A stretch of 64,000 nucleotides of DNA, from the NCBI RefSeq assembly GCF_963678975.1, contig NC_089273.1, positions 23,330,356 through 23,394,355 on the forward strand. Direction: 5' to 3'. Below are positions 1-64,000 of this stretch, one piece after another. Within the stretch, counting starts at the first letter, position 1. Each line of letters begins with the position of its first letter. Both the position numbers and the translations under genes were made by a program. The notes beneath the pieces are model-generated. The model searched no databases, was not told where the DNA came from, and saw only the letters and a program-made list of their open reading frames with translations. The stretch comes from Dysidea avara. Its lineage: Eukaryota > Porifera > Demospongiae > Dictyoceratida > Dysideidae.

Positions 1-35
1 CCCAAGTATAAGCACACATTACAGTATGTGTGTGG

Positions 36-164
36 GTATACATGCACACACACACGTGCGCACGCACACACACACGTGCGCACGCACACACACACGTGCG
101 CACGCACACACACACACGCGCACACACACACACGCGCGCACATGTACACACACATACACACACA
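36..164. repeat. Alternating purine-pyrimidine minisatellite (CA-rich, 20-bp unit)
   Basis: About three copies of a 20-bp unit (CACGTGCGCACGCACACACA) lie inside a CA-rich tract. Purine and pyrimidine alternate without a break from 36 to 164, a pattern known to favour Z-DNA. Reading frames here on both strands (long His/Thr or Cys/Val runs) come from the dinucleotide repeat and are not genes. Confidence 0.95.
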
Positions 165-1607
165 AATATGCACAAAGAAATCTCCAGCAGCTGCAGCTAT
201 TGCTGCCTAGCAAACACACCAAATATCACATCACACATGTACACTGGACACACACTTATACTCTATATAGTGCACATACACACACAGAAACTTAATAATT
301 GAACTAATGTTAGTTGAATGAACGCACAGTAGTTCTGCATGGGAGATGTATAAATCCTATAGTGCATGCATAGAATGGTTGTTGGCAGGTCAAGTGTTGA
401 GACTGTGCTTTAGCCTTTATAAATGGTTCTAATATAGCATACACACACAGTACGCATTACACACTGTTAAATTTGGCACTCTAAATGCAAGGGTGCATAG
501 TCAAGGGTTTCTGAAGGCTTGGAAGCCTCCCTTTTCCATGAACAGAATATTTTAAAGTTAAAAGTTACACCAAACTTACAGTTCTGGAGCTCTGCAGCAG
601 CTATAGTTGCACACTGGTGCTGCACTGCACTACTCCTAAGGATCACATACACTAACGATGAATCAAGCATTTCTTCAATAGGTTATTAGGTATATCATAA
701 TATAATCATATGTGTACGTGACTCCTGGTGTAAATGGCAAAACTGAGATTCACATAAAACTACTTAGAAGGCAGCAGCTGCAGAAAACTTGAGTGCTCAT
801 GCAATATATGCATCAAATTATCACAAACTGTTGAATAGTTTATGTATTTACATTATGAATGTTTGTATGCATGTGGATGTTCTATTATATTTGAATACAA
901 GAGTAAAGACATCTGGATTTACTTTGACCATCAACAGGGAAAGGATCAAGAACAATTTTTATATTTGGACAAAAGTTTCGCCAACCAATAAAGTCACTCA
1001 GATGTGGAGGAAGCAGGAATACTAAACTTTAAAGTTGGTTGACCATCAAGAGCTTTGCATCTGGTAGAGGAAGAATAATAGTTCTGTTTAGGCCTAGAAC
1101 TGCATAGATACCAGTATGTACATTTCAGCGAGGAAGACGCATACACACTAACTTTAATGTAACCACCTAGGGCTCAGTTTACGTATGCATTCATAGGTGC
1201 TTCCAGGAGATCACCTCAAACCCTCCCCCAAGATAATACACTTCAAATCTGAATCCCCATCCCCTTCCAGAAACTCTTGGTTATGCTCCTGACATGTGCA
1301 TTTGGTGACAGTGGCAGCAGAAGGGAGTATAGAGAGATTGGAGCCATCAACTTTAAGGGGAGAGGGATAGAGTCCTCCAATATTACCTTTCTTGACATCA
1401 TGAAATCATCATCATGATTAAACACTGGAATGATTTTTGAATAGGCAGTTATATAATTATTAAATAGGTAGTTATGTATGTCTGATAGTCAAATTACTTG
1501 ACAATATTTTTTTTGTAAAAGTGTCACCAATTTCAATTTCAAAGCACCTACTTTTCAACAATTTCAGGCCCTCCTATAAGAGGCATGCTGTGCTAAGTGT
1601 CCCGCCT
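165..1607. other. Intergenic stretch, no gene seen
   Basis: Only short unsupported reading frames are present. I see no splice-consistent exon chain, RNA gene or element border in this stretch. Confidence 0.5.
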
Positions 1608-2291
1608 GGGTACTGATGAAAGCCGGAATGGAACGGAACGGAATCAATAGGGGGCGTGCGCCAAGTTAAAAAATCGTTTAAATAGATTGTGTACTGTTTC
1701 CAACTTTCACACAATAACTAGAATTGTGTTAGAATTAGTTCGCTTCTGCTATAAACATGCTAGAAAACATTTGCTCGACGGCTCTACTTAATGCCCACTG
1801 CAAGAATGCGTTGTACAATCGTCTAAGCTGAACAACGATCATCTAGCTAAGCTGTTAACCTATTTTTGTAAGCACTGTTAATATAACATACTGCAGTTTG
1901 CGAACTCTCGTAAATCGCTGCCAATAATGGTAGAATTATAGTCGCTTCAGAAAACCAGCGACACATGTACAAAAAGGTTTGAATACCGCTACAACATGAA
2001 AATACTACAGTAGTTTACCTCTTGTAATGGTAAGGAAGTACTAGTAAAACAGGATTAAACTAAACTGGATGGATTTTATTTACACACACCTTACCATGTG
2101 GTGGGCATTTAATAGAACTTTCGAGCGCACGATTACTAGCATGCCTATAAACAGAAACAAACTAATTCTAGCATAATTCTAGTTATTGTGTGACAGTTGG
2201 AAATAGCGCAAAATCTGTTTTAAACGATTTTTAACATGGCGCGCGCCCCGATCGATTCCGTTCCGTTCCATTCCGGCTTTCATCAGTACCC
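1608..2291. mobile_element. 684-bp inverted-repeat DNA element
   Basis: The ends form a 38-bp perfect inverted repeat (starts GGGTACTGATGAAAGCCGGA) that continues imperfectly to about 190 bp per arm, so more than half the element is arm. No transposase reading frame is present, so it would be non-autonomous. No target-site duplication is obvious, so the superfamily is not assigned. A second, end-truncated copy with its core in reverse orientation lies at 39119-39756. Confidence 0.85.
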
Positions 2292-2499
2292 ATTGCATAC
2301 TGTTGTAATCACTAGTACAAACATAAACAAGTACGTACTACTCCAGCCTCTATATGAGTGTCAGTTCAACTTAATATTTAAGCCCAGTTTCATGCCCAAA
2401 CCTAGCTACCTCCCTCTCCCAACTTTTTCACATTCCTCAGCCTCTGAGTTACACACTTTACACTGACACCAAACACAGTGAGCCATAGATATACTAATT

Positions 2500-2990
2500 A
2501 ACCCCACGTGATCCACTACACTTTTCAATAAACTTAGTGTAGAGTCTACCTGTGACGAGATGCTGTAGTTGCCCTCAATTTGTTGTACTGTCCTGATCTC
2601 GGTCTTAGGCCGATTAGGGGGACGCTAATCTTTGGCTTACTCGCGTGACCCAAGCAATCAAGTCTCACGTGATGGGTTAGAATACTCTACACGTGATCAA
2701 AACGGCGGTCTAGCGATCAAGCATCTTCCCTGACATACTTGTCATGGCAGTTTTGTTGGGATCTCTAGCTCGAACTATTAAGACGGAATAGAAACTCGAT
2801 GGCGCAATGTTAGCGCCGTTAAGTGCGTGAACCCTGGGGAGGCTTCTGGGAAGAAAAGGAAGCAGTCTGACTTTACGAGGGACTAGCTACAGATTTGAAT
2901 AGATTCATTTTGTACTAGTTCGACTCAGTTGACGTAATTTTTTATGCTCTAGGCTCTGACTACTTCGCACATCAACTGAACCTGATCAGG
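2500..2990 (+). promoter_or_regulatory. Possible promoter / 5' exon region with three CACGTGAT boxes
   Basis: CACGTGAT occurs at 2505-2512, 2666-2673 and 2690-2697, the middle one within the perfect palindrome TCACGTGA. CACGTG is the E-box core bound by bHLH-zip factors of the USF/MITF/MYC type. The sequence then becomes relatively CpG-rich, with short ATG frames (MAVLLGSLARTIKTE then stop), and ends near a plausible donor, CAG|GTAGGT, at about 2989. I could not chain it to a downstream coding exon, so a promoter plus untranslated first exon is inference. Confidence 0.3.
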
Positions 2991-4161
2991 TAGGTAGATA
3001 GCTAGCTAGTTTGCGTGTGCTTTGGTCATAAATGTGCTGCGACGGTCTTGTAACCATTCGTTTGTTTTTGTAGTGATCAGTGACAAGGCACTTGGATTGG
3101 TTGCTTAGTTGATGAAATTGCAATTATTTGAAGAATTGCAGTATCAAACGAGCCTTCAGATTTCATAGTAAGGTTAATGGTTGTACATGCATGTGATCAT
3201 AAAACAATTATATCCGCAAATGATTATTAAAGTAACAGTAGTACATTTCACATTCTGTCCATGAGTGAAATTGATGATTGAGAATCAATAGCTAAAAAAA
3301 ACAGTGAGTATACAAATTATAAAGACTATCATTGCTTGCTGTTTATTGAGTTATTGGATGGCAGCACCTCTGACCCTGGTATGTGACATAATTGTATTTT
3401 CAAGTATGGATTGTTGTTTCTACATGTAGGGAGCATCCTTTGGTAGAAACCTATAGCAAGTTGATACACATATATGATGGTGTCTGCAGAAATTTATGTG
3501 CTTGTTTAGTCTGTGATACTATGACTTTTAGTTTCTAACATCCACCACTGTTATCTGCAAGGAATATGGGGTTAGTGTTTTCGCACTACATGTTTGGTTT
3601 AGTGTGTTATTACATTCTCTTGCAAATGATCACTATAGACAATTCTGTGTAGTGAAAGCTAAAGTGACATCCTACTACTACTAACTCTTGGTGATAATAA
3701 CAATTTTTATGTGTGGTATGATTCAGAGATTAATATTCATTGAACAATAACCATATGTAATGGCAAGAATTTAATTAGCTAGAGTGAAATTTCATTATGG
3801 GACTGCGAATACATTTGTAGATGAATAAAATGGCTTCACTTCATGTGTGGTTTGTAGCTGTGACTAAAAGGTTTCCAAAGCAGTGGACAAATTGAAAATG
3901 CTCAGTGTGCAAAATAGGAAACTTCTTTTGTTCATTTCCAAACAGTTTGCAAACTGAAACTGGCAGTGTGCAAATGTGTAAACCCTTGTGTTTATTACAT
4001 GCACAAAGCAGTTTCCAATCTGCGCACTGACTCTGTTCATGCTGTGGAGTGAGTGAATTACACCAACAGTTTACTTCACTAGATCCCTTATCACTGCATG
4101 GATTAAACAATTATATTTTCAGCAGTAGACTTCATTAATTCATTGAATTTGAAAATCTATA
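2991..4161. other. Intergenic or intronic stretch, nothing recognised
   Basis: A+T-rich sequence with no convincing exon or element border. The small minus-strand frame at 3841-4110 has no support beyond being open. Confidence 0.4.
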
Positions 4162-4768
4162 TGTGACCGGATCTCGGAAAACCTACCTTTTGGGCACAAG
4201 CTAACTTTTGGGAAAACACATTTCAACAATCCTTTTTAAATTAATTTTTTTTACACATTTGGATAAAGCAACTATTAAACCTTCTTGCTGTGAAGTATCA
4301 CACCCATAGCTTCTTTTTCCTAGGAGATATGGATGATTATATCAGACCATGTAGTAATTTCACATACGTGGGACAACAAGTAACTTACAAATTGGGTGAT
4401 TTGTTCAGCTGCTGGAATGGCTAAAACTTAGTCTTAGACAATGACACATGGAATTTAATTGCAGAAAAGTACCAAGAATACTTCATTAAACTATCAGAAA
4501 TGTCTTTTAAAGTATTTTAGATGGTAAGAATGGAATTATTAGTATACAAAGTGATTTGTCACCATTTGTCACCCTTAATCACCCACAGAACTCAATACAT
4601 TACCATAAAATGCACAGGACAGAAAATTGGCCATATCTCAGGAATGCTTAAAGATATTAAGCTGAAATTTTAACACAAGATAGATGAGCACCTAGTACCC
4701 CATGTAAGCTATAAAACAGAAAATTGACCCATGTGCCAAAAAGGTAGGTTTTCCAAGATCAGGTCACA
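4162..4768. mobile_element. TGTGACC-family element (copy 1)
   Basis: The ends are inverted repeats of about 40 bp: TGTGACCGGATCTCGGAAAA on the left matches the complement of the right end with few mismatches. TA flanks both sides (4160-4161 and 4769-4770). TA duplication is typical of Tc1/mariner-type elements, but no transposase is present. Relatives lie at 25708-25948 and 26568-27185. Confidence 0.85.
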
Positions 4769-5141
4769 TATGGGTTGCACTACAAACACAGTGCCACACT
4801 ACACACACATGCTGATGTGGATCCTTGGAGAGCAGTCACACAAACAAACTTTGCTGACAAATTATATAGATGCTCAAAGTATGGCAAGGATTACTCAACG
4901 ACATCAGTTTTTAATCAATTTTCATGTTTACATTGGCATTAACAATTTTTAATTAAAAGCACACCTGCTATAGATTAAAATATTGCTAGACATGTATATT
5001 CTGCATCCTTCAAACAAATACTCTTGTAAACACTCTGTTTCCCAACACTTAATTGTATATTCAAGCATCGGCTTGTGGACATTTTATTGCAAAACAATAT
5101 TTATGCTGTATAATATTTGTTTGTGTCTGCATACCCAATCC

Positions 5142-5251
5142 AAGTACCTGAGTAGTAGAGAAGTGAAGTGTGCAGGCATCCAGTTAGGCCATGTAGCTAC
5201 ATGGCCTAACTGGATGCCTGCACACTTCACTTCTCTACTACTCAGGTACTT
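5142..5251. repeat. 110-bp perfect palindrome without spacer
   Basis: Two 55-bp arms, 5142-5196 and 5197-5251, are exact reverse complements with no loop (centre ATGTAG|CTACAT). The pairing stops abruptly on both sides. Transcripts would make a 55-bp perfect hairpin. It could be a tiny fold-back MITE, a recent inverted duplication, or an assembly artefact. Confidence 0.95.
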
Positions 5252-7400
5252 AGAAAGCTTTGCTTATATGTACATTAAGTGCATGATTTTATGTTGTGTA
5301 TGTGAATATAAATGTAACTCGCTGTGAACGATGAGAACAGTATACATATAGCACACGTATATAGTAGTCACTACAGTTTCCATATGAACACAACAGTTTT
5401 ATACCAAACAATCTACGTAACAAAAACTAGCATGTGCACATGCACACAGTACTGTTTAGTAGAGCTTTCCTTGATGTGATCTAGAGTCACATAGCCATAC
5501 CACTATAGATCCAGTGTACTGTATACGTACAAACTCTCGTGGTATGTAATTTTTTTCAGATTAACATTTCAAGATTTTCACGGTTATATTGTCAAGGATC
5601 ATTCCCTCAGATGAGATAAGCAATCTTCTTGGAAATCTAGTAAAGAAATGTTAAAATATGTGGACACATTATTCAACACAGACGTACACATACACACTTC
5701 TTCAGTGCCTGTCCCACGATTTTCTTCATCTTGACCGATGGCCCCCAATACCCCATAAAATGCGTTATTCCCACCTAGTCAAGTAACGTAGCTATTTACA
5801 AGCTTCATAATTTAGAAGAACCTCATGGCAGGAGAACAGGTCAAGGGCCTGAGCTTGTTCCACATTTTTTCCACATTGATGCTTGTATGCGTACGCAATG
5901 CATGAAGTGCATGCATAGGATGGCCTTGTTGTTGGATTGCAAGGCCAACTCTACGGCACCATGACCCTTCCACCATATGGTCAGGGACAGGGCTGCTACC
6001 ATTAGCTACATCACAAAGGACTGATCCTCGGTGGTACAGGTACATTACCAGGTAGGAGGTCGACAGCATGGGCACACATACCCACATGCCAAGCAATCAG
6101 TGATTACACTTACCCAGTGAGCCATGGTACACCTATGTGCTACGCACTATACTCAGGTACTATAACGGTTTGAATGTGGGTTCACCGTGACCATATGAAA
6201 ACGGTGTAAGTCAGCTCAGACGAATGCATGAGCAGGACTTTGTATACCATCATATGTACACTTTTAGCTGAGTCCTCAATAAATGAATAATGGAATTACA
6301 AAATGCATAATATTATGGCTTCGTATACCACATGTCTTGCCCACTCCTTTACAAATCTTTACATTGAAGGAATAGTAACTCTTTAGAAGTAGCATCATAA
6401 ATTTAGGTAGGATTTTAATGTGATTGCTACATGTACTATTTGCTACATCTACATTTCAGAACTGCCACACTATCAAGATATTAAATCCTTGTCAATGGTC
6501 TTGCAAACAAAGTTACTTGTAAAGCATTAATAAAGCTATACAGGATGTAGCGATATGGCTCAATTTGCTTTAGTACATTACTGAGTGTGGTATTCATTAA
6601 TTGTACAACCTTAACAATGCTTTAAATTCACTTTTAAACAACTCTTGAAGCAAGTTATTATTAGAACAAAACTGTAGAATAGCAACAGTATAATGATAGC
6701 ACACTCACCTATATACTAGGTACACAGCCATTTTGTGTTTTAAAATATATTTTCTAATTGACGCAGCCTTCCAAATACCAAATTAAAGTTGCACAATAGG
6801 CTTTCTATATATCATATACAACAGAAATATGACTACTGTATTGTAACTAGCAAAAACTACTTACACATCTTGAATAAGTTCTTCGTAACTTTTCGCTACA
6901 AATATTCTAAGTAGCGCCCAGTAAACAAATGATGTAATTCAATCTATTGTAGGGAGTTCTAGTTACTCTAGGAGAGTTCACTTAAGCATGCAAGGCGTTT
7001 CCTTTACTCCATGAAATTCTGCAAATAACTCTGTATAAATCTCAAATGATGTTAAAGACATACAGTAAAACTGTAACTAAATATTTACAATACACAGCTT
7101 TATAACATTGGAAAGTCACTGAAAAAAGAGATCAGTAGCAAGGCTTCATCATCAGCAAACAACGCTTCACTGCCACTTCACTGGAGTTACTTCTTGCCAC
7201 ATGACATGTTATCAGCTGTAGTAAATAACAGTATAGTAAAGAAATATTCAACAATCATATACTTGTTACCTTTATGGCTGAAGGTATGTCACACACAGTT
7301 GCCAACAAAGTTGTAAAAACAATTCTACCAGACAAGCAGCATTGGTAGTGTAAACTAAAAAGGCACAATTGCTATCATGCAAAACAGCACTTTTTTGCTA
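5252..7400. other. Intergenic stretch, nothing recognised
   Basis: I found no splice-consistent gene and no bordered element. The frame at 5812-6096 (minus) is open but isolated and low in support. Confidence 0.4.
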
Positions 7401-7408
7401 CCTGGAGT

Positions 7409-9332
7409 TAGGGATGCGCCGATTTTGCCAGAAAAATTTTTGGAAAAATACGTTGGTAAAAGCAAAGAGCAAAATGCTGGAAAAATAGGTGGAAAAGTGG
7501 AAAAATGGGCACCAAGGAATGGTAGCTTAGCACATTTTGTATGAAAAAGATCGAGATACTCTAATAGAACAGTCACGAATGGTATTAGGATAACATGAGC
7601 TCATAGGAAATGGTGACAAAAGATCGAGATATTCTAATAGAGCAGTCACTATGTACAAAATATTCTAATAGATAGGGTCCGCAATCCAAAAAATCAACTT
7701 CTACAAATCAATCCCCCTACCATTGTGGGATGTTCATTGTAGTATCCCATTGCTTGATCCACCATGAAACCGGAGGCACGATTGTTGTCTTCACAGAAAT
7801 ATTGTTTTCAGTATCTCGCAAGATGCAAACTTTACTTTTAAAATTTCGTGCTCCACACAAAGGACCGGATGAAACTTGCTACTTAGCCAAATCGTATCCA
7901 GAGTTGTTGTAGTTGAAAAGTACGCACAGAAATAAGTAAATGATTTGCTGGGTGCCCGGCACAGGGTTGCTTTCTTTGAAAAAACAGACAAAGAAATACG
8001 AAGTCTCGAATTCAAACTACCCTACCACCCAGGGCAAGAGAAGCCAACTCTTCCTCATAGTGTTTCGATACGGTTGGGTGCATAGTCTGTCTATGCTGTT
8101 AGTTTGGAAAAGATCTGAGACTTCTCACCATCTGGGTGACGAGCGTCAAAATTTTCTTCAGCATCAAAGAATTGTGTCGCGCTTTCTAGCCATTTCCAGC
8201 GCTTCTGCAGCCACAACAATCATCAATTATAAACTAAAACTATGGCAAAAGATGTCCCTAAACGTTTGGTAGTAGCGGTTGTCAATTATTATTTCATCCA
8301 CGGCTTCCACGTCTCGCTCTAAGCTATGCATCAAGGGAGACAGCGAAATCGTCCAAATTTGACTTCGCCTCTCACGCTCCACAGCAGCTTCAAATCTTCA
8401 CTAGATCACCCTGCATCACCATTATGCTGCAAAACATCCAAAAAACAAACCGAAAAAAGCACAAAATCTTTCATTTTTGATTCGAGCTGGGTGGAGCTCC
8501 TGGTGAGCTGCTGGTATACTGCATCATATGAAATCACAGAAATACCAACTACTACTACTACCAAACATTTTGATCCATCATTTATCATCATTCTAAACAA
8601 AATTAAGTGACCAGTGTGGCATCAGAAGTACTGGAAAGCGCTTTGGTACCATTGAGAGAATCCCTTGAAATCACGCATGAAAATATTGACGTTCTTCACC
8701 CAGATGGTGAGAAGTCTCAGATCCTTTCCAGACTAACAGCATAGACAGACTATGCATCCAACCTTATCACATCACTATGAGGAAGAGTTGGCTTTTCTTG
8801 TCTTGGCTGGTAGGGCAGTTTTAATTCGAAAATTTGTGTTTCGTTTTCTGCGTTTTGAGAGAAAGCAGCCCTGTGCCGGGAACCCAGTGAATCATTTTCG
8901 TATTACTGTGCGTACTTTTTAACTACATTAACTCTAGATAATACCTAGCTAAGCAGCAGGTTCTATCCTGTTGTTTGTGTGGAGCACGAAATTTTAAAAA
9001 TAATTTTTGCATCTCGCGAAATACTAAAATCGATATTTCTGTGAAGACAACAATCGTGCCTCCGGTTTCATGGTGGATCTAGCAATGGAATACCACAATG
9101 AACATCCCACAATGGTAGGGGGATCGATTTGTAAAAGTTGATTTTTCGGATTGCGGACCCTATAATAGAGCAGTCACACATGCTTGCAAGCTTGAGATAC
9201 TGCAATTAATTCTTACTGATGCTCAGCAAAATAGAAAAAATCTGAGCTAAATATTGAGCAAAATAGGTGAAAAATAAAAGAATTGCTGGAAAGAAAAATA
9301 GGTGGGAAAAAAGCAAAATAGGCTCATCCCTA
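7409..9332. mobile_element. hAT-like TAGGG-family MITE, interrupted by a fold-back element
   Basis: The left end TAGGGATGCGCCGATTTTGC mirrors the right end GCAAAATAGGCTCATCCCTA. The flanks CCTGGAGT (7401-7408) and GCTGGAGT (9333-9340) are an 8-bp target duplication with one mismatch, as expected for hAT. The inside holds several GATACTCTAATAGAGCAGTC-type motifs, one of which is the insertion site of the 7673-9162 element. Sister copies are at 11451, 24415 and 39779. Confidence 0.85.
7673..9162. mobile_element. 1.49-kb fold-back element with arms of about 490 bp
   Basis: The ends TAGGGTCCGCAATCC and GGATTGCGGACCCTA open inverted arms that run to about 8165 and from about 8680, with weaker similarity further inwards. 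The 7-bp repeat TAATAGA flanks it (7666-7672 and 9163-9169). Removing the element and one repeat restores the motif TTCTAATAGAGCAGTCAC. Reading frames such as 7940-8272 lie in the arms and look incidental. No transposase is seen. The superfamily is uncertain because a 7-bp duplication is unusual. Confidence 0.9.
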
Positions 9333-9861
9333 GCTGGAGTTCATCATTTTGTTTGCCTATTTGTTCACTGATTTCTTGTGGCACCTGTAATATGTTTACA
9401 AATTGATGCACAGTCACTGTATGTTAACACACTTTCTGGATGTTGTAAAAATTCTATGTTCTCAGTGACATTGAGACATCCATGCTAAAAAAGTAAATAT
9501 GTGTTTACGTAACTATAAACATTATCTCCTTACAGGTCAAGAACAACTTGGAAGGTTGATGAAGTCAAAGACACCGTGACACAATGTACATTGTATCAAA
9601 GATTCTTGTTAACTGCAGATGATACATCTTACTAGCTAATTCCAGTGAATCTGCATGTAATTATGTAAAAAGACAATGATACAGGCTACTGACCTTACCA
9701 GGCAATATCATTGTGTCCGGCTGCTAACGTCAACTGAAGGCAGACGGACATGATATGTAGCTACGCCATGTTTAAGCTAGGTGGCTTTCCTCCCCTCCCT
9801 CAAGTCTTCAACTTCTTACACACTGACTACTAGTAGCTAGCGGTGGGCTTGGATGGGCTGA

Positions 9862-10236
9862 ATACTGTACGTACCAGTCAGTGATACGACTGAGTCCGCC
9901 GAATTTTATTCTCTTTTCCTGAGTCTTGAACTATTTCTGCCATGTCACAATAAGGCGCCTAAACCCTCACGAGCACTGGTGACTTCCGTTGAAGCCAGTT
10001 TAATTAACCGGTGGGTCACACGAGACGACTCAGATATGAGCCCAAACGTACCTGAAGAAACAATGAACGAGATAGACTCTAGTGAACGTCCAGTAATTAT
10101 TCACGAACAAGTAAACACTTTAGTATCACCTTTTAAGCACTACAATTCCTCAGAGAAGCAAACCGCTTTCAACTACTCAACACGGCTCTGTTGTCAAAGA
10201 AGCCGTTTCTATGGTAATACTCTTCACCCTAAATAA
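9862..10236 (+). CDS. Unrecognised open exon-like frame, about 120 codons
   Basis: One frame stays open from just after a TGA at 9859-9861 to a TAA near 10236. Its last 85 codons, read from a GTG at 9979, have a mixed, protein-like composition (for example SSERPVIIHEQVNTLVSPFK). A possible acceptor, GTACCAG, ends near 9878. There is no ATG near the start, so it would have to be a terminal exon of a plus-strand gene whose earlier exons I could not find; the hAT-like element ending at 9332 lies just upstream. No domain is recognised. It could be a chance open frame in A+T-rich DNA. Confidence 0.3.
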   Translation: MLYVPVSDTTESAEFYSLFLSLELFLPCHNKAPKPSRALVTSVEASLINRWVTRDDSDMSPNVPEETMNEIDSSERPVIIHEQVNTLVSPFKHYNSSEKQTAFNYSTRLCCQRSRFYGNTLHPK

Positions 10237-10724
10237 TGCGCTTGTAATAGAAATGGTATTTAATAATTATACATACGTATTCAAAATATTCTTGACTCTT
10301 GAGTGACAATTCGTCCTCCTGCTTTCGTACTGTCTGTTGCCTTCACTATGTCTTGGTTAGCCTGTAAAATAAAACATGAGTAAATAGCTGCCATTGAAAA
10401 GGAAGCCTAATAATTACTTTACTTTTACATTGAGTGGCTAGAATTGAACCGGCTATAGTTAATGGAGAAAATAACACAGTGAGACAGCTATAACCTGCAT
10501 GCTGGTGGCTCATCATATGTGGCCTCAGCCATACTGGCTCACTGAGTTCACCTTAGCTACTAGCTAGCTGGTAATGGGAACTCTTCAGTTTGGTGCATTC
10601 ACTTACTTGGAGTTCTCTTTACCCTTAGTGGGTTACTGTTACTCTCCTAGTAATCCAAACTCCCTTTTCAGAGTAAAATATTTTACTCCCCATAGTTATT
10701 GTTGCTCCCCTGTTTTAACAGTGT

Positions 10725-10966
10725 AGTTAGTTACAGCTGTTTTGTGACTGCTGTATTCGAGTATCTTGATTGTTTTAATGCAGTACAAGATGAAAGGCAA
10801 AGTGTTACTAAGGGTTTACTAGTTAAAATGGGTGTTAGTTGACTGCACTAAAACTACAGTTGCATTTTAATAATATGTCATTGTAATCTGGGGTTTCTGT
10901 CAAAACCATGGAAACTCACCTACTGTTATCAACAGTATTTGCTTATTCTAACAAAAAGTATTGAAA
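10725..10966. repeat. Segment D, copy 1 (inverted partner at 51848-52297)
   Basis: This matches the reverse complement of 51848-52297 once two insertions there are removed (hAT-like 51977-52167 and the start of 52306). Shared stretches include the tracts around CATGGAAACT and ACTAGTTAAAATGGGTGTTA. It abuts the palindromic element that follows, as in copy 2, so the pair moved or was duplicated as a unit. Confidence 0.8.
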
Positions 10967-12028
10967 ATCCCATCCAAAAACAGCTTGTAGCTGTAAAAAG
11001 TGTGCGTCCAAGTAAAGCAGAGTTAACTGCAGCAAAAGGTAATGATATCATCATGCGGCCATGTGCAAGGTGTGCAAGTCATAAAATTAATATTAGCTAA
11101 TCACATAATACAATATTATTGTTAAAGTGTTAATGAGAACTGTGTGATGCTAGTTTTTAAGTGTGAGAGCATCTTCATAAATGCCACACAAATTTGATTT
11201 TCAATAAAGCAATGGGTATAGATTCTCTGATAACAATTATTAGTTTGAGTTTAGCCACCTTTCCTGTGTATGGCAATGCTATGAACAAAGGAAAGGTGGC
11301 CAAACTCAAACTATTTATTGCTATCAGAGAATCTATACACAATGCTTTATTGAGAATCAAATTTGAGTGGCATTTATGAAGATGCTCACACACTTAAAAC
11401 ACTAGCATCACATAGTTCTTAACACTTTAACAATAATATTGTATTATCTGTAGGATTGAGCTAATTGTGCTTTGAAAATAGCCTATTATGCTTTTGAGCA
11501 GTGCTAAAAAACCAGCCTATTACGCTCAAAATTACAATCTCAAAACCAAGATTATACTCGAGGGCTGATTGTTTTATTTGAGTATATCTGCATTTCCTGA
11601 ATGCTGTATTAGAGTAAGTGCCTGTTCTATTAGAGTATCTCGATCTTATTACCATAAAGTGTGAATAATCAGTCAAGAAATAGTGAAACTAATAGCACTG
11701 CAAGATTTTGATATAAAATGTAGTAATAATGTGCAGTGTGTTCATGCTGTGCAGCATTTTTGGCACGCATTACGCGTTTTAAATTAAATTCTTGAAAATT
11801 GTCCTATTATGCTGGCATAATGCTTGATGCTTTTGCCAGCCTATTATGCTCAAAATTATGCTGGCATAATTGGTGAAAGCCTAATTATCTGATTAGCTAA
11901 TATTAATTTTACAACTTGCACACCTCGCACATGACCGCATGAGGATATCATTACTTTTTGTCGCAGTTAACTGTTTTACTTAGACGTGCATTTTTTTTTA
12001 CAGCTACAAGCTGTTTCTGGATGGGATT
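10967..12028. mobile_element. Palindromic element (family C, copy 1), interrupted
   Basis: The ends ATCCCATCCAAAAACAGCTT and its complement lead into arms of about 300 bp meeting near 11275, so both strands read almost the same. This explains the mirrored frames at 11175-11393 and 11194-11379, which are not genes. The right arm is split by the insert at 11451-11883. Without that insert and one TSD the length is close to that of copy 2 at 51238-51847 (610 bp). Relatives lie at 34487-34930 and 40265-40395. Confidence 0.9.
11451..11883. mobile_element. hAT-like TAGG-family MITE with 8-bp TSD
   Basis: ATTATCTG is duplicated exactly at 11443-11450 and 11884-11891. The ends TAGGATTGAGC and GGTGAAAGCCTA are weak inverted repeats. 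The paralog at about 51700 keeps the uninserted site (GTATTATCTGATTAGC), which proves the insertion. The inside has CTGTTCTATTAGAGTATCTC, the recurrent motif. Confidence 0.92.
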
Positions 12029-12039
12029 ATTCCTACTGG

Positions 12040-14326
12040 ATAACTTGTTTGCAGCTGATCTCTCTACTAAGGGACTTGAAGTGTAGCTGAATTCTCTACA
12101 GCGTGATTTGCTTATAGCTGAACAGCTGAATTCTCTACAGGGTGATTTGTTTTTAGCTGAACTCATTACAGGATGGTTATTTTGTAGCTGGACTCTGCAA
12201 CGTGATTTGTTTCTAGCTGATCTCTTTACAAGGTGACTGCTCCTACAAAGGTGCCTTGTATCTATAGCTGAACTATTTACAGGATGATCTGTTTGTAGCT
12301 AAAATCTCTACAGGGTGATTTTTTTGCAACTGTATTCTTTACAGGATGACTTGTTTCTAGCTGATCTCTCTATATAGTAACTTGTTTCTAGCTGAACTAT
12401 CTACAGAGTGAGTTCTTTGTAGCTGAAATCTCTACAAGGTGACTTCTTCTAGCTGATCTCTCTATAGGGTGACCTGATCTCTCTGCAGGGTGACTTTTAT
12501 CTTCCTAAACTCTCTACACGGTGATTTCTTTGTATCAAAACTATCTACAGGATGATTTTTGTATACCTGAACTTTCTACATGGTGGTTTTTTTGTAGCTG
12601 AACTCTCTACAGGGTGATCTGATCTCACTACAGGGAAATTTGCTATTTGGTTGTAGCTGATCTCTCTACAGTGGGTGATTTGTTTTAACTGAAACCTCTA
12701 CGTTGATTTGTTTGTAGCTGAAATCTCTACAAGGTGTTTTATTTGTAGCTGATCTCTCTACAGGGTAATTTGTTTGTAGCTGAACTCACTGCAAGATGAC
12801 TTGTTTGTAGCTGATCTCTCTTCAGGGTGATTTGTTTGTAGCTGAACTCTCTACTGGGTGATTTGCTTGTAACTGATTTCCGTATATTATTGTGTCTAGT
12901 TTGTAGCTGATCTCTACAGGATGGTTTCTTTGTCACTGAACCCTCTACAAGGTAATTTGTTTCTAGTTGATCTCTGACTTCCTCTAGCTGATCTCTCTAC
13001 AGGTTAATTTGTTTTGTAGCTAAACTCTCTATAGGATGGTTTCTTGGTCACTGAACTCTCTATAAGGTGACTGTTTCTAGCTGATCTCTCTACAAGGTGA
13101 CTTCCTATAGTTGATCTCTCTACAGCTTGATGTGTTTGTAGCTGAACTCTCTACAGGGTGATTTGTTTGCAGCTGAACTCTCTACAAGGAGATTTGTTTG
13201 TAACTGAACTCTCTACAAGATGTTCACTTAACTCTCTACAAGGTGACTTGTTTCTAGCTGAACTATTTACAGGATGATCTGTTTGCAGCTGAAATCTCTA
13301 AACGGTGACTTGTTTCTAACTGATATATCTATAGGGTAACTTTTTTCTAGCTGAACTCTCTACAGAGTGAATTCTTTGTAGCTGATCTCTCTGAAGGGTG
13401 ACTTTTATCTAGCTGAACTCTCTACAGGGTGATTTGTTTGTAGCTGAACTTTCTACAGGGTAATTTATTTGCAGCTGAATTCTATGAAGGGTGATTTCTT
13501 TGTAGCTGAACTCTCTACAAGGCGACTTGCTTCTTGATGATCTCTCTAGATGGTGACTTCTCCTAGCTGATCTCTCTACAGGGTGACTTGTATAGCTATA
13601 CTCTCTACAGGGTGATCTATTCATAGCTGAACTCTCTACTGGGTGATCTGTTTGTAGTTGAACTATCTACATGGTGCTTTCTTTGTAGCTTACAACAAGG
13701 TAACTTCTTCTAGCTGAACACTCTACAGGGGATTTGTTTGTAGCTGAACACTGTACAGGGTGATTTATTAGTAGCTGAATTCTCTACTAGGTGACTTGTT
13801 TCTAGCTGATCTTTATAGATGGTGACTTCTTGTAGCTGATATTTCTACAGGGTGACCTGTATAGCTGAACTCTTTACAGGGTGATCTGTTCATAGCAGAC
13901 CTCTCTACAGGGTGATTTGTTTGTAGCTGGAATCTCTTGTTTCAAATCTGATCTCACTGTAGTGTAACTTGTTTGTAGCCGAACTCTCTACAGGAAGGTT
14001 TCTTTGTAGCTGAGCTCCCTACAGAGTGATTATTTTTGTAGCTGAACTCCATATAGGGTGATTTGTTTGTACCTGAACTTTGTACAGTGTGATTTGTTTA
14101 TAGCCGAATGTTCTGCAGGGTATCTTGTTTTTAGTTGATCTCTCTACAGGATTTTTTTGCAGCTGAGATCTCTACAGGGTGACTTCTTCTAGCTGAACTC
14201 TCTCTTGTTTCTAGCTGATCTCTCTACATAGTAATTGTTTGTATAGCTGAGCTCTTTATATATAGGGTGGGTTTTTGGTTTCTGAACTCTCTACATGGTG
14301 ACTAGTTTGTAGCAAACTTCTCTACA
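12040..14326. repeat. Diverged 31-bp minisatellite, part 1
   Basis: Many degenerate copies of GTAGCTGAACTCTCTACAGGGTGATTTGTTT-like units (about 31 bp, quoted only as consensus) follow each other. Units alternate between GAACTCTC and GATCTCTC types. Minus-strand frames such as 12739-12936 and 13409-13624 repeat an SPCREFSYK-like peptide but change phase between units, so they are by-products. The array continues at 15970 after the 14327-15961 insertion. Confidence 0.95.
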
Positions 14327-15961
14327 CAGAGGCGTAGCTAAGGGGGGCAAGGGGGGGGGGAATTTGCCACTCGATCACCAAGTGTTTTTTGTTTTTAACT
14401 TCCATCACAGTATTACAAATGACTATAAATTATGTGCGCTACTACGCAGTATCGCCAGGGGTTGCTAGTGAATGCGCACACAACATTCACCTCGTTCGTG
14501 AATCAAGCCACCGAATTAAAATATTAGAGACAAACTTCTATATTTAGCCTAGATTTCTCACGTGATAAAACAATTTTGAACCTACCAAATAGTGACCCGC
14601 TCGAAGTGACCTCGCAGGACTGAGTCACAACTCACAAATGATAAAGGAGACCAGATTACGCTACGAACCTACTGCCTAGGAGGTGATGAAGTGTTATTAT
14701 TATTATTATTATTATTGTATAATGTACAAACCTCAATCACAAGTATAATGTACATGATTAGTTAACAAACTAAAACGTTAATAAACTTAATTACATGTAA
14801 CTATAATAGTAAAGATTTAAAATTATCGACATTATCAGTTTCCGTAGGTGATTCCGTAGTACCCTTTTCTGTTACACCGTTTCAGTCAGTCAGTAAGTCA
14901 AGTCATTAAGTCTAAGTCCCTGAAATTAGGTTAGGTAATCCTAAGGCTGCAGCACATGTTGCTGTCAGACCTTCAGTGCTGGTCACTGTGAAGTGCTTAT
15001 AATAATAATAATAATAATAATAGTCTAATTACTCTAGGGAAGAATGATTGCATGTAGGAATCAATTCTTGAGGGTAAATGTAGGTATTTGCTGCTACTAC
15101 TACGGGTGGTGCTTGGGACTTTATGTGTTAAATGTACCCGGCAAGATAATTGAGTACACTGGATCTTCGTATGGCAGTGGCATGCCAGTCAAATATTTTT
15201 TTACTTTGACATCAGGCGGATCAGTAGCAAAGTTACAAGTTCAGCTTGAACAAGACCTGTGCTAAGCTGGGATTTCGTGCAATATGTAACATTTGAATTT
15301 CGTCGGTTGAAGTGAGTGAACACGTAATCCTCTCCACAGTGTGCTAGGACTGCAGCTGTGGCTACTTGTATTTCAATGGCGGATCCAGGATGGGGCAAAT
15401 TCCCCCCCCCCCCCCCCCCCCCCCTTCAAGAAATTGCATACAAGATCAAGATACTCTAATAGAGCAGTCAGTTACTCTAATAAAGCAGTCACAATGTTCA
15501 TGAGGCAGTGTAGCTTACCTATGAAGCTATAAATAGGATTTTATTTACATAACAGACGTGATATATTTGGTAAAGGATCACTAGCTATTATTGTTGTGAC
15601 CTTTTTTGTTTTTTTTTTTGGTCTTCAACTGTTTTTCAGCAAGGTGCCCCCCCTCTTTCCAAACTCTGGATCCGCCCCTGTATTTGCCCTAAAAATAACA
15701 ACGATTGTGGATGAATTTGTTGGAGTACAGTTTTGGAACGTGCGATGATGCTTGACGAATGTACCTCCATTGGCATTGATAGCAATCAGCATACTGAAAT
15801 AGTTACGTAGCTAGTTATGTAAGCTGTAATAATACAACACCGTATGTTGGCTAGCCCACCATTGGGTCATTAGCCTTTTTTTGGAATCATAAATGATTTT
15901 GAGTATTTGATGGGGGGGGCTTGCCTGCCCCTCCGTCACCTTCTGGCTAGCTACGCCCCTG
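14327..15961. mobile_element. hAT-like CAGRGGCGTAGCTA element inside the minisatellite
   Basis: The ends CAGAGGCGTAGCTAAGG and CTAGCTACGCCCCTG are inverted repeats. TCTCTACA is duplicated at 14319-14326 and 15962-15969, and the target is the minisatellite unit itself. The core matches 42458-43358 in inverted orientation. It also contains (TTA)n and (ATA)n tracts at about 14694-14717 and 15001-15022 and a nested element at 15374-15680. The frame at 15044-15265 has no support. Confidence 0.92.
15374..15680. mobile_element. CAGGGGCGGATCC-family MITE (5-bp TSD), nested
   Basis: Left end CAATGGCGGATCCAGGA, right end GGATCCGCCCCTG, flanked by TATTT at 15369-15373 and 15681-15685. It holds a long C homopolymer and two tandem copies of the ACTCTAATAGAGCAGTCA motif. 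A hAT-like TIR with a 5-bp duplication recalls the hAT5 type; that assignment is from memory. Confidence 0.88.
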
Positions 15962-15969
15962 TCTCTACA

Positions 15970-16375
15970 GAGTGATTTGTTTGTAGCTGAATTCTCTTCA
16001 GAGTGACTTACTTGTAGTTCAACATTGCATAAACTATAAAATGACTTGTCTGTGGTTGAACTCTCTACTGGGTGACTTGTTTGCAGCTGATCTCTATAGG
16101 GTACCTTGTTTGTATAGATGAACTCTCTACAGGGTAGTTTCTTTGTAGCTAAACTCTCTCGTTTGTAGCTGAATTCTCTAGAGGGTATAACCGAACTCTC
16201 TACAGGTTGCATGACTTATTAATAGCTGAACTCTTTTCAGTGTGGCTTGCAATGTTCTGAATCACTACTGCGATATATTTGTAGCTGAACTCTCTATAGG
16301 GTGATTAGCTTCTAGCTGAACTCTCTATAAGATTAACTGTTTGCAGCTGAACTCCCTACAGAATAACTTGCAATG
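15970..16375. repeat. Diverged 31-bp minisatellite, part 2
   Basis: The same GTAGCTGAACTCTCTACAG units resume directly after the 8-bp TSD of the inserted element, which shows the array was continuous before insertion. Confidence 0.93.
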
Positions 16376-16390
16376 TAATAGAATTATATT

Positions 16391-16633
16391 AGACATATTA
16401 AAAATTTAAAATAAGAAATAGAGATCGCTAAAAAAAGCCACGAAACAAGAAGGGATCACTGGGGTGGTAATGTAAACCACAAATCCCTATTTTGACTCTT
16501 TATACTCAAATGGAGCATTTACAGATAGTCAAAATAGGGATTTGTGGTTTACATTACCAGCGATCCCTTCTTGTTTCGTGGCTTTTTTAGCGATCCCTAT
16601 TTCTTATTATAAATTTTAAATTTTCATATGTCT
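16391..16633. mobile_element. Palindromic MITE with arms of about 105 bp
   Basis: AGACATAT and ATATGTCT open near-complete inverted arms that share AAGAAATAGAGATCGCTAAA-type and CAAGAAGGGATC sequences, with a spacer of about 35 bp. The flanks read TTAGACAT and ATGTCTAG, so a TA target duplication is possible. There is no coding capacity. Confidence 0.88.
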
Positions 16634-19250
16634 AGTTCGTGTACTTTTTTCCAAATCCATTAATTGATTATAAGTTACGTGCAATTGGCACATTATAGTG
16701 TAGCCTAAGCTAACAGAGATTCCTCAGTTTAAAAGGTTAACTCATTAACCAGATATCTTAATGCAATATAAATTTGTAATCTATGATGAAGACTGTGTTT
16801 TTATTCTGATTTGTACATGCACAAAATAATAAGGTATAGGATATATTAATTCCTAGTCTACTCAGTGTTTCAGCCACCATCGTCACACTTTGTGCCATTG
16901 CTGAAAACACAGTGCTATAAAAGCTAGCTACCTGTCAGAAGAATTACTGATTGTGCACCTATCATACAGGAGACAGTGTTGATGATGGCACAGGAGACTT
17001 GAAGAAGAACACGATGTCTTAGGTGTTTATTCTAACAGAAGGAAAAGAATGAAACTCTATGATACATGTTATAAGAATGGTAACTGTTAGTGTTATAATT
17101 CCTGTAGAGTCCATTTTAACAAAAAAAAGAAAGATGAACGATGCATACATCAAGCATGTGCATTATAGGTGTAGAGTTGTCTAGCAGAATAGTTAGTGAA
17201 GAGATAGTTATACATTGTAGCTGTAGTGCTATTATTGTAGTGATGATGCTTACAACACCTTTGTATAAACGTACGAGTTGCATGTATGAACATGCAAGGC
17301 TGCATGCAGCAGCAACTGTGTGAGTTGGTGTTAATCAAGCTAAATAGGAGGAGATGGCTAGGCTTGGCCGAAGTCTTCCTATGCTGGTGTCTGCATGTAC
17401 AAATCACAATGTCACTATACTAGTGGCCAGTGGCGTAGCCAGTCTTACATGATTACCAGGGATTTGGCAGTCATACCCATGCAGGACTACTTTAAACTGG
17501 CATATTGAGTTCCAATTGCCAGGACTTAGACTGAGCTCTAGTGCTGGAAAGCCTAGATGTAGCTTGCTAGCAGCAGTGTGTCATAAAGTGGAACACCATA
17601 AAGTGGAACACCATAGGTATAGTCAACAAATTTAAGTCTGGTTAGCATGTGTTCATAAATACTTGCAACTGTCAATGTCACTAACTGATCGGAGAATGTG
17701 CTAGAGTAAGAACACAGTAGCTAGTTACAGTGACATAAGCACAGTAGCACATAATCCTCCCATATAAGACTGTCAGGCTTCACACCCTTAAGTTGTTTAT
17801 GACATGGATACAATATGGGAGGGTTGTTGATGATATGTGGTTAGACCACAAAATATTTTTAAATGGTAGGGTTGTAATAAACACCCCACCCAACCTTTTC
17901 TGTATGTGAAAAGCAGCCATAATATCAGCGCTACCAATCTTCCCCATATAATGGACAAACCAAGCACTCACTGTGATAGCTAGGAAGAGAATAAATGGAT
18001 GCCTTGCATGCGCGCTTGAACGGCTTCTCGTAGTGAACAGGGGAAACTTACTAGAGACGCTATTATGGCGATCTTGTAAGGTAAAAGAGTGCTTCACAAC
18101 TTCAATCTGCCATCTATTAACGTTATATATACTATAGTCGAACAATACGCATCCCTGAGCACACAAGATCCCGTAATTTTGTTCTTCTACGGCTTCTTCC
18201 GTATACGGAACAGAAGGAAATGGCGAAGAAGAACTTAGAAATTTATCGAGGTGGAGGCCGGTTAGCGATCTGTGGAGTACAGGCTAATTAATGGGTCATG
18301 GACACGCAGAAGGACTCAGTGAGTAAGGCTGTGTAATTTTTATCGCGAAAAATGGAAGCCTTGGGCTGTACACGAGTGAAACAAAATAATAATAATATTA
18401 TGAATAATAATATGAACAATTCGCGTAAAATTCGCAATTTTTGAATGTTTCCAAATTTCGTCTAGACCATTTTTACCGCTATATCACAATTTTTCTGAGG
18501 TCAGTATTTGATAATAAGCCTTCTGAGGGTTGTTTTATGCTCGAGTCTGCTTTCAAAGGCTGGTTTTAGGTGACTACTCTATTAGGATTTTCAAAAGTTC
18601 CACTGCGATCCCTATTATGACCCCACTATCGTGGTTCATGATAACGGAGTAAATAATGCTCTAATAGTCTGACTGTTCTAATAGGATATCTCGATCTCGC
18701 ATTTGCTACACAGAGTTGGCTTTCGAAACATAACTCAGTGGTTTGCAATCCGATTCTTCTGTACTACTACAAGGACTTTTTATGATGATTATTCCAGCTA
18801 TACACCGATTTTCAGCTTATTGCTCCACGCGATTTACCTACTACTGTAATAGGCGCAAAAACAGATACTTATTTTATTCATGAAAATCGATCGTGTAATT
18901 GTGACTTTTTTTTTTACCCGGGCTTGATGGACAGCCCTTGCCTACCACCCCCAACACATCGTGTAATTGTGACACAGGTTGGGGTTTGTGTCATATCTCC
19001 ATAGTCTTTATCTCGATTTCTTTCAAACCACCAAATGGCACTCTTACGATGGTTATACTGCACCTAGATAGCAATTTTCAACTCATTCCATGACGCTGTT
19101 TACCCTGTAAGCGTGACAACAAATCGATCATTTTTTACGTGAATAATTGTCCATAAATCCTGAACCTTTTATTTATTTGTAAAGTACAGGACTCAGAATT
19201 GAATATATGGTACATGTAAGCATGCAAGTGATTAATTAAATAAGTAAAAT
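16634..19250. other. Gene-poor stretch with degraded repeats
   Basis: No exon chain found. Two motif copies of the ACTCTAATAGAGCAGTCA type lie at about 18570 and 18660-18697, so a decayed MITE is likely there. A direct repeat of CATAAAGTGGAACAC sits near 17583. TTCCGTATACGGAA at about 18198 is a 14-bp palindrome in a short CpG-rich patch. The frames at 17150-17407 and 17780-18166 are unsupported. Confidence 0.4.
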
Positions 19251-19257
19251 TAAATTT

Positions 19258-19335
19258 GGCTAAAGTGAGGCTCGAATCTGGGGCTTCCCATAATCAAGCC
19301 CAGCGCTCTACCACTGTATCACTGCGGTGCCAGCC
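19258..19335 (-). repeat. tRNA-like sequence (SINE head or tRNA pseudogene)
   Basis: On the minus strand this reads with an A-box-like TGGTAGAGCGC and a B-box-like AGATTCGAGCC at roughly tRNA spacing, and a GGGCTT..AAGCCC stem in between. Acceptor and T stems do not close properly, so a functional tRNA is unlikely. A tRNA-derived SINE head is the better reading. Confidence 0.35.
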
Positions 19336-19634
19336 ATTCATCGGATTTTCACCAAATTGATACTAGGATTTGCATTTGGACTTTTTCTGTGTGCCAAATT
19401 TCAACGCGATCGGAGTACGCGTTTACGCTCTATAGCAATTTTTGTAAGTGTTCGAAAACACGAAGACAAAATCGAAACGTTGGCAGCTCGTATCTCGGAA
19501 ACGGCTGAAGAGATTTCCTTCAAATTAAGAATGTAAATTCGCATGGCTGGCGGAAAACTAGCAAATTTGGTTACAATCGGATAAGGTATCACCGAGATAC
19601 ATAGGTATGAAAATGACGTTTTTTTCTTCTTGTT

Positions 19635-19880
19635 AATATATGCACGGTGAGGCGCGCCGACTTTTTATTAGTATAATAATTGCAAAACCTCGCAAGCGAG
19701 TATGTAAGTGCAATATATGTACAAAATTAATTAATATTAAGTAAGTAAGTAAAAGAGTCAATTGAAGTAGCGTTAACTGTTTCAGTTGGTAATTTGTTCC
19801 ATAATGCAATGGTGGCTGTGAAAAAGCTAAACTTGTATGGATCAATCCGTGTAAAGGGTACTTCTTAGGCCTCACTACAC
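19635..19880 (-). pseudogene. LINE reverse-transcriptase ORF2, C-terminal tail
   Basis: The minus strand encodes a peptide with the typical non-LTR retrotransposon ORF2 ending: PYKFSFFTATIALWNKLP, then ETVNATSIDSF and a stop near 19740. The pattern S-F-[FL]-x-x-T-I-x-L-W-N-x-L-P is shared by many Jockey/CR1/RTE-type LINEs. The N-terminal side is broken by a stop (TAA) and apparent frameshift near 19865, so it is a dead, 5'-truncated copy. The 3' UTR runs to about 19635. The family is not assigned. Confidence 0.75.
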
Positions 19881-20214
19881 ACTACCGTGTATCTTGATGC
19901 CAAAATGGCTTATTGCCATTCAAATTACTTAAAGATTTTAGGATCTTGGCAATGTGTTTTTGGTGTTCTGTACGAACATTTCGGCATACCTAACCTTGGC
20001 CACTTTTTACCTCAGCACAATCAGTTGACCGTTTAGTCCTTCTGGCTTTATTATAGAATCGTTACTTCTTCCTTATTAACCTTTTAAATTGTGGTATAAT
20101 GCAAGGAGCATTGGTATGGTTGGAATTAAATTTGACTGGAACATAGATGTCTATAGCTTTCAAAAGATTTTCACAAATGTAATTCCAGTTTTCTTCAATT
20201 AACTGATCTAGTAC

Positions 20215-20960
20215 TACACTATAACCTCCCTTAACTGTTACCTGAGTTGGGCAGTAACCTCAGCATAATGGTCACGTGACTACGGTCCAAACCTATTCCA
20301 AGTCAGTTTGTACAGAAATAGTTTGCATTAAACGGTCACCTCTATAACACATACAACAACCAGCTTTAGCAGTTCCAAACAGCACCTCGCTATACAGAAG
20401 ACCTCGCACAAAGCAGCCATACAGCTACAGCCTATGACCAGTACAGTGAGTAAATTAGCTGCACTACTTCATACTTCTGTATTCACTTCTGTAACACAAA
20501 TAAAGGTTATATACTTACAGTTTAAATAAACTCGTAGCCACTTAATTTTTTTGCAATTCTAATTAAAGCACACTACACTATCTTGATTCCTGGATTCCCA
20601 ATTATGTAGCTATTAGCTCACAATCTTTAGGATCTGAAGGGCTGAAGTATTTTATTATAAGTTACTGTTTTCCCTTCACCCCGAGGAAGTCTAGTCAGCT
20701 CAATCAGCTGATAATGTTCTGACAGACAGGCTTTATTCTACTTTTATTCTGTCAGTTACGTAAGTGGTGCATGCACATGTAACTAAACCTAAGTTCCTGG
20801 AACGTTTGTATACAAAGGTCAAACTTTAATTTATGGCATATGGCTGCTTTATGGAGGATATGAAGTTAGACAGCCACCTCTTTGTAAAGGTCAAATATTT
20901 CTGGCCCCGAAGGTGACCACTTTAGACAGGTTCTACTTTATTTTCATTCCTCTCATAGTA
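20215..20960. other. Fragments of a TACAGTGGAACCTGTCT-type MITE
   Basis: Phrases such as GGTGACCACTTTAGACAGGT near 20925 and GCCACCTCTTTGTAAAGGTC near 20873 belong to the same family as the copies at 54098-54277 and 62550-63360. Borders cannot be fixed. No gene is seen. Confidence 0.4.
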
Positions 20961-21015
20961 ATGTCTGAATATTTCTGTTATTTCTTCACAAAGGGCATCC
21001 TAGTTTGCCCTATTA

Positions 21016-21435
21016 CAAGGGCGGATTTATGGGGGATGCTTGGGGTGCTGTAGCACCCCCTTTAAAATTTTACCATGTACAAGCTAGAAAACCTCTAGAA
21101 ATTGCAGTATAGATGCAATTGTATTTTATACGTACGTATGGGCAATGAAAAGATGGAAAGGATAATCCTTACTTAGAATTACTAAAAGGGGTTAAAATTG
21201 TACTTTTGGTGTGACACTTAACCTAAAAGCTGCTAAAAATTGAAATACTCTAACAGAACAGTCAACCACTCTAATAGAACATCCATAATAATGTTTTTCA
21301 AAAAGTTTCCAGTGTGTTTTCTTGACCTGTGTGTGTTTTCTTGACCTGTGCACTGCTATCTTATCATTGCTACTAACATCCTGCCATATACTAATCACTT
21401 TCTGAGAATAACTTCTGTCAAATAGTTTAATGTTA
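21016..21435. mobile_element. CAAGGGCGGAT-family element, left-end fragment
   Basis: It begins CAAGGGCGGATTTATGGGGG and matches the left part of 30416-32135 (GATGGAAAG..., the two CTCTAATAGAACA motifs near 21241-21290, and TCTGTCAAATAGTTTAA). Similarity ends at about 21435 and no right terminus or TSD is found, so the copy is truncated. Confidence 0.65.
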
Positions 21436-21878
21436 TAGTGAGTATTTTCAGCTGTTGCTACATTAATGGTTTGATCAGCATACCCCTTTGAGATCGTGGG
21501 GGTCCATTCGCCCCTTGAAAAATTAAAACTTAATGCACTGCAGCTTTCGCATGCTTTAAGCTATTACGATGGAGTCATGTTTAACAGATTTCTTGATGAA
21601 TGGGGACTCCAGTGATGTATCAAGACTCATGGTAGTGAGTCGTGTGTCCAAGAAACTACGATGCGTACGCACAATTAAAAACGTGCAGCTATGCAGTACT
21701 GTGAGTTATTTATGTGTAGGGACCGTTTCGCAATATTAGCCCTGGATTATGCAACATCTCTCAATTGATTTGTATTACGTTACGTGTGAAAAATCTTTGG
21801 GAGTAGTCAGCATCATTATGTTTTATTGTTTTGCGACCAAGCTAAAATATAAGAATAGGCGTATTTACACATATTATA

Positions 21879-22016
21879 CTGTGGATTTTCTGTCTGTTTG
21901 AACATTGTATACTGCGTAATTGAAGCGTGTACTGCATAAAACCTATGTATTGTAAAACGCAGTACTCAGTACGCGATACGCTGTACGCAATGTTCAAACG
22001 GACAGAAAATCCACAG
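21879..22016. mobile_element. 138-bp MITE, 28-bp inverted ends, TA target
   Basis: CTGTGGATTTTCTGTCTGTT and the right end AAACGGACAGAAAATCCACAG pair over about 28 bp with one mismatch. TA lies at 21877-21878 and 22017-22018. The partner sequence near 56690 lacks it, so insertion is supported by an empty site. Confidence 0.85.
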
Positions 22017-22155
22017 TATCACTATTTCTCTACCGTATGTTACACGTTATACCATTCAACATGGCCGTGTTTGTACAGTCCGTATAGCACTGACATTATC
22101 TAATTTCTACGTGTATTTTCTTCGATTAAACCTCTAATCCCTACAATAACTTTTG

Positions 22156-22425
22156 AAGTTTCAGCTGACTTTTCCAATTATCTTCATAGAAGCTTTACCA
22201 GGACAAGAGGTCATCAAATGAGATTTATGACTATTCCTGCTAAAAGAAACACCTACTATCACTCCTTCTTACCCACAACTATTCGACTATGGAACTTTCT
22301 GTCTGAAGAAACGGTTAATTCTCCTAACTTACATTCATTTATTAACGTATTAAGTGTACGTTAACTTGACATGCACCACACTCATATTTTGAGTCTTGTA
22401 TAACAAAAATTAAAATTAAAGACAC
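22156..22425 (+). pseudogene. LINE reverse-transcriptase ORF2, C-terminal tail
   Basis: The plus strand reads RTRGHQMRFMTIPAKR, then YYHSFLPTTIRLWNFLSEE and a stop at about 22362-22364. The RGH..RF..P and SF-x-P-x-T-I-R-x-W-N motifs are characteristic of the C-terminus of LINE ORF2 (Jockey/CR1/RTE-like). A short A/T-rich 3' end (AAAATTAAAATTAAAG) follows. The partner copy at about 56545 lacks this block (CTACAATAACTTTT joins AAATACACGATG), so it is a 5'-truncated insertion of about 265 bp. No clear TSD is seen. Confidence 0.85.
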
Positions 22426-22679
22426 GATGTGGACACAAGCTCTATTGTTTGATAAACAAGATTTTTGTTTGCTTTTCCTTTGGCCCTAATGGCACTCCTT
22501 CCACCCACATGTCTCTATGGAACAAGCTAGACGAATGACATAAAAGGGAAAAGAAAGAATTTCCTACCGAAAAGATTCCTAAAAGAACCTACAGAAGCCA
22601 GGGAATGTTAGTGAACTGGTAGATGTCCTCTGCAACGGCTAGATCTATTGCAAGTGGCACACCAGGTTTCTTAGACAAT

Positions 22680-23080
22680 GATAGACTACAAGTTGTGAAA
22701 GCGTGCAGGACCGTAAGTTCCCTAGGGTAGGCATTTTAACCAGAAATCTTTCAAACTCCATTTAGTGCCACGCCTCATGCGAGCATTGATAATTGGCAGA
22801 TGTCTTATAAATAAGGTGTGAAAGCATAATGGCGAGATCTATTGCAACGGCGAGATAGTCGCGCGTAGCCAAGCCATTGTTTTCTTTTAGATCTATTGCC
22901 GGGGAACACCAGGACGCTTAGACCGTGATCGAGAACAAGTTGTGAAAGCGTGCAGGACCGTAAGTTCCCTAGGGTAGGCGTTTTAAGCAGAAATCTATTA
23001 AGCTCCATTTAGTGCCACGCCTCATGCGAGCATTGATAATTGTCAGATGTCTTATAAATAAGGTGTGAAAGCGTAGTCAC
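22680..23080. repeat. Tandem duplication, period about 240 bp
   Basis: The block GTGAAAGCGTGCAGGACCGT...GTCTTATAAATAAGGTGTGA occurs at about 22695-22825 and 22935-23067. The partner at 56345-56510 has it once, so the duplication is local to this copy. Confidence 0.85.
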
Positions 23081-23198
23081 TAGAGAAGGTGTTTCAAGCA
23101 TAATTCTTTTGCCACACCACACATGATGTATTAAACTTGCTTAACATTTGTGACTTGTCAACTCGCTTGTCAAGCTCAAACCAGTTTGCAGTGTTGGG

Positions 23199-23711
23199 AG
23201 TAATGCGTTACATAAGTAACGCATTACGTAATATTATTACTTTTATGGTAACTAAGTAATATAACGAAATACACTATAAAAACAGGTAATATAACTCAAG
23301 TTACTTTACTTACAAATGTAACGCATCACCTAAGTAATATTGTTACTGTAACGAGTCTAATATTATGTAATATTATTACCACAAGTAACGAAGTTACTAA
23401 TCTCGTTAGTTATCCTCTTAGTAATGCCTTGCCACAATGAAGTAACGAAGCCTACTGAATAAAGCTTATTCACCAGCTTCTTACTTATAACCAAGATTTG
23501 CACATTGTCCAACAACGCAATAATGTCATGTGATAAAGTGGTAGTTTCACACGTGATAGCTTAAGGCTGTGGACACAAAGTAATATAATATGTAATATTA
23601 TTATAGTTACTTTATTTTATGGGTAATATGTAACTGTAACTAAATAGTTCAGTTGCATGTAATATGTAACATGTAACTAGTTACTTTCAAAAAGTAACTT
23701 GCCCAACACTG
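23199..23711. mobile_element. hAT-like CAGTGTTGGG MITE
   Basis: The ends CAGTGTTGGG and CCCAACACTG enclose TTACTTT/AAAGTAA-rich palindromic sequence. CCAGTTTG (23191-23198) and CCAGCTTG (23712-23719) form an 8-bp TSD with one mismatch. The empty site is at about 56241 (CAAGCTGGCTTGAGC). A second copy of the family is 48014-49018. Confidence 0.9.
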
Positions 23712-23969
23712 CCAGCTTGTTCTCTACATAGCATTACCCACCCTAACCACTCCCATTGTGACTTTCATCATGCATGTCACTTAATATACATGTTACATAA
23801 CAAAATACATCACATTAATTGTTTGTGATATTAACAATAAAATTCTGGCTATAAAATTGCGATACTGATGTAGTAACCTATGAATTAGCTTATTCCCATC
23901 ACAACTTTATTCTTCATCCTGGAAGACCAAGAGATCATAAACAATAATGCTAAGATCTTACCAGGCTAG

Positions 23970-24158
23970 ATGAATCTCATTGTTGACCTTGATATTACTT
24001 TGGTCCAACCACAACAGTATAATCCGGAAACATCTGAGATCACAAATGATAACAGAGCCTTGGTTATTTGGTATTCAGTCTGTACACCTTGTCAACAATC
24101 CTGCCATGAGATAATACTGGAATTTGAGCTACTAGAAGTTTCACCTGAAGGATCATGA
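23970..24158 (+). CDS. Open frame conserved between the two segment B copies
   Basis: The 62-codon frame (starts MNLIVDLDITLVQPQQYN) is matched by the minus-strand frame 50857-51105 over nearly its whole length, with about nine differences in 58 residues and no indel or stop, e.g. ITNDNRA..IWYS.CTPCQQSC in both. Conservation of an open frame between diverged copies hints at past coding constraint. The acceptor-like ATCTTACCAG just before the ATG suggests an exon. No domain is recognised. It may be an exon of a gene captured in, or degraded within, the duplicated segment. Confidence 0.35.
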   Translation: MNLIVDLDITLVQPQQYNPETSEITNDNRALVIWYSVCTPCQQSCHEIILEFELLEVSPEGS

Positions 24159-24414
24159 TGAATTGGCACTACTTACACATATGTCTAAAATACCCATTGT
24201 ATTGACACAGTAAAACAGTGTGTGTCGATGTTGATTTAATGCTTGATCTAATCACTTTTGCTAATCTCCAGCGCCAAATGAACTTGCTTGATATCTAATG
24301 ACACAAGAGACCAGTCCCCTAACAAGCAGGCACTGAAGTAAAAAGAGAATGTACAAAAAATTAACATGCCAGGCTGGTGGATCCTCATGGCTTAACTACA
24401 GAGTGACAAACAGG

Positions 24415-24893
24415 TAGGGACCAGTCTATTTTGCTTTTTTTCCCACCTATTTTTCTTTCCAGCAATTCTTTTATTTTTCACCTATTATGCTCCATATTTT
24501 GCTCAAGAATTATAAATTTTGCTCAGCACTGATTTTTGTTAATTGAATATTTCCAATTGCAAACCTACAGTTTTGCTTTAAAGTGACTGTTCTATTAGAG
24601 TATCTCGATCAGCAATTACTTCTAACATGTAAAGCAAGAAGCTAGCTAATATCGCTTAACATCTGTGACTGTTTTATTAGGGTACCTCGATTGTCACTTG
24701 TTGTTCCAGTAACAATTAGCTATGCATTGTCGATATAATAGCGCGTCTGACTGTTCTATTAAAATATCTCGATCTTTTAAGCAATTTTTGTGTCCACTTC
24801 ACTAAATTTGCACCTATTATGCCAGCATTTCTCTTATTGCTTTTACCCACCCATTATGCCAAAAATTTGGCTGGCGAAATCGACGGGTCCCTA
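24415..24893. mobile_element. hAT-like TAGGG-family MITE with exact 8-bp TSD
   Basis: The ends TAGGGACCAGTCTATTTTGC and GCGAAATCGACGGGTCCCTA are inverted repeats. CAAACAGG is duplicated at 24407-24414 and 24894-24901. The partner at about 50640 has the empty site (GATGCCTGCTTGTCACTCTG). The inside carries three CTGTTCTATTAGAGTATCTCG motifs at about 24587, 24668 and 24750. Confidence 0.95.
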
Positions 24894-25707
24894 CAAACAG
24901 GCATCAAATACAATGCACCTACAATCTGAGTACAATGGAACCTCTCTTCTCCGGGCAGTCCGGTACATACTACTATATCAGAAATGTCCTAAAGCGAAGT
25001 AATGTTATCGCTATCAGTTAGTGCAGTGCAGTTTAGTGTGCAGAAATGAAGTCACTACAGAACATTCACGGTCCCTCCCCTAACTGTAAAAAATACATTA
25101 TCACCTAGCAACCAAGTGGTAGTTATCATTAGTAGAATAACAAGCCATCAAACAGCTTTCAACTGCAAACTTCATTATGGTCAATAAACTAGAAGCCACA
25201 TGACTAATTTAGGCATGAAGGTTCTTAAATAGAGGTTTTTGGATAGTAGAGGTGTCTGGATAATAGTTGTCCAGATGAGAGAGAATTGCAACAACGTAAT
25301 TCCTCTGTATGTTAACTAATCTGAATTTATGACACTCTTTTTCATCTGAGTTCCTGTGTGGTTCCAAGTTATACAAGACCACATCCAACTTCTACTGGGT
25401 GAACTGCTACAACCATGGCCTACGAAAACCAACAAGTGGGTATTAAATACAATATGACTACAATCTGGTTACTGGAAAATATCACTATGCACCACATGTA
25501 AACTGACCGGGGTATTAAAGTTTGGTCGCACCATAACAGTATGTACGCCTGGTCCTGGAAATTCAGAAAACATACCTGAGATAACAAACAACTACATTCC
25601 TTGGTATGTGGAAATTCACAACACCCTTGATATGTCACTACAGTCCATGTATACTTGACAACTGAGAACTATAAAAAGAACACAATAGATGGTACAATTC
25701 CTCTATA

Positions 25708-25948
25708 TGTGACCATGCCTGCAAAACAGGGCATGTGGGCACAAACTACACTCCATCACTCTACAGGTGATATCTCAGTTCTGGAAAGATATATTTTCAT
25801 TCTGTAACTTGCATCATGATGCCAATTAAATGATTACTAAGAGCTGAAAATTGTATCATAATTGTAAAAAAAGTTGTGTTAATGAAACTGTGAAAAGTTA
25901 GGCAAAAATCAAGTGCTCACATGTCCTATTATCACAGGCCTGGTCACA
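25708..25948. mobile_element. TGTGACC-family element, short (copy 2)
   Basis: The ends TGTGACCATGCCTG and CAGGCCTGGTCACA are flanked by TA on both sides. The partner segment at about 49440 reads TTTATATGTAGAGG without it, so the insertion into TA is supported by an empty site. Confidence 0.85.
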
Positions 25949-26567
25949 TATATTAACTGACCTGAAATTCATCACACTCAGTTTCTGCCTGGTCACAAGT
26001 TATGTCATGTCCTATGACCATATCCAACTGCTACTGCTAGTGGGTGAACCACATGCTATGACCAGATAACCTGTAAAAATTGAAAGGTGGGCATTTAATA
26101 CATATAGCTATTACACCTAAAAAACTGTCACTTTTTACACAAACTACATATTTGGAGATTTAAAAGATTACACAGAGACCTGATTAGTCAGGTTTCACTG
26201 TATATCAATTCAGCCATTTAGACCAGTATGCAGTGTGAATGAGTACATACAAGCATTACATATGTTACATTTGCTGGTTACTTCTTCAACCTGCAGCCAA
26301 AGTTCCTGGACTTCTGCTGATGTAAGTGGCAGATGGCAGTTGGTTCATACACCTTGTTGACAATCTCGCCATTAGGTAATGTCAGCATTTGCTGCTACTT
26401 AGTCATAGTAGCATTAGGAGTTTTCAGCTCTGCACACTTCCAAATCTGAGCCAAAACCCCTCACAGTTAATCAGTGTGTGGTGGTTGCAGGTGATGTGGC
26501 ACTTTACACACTGGGGCGAACTTCACTCCTCATTTCATTAGCCTCCAATACCGGTGTCACAGTGATA

Positions 26568-27185
26568 TGTGACCCAATTTTAGAAAACCATCCTTTTTGG
26601 CACATTGGTCAATTTTCTCTTTTGTAGCTAAAATGAGGCACTGGGTGTTTATCTATCTTATGTCAAAATTTAAGCTTGATATCTTGAAGGATTCCAGAGA
26701 TATGGTCAATGTACTGCCTAGTACATCACAAAGTAACTTTTCATATTAATGCATTGAATTCAGTGAGTAATTAAGCATGAAAAATTGTGACAAATCACTT
26801 TGTTTACAAATAATTCTATTCCTACTGTCTAAAAATATTATAGAGATACTTCTGATAGTTAAATCAAGTGTTCCTGGTCCTTTTCTTCAGTTAATTATTG
26901 TTTAAAACTTAGTTTTAACCATTCTAGTAACTGAACAAATCACCCCATTTGTAAGTTAATTGTTGTCCCACACGTAGTGAAATCACTACATGGTCTGATA
27001 AAATCCTCCATATCTCCTAGCAGAAAGAAGCTGTGGGTGTGAAATTTCACAGGAATAAGGCTTAATAGTTGCTTTATCCAAATGTGTAAAAGAATGATTT
27101 AAAAATTATTGCTGAAACTTTCAATTGAGTTTTCCTGCAAATTTTGCATGTGCCCAAAAGGATGGTTTTCCAAAATTGGGTCACA
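26568..27185. mobile_element. TGTGACC-family element (copy 3), nested
   Basis: Inverted ends TGTGACCCAATTTTAGAAAA and its complement, flanked by TA at 26566-26567 and 27186-27187. Removing it plus one TA regenerates CAGTGATATGTGTTTCC, which matches the mirror-image right end of the host element (CAGTGATACGTGTTTCC). Confidence 0.92.
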
Positions 27186-27369
27186 TATGTGTTTCCTGTG
27201 TATCATGTTCCCCACACAATGTCATATATCACTAGGGATCCGCACACATACCACTAGGGATGTGTGTTTCCCTGACAAAGATGCTAGTGATATATGTTTC
27301 CCTGCCAGTTTCTCAGTTTTTATAACTATACTATGCCCAACACCCGAGCATTTATATGCCTTGCTGCAG

Positions 27370-27620
27370 TTGATATACTACGACTAGCTAGCTACTGCTT
27401 ATGTAACCGCAGGACTTACTACTGCTGCTGCAGTTCACGTGTCACAGTACTAACTACTACTGCTTCTATACTATATAGCTGCAGCTACTACTACTATATT
27501 ATTACTACACTGCAGTCACTACTTACTGCGTCTACTGCTACTATATCTAGCTATATTATTTATATTGCATGCTATTTTTATAGCTACTGCCTACTGCTTC
27601 TATAATACTAGCTACTGTTT
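27370..27620. repeat. CTACTGCTA-rich low-complexity arm
   Basis: Degenerate CTA/CTG trinucleotide sequence that is complementary in kind to 28500-28920 and forms the inner arm of the outer element. The frame at 27294-27605 is compositional. Confidence 0.8.
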
Positions 27621-27631
27621 ATACTGCTAGG

Positions 27632-27754
27632 TCACTGTAAATTCGGAAATATGAATGTCATACAAAATTGCACATAAGTCATTTTGGATGACCCCTCCTC
27701 TTCCAGCTCCTGTAGCCATTTTTTACGACATTCATATTTCCGAATTTACAGTGA
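27632..27754. mobile_element. 123-bp MITE with 28-bp perfect inverted ends
   Basis: TCACTGTAAATTCGGAAATA... at the left is matched exactly by ...TATTTCCGAATTTACAGTGA at the right over 28 bp, with a spacer of about 67 bp. The TSD is not clear. It sits inside the CTACTGCTA-rich arm. Confidence 0.88.
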
Positions 27755-28499
27755 TGCTACTTTTATACACCTGCTATTATGACTATGATGTGATTTGAGT
27801 TGAGGCGAGTAATTTTTGGTTATATACTTGAGAGATTTTCACCAGACAGGTTTTGCACTACTAGAGTGCTGAAATTGAGTTTCTTTGAGAGATTTTGGAC
27901 AACTTGAAATGTTTTACTTTTGACTGATGGCGATAGTGAGACTTTCAAGTACTTAAGAGACTTTTGTTACTCGAGCTGCTTGAGAGTCAGTTGTGTACTT
28001 CCAAAGTTTCTTTACAGTACAGGTACGAATCTATTGTAAGATATCTGGATAAGACAAAATGTGCATGAGCATACAGGAGATGAAAGTTAAAGCCATCCAT
28101 ACTATTGTGATTGGGTATGTCAGCATAATGTGAGTGTTGGATTTAGCAGTAGTTACGTTGTTCTTGATTTCTCTTCAAAGGTGAAATGTGGGACACATGC
28201 CATTTGGAAATGGCTGAAGCCAAGTTCCATACTGCTTATAGAATGCCATCAAACTATATGCAGAAATCATTAAACACAGTGCTATATACTAGCTAACTAA
28301 ATTTTTATTACTGTATGTGTGTTAGTTCTCTACGTACTTCCATCCTATTTGTTTTCACTTACTAGCTAATGAATAAATTATTTTTTGTATGTTGCATGAC
28401 AGTAAAACACAGCAGGTAACTTTATGTATCTGCATGCATGGCTCATTTAAACATGTTCTTTGCCTCAATAGTTATAGTTAGCACTAGAGGGTTCAGTTT

Positions 28500-28920
28500 A
28501 GCTGCAGAGCAGCAGAAATAGTAAAAATAGCATGCAGGAAGTAGCTGGCTAGTAGAAGCAGCAAGTAATATAGCTAGAGTAGTAGCAAGTATAGTTAAAA
28601 GTAGTAGCAAGTATAGTATACCTATGCTAGCAAGTATAAACTATAGTGCAGCAGCAAGTATAGTAGCAGCAGATATATAGTTGGTAGTATAGTAGCAAGT
28701 GGTATAGCTACAGTGGTAGCAGCAAGTATAGTAGTATAGGAGCAGTATAAGCAGTATATAGCACTAGCAGCAGTAAGTAGACTGCAGCAAAAGGAACTCA
28801 GATCCTGCATGCAGTAACTGGCGCAGCTAGTGGACAAGTAGTATCAACAGGAAAAGAAGCAGCAGTAGCTATAGTATCAGTAGTAGAAGAAGCAAAAGCA
28901 GAAATAGTATACATCAGTGC
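28500..28920. repeat. AGCAGTAGTA-rich low-complexity arm
   Basis: Degenerate GCAGCAAGTATAGTAG units, the inverted counterpart of 27370-27620. The frame at 28622-28837 (minus) is compositional. Confidence 0.8.
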
Positions 28921-29028
28921 ACTTCGAAACTGAATGCAGGGAAACACGCATCCCTAGGGATATATGTGTGCGGGCCTGCGGGGAACGCCTTAACTGGGGA
29001 ACATAATACCCGGGGAAGCAGGAGCGGA

Positions 29029-29915
29029 TCTAGGATTTATAAAAGGGGGGGGGCTAACTCAAGGTACTAATCTCTTGGGTAGAGGTGTGTGAAGCACACG
29101 TAGAGGTGTGCGAATGAACTAGGGGGTCTGGGGGCATGTCCCCCAGGAAAAATGTGAAAAATAGATGCTAAAATACTGCAATTTGGAGACATTTCCACAT
29201 AAAATTCATAATATTTTCTGCCTGTAGATATTTTATATACTGCCTTTAGATTATAGGTATGGCTCTCTGACTCTGAAGTATTTTGCTAATGGAAAAGTTT
29301 GGGTAGGTACAGGCAACCAAGTACATGATGCACCCCTCTCACAATTGCACAACACTGAATAGGTGCATGCTAGAATAATAATGTTGAAAGTGGAAAATTT
29401 TGAAATTTGAATAATAAAAGATTGAATCTGAGAGCATTTTCAATGGAAATTGTGTACCTGAATTTAAGTATTGTCATACATATTAACTACACAAGTAGAT
29501 GAATGAAGCCCTTTAAACAGACCAATGCACTTCATTGTATGTATAGGTGCAGGTAGATTTGGAAAAATTCCATAACAGAACCAACTACATGCTTCCAGTG
29601 AATGTTCTATTAGAGTAGTTAGCTGACTGCTCTATTAGAGTAGTTAGCTGACTGCTCTATTAGAGTATCTTGATCTTGTACGCCTCCAATGCTGATCTGG
29701 GTCCTTGTTGCATTAACTTTAGCATAAATCCACTGATAATACCTTGGAAAGACGTTTATAAGGTGGTTTTATGAGTACTTGTATTAGTGATCATATAATT
29801 ATGCTAAGACAAATTTTCATTATAATACTCAGCATATTGATCAAGTAAAGCCTAAATATGAAGGGGGGGCTTCAGCCCCCCAAAGCCCCCTCCCCCCCCC
29901 CTGGATCTGCCCCTG
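29029..29915. mobile_element. CAGGGGCGGATCC-family element, 5-bp TSD GGAAG, nested
   Basis: Left end CAGGAGCGGATCTAGGA, right end CTGGATCTGCCCCTG. GGAAG is duplicated at 29024-29028 and 29916-29920. It holds three tandem copies of a 25-bp unit containing CTGCTCTATTAGAGTA at about 29600-29672. Confidence 0.92.
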
Positions 29916-30038
29916 GGAAGCATATATCACTGTGACTTGTAGATCGCTAGCCAGTTAGTGATATGTGTGTGGGGAAAAACGGATCCCTAATGATATGCGT
30001 GTGGGAAACACAAAACTTCGGGGAAACACGTATCACTG

Positions 30039-33000
30039 TAGGGGTGGATTGAGGGAGGGGACTAAGGGGGCTGTAGCCCCCCCCCTTTCCTTTATAAGTT
30101 AGTACTTGGAAAATAAAACCCTAAATCTTCTATGTGTATCAAAAGCAGACTTGTTTCAGGAACCATGCATCACTACCAACACAAATAATGTCTATGTAAC
30201 TATATCTATTGTTCAACTCTGTTCCAATGTCTATGTAACTATATCTATTGTTCAACTCTGTTCCAGGAGAACATAGCTTCCTTTTCCTCAAGAGCCCTTC
30301 AAAAACAAATTTTGATTGTGGGTTGCATCTCCAGTTACAAAAGTATTAATTGTGGATTTTGTTCTATTCAGATGATTAGCAGTGTTTTCCACTATGGCTA
30401 TAAGACAAGGGCGGATTTAGGGGGAAGCTTTGGGGGCATGCAGCACCCCCCTCCAAAACTTTAGAATGAGCAAGCTAGGAAGCTTCTAGAAGCTGTAGTA
30501 CAGGCACAGTTGCATTTTATACACATGTATGGACAATGAAAAGATGGAAAGAGCACACTGCTAAAAGGTTCTTAGTTTACTAATTTGTTAAGATGCCTTA
30601 CTGTAGTTATACTGATAGTAAAGTGTCAGTAAACTTAAGTATATGGAACATAATTATTTTACTAAGTTTTAAACTCTCAGTAAAACATCAGTGAATGCGG
30701 GTTTACTGAAAAACTACTAAAATAACAAACAATTAACTGTTCCATATACTGGGGATATACCACTGTAGTAAACTAAGATACTTCAAGCAGTGTCAAGAGG
30801 AATAGCTAATCTTATCCAAGAATTGCTAAAAGTGGTTCAAAATTATACTTTTGGAGTAAGTCTTACCTTAGAAGCTGCTAAAATCGAAATACTCTAATAG
30901 AACAGTCAACTACTCTAATAGAACATCCATCATTAAAACTATAATTTTCAAGTAGTTACCAGTGTGTAAGCTGAAATTAAACCTATTCTTCTAGACCTGT
31001 GCACTGCTACCCTCACCATTGTACCAAACATCCTACCATATACCAATCACTCTAAAGATTTAATGTCCTGAAACATAATTAATTGAAAATCTATTCTGAA
31101 AACAACTTTTTCTGTCAAATAGTTTAAGTTTTTTAGGCTCTAATACAAACTTGATTCTTGGGTCAGTGAAATGCTTCACTTGCAAGTAAAACAATATAGT
31201 TTTATAATTATTATAGTGAATTCATAACATATATAAAGTTCACAAGGCTGCAACATCTGAGAGCTGCTTTTTCCCCTTACTTAATCAAATCCCATGCTAC
31301 AGTTATCTAAATATAGCAGCTTCTAAGAGTTCGCACTATCAAATCCCTTGAAGCTCAACTTTAAGCATAGATCCAATCCTGTGTTTTAAATATTCTTCTT
31401 GACCTTACATTCAATTAACTATACACTCTTTATTCTCTTTGACAAGCCACTATTATGCAGTTTCTTAAAATCCAATAACAAGAAACATTGTATAGTTCTG
31501 TTTTTTAATTAAATTACTTCCAACTGAACTCATTCATCTTGTACCCACATTTGGTTAAAAATAGCCTCTAGATTCAATCTTGTGATAGCAATTTTCCAAA
31601 AATCACCAGGGAGTATGCCACCAGAGCCCCCTAGCTGGAGAATTTTATGCATGCTCAGTGCATGTGCACTCCACTCACTGATGAGTCTACTTGCCCTCTC
31701 CACTCATCTCTACTGTTAATTTGGACAGCTAGTGTAGTTTGAGCCATGAGACTGTAAAATAATTTCAAAACACTAGATTTGATCATGTGCAGCTGATACC
31801 CATACGTTTCCACTACTGGTTCTTTAAAATATTAGTCTAAGATTGAATTTTAGCTATTGGCTGTGCCATTTATAGTTACATTGACAAACTGTAGGGGAAT
31901 AATGGTATCACATAAACAAAGTGACGTTATTTTTCACTCAAAATCACTACGTAATTCAATCTCAGTAGGCCAAATTTGCAAAATTTTCCTGTGGGGGCAT
32001 GTCCCCAGATCCCCTAGATAGAGCATGCTCTGCATGCTGAGTGTGCTTTGCACACTAGTTGTATCATGATCAACTTTCTTGCCACATAAATGTCCATGTT
32101 AACACCCCCCTTCTGAAATCCTAGATCTGCCCCTATAAGAGGTAATTATAGTGTAGTTTTATATTTCAAAAAATGTTAGTTGGTTTAATTGGTTAGATTT
32201 ATCAGCTTCAGTATAATATGTAGCTAGCTAGTTTACCAACTCAGCCATTAAGCAAACTGTAGTCTTTGGTGATTTGCAATCTCATAAGGCAGCTATAGCA
32301 TATTCACCCACTTTTGTCTTTGAATGTAAAATCTGTTTCAGTTACCTTCTGATATGGCCCCATGCTGCAGGTTATGGAGCTGGCATTTGTAGCTAGCCTA
32401 TAGTTCAGTCTTCAAAACCCAGCAGATATAATAAGTTGACTATCACAACAACAAATTCAGAGAGCCATAAAATTTAATGCAAATATAGCTGCACTTTGCT
32501 AAGGATTGCCAGTGGACTAGCTAATTGCTACTAGTACCCTTCACTGCAGTCTGCTTTTCAGTACACTTTATTAGTGTTAAGGCTAACAAAGTGTCACTAG
32601 GCTAAGGAGCATGCATACTAATAATTGTGTCGTTGAACACCACTACTACTTAGCTATACATGTTTCTGCCTCACAGAATTAGCTGATTAGAGCATGGCTA
32701 AGAGGAGCTGATGCAATATGACATATATATAACTAACTGTATCTAAATGCTTGGTAGCTGCACACGAAAAGATTATCATGCATGCATGATAGCTATACTC
32801 AATGCATATTGCAATCAGTCTTGATTTAATGGAAAAGTAAAATTTTGATGATATATAATAAACTGAAATTCCATTATTTTCCACTGAAAAACCTGCTAAA
32901 AATATTTTCAATTCACCTTTAGAGGGCCTAATTTTCAAAAATTTCCTTGGTGGGGCATGCTCCTAAACCCCTTAGGTGTACATGCCTAGGTGCACATGCT

Positions 33001-33169
33001 AGTGTGCTTTGCACACTAATGTAGTCATTATTCCAAAAAGCTAATTTGACCATGGATACTACATGAATCTTACAACTAGAGCCTTGTGAGAAGGCTTGGT
33101 ATCTTCTAATGTCAGGTTAGTTACCTATATCCTTAGCCCCCCTTTCAAAAAATCCTAGATCCGCCCCTG
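30039..33169. mobile_element. CAGGGGCGGATCC-family element, 5-bp TSD CACTG, nested host
   Basis: Left end TAGGGGTGGATTGAGGGAGG, right end CTAGATCCGCCCCTG, with CACTG at 30034-30038 and 33170-33174. It interrupts the right terminus of the 26553-33181 element and itself carries 30416-32135. A 39-bp tandem repeat (two copies, about 30187-30266) lies near its left side. No gene is recognised. Confidence 0.88.
30416..32135. mobile_element. CAAGGGCGGATTTAG element, 5-bp TSD TAAGA, nested in 30039-33169
   Basis: Left end CAAGGGCGGATTTAGGGGG, right end CTAGATCTGCCCCTA, with TAAGA at 30411-30415 and 32136-32140. It contains two CTCTAATAGAACA motifs at 30893-30927. It is related to the fragment at 21016. 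Confidence 0.9.
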
Positions 33170-33892
33170 CACTGTGACACCAGCATATATATAATTGAGT
33201 ATCTCAGTATTCTAGACTCTTACTTCTTTCTTTAAACATTGCTCAAGCATTGTAGTTTCTCACGAGGGGCAAGTTTCTCAAAGACATGGACTGCAATTTT
33301 CTTAAACATTCAATTAAAAACTGCGTATCATGTGTGTCTGCTTGAGGTGATAGGTGATCAGGGATTTTCCATGAGATTTCCCCTAAATAGATCACGTGAT
33401 AGTTGTCAAGCTGGATTCTGGTGGTATGTCATGGTTCAACAATACGGTACATGTACTTTAATATAGTATAAGCTGTCCAGAATTATTTGTGCACTGCTAA
33501 ACTAATTAAGTTATTTTTGTGTGATAAGTGCGCTTAAGGAAGGGTCTGGGGAGAAGACCAATGTTTTGACAGCAGTTGATGATGGCTGGGCAAAGAACTG
33601 CAAAAACTACTGACTACTGTGATGGGAGGGCAAAATGCCCACCTCTATAGCTCTACCTAGGAGCATTAACTAGCATTACCTACAGATATTGTATATTATG
33701 TTGCTGATACATCCGAAGATCTGCAGAGTAAAGGTGAAAGTGGTAGTAAGGCTCATCCTATTATTCTGCTGAACAGGCAGGGAGTCTGGAAGTATGCTCC
33801 CTGAGGAAACTGTAAGTACTACAACTTTTTAGTTTTAATTGCTTCATCAAGCATAAAAATTCAGTCAAAAGGTGATGGTCGAGGCTCTGGTG

Positions 33893-34246
33893 TTATACAC
33901 TGGTTGCATCTATACTACACTGTGACACCCTTGAGGGGTTAGTACCAGCATTGTCCATGGCAATACTATTCCATTTCCCCAAGTCTTGATGATTGAGTGC
34001 CCCATCACTTTCTCTCTGCTCCAATCCTGAAGCTGTGAACACAGTACAAAAAATAGTTATGATATTATGATAATAGCAATTAAGAGTCCATAATGTACTC
34101 TTATAATAAAGCTCTTGATAATAGTGACAATAATTATGTGGCTGTGTACATTGTGAACTAATTAGGCACTTGGAAGTTTTGAGCATAAGGTGTCTGAAGG
34201 CTCTACCATGCACAGATATGGGATATTCTAAAAGTGATTGTAACAT
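33893..34246 (-). CDS. Two-exon candidate terminal part of a minus-strand gene
   Basis: On the minus strand, exon 34246-34207 (MLQSLLEYPISVH, ending in one base of a codon before GTAGAG) joins exon 34032-33893 across a 174-bp intron ending TGTTCACAG. The frame continues as A-SGLEQRESDGALNHQDLGK and ends at a TAA after SQCSIDATSV, about 60 residues in all. The second exon is polar and tail-like, as in cytoplasmic tails, but no domain is recognised. The first exon may instead start at an internal acceptor (CACTTTTAG). The intron also reads open, which weakens the case. The family is unknown. Confidence 0.4.
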   Translation of the reverse strand: MLQSLLEYPISVHGRAFRHLMLKTSKCLISSQCTQPHNYCHYYQELYYKSTLWTLNCYYHNIITIFCTVFTASGLEQRESDGALNHQDLGKWNSIAMDNAGTNPSRVSQCSIDATSV

Positions 34247-34486
34247 GCAGTAAAAATAGATTTACTTTAGTAGAACAGTCATACTATACTGTAAAGTCAT
34301 ACATCTGAACGGTGTTATGAAACAGCCATTAGTATGTATTGCTTTTTATAACACTGTCAGACAAGATGACAGGTGCATCTTTGACTCTCCAAGATAATGC
34401 TCTACATTAATTTTAATTATTCATTTTCAAAGATCACCTAAAAGTTACCTTTTTAACCAATTTTTAGAGTATATTACTGACAAAAA

Positions 34487-34930
34487 TGTGTGATATCCAT
34501 CCCAAAAACACCTTTGCTATAAAAAAAGGCACGTCCAAGAAACTACCAGTACCTGGAACCCTTTGTAACAGCTCAGAAAAGCAACCAGTAACTTAAAGAG
34601 CTGATATCTGGAGTGGCCAAGAATCGAACCTTTATCATCCAGCTGTGTTCTATATTGACTCTTGCTGCATCCTTAAGCAATTTCTTTTAATTCTATAATT
34701 GGCTGGTAATTTGGCCGCCTTTACTGTACTAGCTATATACTGCAGCTGACTATTTAAAAAGGTGGCCAAATTACCAGCCAATTATAGAATTAAAAGAAAT
34801 TACTTAAGGATGCAACAAGAGGAATATAGAACACAGCTGAATGATAAAGGTTCAATGTTTAAATTTTAAATTAGTTGTATATGAACATTTACTCTAGGCC
34901 AGTTCAGATATCAGCTGTTTTAGTTGCCAG
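34487..34930. mobile_element. Palindromic element (family C relative)
   Basis: Left end ATCCATCCCAAAAACACCTT resembles the ends of the elements at 10967 and 51238. The inner arms of about 100 bp (34630-34725 with 34765-34860) are near-perfect complements around GGTGGCCAAA. The left outer part (34487-34625) is matched in inverted orientation at 40265-40395. Confidence 0.75.
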
Positions 34931-35171
34931 TTAATTTTACTTTCATGTATAATTGGACATGCATCTGCTTTATGGGTAGTGCTAAAAGCCAAAATGGAAC
35001 CAATTCACTGTTAAAACTGGGTAGTTATTTTAGCACTCATTGAGTTGATTTAACAACTTGTTTGCAATGCTATTGTCACTATAGGAGTGCTAATATTACT
35101 AAATGGTGGTTAATTTAAGCTACCCATGTTACTTTAGCATTAGCCTTTGTGTTAGTTTAGCTTGTTATTTT

Positions 35172-35455
35172 AACAGGTTATTTTGTGTTACTGAAGTTGG
35201 TCAATATTATTTGGTTGTGATTCTCACCAGTGAAATGTGCACAATTCAGGAGCTGTCATTCTTATGTTAACAGGTTATTTTGTGTTACTGAAGTTGGTCA
35301 ATATTATTTGGTTGTGATTCTCACCAGTGAAATGTGCACAATTCAGGAGCTGTCATTCTTATGTTAACAGGTTATTTTGTGTTACTGAAGTTGATCAATA
35401 TTATTTGGCTGTGATTCTCACAAGTGAGATGTGCACAATTCAGGAAATGTCGTTG
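35172..35455. repeat. Tandem repeat, 97-bp period, about 2.9 copies
   Basis: AACAGGTTATTTTGTGTTAC starts at 35172, 35269 and 35366. The first two copies are nearly identical and the third is more diverged. Confidence 0.95.
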
Positions 35456-36571
35456 TAACATCAGATATGGAAGAAAGTTGGTCAGTAGTTCCAACAATGC
35501 TTCATTTGAAGAACACCAAAGTGAATATTATTTATTATTCTCCAACATGTATACCACATTTACATAATTAATGATATACATATTATACAGTGTAATAATG
35601 TTGATAACAGATATAATACAACATTTACAATTAATAAAAAGTCAATCGTTTTCATTTAAGTCAGCATATATAGACGAAGAGTTATACAGTAATGTTGCAT
35701 GAGTCCATATCTTATGTATAGTTCAAAACTTCGCTGTCTACAGTGTTAAAGAACAATGTACTATAACACATGGTACTACTTTTTGGATAGTACCATAACA
35801 TTTAAGAATTACTATATTACAGTCGGTTGATGCACATTTAGTGACAAAATGTTTGTAAAATTGCTGGTTGCTGGAGCACGTGCATGGAATGTTACGGTAG
35901 AGGTAATCGTTTCACTATAAGTTACAAACTACCTCTAGACCTTTGCAATTAGCTACATTGGATGTTGAATGTTGTACAAAAGTCAAATGATTAACTAGCT
36001 ATGCACGTATGTTAGCACTAAGCTATACTGAACTGTATTGCATGTCTAAGTCAGGCATGGTAATAGACCTTATAGCCATATAGCTCTGTATATCATCAAA
36101 TAGTCTTGAAACCTGAACTGTGACAAACCTGACTATCCAGAGTAGCTAGCTATAGCTTTTATCATTTGATTATGGTTAACTTGAGTCAGACTCATGATCA
36201 GTTGTGCAGAGTGTATAGCTATGAAGTGCCATAATTTTAGCTTAGCAGCACCATACACTAACCTCTTCGCGATATACTCAGTCATGCAGTCTCTACCCTC
36301 GGTCTCTACCAGCCGGTCAGGTGCAAGTTTACCAGGCCGTTCTCCCGCGTCACGGTTGGTCGAACCAGTGTAAGTAATAATACAGGCTTGTTCTAGCTCA
36401 CTAAGATATCTACTTGAGGGAGCTCGCCATTCAAACGATAATTAGCATCATCTCTGGCATCATGAACTAGAATGAACGCGCACCATCATAGCGCATTAAA
36501 CCGCAGTGAACTAGAGATGATGCTCGGGATGATGTTTAAAGAGAAGAGCTGCTACCGAGGCCGCTGCTACT

Positions 36572-36674
36572 ATGGAAAACTTAGCGCTTGTAAAGATAGG
36601 TCAGGTCATGCCGAAGCTCTCGCAGAAAAACTACTATTCTGACGAAGCTTTAATACAGTCGAGAGCAGCGTTTT
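36572..36674 (+). CDS. Candidate first coding exon, unrecognised
   Basis: The ATG at 36572 opens MENLALVKIGQVMPKLSQKN followed by YYSDEALIQSRAAF; the frame stops at 36680 unless spliced at GTAGGT (36675) or GTAGCT (36679). The region is relatively CpG-rich compared with its surroundings, as many 5' ends are. A second frame opening at ATGATGCTCGGG, about 36519, overlaps it and is open for about 40 codons, so the frame choice is not certain. The next exon was not found. Confidence 0.3.
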
Positions 36675-36856
36675 GTAGGTAGCTAGCTAGACTAGCTTGC
36701 CTCTCAATTGAGAGTGAAACTACGCAGCCGCTATTTGGTGATGAGCGTCAGTGTAACCTGTTGTGTCATAGCCATCTGGCATCAAGGACTGATCTTTAAG
36801 ACCCTCAGCATCATGTGATGTCAAGTACGTAGTGATTAACCTCCCGAGGCCGGCTC

Positions 36857-37045
36857 ATGCAGGAGGGATACAGCTATTATGGGCTAACGCGCAACCTCCT
36901 TTACATCTGGGTGCTCCTGTAAGTATGTTTCATTGATATAACAAATAATTATTCATGAATACGCAGAGTCCTATTACTCCTACATCCGAGTCTCTATAGC
37001 TATGTCTCCATGACAGCAATACTGCTGGCAGATGGAAGTTATTGA
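36857..37045 (+). CDS. Candidate two-exon small membrane peptide
   Basis: ATG at 36857 gives MQEGYSYYGLTRNLLYIWVL up to a strong donor (CCT|GTAAGTATG at 36919). A 48-bp intron ends ATACGCAG at 36966, and the frame continues VLLLLHPSLYSYVSMTAILL to a TGA at 37043. The joined peptide of about 54 residues would have one hydrophobic segment, residues 13-27. The intron size matches others in this window. The product is not recognised; it could instead be the start of the gene continuing at 37176. Confidence 0.3.
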
Positions 37046-37099
37046 TAAAGGTGATTACAATTCAACTCAAGATATGGACAGATGCAGTTCATGTCACTT

Positions 37100-38400
37100 G
37101 TCAATATAATTGTAAAAGAAACTAACTACTTGGCAACAGTTTCATGTAAGTAACCGTGATAAAACCAGTGTAAATATGTGGGATCTATTGTTAATAGGTG
37201 GTATGGGATTTTTGTGGCTTGTGGCTGTATCTGTACATATTCTCATTGTTCTGCATGCTGTGTTTATAATAGAATTGTTTGATATTAACTGTCCATTGGA
37301 GAAAGCAAGTTTATTGAAGACTACAATACCCATCAGAACCATAAGTCAAAGGTACAGTATATACACTATTATAGCTTTTGGTCTGTAGTTCCTTATGCTT
37401 TTCTTACTATAGGTCATTGTACAAGAGGTTGGGAACTGCACTGTGTAGTGGCACTATCACATATAGGTAAAGAGAATTGATATTGTTTGTACATACGTGC
37501 TGACTCTCTCTCTCTGTGTTCCTGATGTTTTTATATCTATGAATGAATGTGCCAGCATCAGCTACTAAAATTGAACTAATAATTATGTGGAATTCATCTG
37601 ATGTGGAATCTGATGTTCAAAGATAAACATAGCTACTGCTGCTGCAACTGCTACTACATTGCTACTACTACTACTACACTGCTGCTACCAAGAAACTTGC
37701 TTGAGTTATGCTGGAGAATTGTGGATTGCCTTTTATTGACAATAATTTATACATATGGCTTATCTTAGTTGTTTGCGTTATAGTTTGTGATGAGTGTTAG
37801 TGTTGCCTGTTATGTCAGTGCTAATAAAGACAGAAGACCCTGCAATTTTTCCATTTACAATGGCTACTGCATGGAGTTTGAAAACTTGCATCTTCCTGCT
37901 GTGATATTTTTTGTACACATAGCAAGAGTAAAATGTCACCTGCAGATAATGTCTCCGTCAGATAAAGTCATTGATATAGGACTAGGGACATGAATCATGA
38001 TGTGGACAGATGTAGTTCATGTCACTTGTGAAGTGAAAGAAGCTAACTACTTGGCAATAGTTTCATGTAAGTAACCATGGATAAAACCAGTGTAAGTGTA
38101 TGGGATTTTGTGTTAATAGCCAAAGAAGGTATTGTAGGATTTTTGTGGCTGTATCTGTACAGTATCACCATTGTTCTGCTGTGTTTCAGTTATAAGTATT
38201 GTCTAGAAATCATTTGATATTAACATTCACCGTCCATTGAGAAAGCTTATTGTAGACTACTATATAAACATGCATCAATAGTCAATGGTACAACCAACTT
38301 AGCTTTTGGTCTGTAGTAGCAACATGTTAATTATTATGCTTCTCTTGCTATAGATCACAGAAGTGGAAACTGATTATGTGCAATGAAAAAGTGGCAGTCT
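37100..38400 (+). repeat. Tandem duplication of an exon-intron unit (about 0.9-kb period)
   Basis: The block around GGCAACAGTTTCATGTAAGT (37130-37440) recurs as GGCAATAGTTTCATGTAAGT (38050-38370), with TTTTTGTGGC...TCCATTGGAGAAAGC shared and an acceptor TATAG at the same place (37412 and 38353). The copies are well diverged, and only the first keeps the 58-codon frame. Confidence 0.75.
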
Positions 38401-38732
38401 CTTTTTCAGGTATGCATACAACAATTCTAATTGTTTGTATGTAATTGCTCTGATCTTTAGATAAATGGGCATGTCTGATTCAGCTGAACAAGTGCTACAG
38501 TAAGACAACAAGTATGTTAAACAATTCATAATTTTAGCCATACCTTTATTTGATATTTTTTTAGATTTGAGGTGGAAGAAAGACTTTGTGCTGATAACAT
38601 GTGACAGTGAACATGGTATGTAGTAAGAACATACACATACTGTTTTGTAATTGCTTACCTTTTTATATAGCTATTTCAAGACTATTCCAATCACTTGGTA
38701 GTGGCATAGTTACTTCAATGGCAGCCACCTGA
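37176..38732 (+). CDS. Best multi-exon gene candidate, membrane-anchored, family unknown
   Basis: Exons 37176-37351, 37413-37466, 38354-38409, 38461-38499, 38565-38615 and 38671-38732 all have GT..AG borders and keep one frame. The last three introns are 51, 65 and 55 bp and all phase 1. Exon 1 (MWDLLLIGGMGFLWLVAVSV...) has a hydrophobic segment at about residues 4-33. The C-terminal part reads KWKLIMCNEKVAVSFS, KWACLIQLNKCY, LRWKKDFVLITCDSEH, ISRLFQSLGSGIVTSMAAT, then TGA at 38730. The four 3' exons are the firmest; joining them to the first two skips 887 bp containing the duplicated unit, and other exons may lie there. About 145 residues; no family recognised. Confidence 0.5.
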
Positions 38733-39118
38733 ACAGCATTCAAAAGATCTAGATGGAGGAGAACCTTCAGATATCAGGATATCAGGATCAAGAGTGGCAG
38801 AGGCCAGTGTCTTTGTCTTTTTGCACTATAGAGATCACTGCCAGGATATTTGAAGATGATATGATGAATTAAGAACTAAACTATAGAACTGACATAGAAC
38901 TCAGTTGTAACAGATGCTACTACTGCATTTTAGAGTGCTATTATTACATTTTTAAAAGTGTCAATTCAACCAAACCTTGTAAATTCAACCCAAATAATCA
39001 TGTTGTTTTAGCACCATCTATATGTTGGTTAATATAGCACCAGAAGGTGGTGTTATATTTGGTACCATCAAATTACACCTGGTTTTGGTGTTATTTCAAC
39101 ACATCACTTTTAACAGTG
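38733..39118. other. 3' flank with small repeat, no gene
   Basis: After the stop codon there is A+T-rich sequence, then about 170 bp (38950-39118) of hairpin-prone sequence with GGTGTTATTT/AAATAACACC-like parts ending CACTTTTAACAGTGTT, which looks like a small MITE. Confidence 0.4.
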
Positions 39119-39756
39119 TTGGGGCACGCGCTAAGTAGAAAAATTTTTTCAGACAGATGAAGCTCCGTGTCCAACTGCTACACAATGACTACAACTGTGC
39201 TAGGGTTTGTTTCCTTCTACTTATAAGCATTCTAGAAATCGCGCTCTCTGAGTTTCTATTTAATGCCCGCCACGTGGCATATTGTGTTCTTATCAATCCA
39301 TCAAATTCTGTTTAATCCTGATGTAGAATTACTTCCTTATCATTCCAAAACGTAAAATACTGTAGTATTTTCATGTTATAGTCATGTCTAAGCCTTTAGT
39401 AATGGTAAGGATGATTTTCTGAAGTCGGCTTGCATTGGCAATAATTTACAAGAGTTAACCACAGTGTATGTTAGTGGCTGTGAATTATATGCTTACAGTA
39501 CTTAAATAGTAGTTTAACAGGTTAGATGATAGTTTTTCAGCATAGGTGGTAGCAAAATGTATTCTTGCAGTAAGAATTAAATAGAAACTTCAAGCGAGTG
39601 GTTTCTAGCATGCCCACAACTAGAAGAAAACCAAATTTTAGCACAATTCTAGTCACCATGTGATAGTAAGAAATGGTATACAATTTGCAAAAACGATTCA
39701 TTAACTTGGCGCGTGCCCCGTTCCTTTCCATTCCGTTCTGGATTTTAGTACTACCC
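39119..39756. mobile_element. Second copy of the 684-bp inverted-repeat element, truncated
   Basis: The right end GGCGCGTGCCCCGTTCC...TAGTACTACCC matches the 1608-2291 element. The core (GTTTAATCCTG...CTGTAGTATTTTCATGTT) matches in reverse complement. About 40 bp of the left terminus is missing. Confidence 0.75.
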
Positions 39757-39778
39757 ATGCTTTACAGCTAGGCATGAG

Positions 39779-40196
39779 GTTATTATGCTCCAAAAATTGA
39801 GCATTATGCTTTTGAGCAGTGCTCAAAAAATCACCTATTATGCTTTTGAGAATTGCCCATTATTCCCAAAATTATGCCACCATAATTGGCTAATAATGCC
39901 AGCTTATTGCTGTATCAGGCAATTTTCATTGATGTTTAAGCTTCAAATAGTCTTGAATTCTTTAGCTGGTTGCTATATTAGAGTATTTCATTTCAATGTG
40001 ACTGCTTTATTAGAGTAAAATGATATTCAGTGACTGCTCTATTAGAATATCTTAATATTTTGTAAAGGAATTGTGTAATCTGAAGATTTTCCTACTGTTA
40101 AAGCTTTATAATCACCTCAAAATGCTGGCATAATTCCTGATTCCCACACATACCTATTATGCCCAAAATTATGCAAGCATAATCGCTGCATCCCTA
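39779..40196. mobile_element. hAT-like TAGG-family MITE with exact 8-bp TSD
   Basis: The ends TAGGCATGAGGTTATTATGC and GCATAATCGCTGCATCCCTA are inverted repeats. TTTACAGC is duplicated at 39771-39778 and 40197-40204. It contains CTGCTTTATTAGAGTA and CTGCTCTATTAGAATATC motifs. It has landed 15 bp beyond the end of the preceding element. Confidence 0.93.
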
Positions 40197-40264
40197 TTTA
40201 CAGCCGGGTGTTGTTGCATGGATTAAAACTTTAGTTCTTGTAGTTATAGTTGTATTATTGGACG

Positions 40265-40395
40265 CTCCAGATATCAGCTTTATAAGTTACCAGTTACTTT
40301 TCTGGGCTGTTTTTTACATAGAGTTCCAAGTACTGGTAGTTTCTTGTACGTACCTTTGTTTTTACAGCGAAAGTGTTTTTGAGATGGATAGTTTT
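40265..40395. mobile_element. Family C fragment, inverted copy of 34487-34625
   Basis: TCCAGATATCAGCT...GGTAGTTTCTTG...TTTTTGAGATGGATA matches the reverse complement of 34487-34625. No second arm follows. Confidence 0.7.
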
Positions 40396-41133
40396 AAGCC
40401 AAAAGACAACAAGGAAGTTGTAAAGAACATTGTGTAAAACAAGACGCCATTTTATAAACACGCGTAATTTCTGCTTCGAAATAAACATGGCCATAACTCC
40501 TGCAGAGAGAAAGACCATCATTTGTTACCGGATCTGCAAAAACCCGACAATCGCGCAAGCCTAAATTTACGGTATAAAGCATTGAATACATTGGGTGAAA
40601 TATTTGCATACACTGTTAAAACAGTTGGTTGGAAGGTCATCCCAAAACAGGGATAAAGTGGCTGACACATATAGCATACTAAATCCAGGGATAACGGTTA
40701 TCCCAACTCTCAATAGTATGACCTTTATCCCGTATAGGTAGGATAAAGGTTATCCCTATGCTATTATAAAGGTTATACCCAATTGTTATTTAGTATTTAA
40801 ATAATTATTAATGTATCAAATGCTGTTCAAATAGTTAACTCCAACTTCTGAAGTGCTCGTGAGATGTTACGACCAGCATGATCTGCAGCATTGACAAGCA
40901 ATATAGTTACAGTTATTCAAGCATACACCATACCTTAATATTGTAAACAGCTAACAACACTTCATATGCAGTCCACAGAACCTGCCAAAATGTTATATTT
41001 ACATAACAATCTGGTACACTCTATGCTTACAATTTGTCGTCGATCTGCATTGCAGCAGGGAATTCCACCTGGGCATTAACAGCAAGACAGATGCTACTAT
41101 AATTTTCAAGTAACAGGAATAGCTGCCGGGCAA

Positions 41134-41274
41134 TCAATATCCATTACAGTGTGTTATCAAAAGGCAACACCACTAGAATGTTAAGTCGTATTATTAGTAT
41201 CACAGTTGCTGTAATACTTACATTTTGTATACAACATGATGGAGATGAAATATCAGGAGCATACACACTACAAC
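41134..41274 (-). CDS. Low-confidence Cys-rich minus-strand terminal exons
   Basis: Exon 41274-41222 (GCSVYAPDISSPSCCIQN when the first codon is completed upstream) ends at a good donor, AAT|GTAAGT. A 49-bp intron ends CATTCTAG, and WCCLLITHCNGY with a TGA follows at 41172-41134. Six cysteines in about 30 residues would fit a secreted disulfide-rich peptide. An upstream piece (41530-41470) matches in phase but has no acceptor, so the gene start is missing. Exons this short can arise by chance. Confidence 0.25.
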
Positions 41275-42457
41275 CTGTAATAATAACATGTGAGATGACG
41301 GCAATTCTTATTCAACTATCTACCACGTCCATACCTTGGCTAAATGTCAAGACTCAGTGCAGAAAGCATGTTGATGCTACAACAAGCCAGTCATTAATCA
41401 ATTACCAGACACAATACCTGCATGGTGTACCTGCATGTATGTAACTGATAATAGGAATGTGTAACTAACCTGTCGGGCTGTCTCCTAGGTTACTTGGCTG
41501 CCACCGTGCACATAGCAGAACGTAATCATATCAGCATGCACACTACACTCAGCGGGTAGGATCGGCATGATGTCAGCTGTTCTGTAAAGGGTACATAATG
41601 GCAGCTATTCGGGCCACTGTAAACACTCACACTTTGCTGTAACAGCTGGCAAACTGAGGTTAGATACATAGCTTCGTCACCTGGCTGAGTTAGGCATTAA
41701 ACTTGGCATTAAAGAGATTCAACTATCTGAAATTTCACTATTTGATGTACCAGTCATTTTGAAGCAGCCATGAGACTGTAACTTTAGCACCGTCTTGGCC
41801 ACTAAGTCCGTCAGCCAGTGGTTCCACAGCACTGTAAATAAACTGTTTGCTGCACTTTCCATATCTAAATTACAAATTACTTTACACCAAGTTGAATATT
41901 GCTAGTAGAAACGTTATCTTCGTATTCTTCAGTAGGTCATCTGTTTCAGTCAGTTGCGAACGGCCTTCATGTTTATTAAACGCATTGCAAAACCCTCCCG
42001 CTTAGTAAAGCTGCCTGTTCGTGTAGACACAATAAATCACAATTTTTCAAATATCTTCTTTGTCAAAACCAGTTTATTTTATGAACAAACTGAACGAACT
42101 TTCAGAGGAATTTTCAGTAATATTCGTTACCACGGTAACTTTCGTCGTTAAGTAACGTACGTAAATGCTACGTCACGGGGAGTGAATATTAAATGGCAAA
42201 AATGAAATTATCTCATTGCATCAGTGGTTGCATGCTGCCAGCGGGAGACTCTAAGCAAAGTAAGGTTATAAATACTACAGAGCATTATCTCATCCTGTAC
42301 TTTTGTAGATCAGAATCATCGAAAATGTTCAGTTGAGTATATGGGTCACCGTTCCTCAACTTCTTCTCCTACTCCATTAGTAATCTACTATGACTAACGC
42401 AGTAAAACTGAAAGTGAGACATAAATACTATATTAGTGTTTTTTGATCATGTACAAT

Positions 42458-43358
42458 CAGGGGCGTAGCTAGCCAGAAGGTGATGGAGGGGCAGGCATAC
42501 CCCACGAAACACCCAAAACCATTCATGATTGCAAAAAAGGCTAATGACCCAATGGTGGGCTAGCCAACATACGGTGTTGTATTATTACAGCTTAAAGAAC
42601 TAGCTACGTAACTATTTCAGTACTGACTGCTTCCAATCGAGGTAGCTATATTCGTCGAGCAACATCGCACGTGCCACAACTGTACTCCAACAAATTCATC
42701 CACAGTCCGGTAGAGCTAATACTTTAGTGTAAATACAGGTTACTTTACGTTAGCCACAGTCTGTGCTGCAGTCCTAGTACACTGCTGACAGGATGACGTA
42801 TTCACTTACTTCACTCGGCGAAATTGAAATGCCATATATTGCACGAAATCCCACCTGTCTTGCTAGCAGAACTTGTAAGCTTGACTGATCCACCTGACTG
42901 ACTGACTGACAAAGTAAAAACAAACTGCACTTCCGTACGTACAAAAGTCCAGTGTGATCGACTCGATAAAATAAACTTGGTACATTTATTTAGCTAACAC
43001 TTTATCACCTCGTAGGCAGTAGGTTCGTAGCGTCATCTGGTCTCCTTTGTCACTTGTGACTCCTGCCGCGGAGAAGCGGGTCACTCTTTTTAGATTCAAA
43101 AATGTTCTATCACGCGAGAAATCTAAGCTAAATATAGAAGTATGTCTCTAATATTTTCGTTCGATGGATTCACGAGCGAGTTGAATGTTGTGTGTACGCA
43201 TTCACTAGCAACCCCGGGTGATACCGCGTAGTAGTGTACATAATTTACAGTCATTTGCATGTCAGTTTAATACTGGTAAACTTGTGACGAAGGTTTTAAA
43301 AAATCATTTAGTGATGGGGGGCAAATGCCCCCCTTTCCCCCCCTTAGCTACGCCTCTT
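42458..43358. mobile_element. hAT-like CAGGGGCGTAGCTAG element
   Basis: Left end CAGGGGCGTAGCTAGCC, right end CCTTAGCTACGCCTCTT. TGTACAAT is duplicated exactly at 42450-42457 and 43359-43366. The core is the inverted counterpart of 14327-15961 without that copy's extra internal material. There is no intact transposase frame. Confidence 0.95.
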
Positions 43359-45036
43359 TGTACAATCGATTTCAGATTACTTTCTGCATGCAATTGAACA
43401 ATTTACAATGTGATTGTTCGAACATATGAGCGAATTGTTTGCAACCTAGCTCCTTTACTTATACAACTAAATACTAGTGCTAGCACAATAAATACTCACC
43501 CCTTTAATGTTAAACAATGCCAGGAGTGTACATGTAAATACTGCAAGTAGACATTCATATTATCACATTTGCAAGTCGTGTGTGAATTATTCAAAAGCAA
43601 TCTGAAATCAACTGTGCTAGTACTACCTGAGTGTGTACTGGAGTCTGTTCTGACAGTGTTGTCACAGTGCTTGCTACAATTTGTAACCACAAACAAAGTA
43701 ATTACAATAGTTGCTTATTTTAAGTTCATCAATTCCAGGGGCGTATCCAGGATATTTCCAAAGTGGCTTCCAGATTTATCAGTGAGGTACAGAGGTCTGG
43801 GGCTGTGCTCCCAGTCACTGACAGATTTAGAGAGTGCTTCAAATTTACTAGATTTTTGATTTCATGAATAATAACTATTTCAATTTGTACTTGGTTCCTC
43901 ATGATTTGTGGCTGGTCAGATATATATTGCAGTGACCAAATACATTTCCAATTATAGGTACTTTAAATTTCAACATTTTTTAACACCCATTTTTAAAATT
44001 GTATTCTGTTATGAATATTGTATTAGAGTACTTTTGACTGCTCTATTAGAGTACGTCAGACTTTTCTGTTAGAGTATCTCCATTTTCTCTAAAGGTTTTT
44101 CAATACATAGCCTTAATCCACGTTTGAGGACTAATTGTAAGTTTCCTATTAAACTGTAGCTATATTGCATGTTCATTAATAACACATTGGTAACTATTAA
44201 ACTGTGTACGTGCGTGTGTGCTTGTGTGGCTCACTACTGATAGGCTGGAGTGCTGCACCAGCATAATGGTAGCATATTAGGTGGATGTTATGAATACTAC
44301 TGATACTCTCTAATAGAGCAGTCAGTGGAAAATGCAATCAGGCACTCCAATGCATTGTCCAAAGCTTACTCTCTAATAGAACAGTCACTTTGTAGTCAAT
44401 TACTCTAATTGAGCAATCACTGATTAAAACTTTGAAAGATAATTGTAAGAAATGTTTTTGAGCACATTGGGAACACTGAAGAGCATAACAGGCAAAAATT
44501 TCATGAAATTTTACCCAGCCCTCAATCCAGGTCAGTCCTTAAAATGGGTCAGATCTGGATTACCTGCCCAAGTGACCCACTGAGCTCAGACAAGATGTGA
44601 CGTAGATGACCTTATTTCAACCATGTGTGTATATGCTGTGCACGCATGTAGTATGTAGAACTGAGCCAATAATTTCCAAAACATTTGATTATGTGTCATA
44701 CACTGTTCCTAATCAGGGACGAAACTAGCACTTTAGTGATGCTAGTATACCCAAAGTGTCCTAATTTTATAGGTCTAAATAACTACAAATGAAACTATTA
44801 ACCGTGTAAAGGTACATGTCCTGATTTCAAGTACTGTATCGTCAATTATGGCCCGGACACTTATTATGTTCAGGCAAGTGTTTACCCTAGCCACAAGACT
44901 GGTGACTATAATTTACAAGACCAAAAATCATATTCCTTGGGATCAACTTGAGATATTCTCTTCTTGATATATTCCACATAGATTTCAAGTTTAAAGGAAT
45001 GCTGTAAAATGCTTTTGCTTCACTGTTTTGTACTAG
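43359..45036. other. Repeat debris, no gene seen
   Basis: A left terminus CAGGGGCGTATCCAGGATAT starts at 43737 without a matching right end. CTGCTCTATTAGAGTA motifs occur at 44020-44085 and 44305-44410. A GGGTCA-rich fragment (44520-44605) resembles 54490-54600, and CAGGGACGAAACTAG at 44716 is another hAT-type left end. Borders are not resolved. Confidence 0.45.
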
Positions 45037-45134
45037 GAGTTCCTGTGAAACCGGCATTTATTTCTGTTGTACGACTCTATACCGTATCTAGCAACTACAG
45101 TGTGTATGATATAATTATATGGGACTGGCCGTAG
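45037..45134 (+). CDS. Low-confidence terminal exon
   Basis: After an acceptor-like TTTTGTACTAG, the frame VPVKPAFISVVRLYTVSSNY..SVYDIIIWDWP stays open for 31 codons to a TAG at 45132. No upstream exon was found because the preceding kilobase is transposon debris. No family recognised. Confidence 0.2.
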
Positions 45135-45312
45135 TGCACCATTAGGGAAAATATGAGTATTATTTTATCATTAAATTTCATGATTTACTTTCTTGTTTGT
45201 TTAGCGTCAAACTATGTTCAGCCAATGTAATAGCACTGAGAGAGGTATGGACTATTTCGTATATTTCTTGGATTTAAATGTATATTTTCTTATTCACAAG
45301 CATTCTGAGAAA

Positions 45313-45765
45313 CTGAAATCAAGATATTGGGCCAGGGGCTGAGGGGTGCATAAGAACTGTGAAGGAAGAGAACATTTAAGTAATATCCAACTGTCACTAG
45401 ATGATAATAATACTCCATAATGTGTCCGTGGTTGGACAAAAGTTGTGATAATGTATGTGCTTGTGTAGACTATAACTGACCAAACATGCATGTCATATTA
45501 CATTACATTGTCAAGCAGCATCATGATGAATCATTTACATACACAAAGTGTGGAACTCTCAAGTTGTTCGTAGATCACCACTGGTTCCCTTTAGGAATTG
45601 TATTTACAAAAGGTATTGCTAGTGTACCAAATAGCCCTTGGTCGTTGAAATACAAACTCAATCAAGTACAAGTAACACAAACACTAGTTATGCTATAACA
45701 TTGTGATCACAAGTAATGTTGTTCATTGAATTATGCAATAATATTTCAGTTGGGTTCCTTGCTTG
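45313..45765 (+). repeat. Direct duplication, copy 1 (partner 47247-47700)
   Basis: Begins GAAATCAAGATATTGGGCC and ends in AATTATGCAATAATATTTCAG. It is nearly identical to 47247-47700 with a few small indels. The 70-codon frame 45486-45698 is broken in the other copy, so it is probably not coding. Confidence 0.95.
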
Positions 45766-46566
45766 TGAATAGTTTTCACAACTGCTTGACATGTAGGTGA
45801 TGAGTTACAAACTTTGATCAGACTCTAGAGTCAGGTATGTTCAATCCAGTTGGTAGTAACAAGCTGCTCGCCTCATTTACCCTGCAACATTACTAATAAG
45901 TACACTACTAATAAGTACAAGTACACAAATATTGGCTTTCGCTGATAGTGAGGAAGATGATATAACATGATATGCCTTTAGTAATGTTTGACATTGTTTG
46001 TATTTTGTACAAGCAATGCTTCCTTTTTATCATGTCACCTTACAGGACATACACAGTAATTTTGAAAAGAGTTTTCTCTACAGCTAAGTGACTTATATTA
46101 GAGTATTATAATTACTTGACTGCTTTATTAGAGTTTCTCACCAAAAAATATTCTTCAGAACAAGCATTGCTATTGTACGACAAACATTATTTACAAGGCA
46201 AAGGCTCCTGTTTCATGAAAGATCCATGATTTCTGTATACCTGCGGTTTGAATTTTTGTAAAGGGGTTTCCTGAAACTTGCCCCTGCCTTGGAAGTACAA
46301 AACTCATGTAACCTAGTAGATATTTTCTGTTACATACAAGATTGTGTGTAAGAAACTAAAAGTATGCACTGGTCACTCTGAACTATTTAGCTTTATTTCA
46401 CTTTTAAACCATCAATCATACATGTATATGCAAGGGAGTATCATGCTGGCCTGTGTTGCACACTACATTTGAACCCTCCGTATGCCTTGAGATTTTGACT
46501 CATTGCTACTAGTAACAATATTGTGTAGTCTCAAGTCTCATCTTGATTGTATATTGACTTTGGTAG

Positions 46567-47161
46567 ACCATGCAGCAAGTTAGTCTCGTACCATCCACCC
46601 CTTCGCAAAAGTAAGTGTCTACAACTGGTGAAATACAGATACTAAATAATCTCAAAAGGAATTCAATTAGACAGTGTATGTAATTGCTAGTTATGTCAGA
46701 TGATTACCCTTCAAAAGCATTGCATTGCCAAGGTGATTTGTGTGTGAACGTGATTGGCACACACTACTAAATCTGAGTGGTAGAATCATTTAGTATCTGT
46801 ATTTCACTTTTTGCGAAGGAGGAGGCTGTGGCATCTCCTTGTGCATGTGTGTGTACATGCATGCAAAGTTTTAATAGTTGTCCAACTCACTTTTACATTA
46901 ATCAAAATATTACTCCATTTTATAGCTGCCACAAAATTTCACAGATGCATATCGACAGGAGTAATATAATGTACAATTGTAAAGGACCGGTTGTATCATA
47001 TTTCTACCGCTCTTAATCCTCTTACATCTCTGCCCAGTGATCCGCGGCGATCCAAGGGTAGCTGGGTACCCGGGCAGCTGACAAACCACTTAGGTATCCC
47101 GTATTTGCTGGTGTTCCACATTATCTCTCTGTACTTGAATCCATTCCAGATCATTAAGTAG
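46567..47161 (+). CDS. Two-exon candidate gene, unrecognised
   Basis: Exon 1 has ATG at 46570 in an ACCATGC context and reads MQQVSLVPSTPSQ up to AA|GTAAGT (46611). The intron ends with a long pyrimidine tract (CTCTTACATCTCTGCCCAG) at 47037. Exon 2 completes the split codon (N) and reads DPRRSKGSWVPGQLTNHLGI, PYLLVFHIISLYLNPFQIIK, then TAG at 47159. The peptide would be about 54 residues with a hydrophobic C-terminus. The opposite strand of exon 2 is also open (MLPHEYFSGPVSRFIYLMIW..., 47205-46996), so the strand is not settled; donor, acceptor and phase favour plus. It sits between the two copies of a direct duplication. Confidence 0.4.
46598..46816. repeat. Inverted repeat spanning the exon 1 donor
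   Basis: CCCTTCGCAAAAGT...GAAATACAGATACTAAAT (46598-46650) is complementary to 46785-46816 (ATTTAGTATCTGTATTTCAC, then TTTTTGCGAAGG), except for an 18-base extra stretch on the left. In a transcript the donor would pair with the intron. Confidence 0.75.
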
Positions 47162-47246
47162 ATAAATCGTGACACTGGTCCGCTAAAGTACTCGTGCGGA
47201 AGCATAGTAACGAATCATATAATAAGCGCCGCATAAAGATGACGCT

Positions 47247-47700
47247 GAAATCAAGATATTGGGCCAGGGGCTGAGGGGTGCATAAGAACTGTGAAGGAAG
47301 AGAACATTAAGTAATATCTAACTGTCACTAGATGATAATAATACTCCATAATGTGTCCGTGGTTGGACAAAAGTTGTAATAATGTATGTGCTTATCATCT
47401 GCAAGGCAGATGGATGTGTAGACTATAACTGACCGAACATGCATGTTGTATTACAGTACATTGTCAAGCAGCATCATATTATTTACATACACAAAGTGTG
47501 GAACTCTCAAGTTGTTCGTATATAGATCACCACTAGTTCCCTTTAGGAATTGTATTTACGAAAGGTATTGCTAGTATACTAAATAGCCCTTGGTCGTTGA
47601 AATACAAACTCAAATCAAGTACAAGTAACACAAACACTAGTTATGCTATAACATTGTGATCACAAGTAATGTTGTTCATTGAATTATGCAATAATATTTC
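47247..47700 (+). repeat. Direct duplication, copy 2
   Basis: See 45313-45765. It differs by small indels, including an extra ATCATCTGCAAGGCAGATGG-like insertion near 47395 and an 8-base deletion in the region matching 45524. Confidence 0.95.
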
Positions 47701-48013
47701 AGTTGAGTTCCGTGAATAACGTGAATAATGTTTGTATGTACTCATTCACACTGCATACTGGTCTAAATGACTGAATTGATGTACAGTGAAACCTGTCTAA
47801 TCAGGTGTCTGTGTAGTCTTTAAATCCCCAAATGTGTCGTTTGTGTAAAAAGCAAAGGAGGGCAGAAGCGCTTTAGACGCTACCTAAAAAAATATTACCT
47901 TAATTGCATAGTTCTGTCCAAAATCTCACATGAACCTCAATAGTCTCAATACAAAACCAGCAAATGGTGGGGTTCAGTGGGGTTTACTAGATATTTAGAT
48001 CATGCTTCATGTA

Positions 48014-49018
48014 AGTGTTGGGAAAGTTACTTTGTAAAAGTAACTAATTACATATTACTTGCAACTGAGCTATTTAGTTACAGTTACATATTACCCATAA
48101 ACTAAACTAACTGTAATAATATTACATATTATGTTACTTTGTGTCCACAGCCCAGGGGCGGATCCAGGAGCTGGCTAGGGGAGGGGCACAAACAGGGTAA
48201 GTTGTAGGTGGTTGCATGCATGGGGAGAACCATATTCTCTATAGTTCAGTGCTGCTTTTTTAAAGCAGCAAATAATCACCTCTTAGTGGTGTCTCACTGT
48301 TGATATTTGCCATTTTGGCCTTTTCAGATGGTTGTGAAGTCTTAAAACTATTTAAAAGGCTCTGAATGTCTTAAATAACAGCAACACGATAATTATTTTT
48401 AGAGGCGCTTAGTACGCACGAAGGTGCTGGGTGACTATTTTACAATTAGTTTGACTTCGGTTCGCTTTGGTCTCAGGTGAATTTGTAATAAATGCTAGTA
48501 AAATTTGCATATTTTCGTAAGTTTTAAACTGATTTCGGTTGGCCTGACATAAAATTTACTAGCTGTTTTAATCAGAAGCATGGCTGGCTCCTCCACAAGG
48601 TGGAGGGGGGGGGGGGCATTTGCCCCAAATGCCCCATCCTGGATCCGCCATTGCAGCCTTAAGCTGTCACGTGTGAAACTACCACTTTATCATGTGACAT
48701 GATTGTGTTGTTGGACAATGTGCAAATCTTGGTTATAAGTAAGAAGCTGGTGAATAAGCTTTATTCGGTAGGCTTCGTTACTTTGTTGTGGCTATGCGTT
48801 ACTCAGAGGATAACTAACAAGATTAGTAACTTTGTTACTTGTAGTAATAATATTACATAATATTAGACTCGTCACAGTAACTATATTACTTAGGTAATGC
48901 GTTACATTTGTAAGTAAAGTAACTTGAGTTACATTACCCGTTTTTATAGCGTATTTCGTTATATTACTTAGTTACCACAAAAGTATTAATATTACGTAAT
49001 GCGTTACTCCCAACACTG
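48014..49018. mobile_element. hAT-like CAGTGTTGGG element, nested
   Basis: The ends AGTGTTGGGAAAGTTACTTT and CCCAACACTG match the 23199-23711 family. TTCATGTA is duplicated at 48006-48013 and 49019-49026. It is itself interrupted by 48153-48653. Confidence 0.92.
48153..48653. mobile_element. CAGGGGCGGATCC element with 5-bp TSD, nested at the third level
   Basis: The ends CAGGGGCGGATCCAGGAGC and CCTGGATCCGCCATTG are inverted repeats. CAGCC is duplicated at 48148-48152 and 48654-48658. The sister copy of the host at about 23565 has the empty site (GCTTAAGGCTGTGGACA). Confidence 0.95.
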
Positions 49019-50175
49019 TTCATGTAAGGATTAAGGTGATGTAAATAGTTTCACAAAGGCGCTTAATTTTTCAGGCAAAATCAATGAAACACTATTTCGT
49101 GCGTAGTGAGTTTATCACTAACCAGGTATGTTTATTGAAAGTAAAACAATGATGTCACGCTTTGTTACATCGTCCACACATTTAGATGATGCTGATAAAC
49201 AAGTGTTTACATAATTCATTTTAATGGTGCTTAAGGTGTTTACACCCTCCTCTGTGTAAAAAGTGACAGTTTTTTAGGTGTAATAGCTATATGTATTAAA
49301 TGCCCACCTTTGAGTTTTTACAGGTAATCTGGTCATAGCATGTGGTTCACCTACTAGCAGTAGCAGTTGGATATAGTCATGGTACATGACATAACTTGTG
49401 ACCAGGCAGAAACTGAGTGTGATGAATTTCAGGTCAGTTTATATGTAGAGGAATTGTACCATCTATTGTGTTCTTTTGTAGTTCTCAGTTGTCAAGTTTA
49501 CATGGACTGTAGTGACATATCAAGGGTGTTGTGAATTTCCAGGTCAGTCTACATACTAAGGAATGTATAGTTTATTATCTCAGGTATTTTTTCTGAATTT
49601 TTAGGATCAGGCATACATACTGTTGTGGTGCGACCAAACTTTAATACCCCGGTCAGCTTACATGTGGTGCATAGTGATATTTTCCAGTACCCAGATTTTA
49701 GGCATATTGTATTTAATACCCACTTGTTGGTTTTCGTAGGCCATCTAGTTGTAGCAGTTTAGCCAGTAGCAGTTGGATGTGGTCTTGCATAACTTGGTAC
49801 CATACAAGAACTCAGATCAAAGAGAGTTTCATAAATTCAAGTTAGTTAACATACAGAGGAATTGTGTTGTTGCAATTCTCCCTCAACTGGACATCTATTA
49901 TTCAGACACCTCTATTATCCAGACACCTCCATTTCAGAAACCTCTATTATCTGGGAACTTTTATTGTCTGTACAGCCTAAATTATTCATGTGGCTTGTAG
50001 TTTATTGACCATAATGAAGTTTGCAGTTGAAAGCTCTTTGATGGCTTGTTTATTCTATTAATGATAACTACCACTTGGTTGCTAGGTGATAATGTATTTT
50101 TACAACTAGGGGAGGGACCATGAATGCTCCATAGTGACTTTAATTCTGCACACTAAACTGCACAGCACTAACTGA

Positions 50176-50512
50176 CACTGTGCAAAAAGTGGGATATAAT
50201 ATGGTATTTCCAGTGGCTTATTGAATACAAATAAGCCTTAATATAAATCCTGTATTATACTCATTTTATACTTTAGTATAATCCATACTATACTATTGCA
50301 TATATGGTTTCAGTTTATTTACCACATTACCTCAAATAGCTTATATCTAATATAATGCCAACACTATACCATCACATATATGGTTTCAGTATATTTAACA
50401 CATTAACTGAAGTCTTACATGAGATTGTTAGTATAATACAGGTTATACCAAGCTTTTTTGTATTCAATAAGCCACTGGAAATACCATCTTATATCCCTCT
50501 TTTTTCACAGTG
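50176..50512. mobile_element. CACTGTG element, 3-bp TSD, about 50-bp inverted ends
   Basis: CACTGTGCAAAAAGTGGGAT at the left and CACAGTG at the right open long inverted arms sharing GGTATTTCCAGTGGCTTATT. TGA is duplicated at 50173-50175 and 50513-50515. The partner segment near 25014 has the empty site. A 3-bp duplication with CACTG ends fits EnSpm/CACTA-type elements; the CACTGTG start would also fit a Transib terminus, but those make 5-bp duplications. Confidence 0.85.
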
Positions 50513-50856
50513 TGATAGCAATAACACTACTTCACTTTAGTACAGTTTAAGACATTTTTGATACAGTAGTATGTACTGGACTGCCCAGATAAGAGAGGTT
50601 CCATTGTCCTCAGGTTTTAGGTGCATTGTATTTGATGCCTGCTTGTCACTCTGTACTGGCATGTTAATTTTTTTGTACATTCTCTTTTTATTTCAGTGCC
50701 TGCTTGTTAGGGGACTGGTCTCTTGTGTCATCAGATATCAAGCAAGTTCATTTGGTGCTGGAGGTTAACGAAAGTGATTAGTTCAAGGATTAGATCAGCA
50801 TCGACACACACTGATTCTCAATGGGTATTTTAGACGTATGTGTAAGCAGTGCCAAT

Positions 50857-51105
50857 TCACTGAGACCCGTCAGGTGAAACTTCTAGTAGCTCAAATTCCA
50901 GTATTATCTTGTGGCAGGATTGTTGACAAGGTGTACAAAGCGAATACCAAATAATCGTGGCTCTGTTATCATTTGTGATCTCAAATATTTCCGGATTATA
51001 CTGTTGTGGTGGGACCAAAGTAATATCGAGGTCAACAGTGAGATTCATCCTGCCTGTTAAGATCTTAGTATTATTGTTTATGATCTTTTTTCCAGGATGA
51101 GGCAT
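50857..51105 (-). CDS. Open frame conserved with 23970-24158
   Basis: 82 codons on the minus strand (MPHPGKKIINNNTKILTGRM, then NLTVDLDITLVPPQQYN...). The shared 58 residues differ from the left copy at about nine positions, several conservative (V/I, V/L, E/D). The extra N-terminal part is interrupted in the left copy. No family recognised. Confidence 0.35.
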   Translation of the reverse strand: MPHPGKKIINNNTKILTGRMNLTVDLDITLVPPQQYNPEIFEITNDNRATIIWYSLCTPCQQSCHKIILEFELLEVSPDGSQ

Positions 51106-51237
51106 ACAGTTGTGATGGAAATAAACTTAATTCATAGGTTACTACGTCACTATCGCATTTTTATAGTCAGAATTTTATTGTTAATATCACAAGCAATTAA
51201 TGTGATGTATTTTATTATGTAACATGTATCCCATCCA

Positions 51238-51847
51238 AAAACAGCTTATAGCTGTAAAAAAAGTGCGCGTCCAAGTAAAGCAGAGTTAACTGCGACAAAA
51301 AGTAATGATATCATAATGCGGCCATGTGCGAGGTGTGCAAGTTGTAATATTAGCTAATCAGATAATACAATGTTATTGTTAAAGTGTTAATGAGAACTAT
51401 GTGATGCTGCTAGTTTTGAAGTGTGTGAGCATCTTCATAAATGCCACATAAATTTAATTCTCAATAAAGCAATGTGTATAGATTCTCTGATAGTAATAAA
51501 TAGTTTGAGTTTGGCCACCTTTCCTTTGTTCGTAGCATTGCTGTATACAGGAAAGGCGGCCAAACTCAAACTATTTATTACTATCAGAGAATCTATACAC
51601 ATTGCTTTATTGAGAATTAAATTTATGTGGCATTTATGAAGATGCTCACACACTTCAAAACTAGCAGCATCACATAGTTCTCATTAACACTTTAACAATA
51701 ACATTGTATTATCTGATTAGCTAATATTACAACTTGCACACCTCGCACATGGCCGCATTATGATATCATTACTTTTTGTCGCAGTTAACTCTGCTTTACT
51801 TGGACGTGCACTTTTTTTACAGCTATAAGCTGTTTTTGGATGGGATT
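51238..51847. mobile_element. Palindromic element (family C, copy 2), uninterrupted
   Basis: The ends ATCCCATCCAAAAACAGCTT and AAGCTGTTTTTGGATGGGAT lead into arms of about 300 bp, nearly perfect, meeting at about 51543. The mirrored frames 51421-51639 and 51435-51653 encode almost the same peptide on both strands because of the palindrome. Its right arm is the empty site for the insert at 11451-11883. Confidence 0.93.
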
Positions 51848-52297
51848 TCAATACTTTTTGTTAGAATAAGCAATGCACTGTTGATAACAGTAGGTGAGTC
51901 AGTAGTTTCCATGGTTTTGACAGAAACCCCAGATTACAGTGACAGAATATTAAAATATAACTGTAATTTTAGTGGCCAGGGCCGCCCACATTGGGGGTAA
52001 CTGGGGTATTTTTCCCCCTACCACAGCCTGAAAGGGGCCACTTGAATACCTGTTTAAAGAAAGATCGATATACTCTAATAGAGCAGTCAGGATCTAGACC
52101 CTTCCTTGCCCCTGGGCCCCTCTTTAACTCTTTTCCCTGGGCCCTCTAATTTCTCTGGACGGCCCTGTTAGTGGCATGCAACTGCAGTCAACTAACACCC
52201 ATTTTAACTAGTAAACCCTTAACAACACTTTGCCTTTCATCTTGTACTGCATTGAAACGATCAAGATACTCTATTAGAGCAGTCACAAAACAGCTGT
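51848..52297. repeat. Segment D, copy 2 (inverted partner 10725-10966)
   Basis: Matches the reverse complement of 10725-10966 with the insert 51977-52167 removed. It ends in ACTCTATTAGAGCAGTCACA, another copy of the recurrent motif. Confidence 0.8.
51977..52167. mobile_element. 191-bp hAT-like CAGGGCC MITE
   Basis: The ends CAGGGCCGCCCACA and CTGGACGGCCCTG are inverted repeats. TTAGTGGC is duplicated at 51969-51976 and 52168-52175. The empty site is in copy 1 of segment D at about 10850. One TACTCTAATAGAGCAGTCA motif is inside. Confidence 0.93.
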
Positions 52298-52305
52298 AAC
52301 ACAGC

Positions 52306-52644
52306 CATAGGCGGCGGAAAGGGGGGGGGGGGGGGGGCTTAGCCCCCCCTCAGAATGATATCACACCGAAATTATCTTTCTTGGAGTGGGGCTGAAAACC
52401 GTGATAAAGATCGAGATACTCTAATAGAGCAGTCACTCTAATAAAGTATTCAGTGTGTAGCGAGCTATGTAAGGATTTTTATGTAGTTTATCAGCTAGAA
52501 ATGGTAGCTGGTGAGGTGGAAGCTCTTGTCAGTTGGTTGCGACCTTTTTTTTTTTTTTTTTTTTTTGGTCTCACCTTACTAAACTATAGAAATAAGTCTG
52601 GGTCAGCCCAGCCCCCCTCATATCAACTACTTGCTCCACCGCTG
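52306..52644. mobile_element. hAT-like element with exact 8-bp TSD AACACAGC
   Basis: Left end CATAGGCGGCGGAAAG, right end CTTGCTCCACCGCTG. AACACAGC lies at 52298-52305 and 52645-52652. It carries long G and T homopolymers and a GATACTCTAATAGAGCAGTC motif at about 52415. Confidence 0.9.
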
Positions 52645-52652
52645 AACACAGC

Positions 52653-54097
52653 AATCAATATTTAGCATAGTTACAACTTCTGCTTAGCATCGGATTGTAT
52701 AGTTTAAATTACTAGCTACTTACAGACTTTACAATATAAAAATATGGCACTTGTAGAAATGTGACTGTTTTATTAGAGTATCTCGATCTACTTCAAGCAT
52801 TGACTAATTCAAGTGAAGAAGCTACGCCCCTGCCAAGAGATCTTGTGAAATGAAATGAGAAAAGGCAAGTATGTACAGAGACAATAGAGGGGCGCGTAAT
52901 TATGTCCTGTTGTAAATAAACGCCTTTAAAATTTATATTACTACTAAATAAACGCACCAGAATAGGCTTGTGTGGCTGTTGTCTCCAAGGTTGTCTCATT
53001 ATTTGTCTTTTCGTGTTGAAGGGATTTAGTCGCAATTGGTGAGTTTAACTATACATGTATTTGTGTTGTAAAACTTAATTGTAAAAAGGCGATTAGCACA
53101 TATCATGATAAACATGTATTTGTCACAGTAGAGTCTCTCACGAAGTCACGATTATTATGAGACATTGGACCAGGGTAAAAAATTTACTGCTATATTTAGA
53201 GGTTGTAGCGTTTGTATATCTTAGTATCTTAATAAATAATCCCCCATGATCACTAATCACTAATAGTACAGTGAAAACTGGTCATTATTCAGGCCGTAGG
53301 GACAAAATTTTCTAACCTTGCCTTTTAAAGAGGTGGCTGCATTATGCGGCCTTAAAAAAAGGTAAGAAGCATGCTGTTCTAACTGGCTATAGAGATGGAT
53401 TTAGTGTATGACAGCGTATGAGACAGTGAGTGCTGGCAGCAAGGGGGCAGCCAATCTGTTAGAGCACCAAAAGCACTGCTTCAGACATAGGCAGTTGACT
53501 GTCAGCCCCAAGTGTAAAAAGTTTCACTGTTGGTCCTTATAAGCTCCTGATGAAGAAAGTGATGAAGTCATTATCCATAGGATATATTTTTCAGAGTATC
53601 CATTTCAGTTCTACAATATAGTAGCCAAGCATAAGATGAACATAACACAGCATTCCAGTAGTTTAGTGGTGACCACAACACTGCCTGAGTTAAACTGTGG
53701 TGAGATTTGAGACTACCAGAAGCCCTGGAATGTCTTCAACACATGAAATACCAAATATCTAATGCCTGGCTTTCATCCACAGTGGACCTGTCTTGGTGGC
53801 CACTTGTACAGAAGGGAAACAGCTAGTTGCCACACCCCTTAATTATCAATTTGTAAAATCGTTAGCAAAATTGTGTGTGCGAGCAAGTGCGATGTGGCAG
53901 TGCCGTGTATATGGTTGCTGCCTAGCAGTGACACATCACGAGTATTGAAGTCACAATGCTTTACTGTATCATCCATCTAAATACAATCTCTGAATGTGTC
54001 ATTTTGTGTAGAGAGCAATCTTCCACAAGAAGTGACCTGCAGGTTTCAGTGTATATTGTTAACCATTAATATTGTTCACAATATTGTGAACTATATG
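52653..54097. other. Mostly unassigned; possible untranslated exon near 53034
   Basis: A motif copy sits at 52763-52790. TTTAGTCGCAATTG|GTGAGTTT at about 53038 is a fair donor. MITE fragments (CCTGTCTTGGTGGCCAC at about 53788) account for the most open part. No gene model holds up. Confidence 0.35.
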
Positions 54098-54277
54098 TAC
54101 AGTGAAACCTCACTTAGTGGCCACCTCTTTAATAAGACCACCTCATTATATTGGCCACCTCTAGTAGGTCCCAAATATAGCTAAGCATTACTTATGACCT
54201 CATTAATAAGGCCACCTTGTTATTCAGGCCAAATTTTTTGGTCCCACAGCCTGCCATATTAATGAGGTTTCATTGTA
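54098..54277. mobile_element. TACAGTGAAACCTCA MITE, 180 bp
   Basis: TACAGTGAAACCTCACTTAG at the left and TGAGGTTTCATTGTA at the right are inverted repeats. The inside repeats GGCCACCTC/TAATAAGGCC phrases. This wide family of invertebrate MITEs resembles Tc1/mariner derivatives. Confidence 0.75.
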
Positions 54278-56099
54278 CTTATGAGAATTTTTATTTTTCG
54301 TAACTTTTCTTCAGGTTTACTGATGGGCACTATGAAGCATTGTTGACTGGTACGTGTATAATGTGGTGACTTGAAATGCTAAAACAGTACGTAGCGTGTC
54401 TTGTATGTACATGTAATGTGTTGTAATGTGTCCACACATCCACACATCTTAGAAATAAATGTAATTGTATTCTCTATAAATAGTCAGTTCCATTGTGCCA
54501 CTGGGTCATAAGTTGGTTGAGTATGGATCATCCAGGGCACTTGAGTCACATTTTGTCCTGGCCAAGTGGATCTCATCCACTGACAGAATATACAGGATCA
54601 GATCACGTGTATAAATTACGGTGGAACTTGTTTATTGCCACCTTCACTCATTCAGCAGGTAACAGTGTATAAATTCTCAATTGGAATTGGCTTTTCAAGA
54701 GTGGTTGTCTTTCTATACTAGTGGCCATTAAGATAGGTTGTACTGATAGAGTGTACATACTAGAGATGCAACAATATCCTCCACTTAGTGTCGTTTGATA
54801 GTGATGCAATGGAGACTATGTATTATTGCATTTAAATACTATACTATTATATTGCAACTCTAGCACGTATTTATAACAGGAATGTTTGTTAACCGTTTAG
54901 ACATACTGGAGCCACACCCACTCATCTGGATTCTACAAATGGAGTCATACCAACTTGTTGTCATCATACTCACTCGTTACTCCCATTGTGTTTGGATGAA
55001 TATACATGCCGTCATGTGAGACTTGCTACCATGGCGGGCCACTGGAAAACATTTGCATAGCAGTTATATTACAGTCATTATTGTACAATTCTTACATTAT
55101 TGTTGTGAAAAGTGTTTGGTATTCATGTGTCTCCTCTGTATGTTGTAATTACATGTGTAATTTTGTGTGGGGGTGCTATAAAATGCAATAATGCATGGTG
55201 ACAATTGTATTAGGCGATTTTGCACACTTCCTTTTAAGCTAGCTACATGTGCTAATTACTCACAGCTTGTGTCAACAACTGGTAACCGCAGTTGTACTCT
55301 TGTGTCATTCTTTAAGCCGCGCCCTTAGAGGACAAATTATGTGGGGGCGACTAATTTCAAAACGAAGGATGGTATGCAGCACCATAGATTAGCTATATCT
55401 ATGGACTATAATCTATGGCAGCACACTTCTTGGTGGCTATATGTACTGATTAACTACATAGAGCGCCAGTTCATCAATACCCAGAGACCGCAGTTGTGCT
55501 CTGCGTCATTCTTTAAATTCCGAGTAAAATTCTTAGAGAGCAAATGACGTGGGGGCGACTAAATTCAAATTTCAAACTAGCCATTCTCGAAAACAAATGT
55601 TTCAATCTGAACGAAACTTTCAGAACAGTTTAAAGACACATTGCCCTACATGCCAAGCGAGTATTGCGGAAAACAACAATCTGGGATTTGTATTTGGCCT
55701 CTAGGTCGACTGAGGACGACTGAAACTTCGTTTGGTGCTGAAATCACGACTGTAGGGTAATCATGTATGGTGAAATCGATGATGTGAATCTTGAGGTGAT
55801 TGAGTGAATACTGAAGCGATAACAGGGCGATCAATGTTCGGAATGCACAAAGGAACGCAAGGCATACACCTGCGGTTGCGTCTAACCGCATGCGATAAAA
55901 AAAAATAAAAAAAATGAAACGTCCCCTTTCATGTCGGCAATCTCGATCACGAAACAATCGGCATGGATTTGCTTCACTGCTTGTGTGGTAGTTACTAGTG
56001 ACACGATGAGTTCAACTCCAGAGTTTCAGAGGGATAGCGTAAGTGACGGGTGGATTACAGGAAGGCCAAATTTGAGAACGTTCGTTCTTGTAAAATCCT
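54278..56099. other. Unassigned, with an 80-bp direct repeat
   Basis: CCGCAGTTGTRCTCT...GTGGGGGCGACTAA recurs at 55287-55360 and 55489-55562. CCATAGATTAGCTA/TAATCTATGG at 55383-55418 forms a hairpin. The minus frame 55646-55957 (103 codons) is open but unrecognised and has no splice support. GGGTCA-rich debris lies at 54490-54600. Confidence 0.4.
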
Positions 56100-56947
56100 C
56101 ACGTAGTGGTCGCGTCATTTATTGTCTGCGGCGCGCGTTTCTGCTTTACTGGCCGCGCGACTCACTACCGTGAGTCTTGATATTAAGTGACATGTATGAT
56201 GAAAGCCACAATGGGAGTGGTTAGGGTGTGTAGCTAACAAGCTGGCTTGAGCTCTACCTGAAGCTTGAGAAGCGAGTTGACAAGTCACAAATGTTAAGCA
56301 AGTTCAACACACCATGTGTGGTGTGGAACAAGAAATATGCTCGAAACACCTTCTCTAGTGACTACGTTCTTCACGCTTTCATACCTTATTTATAAGACAT
56401 CTGCCAAGTATCAACTCTCGCATGAGGCGTGGTACTAAATGAAATTTAAAAGATTTCTGCTTAAAACGCCTTCCCTAGGGAACTTACGGTTTTGTAAGCT
56501 TTCACAACTTGTTTATCAGACAATAGGGCTTGTGTCAACATCGTGTATTTAAAAGTTATTGTAGGGATTAGAGGTTTGATCGATGAAAATACGCGTATAT
56601 GGACAAACCAGAATGTCAGTGCTATACGGACTGTACAAACACGGCTATGTTGACTGGTATAACGTGACTGTAAGTAGCATAAGGTAGAGAAATAAAGCGA
56701 AATATGTGTAAATACGCCTATTTTTATATTTTTTCGAGGTCGCAAGACAATGATGATGACGACTCCTGAAGATTTTTTTTACTCGTAACGCAATACAAAT
56801 CTATTGAGAGATGTTGCGTTAATCCAGGGCTAATGTTGCGAAACCGTCCCTATACTTAAATAACTCACAATAGTGACCGCGCGTCTTTTAATTGGGCGTG
56901 CGCTTCGTAGTTTCTTGGCAGCGCGACTTACCGTGAGTCTTGATAAC
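56100..56947. mobile_element. Element A, right copy, with direct end repeats of about 75 bp
   Basis: Reverse complement of the 21616-23792 element without its insertions. The stretch ending CCGTGAGTCTTGATA occurs at both 56100-56178 and 56873-56947 in the same orientation, preceded by similar CpG-rich sequence. It could be a small LTR-like or Helitron-like unit; there is no coding sequence to decide. Confidence 0.65.
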
Positions 56948-59900
56948 TTTGAATTTTTTTTCAGTCACCTGACAGTTACTATATGAATCATGACATTTGG
57001 CTGGTAGTTACCCTGTTACATGCTTACCTAATATACTCATGCTGTCCAAAGCCAGTGTTTCTCCCACTGTAGCATTAACTTTGAAATATGTTTGATTTTT
57101 TTCAGTTGCCTGATAGTTACTATTATATAATATAAATCATGACATTTGGCTGGTGTCATGATTTATATTATATAATAGTAACTATCAGGCAACTGAAAAA
57201 AATCAAACATATTTCAAAGTTAATGCTACAGTGGGAGAAACACTGGCTTTGGACAGCATGAGTATATTAGGTAACCATGTAACAGGGTAACTACCAGCCA
57301 AATGTCATGATTCATATAGTAACTGTCAGATAACCTTGTTACATAGTTACCTAATATAACCATGCTTCCCCAAAACTCATGTTGATCCCGCTGTGGCATT
57401 ATAACTTTGAATTTTTTTAGTTACCTGACAGTTACTATATGAATCATGACATTTGGCTGGTAGTTACCTTGTTACATGGTTACCTAATAATACCATACTA
57501 TCCCAAATTCATGCTGCTCTCACTGTGGCATTGTAACTTTGAATTTTTTCTTCAGTTACCTGACAGTTACTAATTAATTCATGATATTAGGCTGGTAGTT
57601 ACCTTGTTACATGGTTACCTAATATAACCATGTTTCCCCAAACTCGTGTTGCTCCCACTATAGCATTATAACTTAGAATTTTTTTCAGTTACCTTACAGT
57701 TACTATATGAATCATGACATTTGGCTGGTAGTTACCCTGTTACATGGTTACCTAATATACTCATGCTGTCCAAAACCAGTGTTTCTCCCACTGTAGCATT
57801 AACTTTGAAATATGTTTGATTTTTTTCAGTTGCCTGCTAGTTACTATTATATATAAATCATGACATTTGGCTGGTAGTTACCTTGTTACATGGTTACCTA
57901 ATATAGCCATACTTCCCCAAACTCATGTTGCTTTCACTGTGACATTATAACTAAGAATTTTTTCATCAGTTACCTGACAGTTACTATATAAATCAAGACA
58001 TATAGCTGGTAGGTACCTTGTTACATGGTTACATAATATAACCATGCTTCCCCAAACTCATGTTGCTCCCACTATGGCATTATAACTTTGAATTTTTTTT
58101 CAGTTACTATATAAATCATGACATTTGGCTGGTAGTTACCTTCTTACATGGTTACCTAATATAACCATGTTTCCCAAACTCGTGTTGCTCCCACTATGGC
58201 AGTATAACTTTGAATTTTTTTAGTTACCTGACAGTTACTATATGAATTATGACATTTGGCTAGTAGTTACCTTGTTGCATGGTTTCCTAATAAAATCATG
58301 CTATCACAAATTCATGTTGCTCTCACTGTAGCATCATAACTTTGAATTGTTTTCTTCAGTTACCTGACAGTTGCTATGTAAACCATGATATTTGGCTGGT
58401 AGTTGTTACCTTGTTACATGGTTACCTAATATAACAATGCTTCCACAAACTCGTGTTGCTCCCACTATGGCATTATAACTTTGAATTTTTTCTTCAGTTA
58501 CCTGACAGTTGCTGTATAGATCATGACATTTGGCTGGTAGTTACCTTGTTACATGGTTACCTACATGTAATATAACCATACTACCCCAAACTCGTGCTGC
58601 TTTCACTGTGGCATTGCAACTTTGAACTTTTCAGCTACGTTTCATGCTGTTCCTATTGTGGCATTATAACTTTGAATATTTTCTTCAGTTACCTGACAGT
58701 TGCTGTATAAATCATGATATTTGGCTGGTAGTTACCTTGTTACATGGTTACCTACTATAATTATGCTAATTCATGCTGCTCTCACTGTGGCATTGTAACT
58801 TAGAATTTGTTTCTTCAGGTACCTAACAGTTACTGTATAAATCATGATATTTGGCTGGTAGTTACCTTGTTACATGGTTACCTAATATAACCATATTACC
58901 CCAAGCTCATACTGCTTTAACTGTGGCATTGCAACTTTGAACTTTTTCAGCTAAGTTTAATGCTGTTCTTACTGTGGCATTATAACTTTGAATATTTTTC
59001 TTCAGTTACCTGACAGTTACTGTATAGACCATGACATTTGGCTGGTAGTTACCTTGTTACATGATTACCTAGTATAACCATGCTCCCCCAAACTCGTGTT
59101 GCTCCCACTATGGCATTATAACTGATTTTTTCAGTTACCTGATAGTTACTAATTAATTCATTATATTTGGCTGGTAGTTACCTTGTTACATAGTTACCTA
59201 ATGTAACCATGCTAACCAAAACTCGTGTTGCTCTCACTGTGGCAATATAACTTAGAATTTTTTAGTTACCTGACAGTTATTATAATTATATTATTATTAT
59301 AATTCCTGATATTTGGCTGGTAGTTACCTTGTTATATGGTTACCTAATCAAACCATGCTAACCAAAACTCGTGCTGCTCTCACTGTGGTAATATAACTTA
59401 GAATTTTTTAGTTACCTGACAGTTACTATGTAATTCATGATATTTGGCTGGTAGTTACCTTGTTATATGGTTACCTAATCTAACCATGCTACCCCAAATT
59501 TGTGTTGCTTTCACTGTGACATTATAACTTTGAATCTTTTTTGTCAGTTACCTGACAGTTACTATATAAATCAAGACATATGGCTGGTAGGTACCTTGTT
59601 ACATGGTTACCTAATATAACCATGCTTTCCCAAACTCGTGCTTCTCCCACTATGGCATTATAACTTTGAACCTTATTTTAGTTACCTGACAGTTACTGTA
59701 TAAATCATGATATTTGGCTAGTAGTTATCTTGTTACATGGTTACCTAATAATTATAACCATGCTAACCAAAACTCATGCTGCTCCCACTGTAGCATTATA
59801 ACTTGTAATTTTTTCTTCAATTACCTGACAGTTACTGTATAAATCATTACATTTGGCTGGTAGTTACGTTGTTACATGGTTACCTAATATAAGCATGCTG

Positions 59901-60240
59901 TCCCAAACTCGTGCTTCTCCCACTGTGGCATTAACTTTGAAATATATTTGGCATTTTTTTAGTTACCTGACAGTTACTATATAATATTATATATATATAT
60001 ATGGCTCACACTGTGGCATTATAACTGAATATTTTTCAGTTACCTGATAGTTACCATATAAATGACATTTGACTGATAGTTACCTTGTTACATGGTTACC
60101 TAATAATTATAGCCGTGCTACCCCAAACTTGTACTACTCAGGCTGTGCATTAATTTTAAAACATATTGGTTTTTTATTCAGCTACCTAACAGTTGTTATG
60201 TAAATCATGACATTTGGCTAGTAGCTATTTTTATTGAATG
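56941..60240. repeat. Satellite array, unit about 135 bp, roughly 24 copies
   Basis: The repeated unit contains CAGTTACCTGACAGTTACTA, ATCATGACATTTGGCTGGTA, GTTACCTTGTTACATGGTTA, and CTCCCACTATGGCATTATAA in that order. Copies are diverged by substitutions and small indels. The array begins directly at the end of element A and fades at about 60240. Confidence 0.97.
56969..57329. repeat. Inverted dimer in the satellite, 176-bp arms
   Basis: Arms 56969-57144 and 57154-57329 are near-perfect complements around a 9-base loop (TTTGGCTGG). The rest of the array runs in a single orientation, the same as the left arm. Confidence 0.93.
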
Positions 60241-60413
60241 AAATTTTGACAGTTATTAGTTAGGGTTTATGGCAATGTGATGTTGCATATAATGGTTACT
60301 TAATTACTTTGGTTACCTAGTAACAATGGTATAAAATGGTAATAATATATTCCACATATTAAGCCATTAGAGCTTTGGAGAGATCCAGGGTCCGTGAATT
60401 TTCCCGCAACATG

Positions 60414-60501
60414 AAATCCTAAGACCAGAACAAATATGTAATACGCGCTTCGCGCGCTGTGCGCGCGAAGCGCGTACATATTTGTTCTGGTCTTAGGATT
60501 T
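60414..60501. repeat. GC-capped hairpin, 88 bp
   Basis: AAATCCTAAGACCAGAACAA on the left pairs with its complement on the right, and the tip is ACGCGCTTCGCGCGC paired with GCGCGCGAAGCGCGT. Weaker outer pairing (GTGAATT with AATTCAC) extends it to about 60394-60524. A small MITE or a structured RNA is possible. Confidence 0.92.
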
Positions 60502-61014
60502 TGTACTTTATAATTCACGAATTATGAAATTCGTAATCCTATGCTGTATGCTGATAGGAGTTTCTTCTTACCGCGCTGATGTGTGAGGAAAATGGATTAA
60601 GGCGATAGCAAGTAAGCAAAAGCAAAATACATAGTGGTTTTAAATAATGCGAGTGTCACGGAACCTGTTTATTCTAAATAATGATCACCGTTGTTAGAAT
60701 GTTGTTTAAGCTCGTGTTTAAGGCCTAGGCTGGTTAGGCAGGTGGCGCAATCGCCTACTTATGTGTTTGTTTTTAAGTTCACCCAGCTGTAGTTCTGAAT
60801 GTTACAATGCTCCTACGCCCCCACCTTCTCCATCCATCCTTCCGTCGCACTATATATTTATTTGATACAACCAAGTGTTCCATTGTTGTGCTAGTAAATC
60901 TAATCCTTATTCCAAGTACTGGTTGCAACAAGGGGACTCAATGCAGTGTAGTGAGGGGCAACTAAATTATGCTTATTTATGCTTGTCAATTGTCCCATAG
61001 TGGGACAACAGTTC

Positions 61015-61430
61015 CTAGTCTCACGTGGCCAGACCGCTATTTTTGTGCAGGGGCTTATCGATTGGAGATTATAAGTGCCTGCACGAAAAGGGTCTGGTCC
61101 AGTTTGCATTCACAGAGTCAACAACATGGTGTTGGATGTTTATTATTTATTTATTTATTTAATGCTTTATGGTGTAAACAGAAAACACCAAAGGACTGCT
61201 GATTGGGTCACGTCACTTAAAGTCACTACATTATTAACATACCCGTTTGATGTTATTAGATAATTAATAATTCTGAATGTAAAATGATGTATCCATGGTC
61301 AACGACACTCCAGGTGTTGACGAACGTGCTGAGACCTATACGAACTGGACCAGACCCTTTTCGGTGTGGACGCTTATAATCTCTAATCGATAAGCCCCTG
61401 CGCGAAAAAAGGTTTGGCCACATGAGACTA
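61015..61430. mobile_element. Palindromic MITE with 8-bp TSD AACAGTTC
   Basis: CTAGTCTCACGTGGCCAGAC at the left and GGCCACATGAGACTA at the right open arms of about 100 bp that share GGGGCTTATCGATTGGAGAT and CTGGACCAGACCC. AACAGTTC is duplicated at 61007-61014 and 61431-61438. A (TTTA)n tract lies at about 61141-61160. Frames in this interval are by-products. Confidence 0.92.
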
Positions 61431-61438
61431 AACAGTTC

Positions 61439-62540
61439 ATGTTGATTCACCTTAGCCAAAGAGTTTGGGGGTGCCCAGTGGAATTATTAACATTAATAAT
61501 AATATTGCCTATTCATCAAAACATCACTATGTCTTGCGACAACATTCCATCATTAGTGTTATTACATGCTGTAGTATCCCATTGGTGAGTACCACAGGTA
61601 CATGTGGGGGGAGGGGAGTGGGCGGCTGGGGAAGTAATTGCTAACCATCCTTTGGTGTCAGTAAGTGTGTGCACCTTCACATATGTAAACTAGTCCCCCT
61701 GAAATTTGTGCACCATTGTGCAATGCTTTAATTGTAAAATAATATGAAGGTATATATTATAATACACTGAAGTTCAGACCTGAGAGCAAAACAGAAAAAA
61801 AGAAAGGCCTTACCAATTTTAGAGCTAGTGGGGTAGCTTTCTTAACCGATTCTTCCCCCAATCAATTTAGTACTGCTCTACCGAAAGAGCACAGAATGAT
61901 TAGTGAATACTCGAATATTTCTTTGTGATGAATGCTCTAGTGAATGTTCTAGTATAGTACATTAATCTTGAAGCTAACAAGGTACACTATTCCCAGAAAT
62001 AATTCTAACAAGGTATACTTTGTGTACTCCTGTATACCCTCAATTTGAGCTCTGCCGTTATGCTAGTATGTTCACATTGGAGCTGTGTTACACATTGTTA
62101 TTCACATGTAAACAGTTAAGTTTTAGTGAGTCTATCTAAACATTGATGCGATGGTGACAAAAAGGAAATAAAGAATAGAATAATGGTGGCCTTACAGGGG
62201 AGCCTTATGCAATTACTTATCGAAACTTCAATTCAGACAATTCCAAAATTGATTGCTCTATTAGAGTAGTGAGTGTTCTATTGAGGAAGTTGAAAAATTA
62301 ATTTTTTTGCTGTTCGTAATACACTGATTTGAGCTGATATTGCGCAAATTTTCAGAGCTATGATATCCGACACACCTGCTGGTCCCCAAGGGCTTGGATA
62401 ATCGAGATTCTGCCGTGTACATGCTTGCAATTCTGTTTTTATTGGATGTAAATTATATATGACAGCATTTGTATGGCATAGTATACTTTTTAACAATACA
62501 AAAAAATTTGCTTGGTATCAATGGATTGTATAATATTTTT
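61439..62540. other. Unassigned stretch with MITE fragments
   Basis: A motif pair (GCTCTATTAGAGTAGTGAGT) lies at 62255-62280. GGATAATCGAGATTCTGCCG at 62396 is typical of a Tc1/pogo-like MITE end. No gene is supported. Confidence 0.4.
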
Positions 62541-63360
62541 GGGTAAATGATGACTGTTTTACCAACCTGTGCTAACGGTCACCTGGATTAAGTGGTCGCC
62601 TCCGTATAGCGGCCAAAGTGCAACGGTCCTGAATGTCTTCCCATACAAATGCATGCATTGCGGTCTGTATTAAGCAGTCACCTGTCTAACACGTCCAAGG
62701 ATTCCCATGTGAATCTTGGTATACATAACTTTGACTCTCATATAGTTATAGCGATCAGGCAGTGGCTTGTTTAGCCGACACCACAAGACCAATAATACTG
62801 AGCACCACAATCGACCATTGGCACCACCAATCTATTACGTGTGAGGCGCAATTATACAATCGGTGCAAGGCTTCACTGCTTAAACGTATTCCATAGCCAT
62901 TAGCAGTAACCTGAGACAGGTTCCACTGTAACTTTGGGAATTTAAAGGTGGTCTTTTATACAGGTGCCCATTAAGACAGGTTCCACTGTAACAGAAAACT
63001 CTCATGCTTGAAATACTTATACTTTCACACATTAATGCATTACACAGATTGGTTACAAATCAGCAGAAAATGTCATTTCAACACTGCTCAACTTCTAAAT
63101 AATCCTCATCGAAATATAGTGGAACCCTGTGATAATTATTATGGAGGCTCCTGCCAACTGCAACCGGTTCCATAGAACGAAAGCGCTAGTAAAAAGGTTC
63201 ACCTTGTAAGTTTGATGGGCACCTGTATAAAAGACCACCTTTAAATCCCAAAGTGGACCAGTTATACACTAATCCAACTGTATGAAGCAGTTACCTGCTT
63301 ATTAAGGCCAAGAAAATTTGGCCCAAGGGTGACCGCCTTAGACAGGTTCCACTGTATTCA
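62541..63360. other. Cluster of TACAGTGGAACCTGTCT-type MITE fragments
   Basis: GACAGGTTCCACTGTA occurs at about 62916, 62976 and 63340. The 41-bp block 62931-62971 is repeated inverted at 63215-63254 (ATGGGCACCTGTATAAAAGA...). Several overlapping or nested copies seem present. Confidence 0.65.
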
Positions 63361-63510
63361 CAAAACCTCAGAATTGGTGTTTCTTCCTTGAAAGTGTTTA
63401 AGCTTCACATGTATGTGACATTTGATGTGTGTTCTATTAGAGAAACAAATGGTGGTACCCCTGAACCATTCATTTTTGTATTGGTTTTCAACAGGTGAAC
63501 TGTACATTAG

Positions 63511-63803
63511 CGTGCACACTGTACATTGCGTCGTGATTTATTCAGAATAGTGTCCGGTGAGCATTTTATTGAATTAACTAGTGTTTGTATCAAATTGTGT
63601 ATTCACAGGCAGCATCGATAAAGAAGAAAATAAATGTAACTGTTGTGAAGGAATTAAATTAAATTATCGCGATGTGATTAAAAATGTATGAGCTGTTTAT
63701 AATAACATGTATCTGTCGCATGGTTTGTATTTAGCTTGTGTGTTTTGCGTGTGTTTAAGTGCAGTTGTGTCAAAACGATAAACAACAGCAGGCCTCGAAA
63801 TAA
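63511..63803 (+). CDS. Three-exon 3' end of a candidate gene, unrecognised
   Basis: Exon 63511-63556 (RAHCTLRRDLFRIVS, one base left over at G|GTGAGC) joins exon 63609-63685 after a 52-bp intron ending TATTCACAG: GSIDKEENKCNCCEGIKLNY, RDVIKN. That exon either runs on to a TGA at 63689 or splices at GTATGAG to exon 63765-63803 (LCQNDKQQQASK, TAA) after an intron ending TTTAAGTGCAG. Phases agree at each join. Upstream exons are not seen because MITE fragments fill the preceding 900 bp. The CNCC cluster might bind metal, but no domain is recognised. Confidence 0.4.
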
Positions 63804-64000
63804 TGTTCAGTCACCGGACAACACTGATCAATGTAATTGTTGTCTGGACACATGGTCCGACATTGCTACATCACAGCTGAGAACAGGAGAGTAGACAGTA
63901 ATGTTAGTTAGGTGACTTGTTTATGGTTTGTGGTAACCACAAGTTTACAAGTTACATGCTTCTGATAAACTTTGAGGTTTGAGTACCATATCCTACTTGT

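Follow-up and report, generated by a model that had tools for sequence, protein, structure and literature searches.

A directional 29-bp block common to several hAT-type MITE families that differ in their ends, in the sponge Dysidea avara

Introduction

Why does one short motif recur inside mobile elements whose ends are otherwise unrelated? The question is raised by a 64-kb stretch of Dysidea avara DNA, here called the window, for which a preliminary description had listed motif copies at 21 positions and offered four readings: a common binding protein, a common autonomous partner, a small mobile unit, or selection for a regulatory or silencing signal. We find that the motif forms a 29-bp module, discrete and directional, in the interior of several hAT-type MITE families whose ends differ. 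In open-licence PubMed Central, the 16-base core was absent as text and nothing was found on MITE families sharing interiors; for sponge and MITE topics in the same collection, a description of the motif was absent from titles and the opening portions of abstracts.

Results

Occurrence and composition of the motif

At up to 3 mismatches, a 20-base form of the motif matches the window 24 times, versus an expectation of 0.01 (mean of 100 dinucleotide shuffles, largest count 1). A scan with a matrix of 19 positions, derived from the copies themselves, returned 41 matches at or above 13 bits. Top scores, one per sequence, in 12 first-order Markov controls ranged from 9.5 to 16.0 bits; 13 bits was reached in 6 of these controls and 18.3 bits, the lowest score among the kept motif copies, in none. 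Statistics are based on 37 of the 41 matches, the omission of the split copy at 9158 (22.0 bits) and of matches at 47440 (18.8), 61941 (20.7) and 63426 (19.4 bits) being a judgement, as their scores too lie above the controls. A copy lies no more than about 35 bases from each of the 21 positions listed earlier, and the presence of the motif at these sites is thereby borne out; the list itself is incomplete, missing, for example, copies at 10745 and 34263.

Mismatches are strongly uneven along the motif (chi-square 93, 18 df, 37 copies), with none at positions 6, 11, 14 and 17 and many at positions 10, 12 and 15. Old subfamilies could also generate such unevenness. The near self-complementarity emphasized in the preliminary description did not hold up as a key feature, and a palindrome was ruled out as the conserved element, since the full 11-bp dyad is kept in just 9 of 37 copies. 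Spacing between copies had been given as about 22-25 bp; 8 of 19 spacings do fall at 21-25, and the other 11 are 17, 31, 32 (four times), 63, 73, 82 (twice) and 99, the value of 31 being the distance to the split copy, entered by hand. A test for helical phasing of these spacings was ambiguous, with an uncorrected p of about 0.02 at 10.5 bp and a stronger signal at 10. Coding sequence was ruled out, as many spacings are not multiples of three and none of the 8 ORFs scanned, out of 10 of at least 110 aa, has a Pfam match above the cut-off. An Rfam scan of the window likewise returned no matches.

A 29-bp block within elements with different ends

Among first copies of differently labelled families, the only similar stretch is a common 29-bp block, AAGATCGAGATACTCTAATAGAGCAGTCA, which upholds the earlier claim of one motif in elements with unrelated ends. 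Across 79 pairs drawn between families from 14 selected first copies, positions -10 to +18 show high identity, against about 0.27 outside. For 62 pairs of 13 copies, identity is 0.857 in the block, 0.261 upstream and 0.283 downstream, compared with 0.265 for random 30-mers. When B1, I1, J, K and M, absent from the 14-copy set, are added to give 19 first copies (153 pairs), the ten-base prefix weakens (columns at 0.37-0.88) and the block limits are unchanged (columns beyond the block at 0.22-0.37). The block is often followed by one or two further 19-bp cores in the same direction, and later array copies retain mainly this core.

Eight block-bearing elements are flanked by target site duplications (TSDs) and have different ends: TAGGG (8 bp, n=4), CAGGGGCGGATCC (5 bp, n=2), CAGGGCC (8 bp, n=1) and the element at 52306-52644 (8 bp, n=1).

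7409-9332, + strand: A1, TAGGG-ended hAT-type MITE; TSD CCTGGAGT/GCTGGAGT, 7 of 8 bases matching
7547-7575, + strand: A1 block copy 1; 1 mismatch
7620-7648, + strand: A1 block copy 2; 1 mismatch
7661-7672, + strand: left half of the third A1 motif copy, interrupted by a nested transposon
7673-9162, unstranded: TIR transposon nested in the third A1 motif copy; TIR TAGGGTCCGCAATCC, arms about 485 bp, 7-bp TSD TAATAGA
9163-9176, + strand: right half of the third A1 motif copy
11451-11883, - strand: C1, TAGG MITE; TSD ATTATCTG (+ strand), exact; three motif copies
11566-11647, - strand: the three C1 motif copies; spacing 21 and 32
15374-15680, + strand: D1, CAGGGGCGGATCC-type element; 5-bp TSD TATTT
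15442-15491, + strand: D1 block and second core; spacing 21
24415-24893, - strand: A2, TAGGG MITE; TSD CAAACAGG, exact; three motif copies
24584-24776, - strand: the three A2 motif copies; spacing 82 and 82
29019-29915, - strand: E1, CAGGGGCGGATCC-type element; 5-bp TSD GGAAG
29599-29677, - strand: E1 block and two more cores; spacing 25 and 25, six-base spacers identical
39769-40196, - strand: C2, TAGGG MITE; TSD TTTACAGC (+ strand), exact; three motif copies
39967-40059, - strand: the three C2 motif copies; spacing 32 and 32
51977-52167, + strand: CAGGGCC hAT-type MITE; TSD TTAGTGGC, 8 bp, exact; one block at 52061-52089
52306-52644, + strand: H1; ends CATAGGCGGCGG/CAGCGGTGGAGC match weakly; TSD AACACAGC, 8 bp, exact
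52407-52435, + strand: H1 block, exact 29-bp match; second core at 52434

For the other copies, one or both element ends were not found (F1, F2, H2, I1 and I2), the block belongs to repeat family B (B1 and B2), or no surrounding element was identified (G, J, K and M).

10745-10773, - strand: block of B1, a copy of repeat family B; 5 mismatches
18571-18698, - strand: G, two weaker copies; the prefix accompanies the first, at 1 mismatch in 10
21016-21399, + strand: F1; left end CAAGGGCGGATTT, right end not found; cores at 21246 and 21267
30406-31051, + strand: F2, a relative of F1; core pair at 30890 and 30911; no right end found
34263-34281, + strand: M, one weaker core
44012-44076, - strand: I1, three cores spaced 23 and 23; a CAGGGGCGTATCC end lies 276 bp away, at 43736; no second end found
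44306-44419, + strand: I2, three cores spaced 63 and 32; no ends found
46117-46135, - strand: J, one core without prefix
52257-52285, + strand: block of B2, a copy of repeat family B
52762-52832, - strand: H2; block at 52762-52790, with a CAGGGGCGTAGC end 42 bp away; no second end found
62250-62268, - strand: K, one core without prefix

What had been listed as a copy at 9163 is only half of a motif, its right part, interrupted by the 1490-bp transposon, whose target TAATAGA is duplicated; without that insertion and one TSD copy, A1 is 427 bp. C1 occupies a gap in the B-family alignment, and the CAGGGCC MITE has an empty counterpart near 10846.

Terminal repeats of hAT elements begin C/T-A-N-N-G, a pattern that fits most carrier ends, with exceptions in C1 (TAGGA...) and E1 (CAGGA...). 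No locus could be matched to the "segment D" named in the preliminary description. End types and TSDs were otherwise confirmed: 8-bp duplications of hAT type are exact in A2, C1, C2, 51977-52167 and 52306-52644 and match at 7 of 8 bases in A1, and those of D1 and E1 are 5 bp. A 5-bp TSD is attributed to the hAT5 group in the portion of PMC12730594 consulted, and this length is seen in D1 (TATTT), E1 (GGAAG) and a motif-free element at 48153-48653 (CAGCC). No hAT transposase was found in the window (8 of 10 ORFs of at least 110 aa against Pfam, none above the cut-off), and no autonomous hAT5-type copy for D1 or E1 was identified there. The differences in TSD length and in ends speak against a common autonomous partner. 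The bearers also do not appear to descend from a single ancestral MITE, their ends, TSD lengths and spacers all differing. The TAGGG elements, however, probably inherited their array from an ancestor, and the earlier list thus overstates the independence of its copies; we estimate 3 to 5 independent acquisitions of the block.

Conservation within families and in host-like contigs of a sponge-derived MAG

Pairs of related elements differ in how well they preserve the motif. In A1 and A2 the blocks are 93, 76 and 76% identical and the ends 76 and 87%, compared with 34% for the first spacer (ungapped columns); 78 of 484 segments of 19 bases match the conservation of the motif, 62 of them at the ends. 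In F1 and F2 the 41-base segment spanning the motif pair is the best, with 5 of 227 segments as good, itself counted, and at 19 bases 25 of 249 segments equal the motif. In B1 and B2 the motif scores 0.84 versus 0.94 for its flanks, and 99 of 100 segments are as good. Motif-free relatives also occur.

48153-48653, + strand: complete CAGGGGCGGATCC element without the motif; 5-bp TSD CAGCC

No motif copy lies within some 450 bp inside the CAGGGGCGGATCC-type ends at 30039, 32135 and 33169, and the same holds for 4 of 6 CAGGGGCGTAGC-type ends; an unbiased scan of the window for hAT-like elements found the motif in 2 of 5 candidates. The B1/B2 pair and these relatives disfavour a strict need for the block.

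The motif also occurs in host-like contigs of a MAG that comes from work on a Lamellodysidea sponge, and one of these contigs (L011) bears a relative of the F elements. With the motif masked, the flanks on both sides of this relative match F2 better than all 300 shuffles; for the downstream flank of F1 there is no match (265 of 300 shuffles as good). Comparing F2 with L011, 4 of 317 segments, its own included, reach the conservation of the motif. The conservation of the copies in general is partly ascertainment, all of them including L011 having been found by motif search. In the MAG's family (394 genomes) the motif pattern matched the MAG alone, and a reversed control pattern matched one other genome. 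Viral contigs gave no match to the exact 19-mer; a prefix pattern gave 7 loci there, none extending into the full core. Across genome contigs, the exact 19-mer was found at 5 loci versus roughly 7 by chance, by our own arithmetic. L001 combines a bacterial contig with AT-rich eukaryote-like DNA; the others (L002-L005) share nothing with the window by blastn except a 29-base motif stretch in L004 (93%, E 2e-4), and were treated as chance.

These comparisons bear on whether the block is a functionless passenger, spread by recombination or nested insertion and recognizable since its copies are young. The blocks of A1, D1, E1, 51977-52167 and H1 lie 0-1 mismatch from the consensus, as recent spread predicts, and the lack of extra conservation in B1/B2 and the existence of motif-free relatives point the same way. 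However, the first spacer of A1/A2 has fallen near background while the blocks have not, the motif is among the best segments shared by F2 and its L011 relative (subject to the ascertainment noted above), and mismatches concentrate at particular positions. We regard a passenger origin as possible, if on the unlikely side.

Arrangement within the elements and alternative readings

Each of the eight elements with both ends known holds a single array in a single direction, starting at least 68 bp from the nearest end (68-156 bp in seven, including 78 for 51977-52167, and 238 for E1). In the four TAGGG elements the arrays run the same way relative to the ends. The bounded elements are short, and distance alone is compatible with a subterminal role.

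Directional arrays of 19-29 bp sites with fixed and tolerant positions would suit the long site of a multi-finger protein, and MITEs bearing transcription-factor sites are discussed for plants in the literature excerpts consulted. A host transcription or chromatin factor may thus bind the block, its carrier MITEs being favoured or merely having spread it; we consider this reading unlikely. No genes could be called in the window, where the 8 ORFs scanned gave no Pfam match above the cut-off.

The abrupt block limits and the near-identical blocks in differently ended elements could instead indicate a 29-bp piece of DNA that inserts itself into MITEs. Yet no target duplication was seen by eye around the copies inspected, the TAGGG arrays keep one direction relative to the ends, and no pair of copies differing by 29 bp alone came up incidentally among those in the window, making such a unit quite improbable.

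The block length also approximates that characteristic of piRNAs, whose first base is typically U, and the final block position is A in 18 of 19 first copies, as would fit a guide beginning with U on the opposite strand. A role as small-RNA target or source is nonetheless very improbable: later array copies keep chiefly the 19-bp core, position 12 in the would-be seed is not G in 17 of 37 copies, and RNA folding is ordinary, with z below -2 in one of 8 arrays, namely the near-identical tandem units of E1.

Finally, hAT transposases do bind repeated short motifs near ends (PMC3143072, in part) and the arrays are not far from them in absolute terms, but the subterminal repeats proposed earlier are extremely improbable, because hAT sites are reported in that source as element-specific and at both ends, whereas here one directional 29-bp array per element is common to different end types (the closest approach to an end being 42 bp in H2, where one end is known).

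Discussion

The block resembles known shared-domain systems yet differs in carriers, arraying and direction. SINEs have an RNA polymerase III head and a LINE-type tail, but the eight bounded carriers have TIRs and TSDs, and the Rfam scan gave no matches. One likeness is to the highly conserved SINE domains (CORE, V and Deu), short stretches common to otherwise unrelated mobile families, with a function given as not established in the part of PMC6887750 drawn on here; the V domain entered the MITE MER6 via SINE insertion (same excerpt). The block differs in being 29 bp, arrayed and directional within bounded carriers, and no SINE was seen in the window. As with the transposition enhancers of the P element and Sleeping Beauty type, where repeated sites off the tips assist the transposase (PMC3688188, in part), the repeats lie away from the tips, and a comparable role for the block is putative; those enhancers are known, in the excerpted text, for individual elements, whereas the block is common to differently ended families. 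The CGATTCAT subterminal repeats of Herves are likewise repeated short motifs within hAT-type elements (PMC3143072, in part), although such repeats are described there as short, element-specific and at both ends, in contrast to one directional 29-bp array in several families. MITEs are also described, in partial sources, as carrying transcription factor sites through genomes, which would parallel a putative regulatory role. Such sites usually involve one MITE family per motif, whereas the block occurs in several end types.

We tentatively favour a directional binding module that may have passed among hAT-type MITE families and been kept for aiding their spread. The module could have moved by template switching in gap repair, or by insertion of one element into another followed by loss, and would have been retained as its carriers multiplied better. 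Most likely, one sequence-specific DNA-binding protein, either a host factor or the product of an autonomous element, would bind the arrayed sites and aid mobilization, giving the block an internal, transposition-enhancer-like role. Support comes from the block limits, the differing TSDs and ends of the carriers, the A1/A2 blocks relative to their first spacer, the best segment of F1/F2, the L011 relative and the uneven mismatches; counted against it are the B1/B2 motif, less conserved than its flanks, the motif-free relatives and the results for 19-base segments. Among the four readings offered at the outset, a common binding protein appears best supported, judging from sequence.

A bolder proposition, which we hold to be doubtful, is that sponge hAT-type lineages differing in ends and TSD length have in common one internal, orientation-specific transposition enhancer, the 29-bp site of a single factor. 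Separate MITE families would then compete for, or be co-ordinated by, that protein, and the block would be to DNA transposons what the conserved domains are to SINEs.

At 37 kept copies per 64 kb, this would be a very common long motif genome-wide, provided that the window is typical. Should the block prove functional, ends alone would not define MITE families, which would have a swappable internal part in common, and one protein, from the host or from an element, could govern many families at once. A functional block would also offer a simple handle on a question still open for SINEs, namely why non-autonomous elements repeatedly contain conserved internal domains.

The motif and its carrier elements

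The motif is greatly over-represented in the window: when up to three mismatches are allowed, a 20-base version matches 24 times in the 64 kb, where shuffles predict 0.01, and when up to one is allowed its 11-base core matches 37 times, where 1.24 are expected. Scanning with a 19-position matrix (TACTCTAATAGAGCAGTCA; cut-off 13 bits) returned 41 matches at or above the cut-off, a score also reached in 6 of 12 Markov controls (top scores 9.5 to 16.0). We retained 37 of the 41 for statistics, each scoring at least 18.3 bits; those excluded were a split copy at 9158 and the matches at 47440, 61941 and 63426, which scored 18.8 to 20.7 bits and may also be true copies. A copy lies near each of the 21 positions in the preliminary description, but the one at 9163, listed there as separate, is the right half of the third motif copy in element A1. 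That copy was split by a nested element at 7673-9162, which duplicated its target TAATAGA. The intruder, a transposon 1490 bp in length, has inverted arms of 485 bp and duplicated 7 bp of target; it is a single case of insertion into a motif copy.

Both ends and the target duplication are known for eight elements bearing the 29-bp block (a ten-base prefix plus the 19-bp core).

Block-bearing elements with known ends and target duplications
A1, 7409-9332: TAGG/TAGGG ends; 8-bp duplication, 7 of 8 bases
A2, 24415-24893: TAGG/TAGGG ends; 8-bp duplication
C1, 11451-11883: TAGG/TAGGG ends; 8-bp duplication
C2, 39769-40196: TAGG/TAGGG ends; 8-bp duplication
D1, 15374-15680: CAGGGGCGGATCC-like ends; 5-bp duplication
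E1, 29019-29915: CAGGGGCGGATCC-like ends; 5-bp duplication
51977-52167: CAGGGCC-ended element; 8-bp duplication
H1, 52306-52644: weakly matching ends; 8-bp duplication

The earlier proposal that one motif recurs in families with different ends is thus borne out across TAGG/TAGGG, CAGGGGCGGATCC-like, CAGGGCC and H1 ends with 5- or 8-bp duplications. Such varied ends and duplication lengths suggest that different transposases are involved, or at least that the ends are recognised differently; a hAT group with 5-bp duplications, hAT5, has been described (PMC12730594). H1 and D1 have a GACC-(T)n-GGTC stretch in common, and H1 may be a relative of D1. In all eight elements the array starts at least 68 bp from the nearest end. 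One CAGGGGCG-type end each was found for the motif-bearing loci F1, F2, I1 and H2, with the H2 block 42 bp from its end, and bounds for family B, I2, G, J, K and M were not found within the window. An empty site corresponding to the CAGGGCC element lies near 10846, and C1 occupies a gap in the family B alignment; the block therefore moves along with its elements.

Limits of the shared block

The prefix, AAGATCGAGA, precedes the first core in most arrays and is mostly absent from later copies. Among 19 first copies it has at most two mismatches in 12, three in three, and at least four in I2, J, K and M. Across 79 pairs from differently labelled families (14 chosen first copies, with H1 given its own label and B1, I1, J, K and M omitted), identity is high from position -10 through the last base of the core, and same-position identity falls to ~0.27 on both sides. 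A comparison of 62 cross-family pairs, with H1 placed in the 5-bp group and I2 omitted, gave 0.857 for the block, 0.261 for the 30 bases before it and 0.283 for the 30 after, versus 0.265 for random 30-mers. Flank identity exceeded 0.5 in 4 of the 62 pairs, three of which involve C1, in which a second core sits at an equal 21-base distance. Extending the comparison to all 19 first copies (153 pairs) gave identities of 0.37 to 0.88 in prefix columns, 0.47 to 1.0 in the core and 0.22 to 0.37 outside. The shared unit is the 29-bp block, at times with extra cores and at times reduced to the 19-bp core.

Direction and mismatch pattern

Self-complementarity, initially seen as characteristic of the core, is not a kept feature: the 11-base dyad is perfect in 9 of 37 copies, and the bases at positions 2 and 12 can pair in 19 of the 37. 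Mismatches number 31 over the five positions of the dyad's right arm, compared with 12 over its left arm and 19 over the six-position CAGTCA stretch. All 12 arrays with at least two copies are unidirectional, a count that splits the oppositely oriented neighbours I1/I2 and H1/H2 into separate elements; the mapped H1 bounds support this for H1/H2, and for I1/I2 it is an assumption. Across the 37 copies, mismatches concentrate at three positions (10, 12 and 15), and positions 6, 11, 14 and 17 have none (chi-square 93 with 18 degrees of freedom, or 56.5 with 17 if position 12 is excluded). This unevenness fits a putative binding site in which some bases are fixed and others tolerate change, and part of it could come from old subfamily differences.

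Estimated acquisitions and possible constraint

Relative to their two distinguishable ends, the four TAGGG elements all carry the array in one orientation. The distance from the left end to the start of the array is 117 to 138 bp in A1, A2 and C2 and 236 bp in C1; the copies in C1 and those in C2 do not align one to one. The array is probably ancestral within this group, so we estimate the number of independent acquisitions as closer to three to five than to twenty. A comparison of A1 with A2 gives 93, 76 and 76% identity for the three blocks (ungapped columns) and 76 and 87% for the outer 100-110 bp, versus 34% for the first spacer and 57% past the third block.

Several comparisons speak against constraint. 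Motif conservation is below that of the surroundings in B1/B2, and 19-base windows equal the motif in 25 of 249 cases for F1/F2 and in 78 of 484 for A1/A2 (62 of the 78 at the ends). A complete 5-bp-type element (48153-48653) lacks the motif, which is likewise absent within ~450 bp inside 5-bp-type ends at 30039, 32135 and 33169 and inside four of six CAGGGGCGTAGC-type ends that have one mismatch or none. Unbiased scanning for target duplications next to hAT-like ends gave five candidates in the window versus none in six controls; two of the five carry the motif, and one of the three motif-free candidates is part of a palindrome. Given these motif-free relatives and the scan result, the block is frequent among elements, not obligatory.

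Other repeats in the window

Several further repeats were recorded.

12044-14260: 31-bp repeat in a large array, with 49 copies counted of a 67-nt reference spanning two units; 15962-16370 is similar
23189-23711: hAT-like candidate without the motif, CAGTGTTGGG ends, target duplication 7 of 8 bases
35162-35452: 97-bp unit, three in tandem, 91-98% alike
51228-51846: nearly perfect palindrome whose 298-bp arms are 99% complementary and separated by 23 bases; related to 10967-11450
56949-60227: array of ~20 units with TTACCTTGTTACATGGTTACCTAATATAACCATG, spacing mostly 123-146 bp, its first part inverted (56964-57334, arms 98% complementary)
23215-26267 and 47717-51229: inverted copies of a multi-kb repeat, pieces 87-96% alike, each interrupted by different insertions and usable as empty-site controls

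Related sequences in a sponge-study metagenome

An exact motif scan of prokaryote genome contigs found five loci, about the chance number. One is a bacterial contig fused to AT-rich DNA in the metagenome bin SP12ARB1, a name that appears twice in PMC7313196, a study of the microbiomes of Lamellodysidea sponges. This bin has four motif matches at up to three mismatches and none to the reversed pattern; 393 other genomes of its family gave no match at one mismatch. Three motif-bearing contigs have low-GC parts resembling host DNA, which we infer to be sponge DNA. AT-rich, eukaryote-like DNA is either attached to bacterial contigs or sorted into the bin with them at L010 (contig 94 of MAG G001, ~12240-13370), L011 (4000-10836) and L012 (~1-1000); it is likely sponge host contamination, and one such contig is apparently chimeric.

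L012 also carries the prefix (4 mismatches in 29). An F-element relative is present in L011, as judged by alignment with the motif left out and 300 shuffles: against F2 its upstream flank scored 35 versus a shuffle maximum of 34 and its downstream flank 49 versus 32; against F1 the upstream flank beat 299 of 300 shuffles and the downstream flank did not score above them. In the F1/F2/L011 alignment, 4 of 317 windows, the motif's own among them, equal the motif in conservation, which is partly ascertainment because L011 was found via the motif. The kinship with the L011 element suggests a sponge origin for the window as well.

Origin and proposed role

Given its length and exactness, the block is unlikely to have arisen anew in every family; its sharing calls for exchange among families or for interiors with a common ancestor. 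Known hAT transposase sites vary between elements and sit at both ends (PMC3143072), a pattern that the block does not fit. Since A1 and A2 kept ends and blocks while their spacers diverged, their pattern suggests that the block matters for element spread; by analogy, it would act in a role like that of a transposition enhancer (PMC3688188). The closest known parallel is the conserved domain of SINEs, a shared internal piece that also reached the MITE MER6 (PMC6887750). The block is a genuine, well-bounded module common to several hAT-type MITE families, with a putative function.
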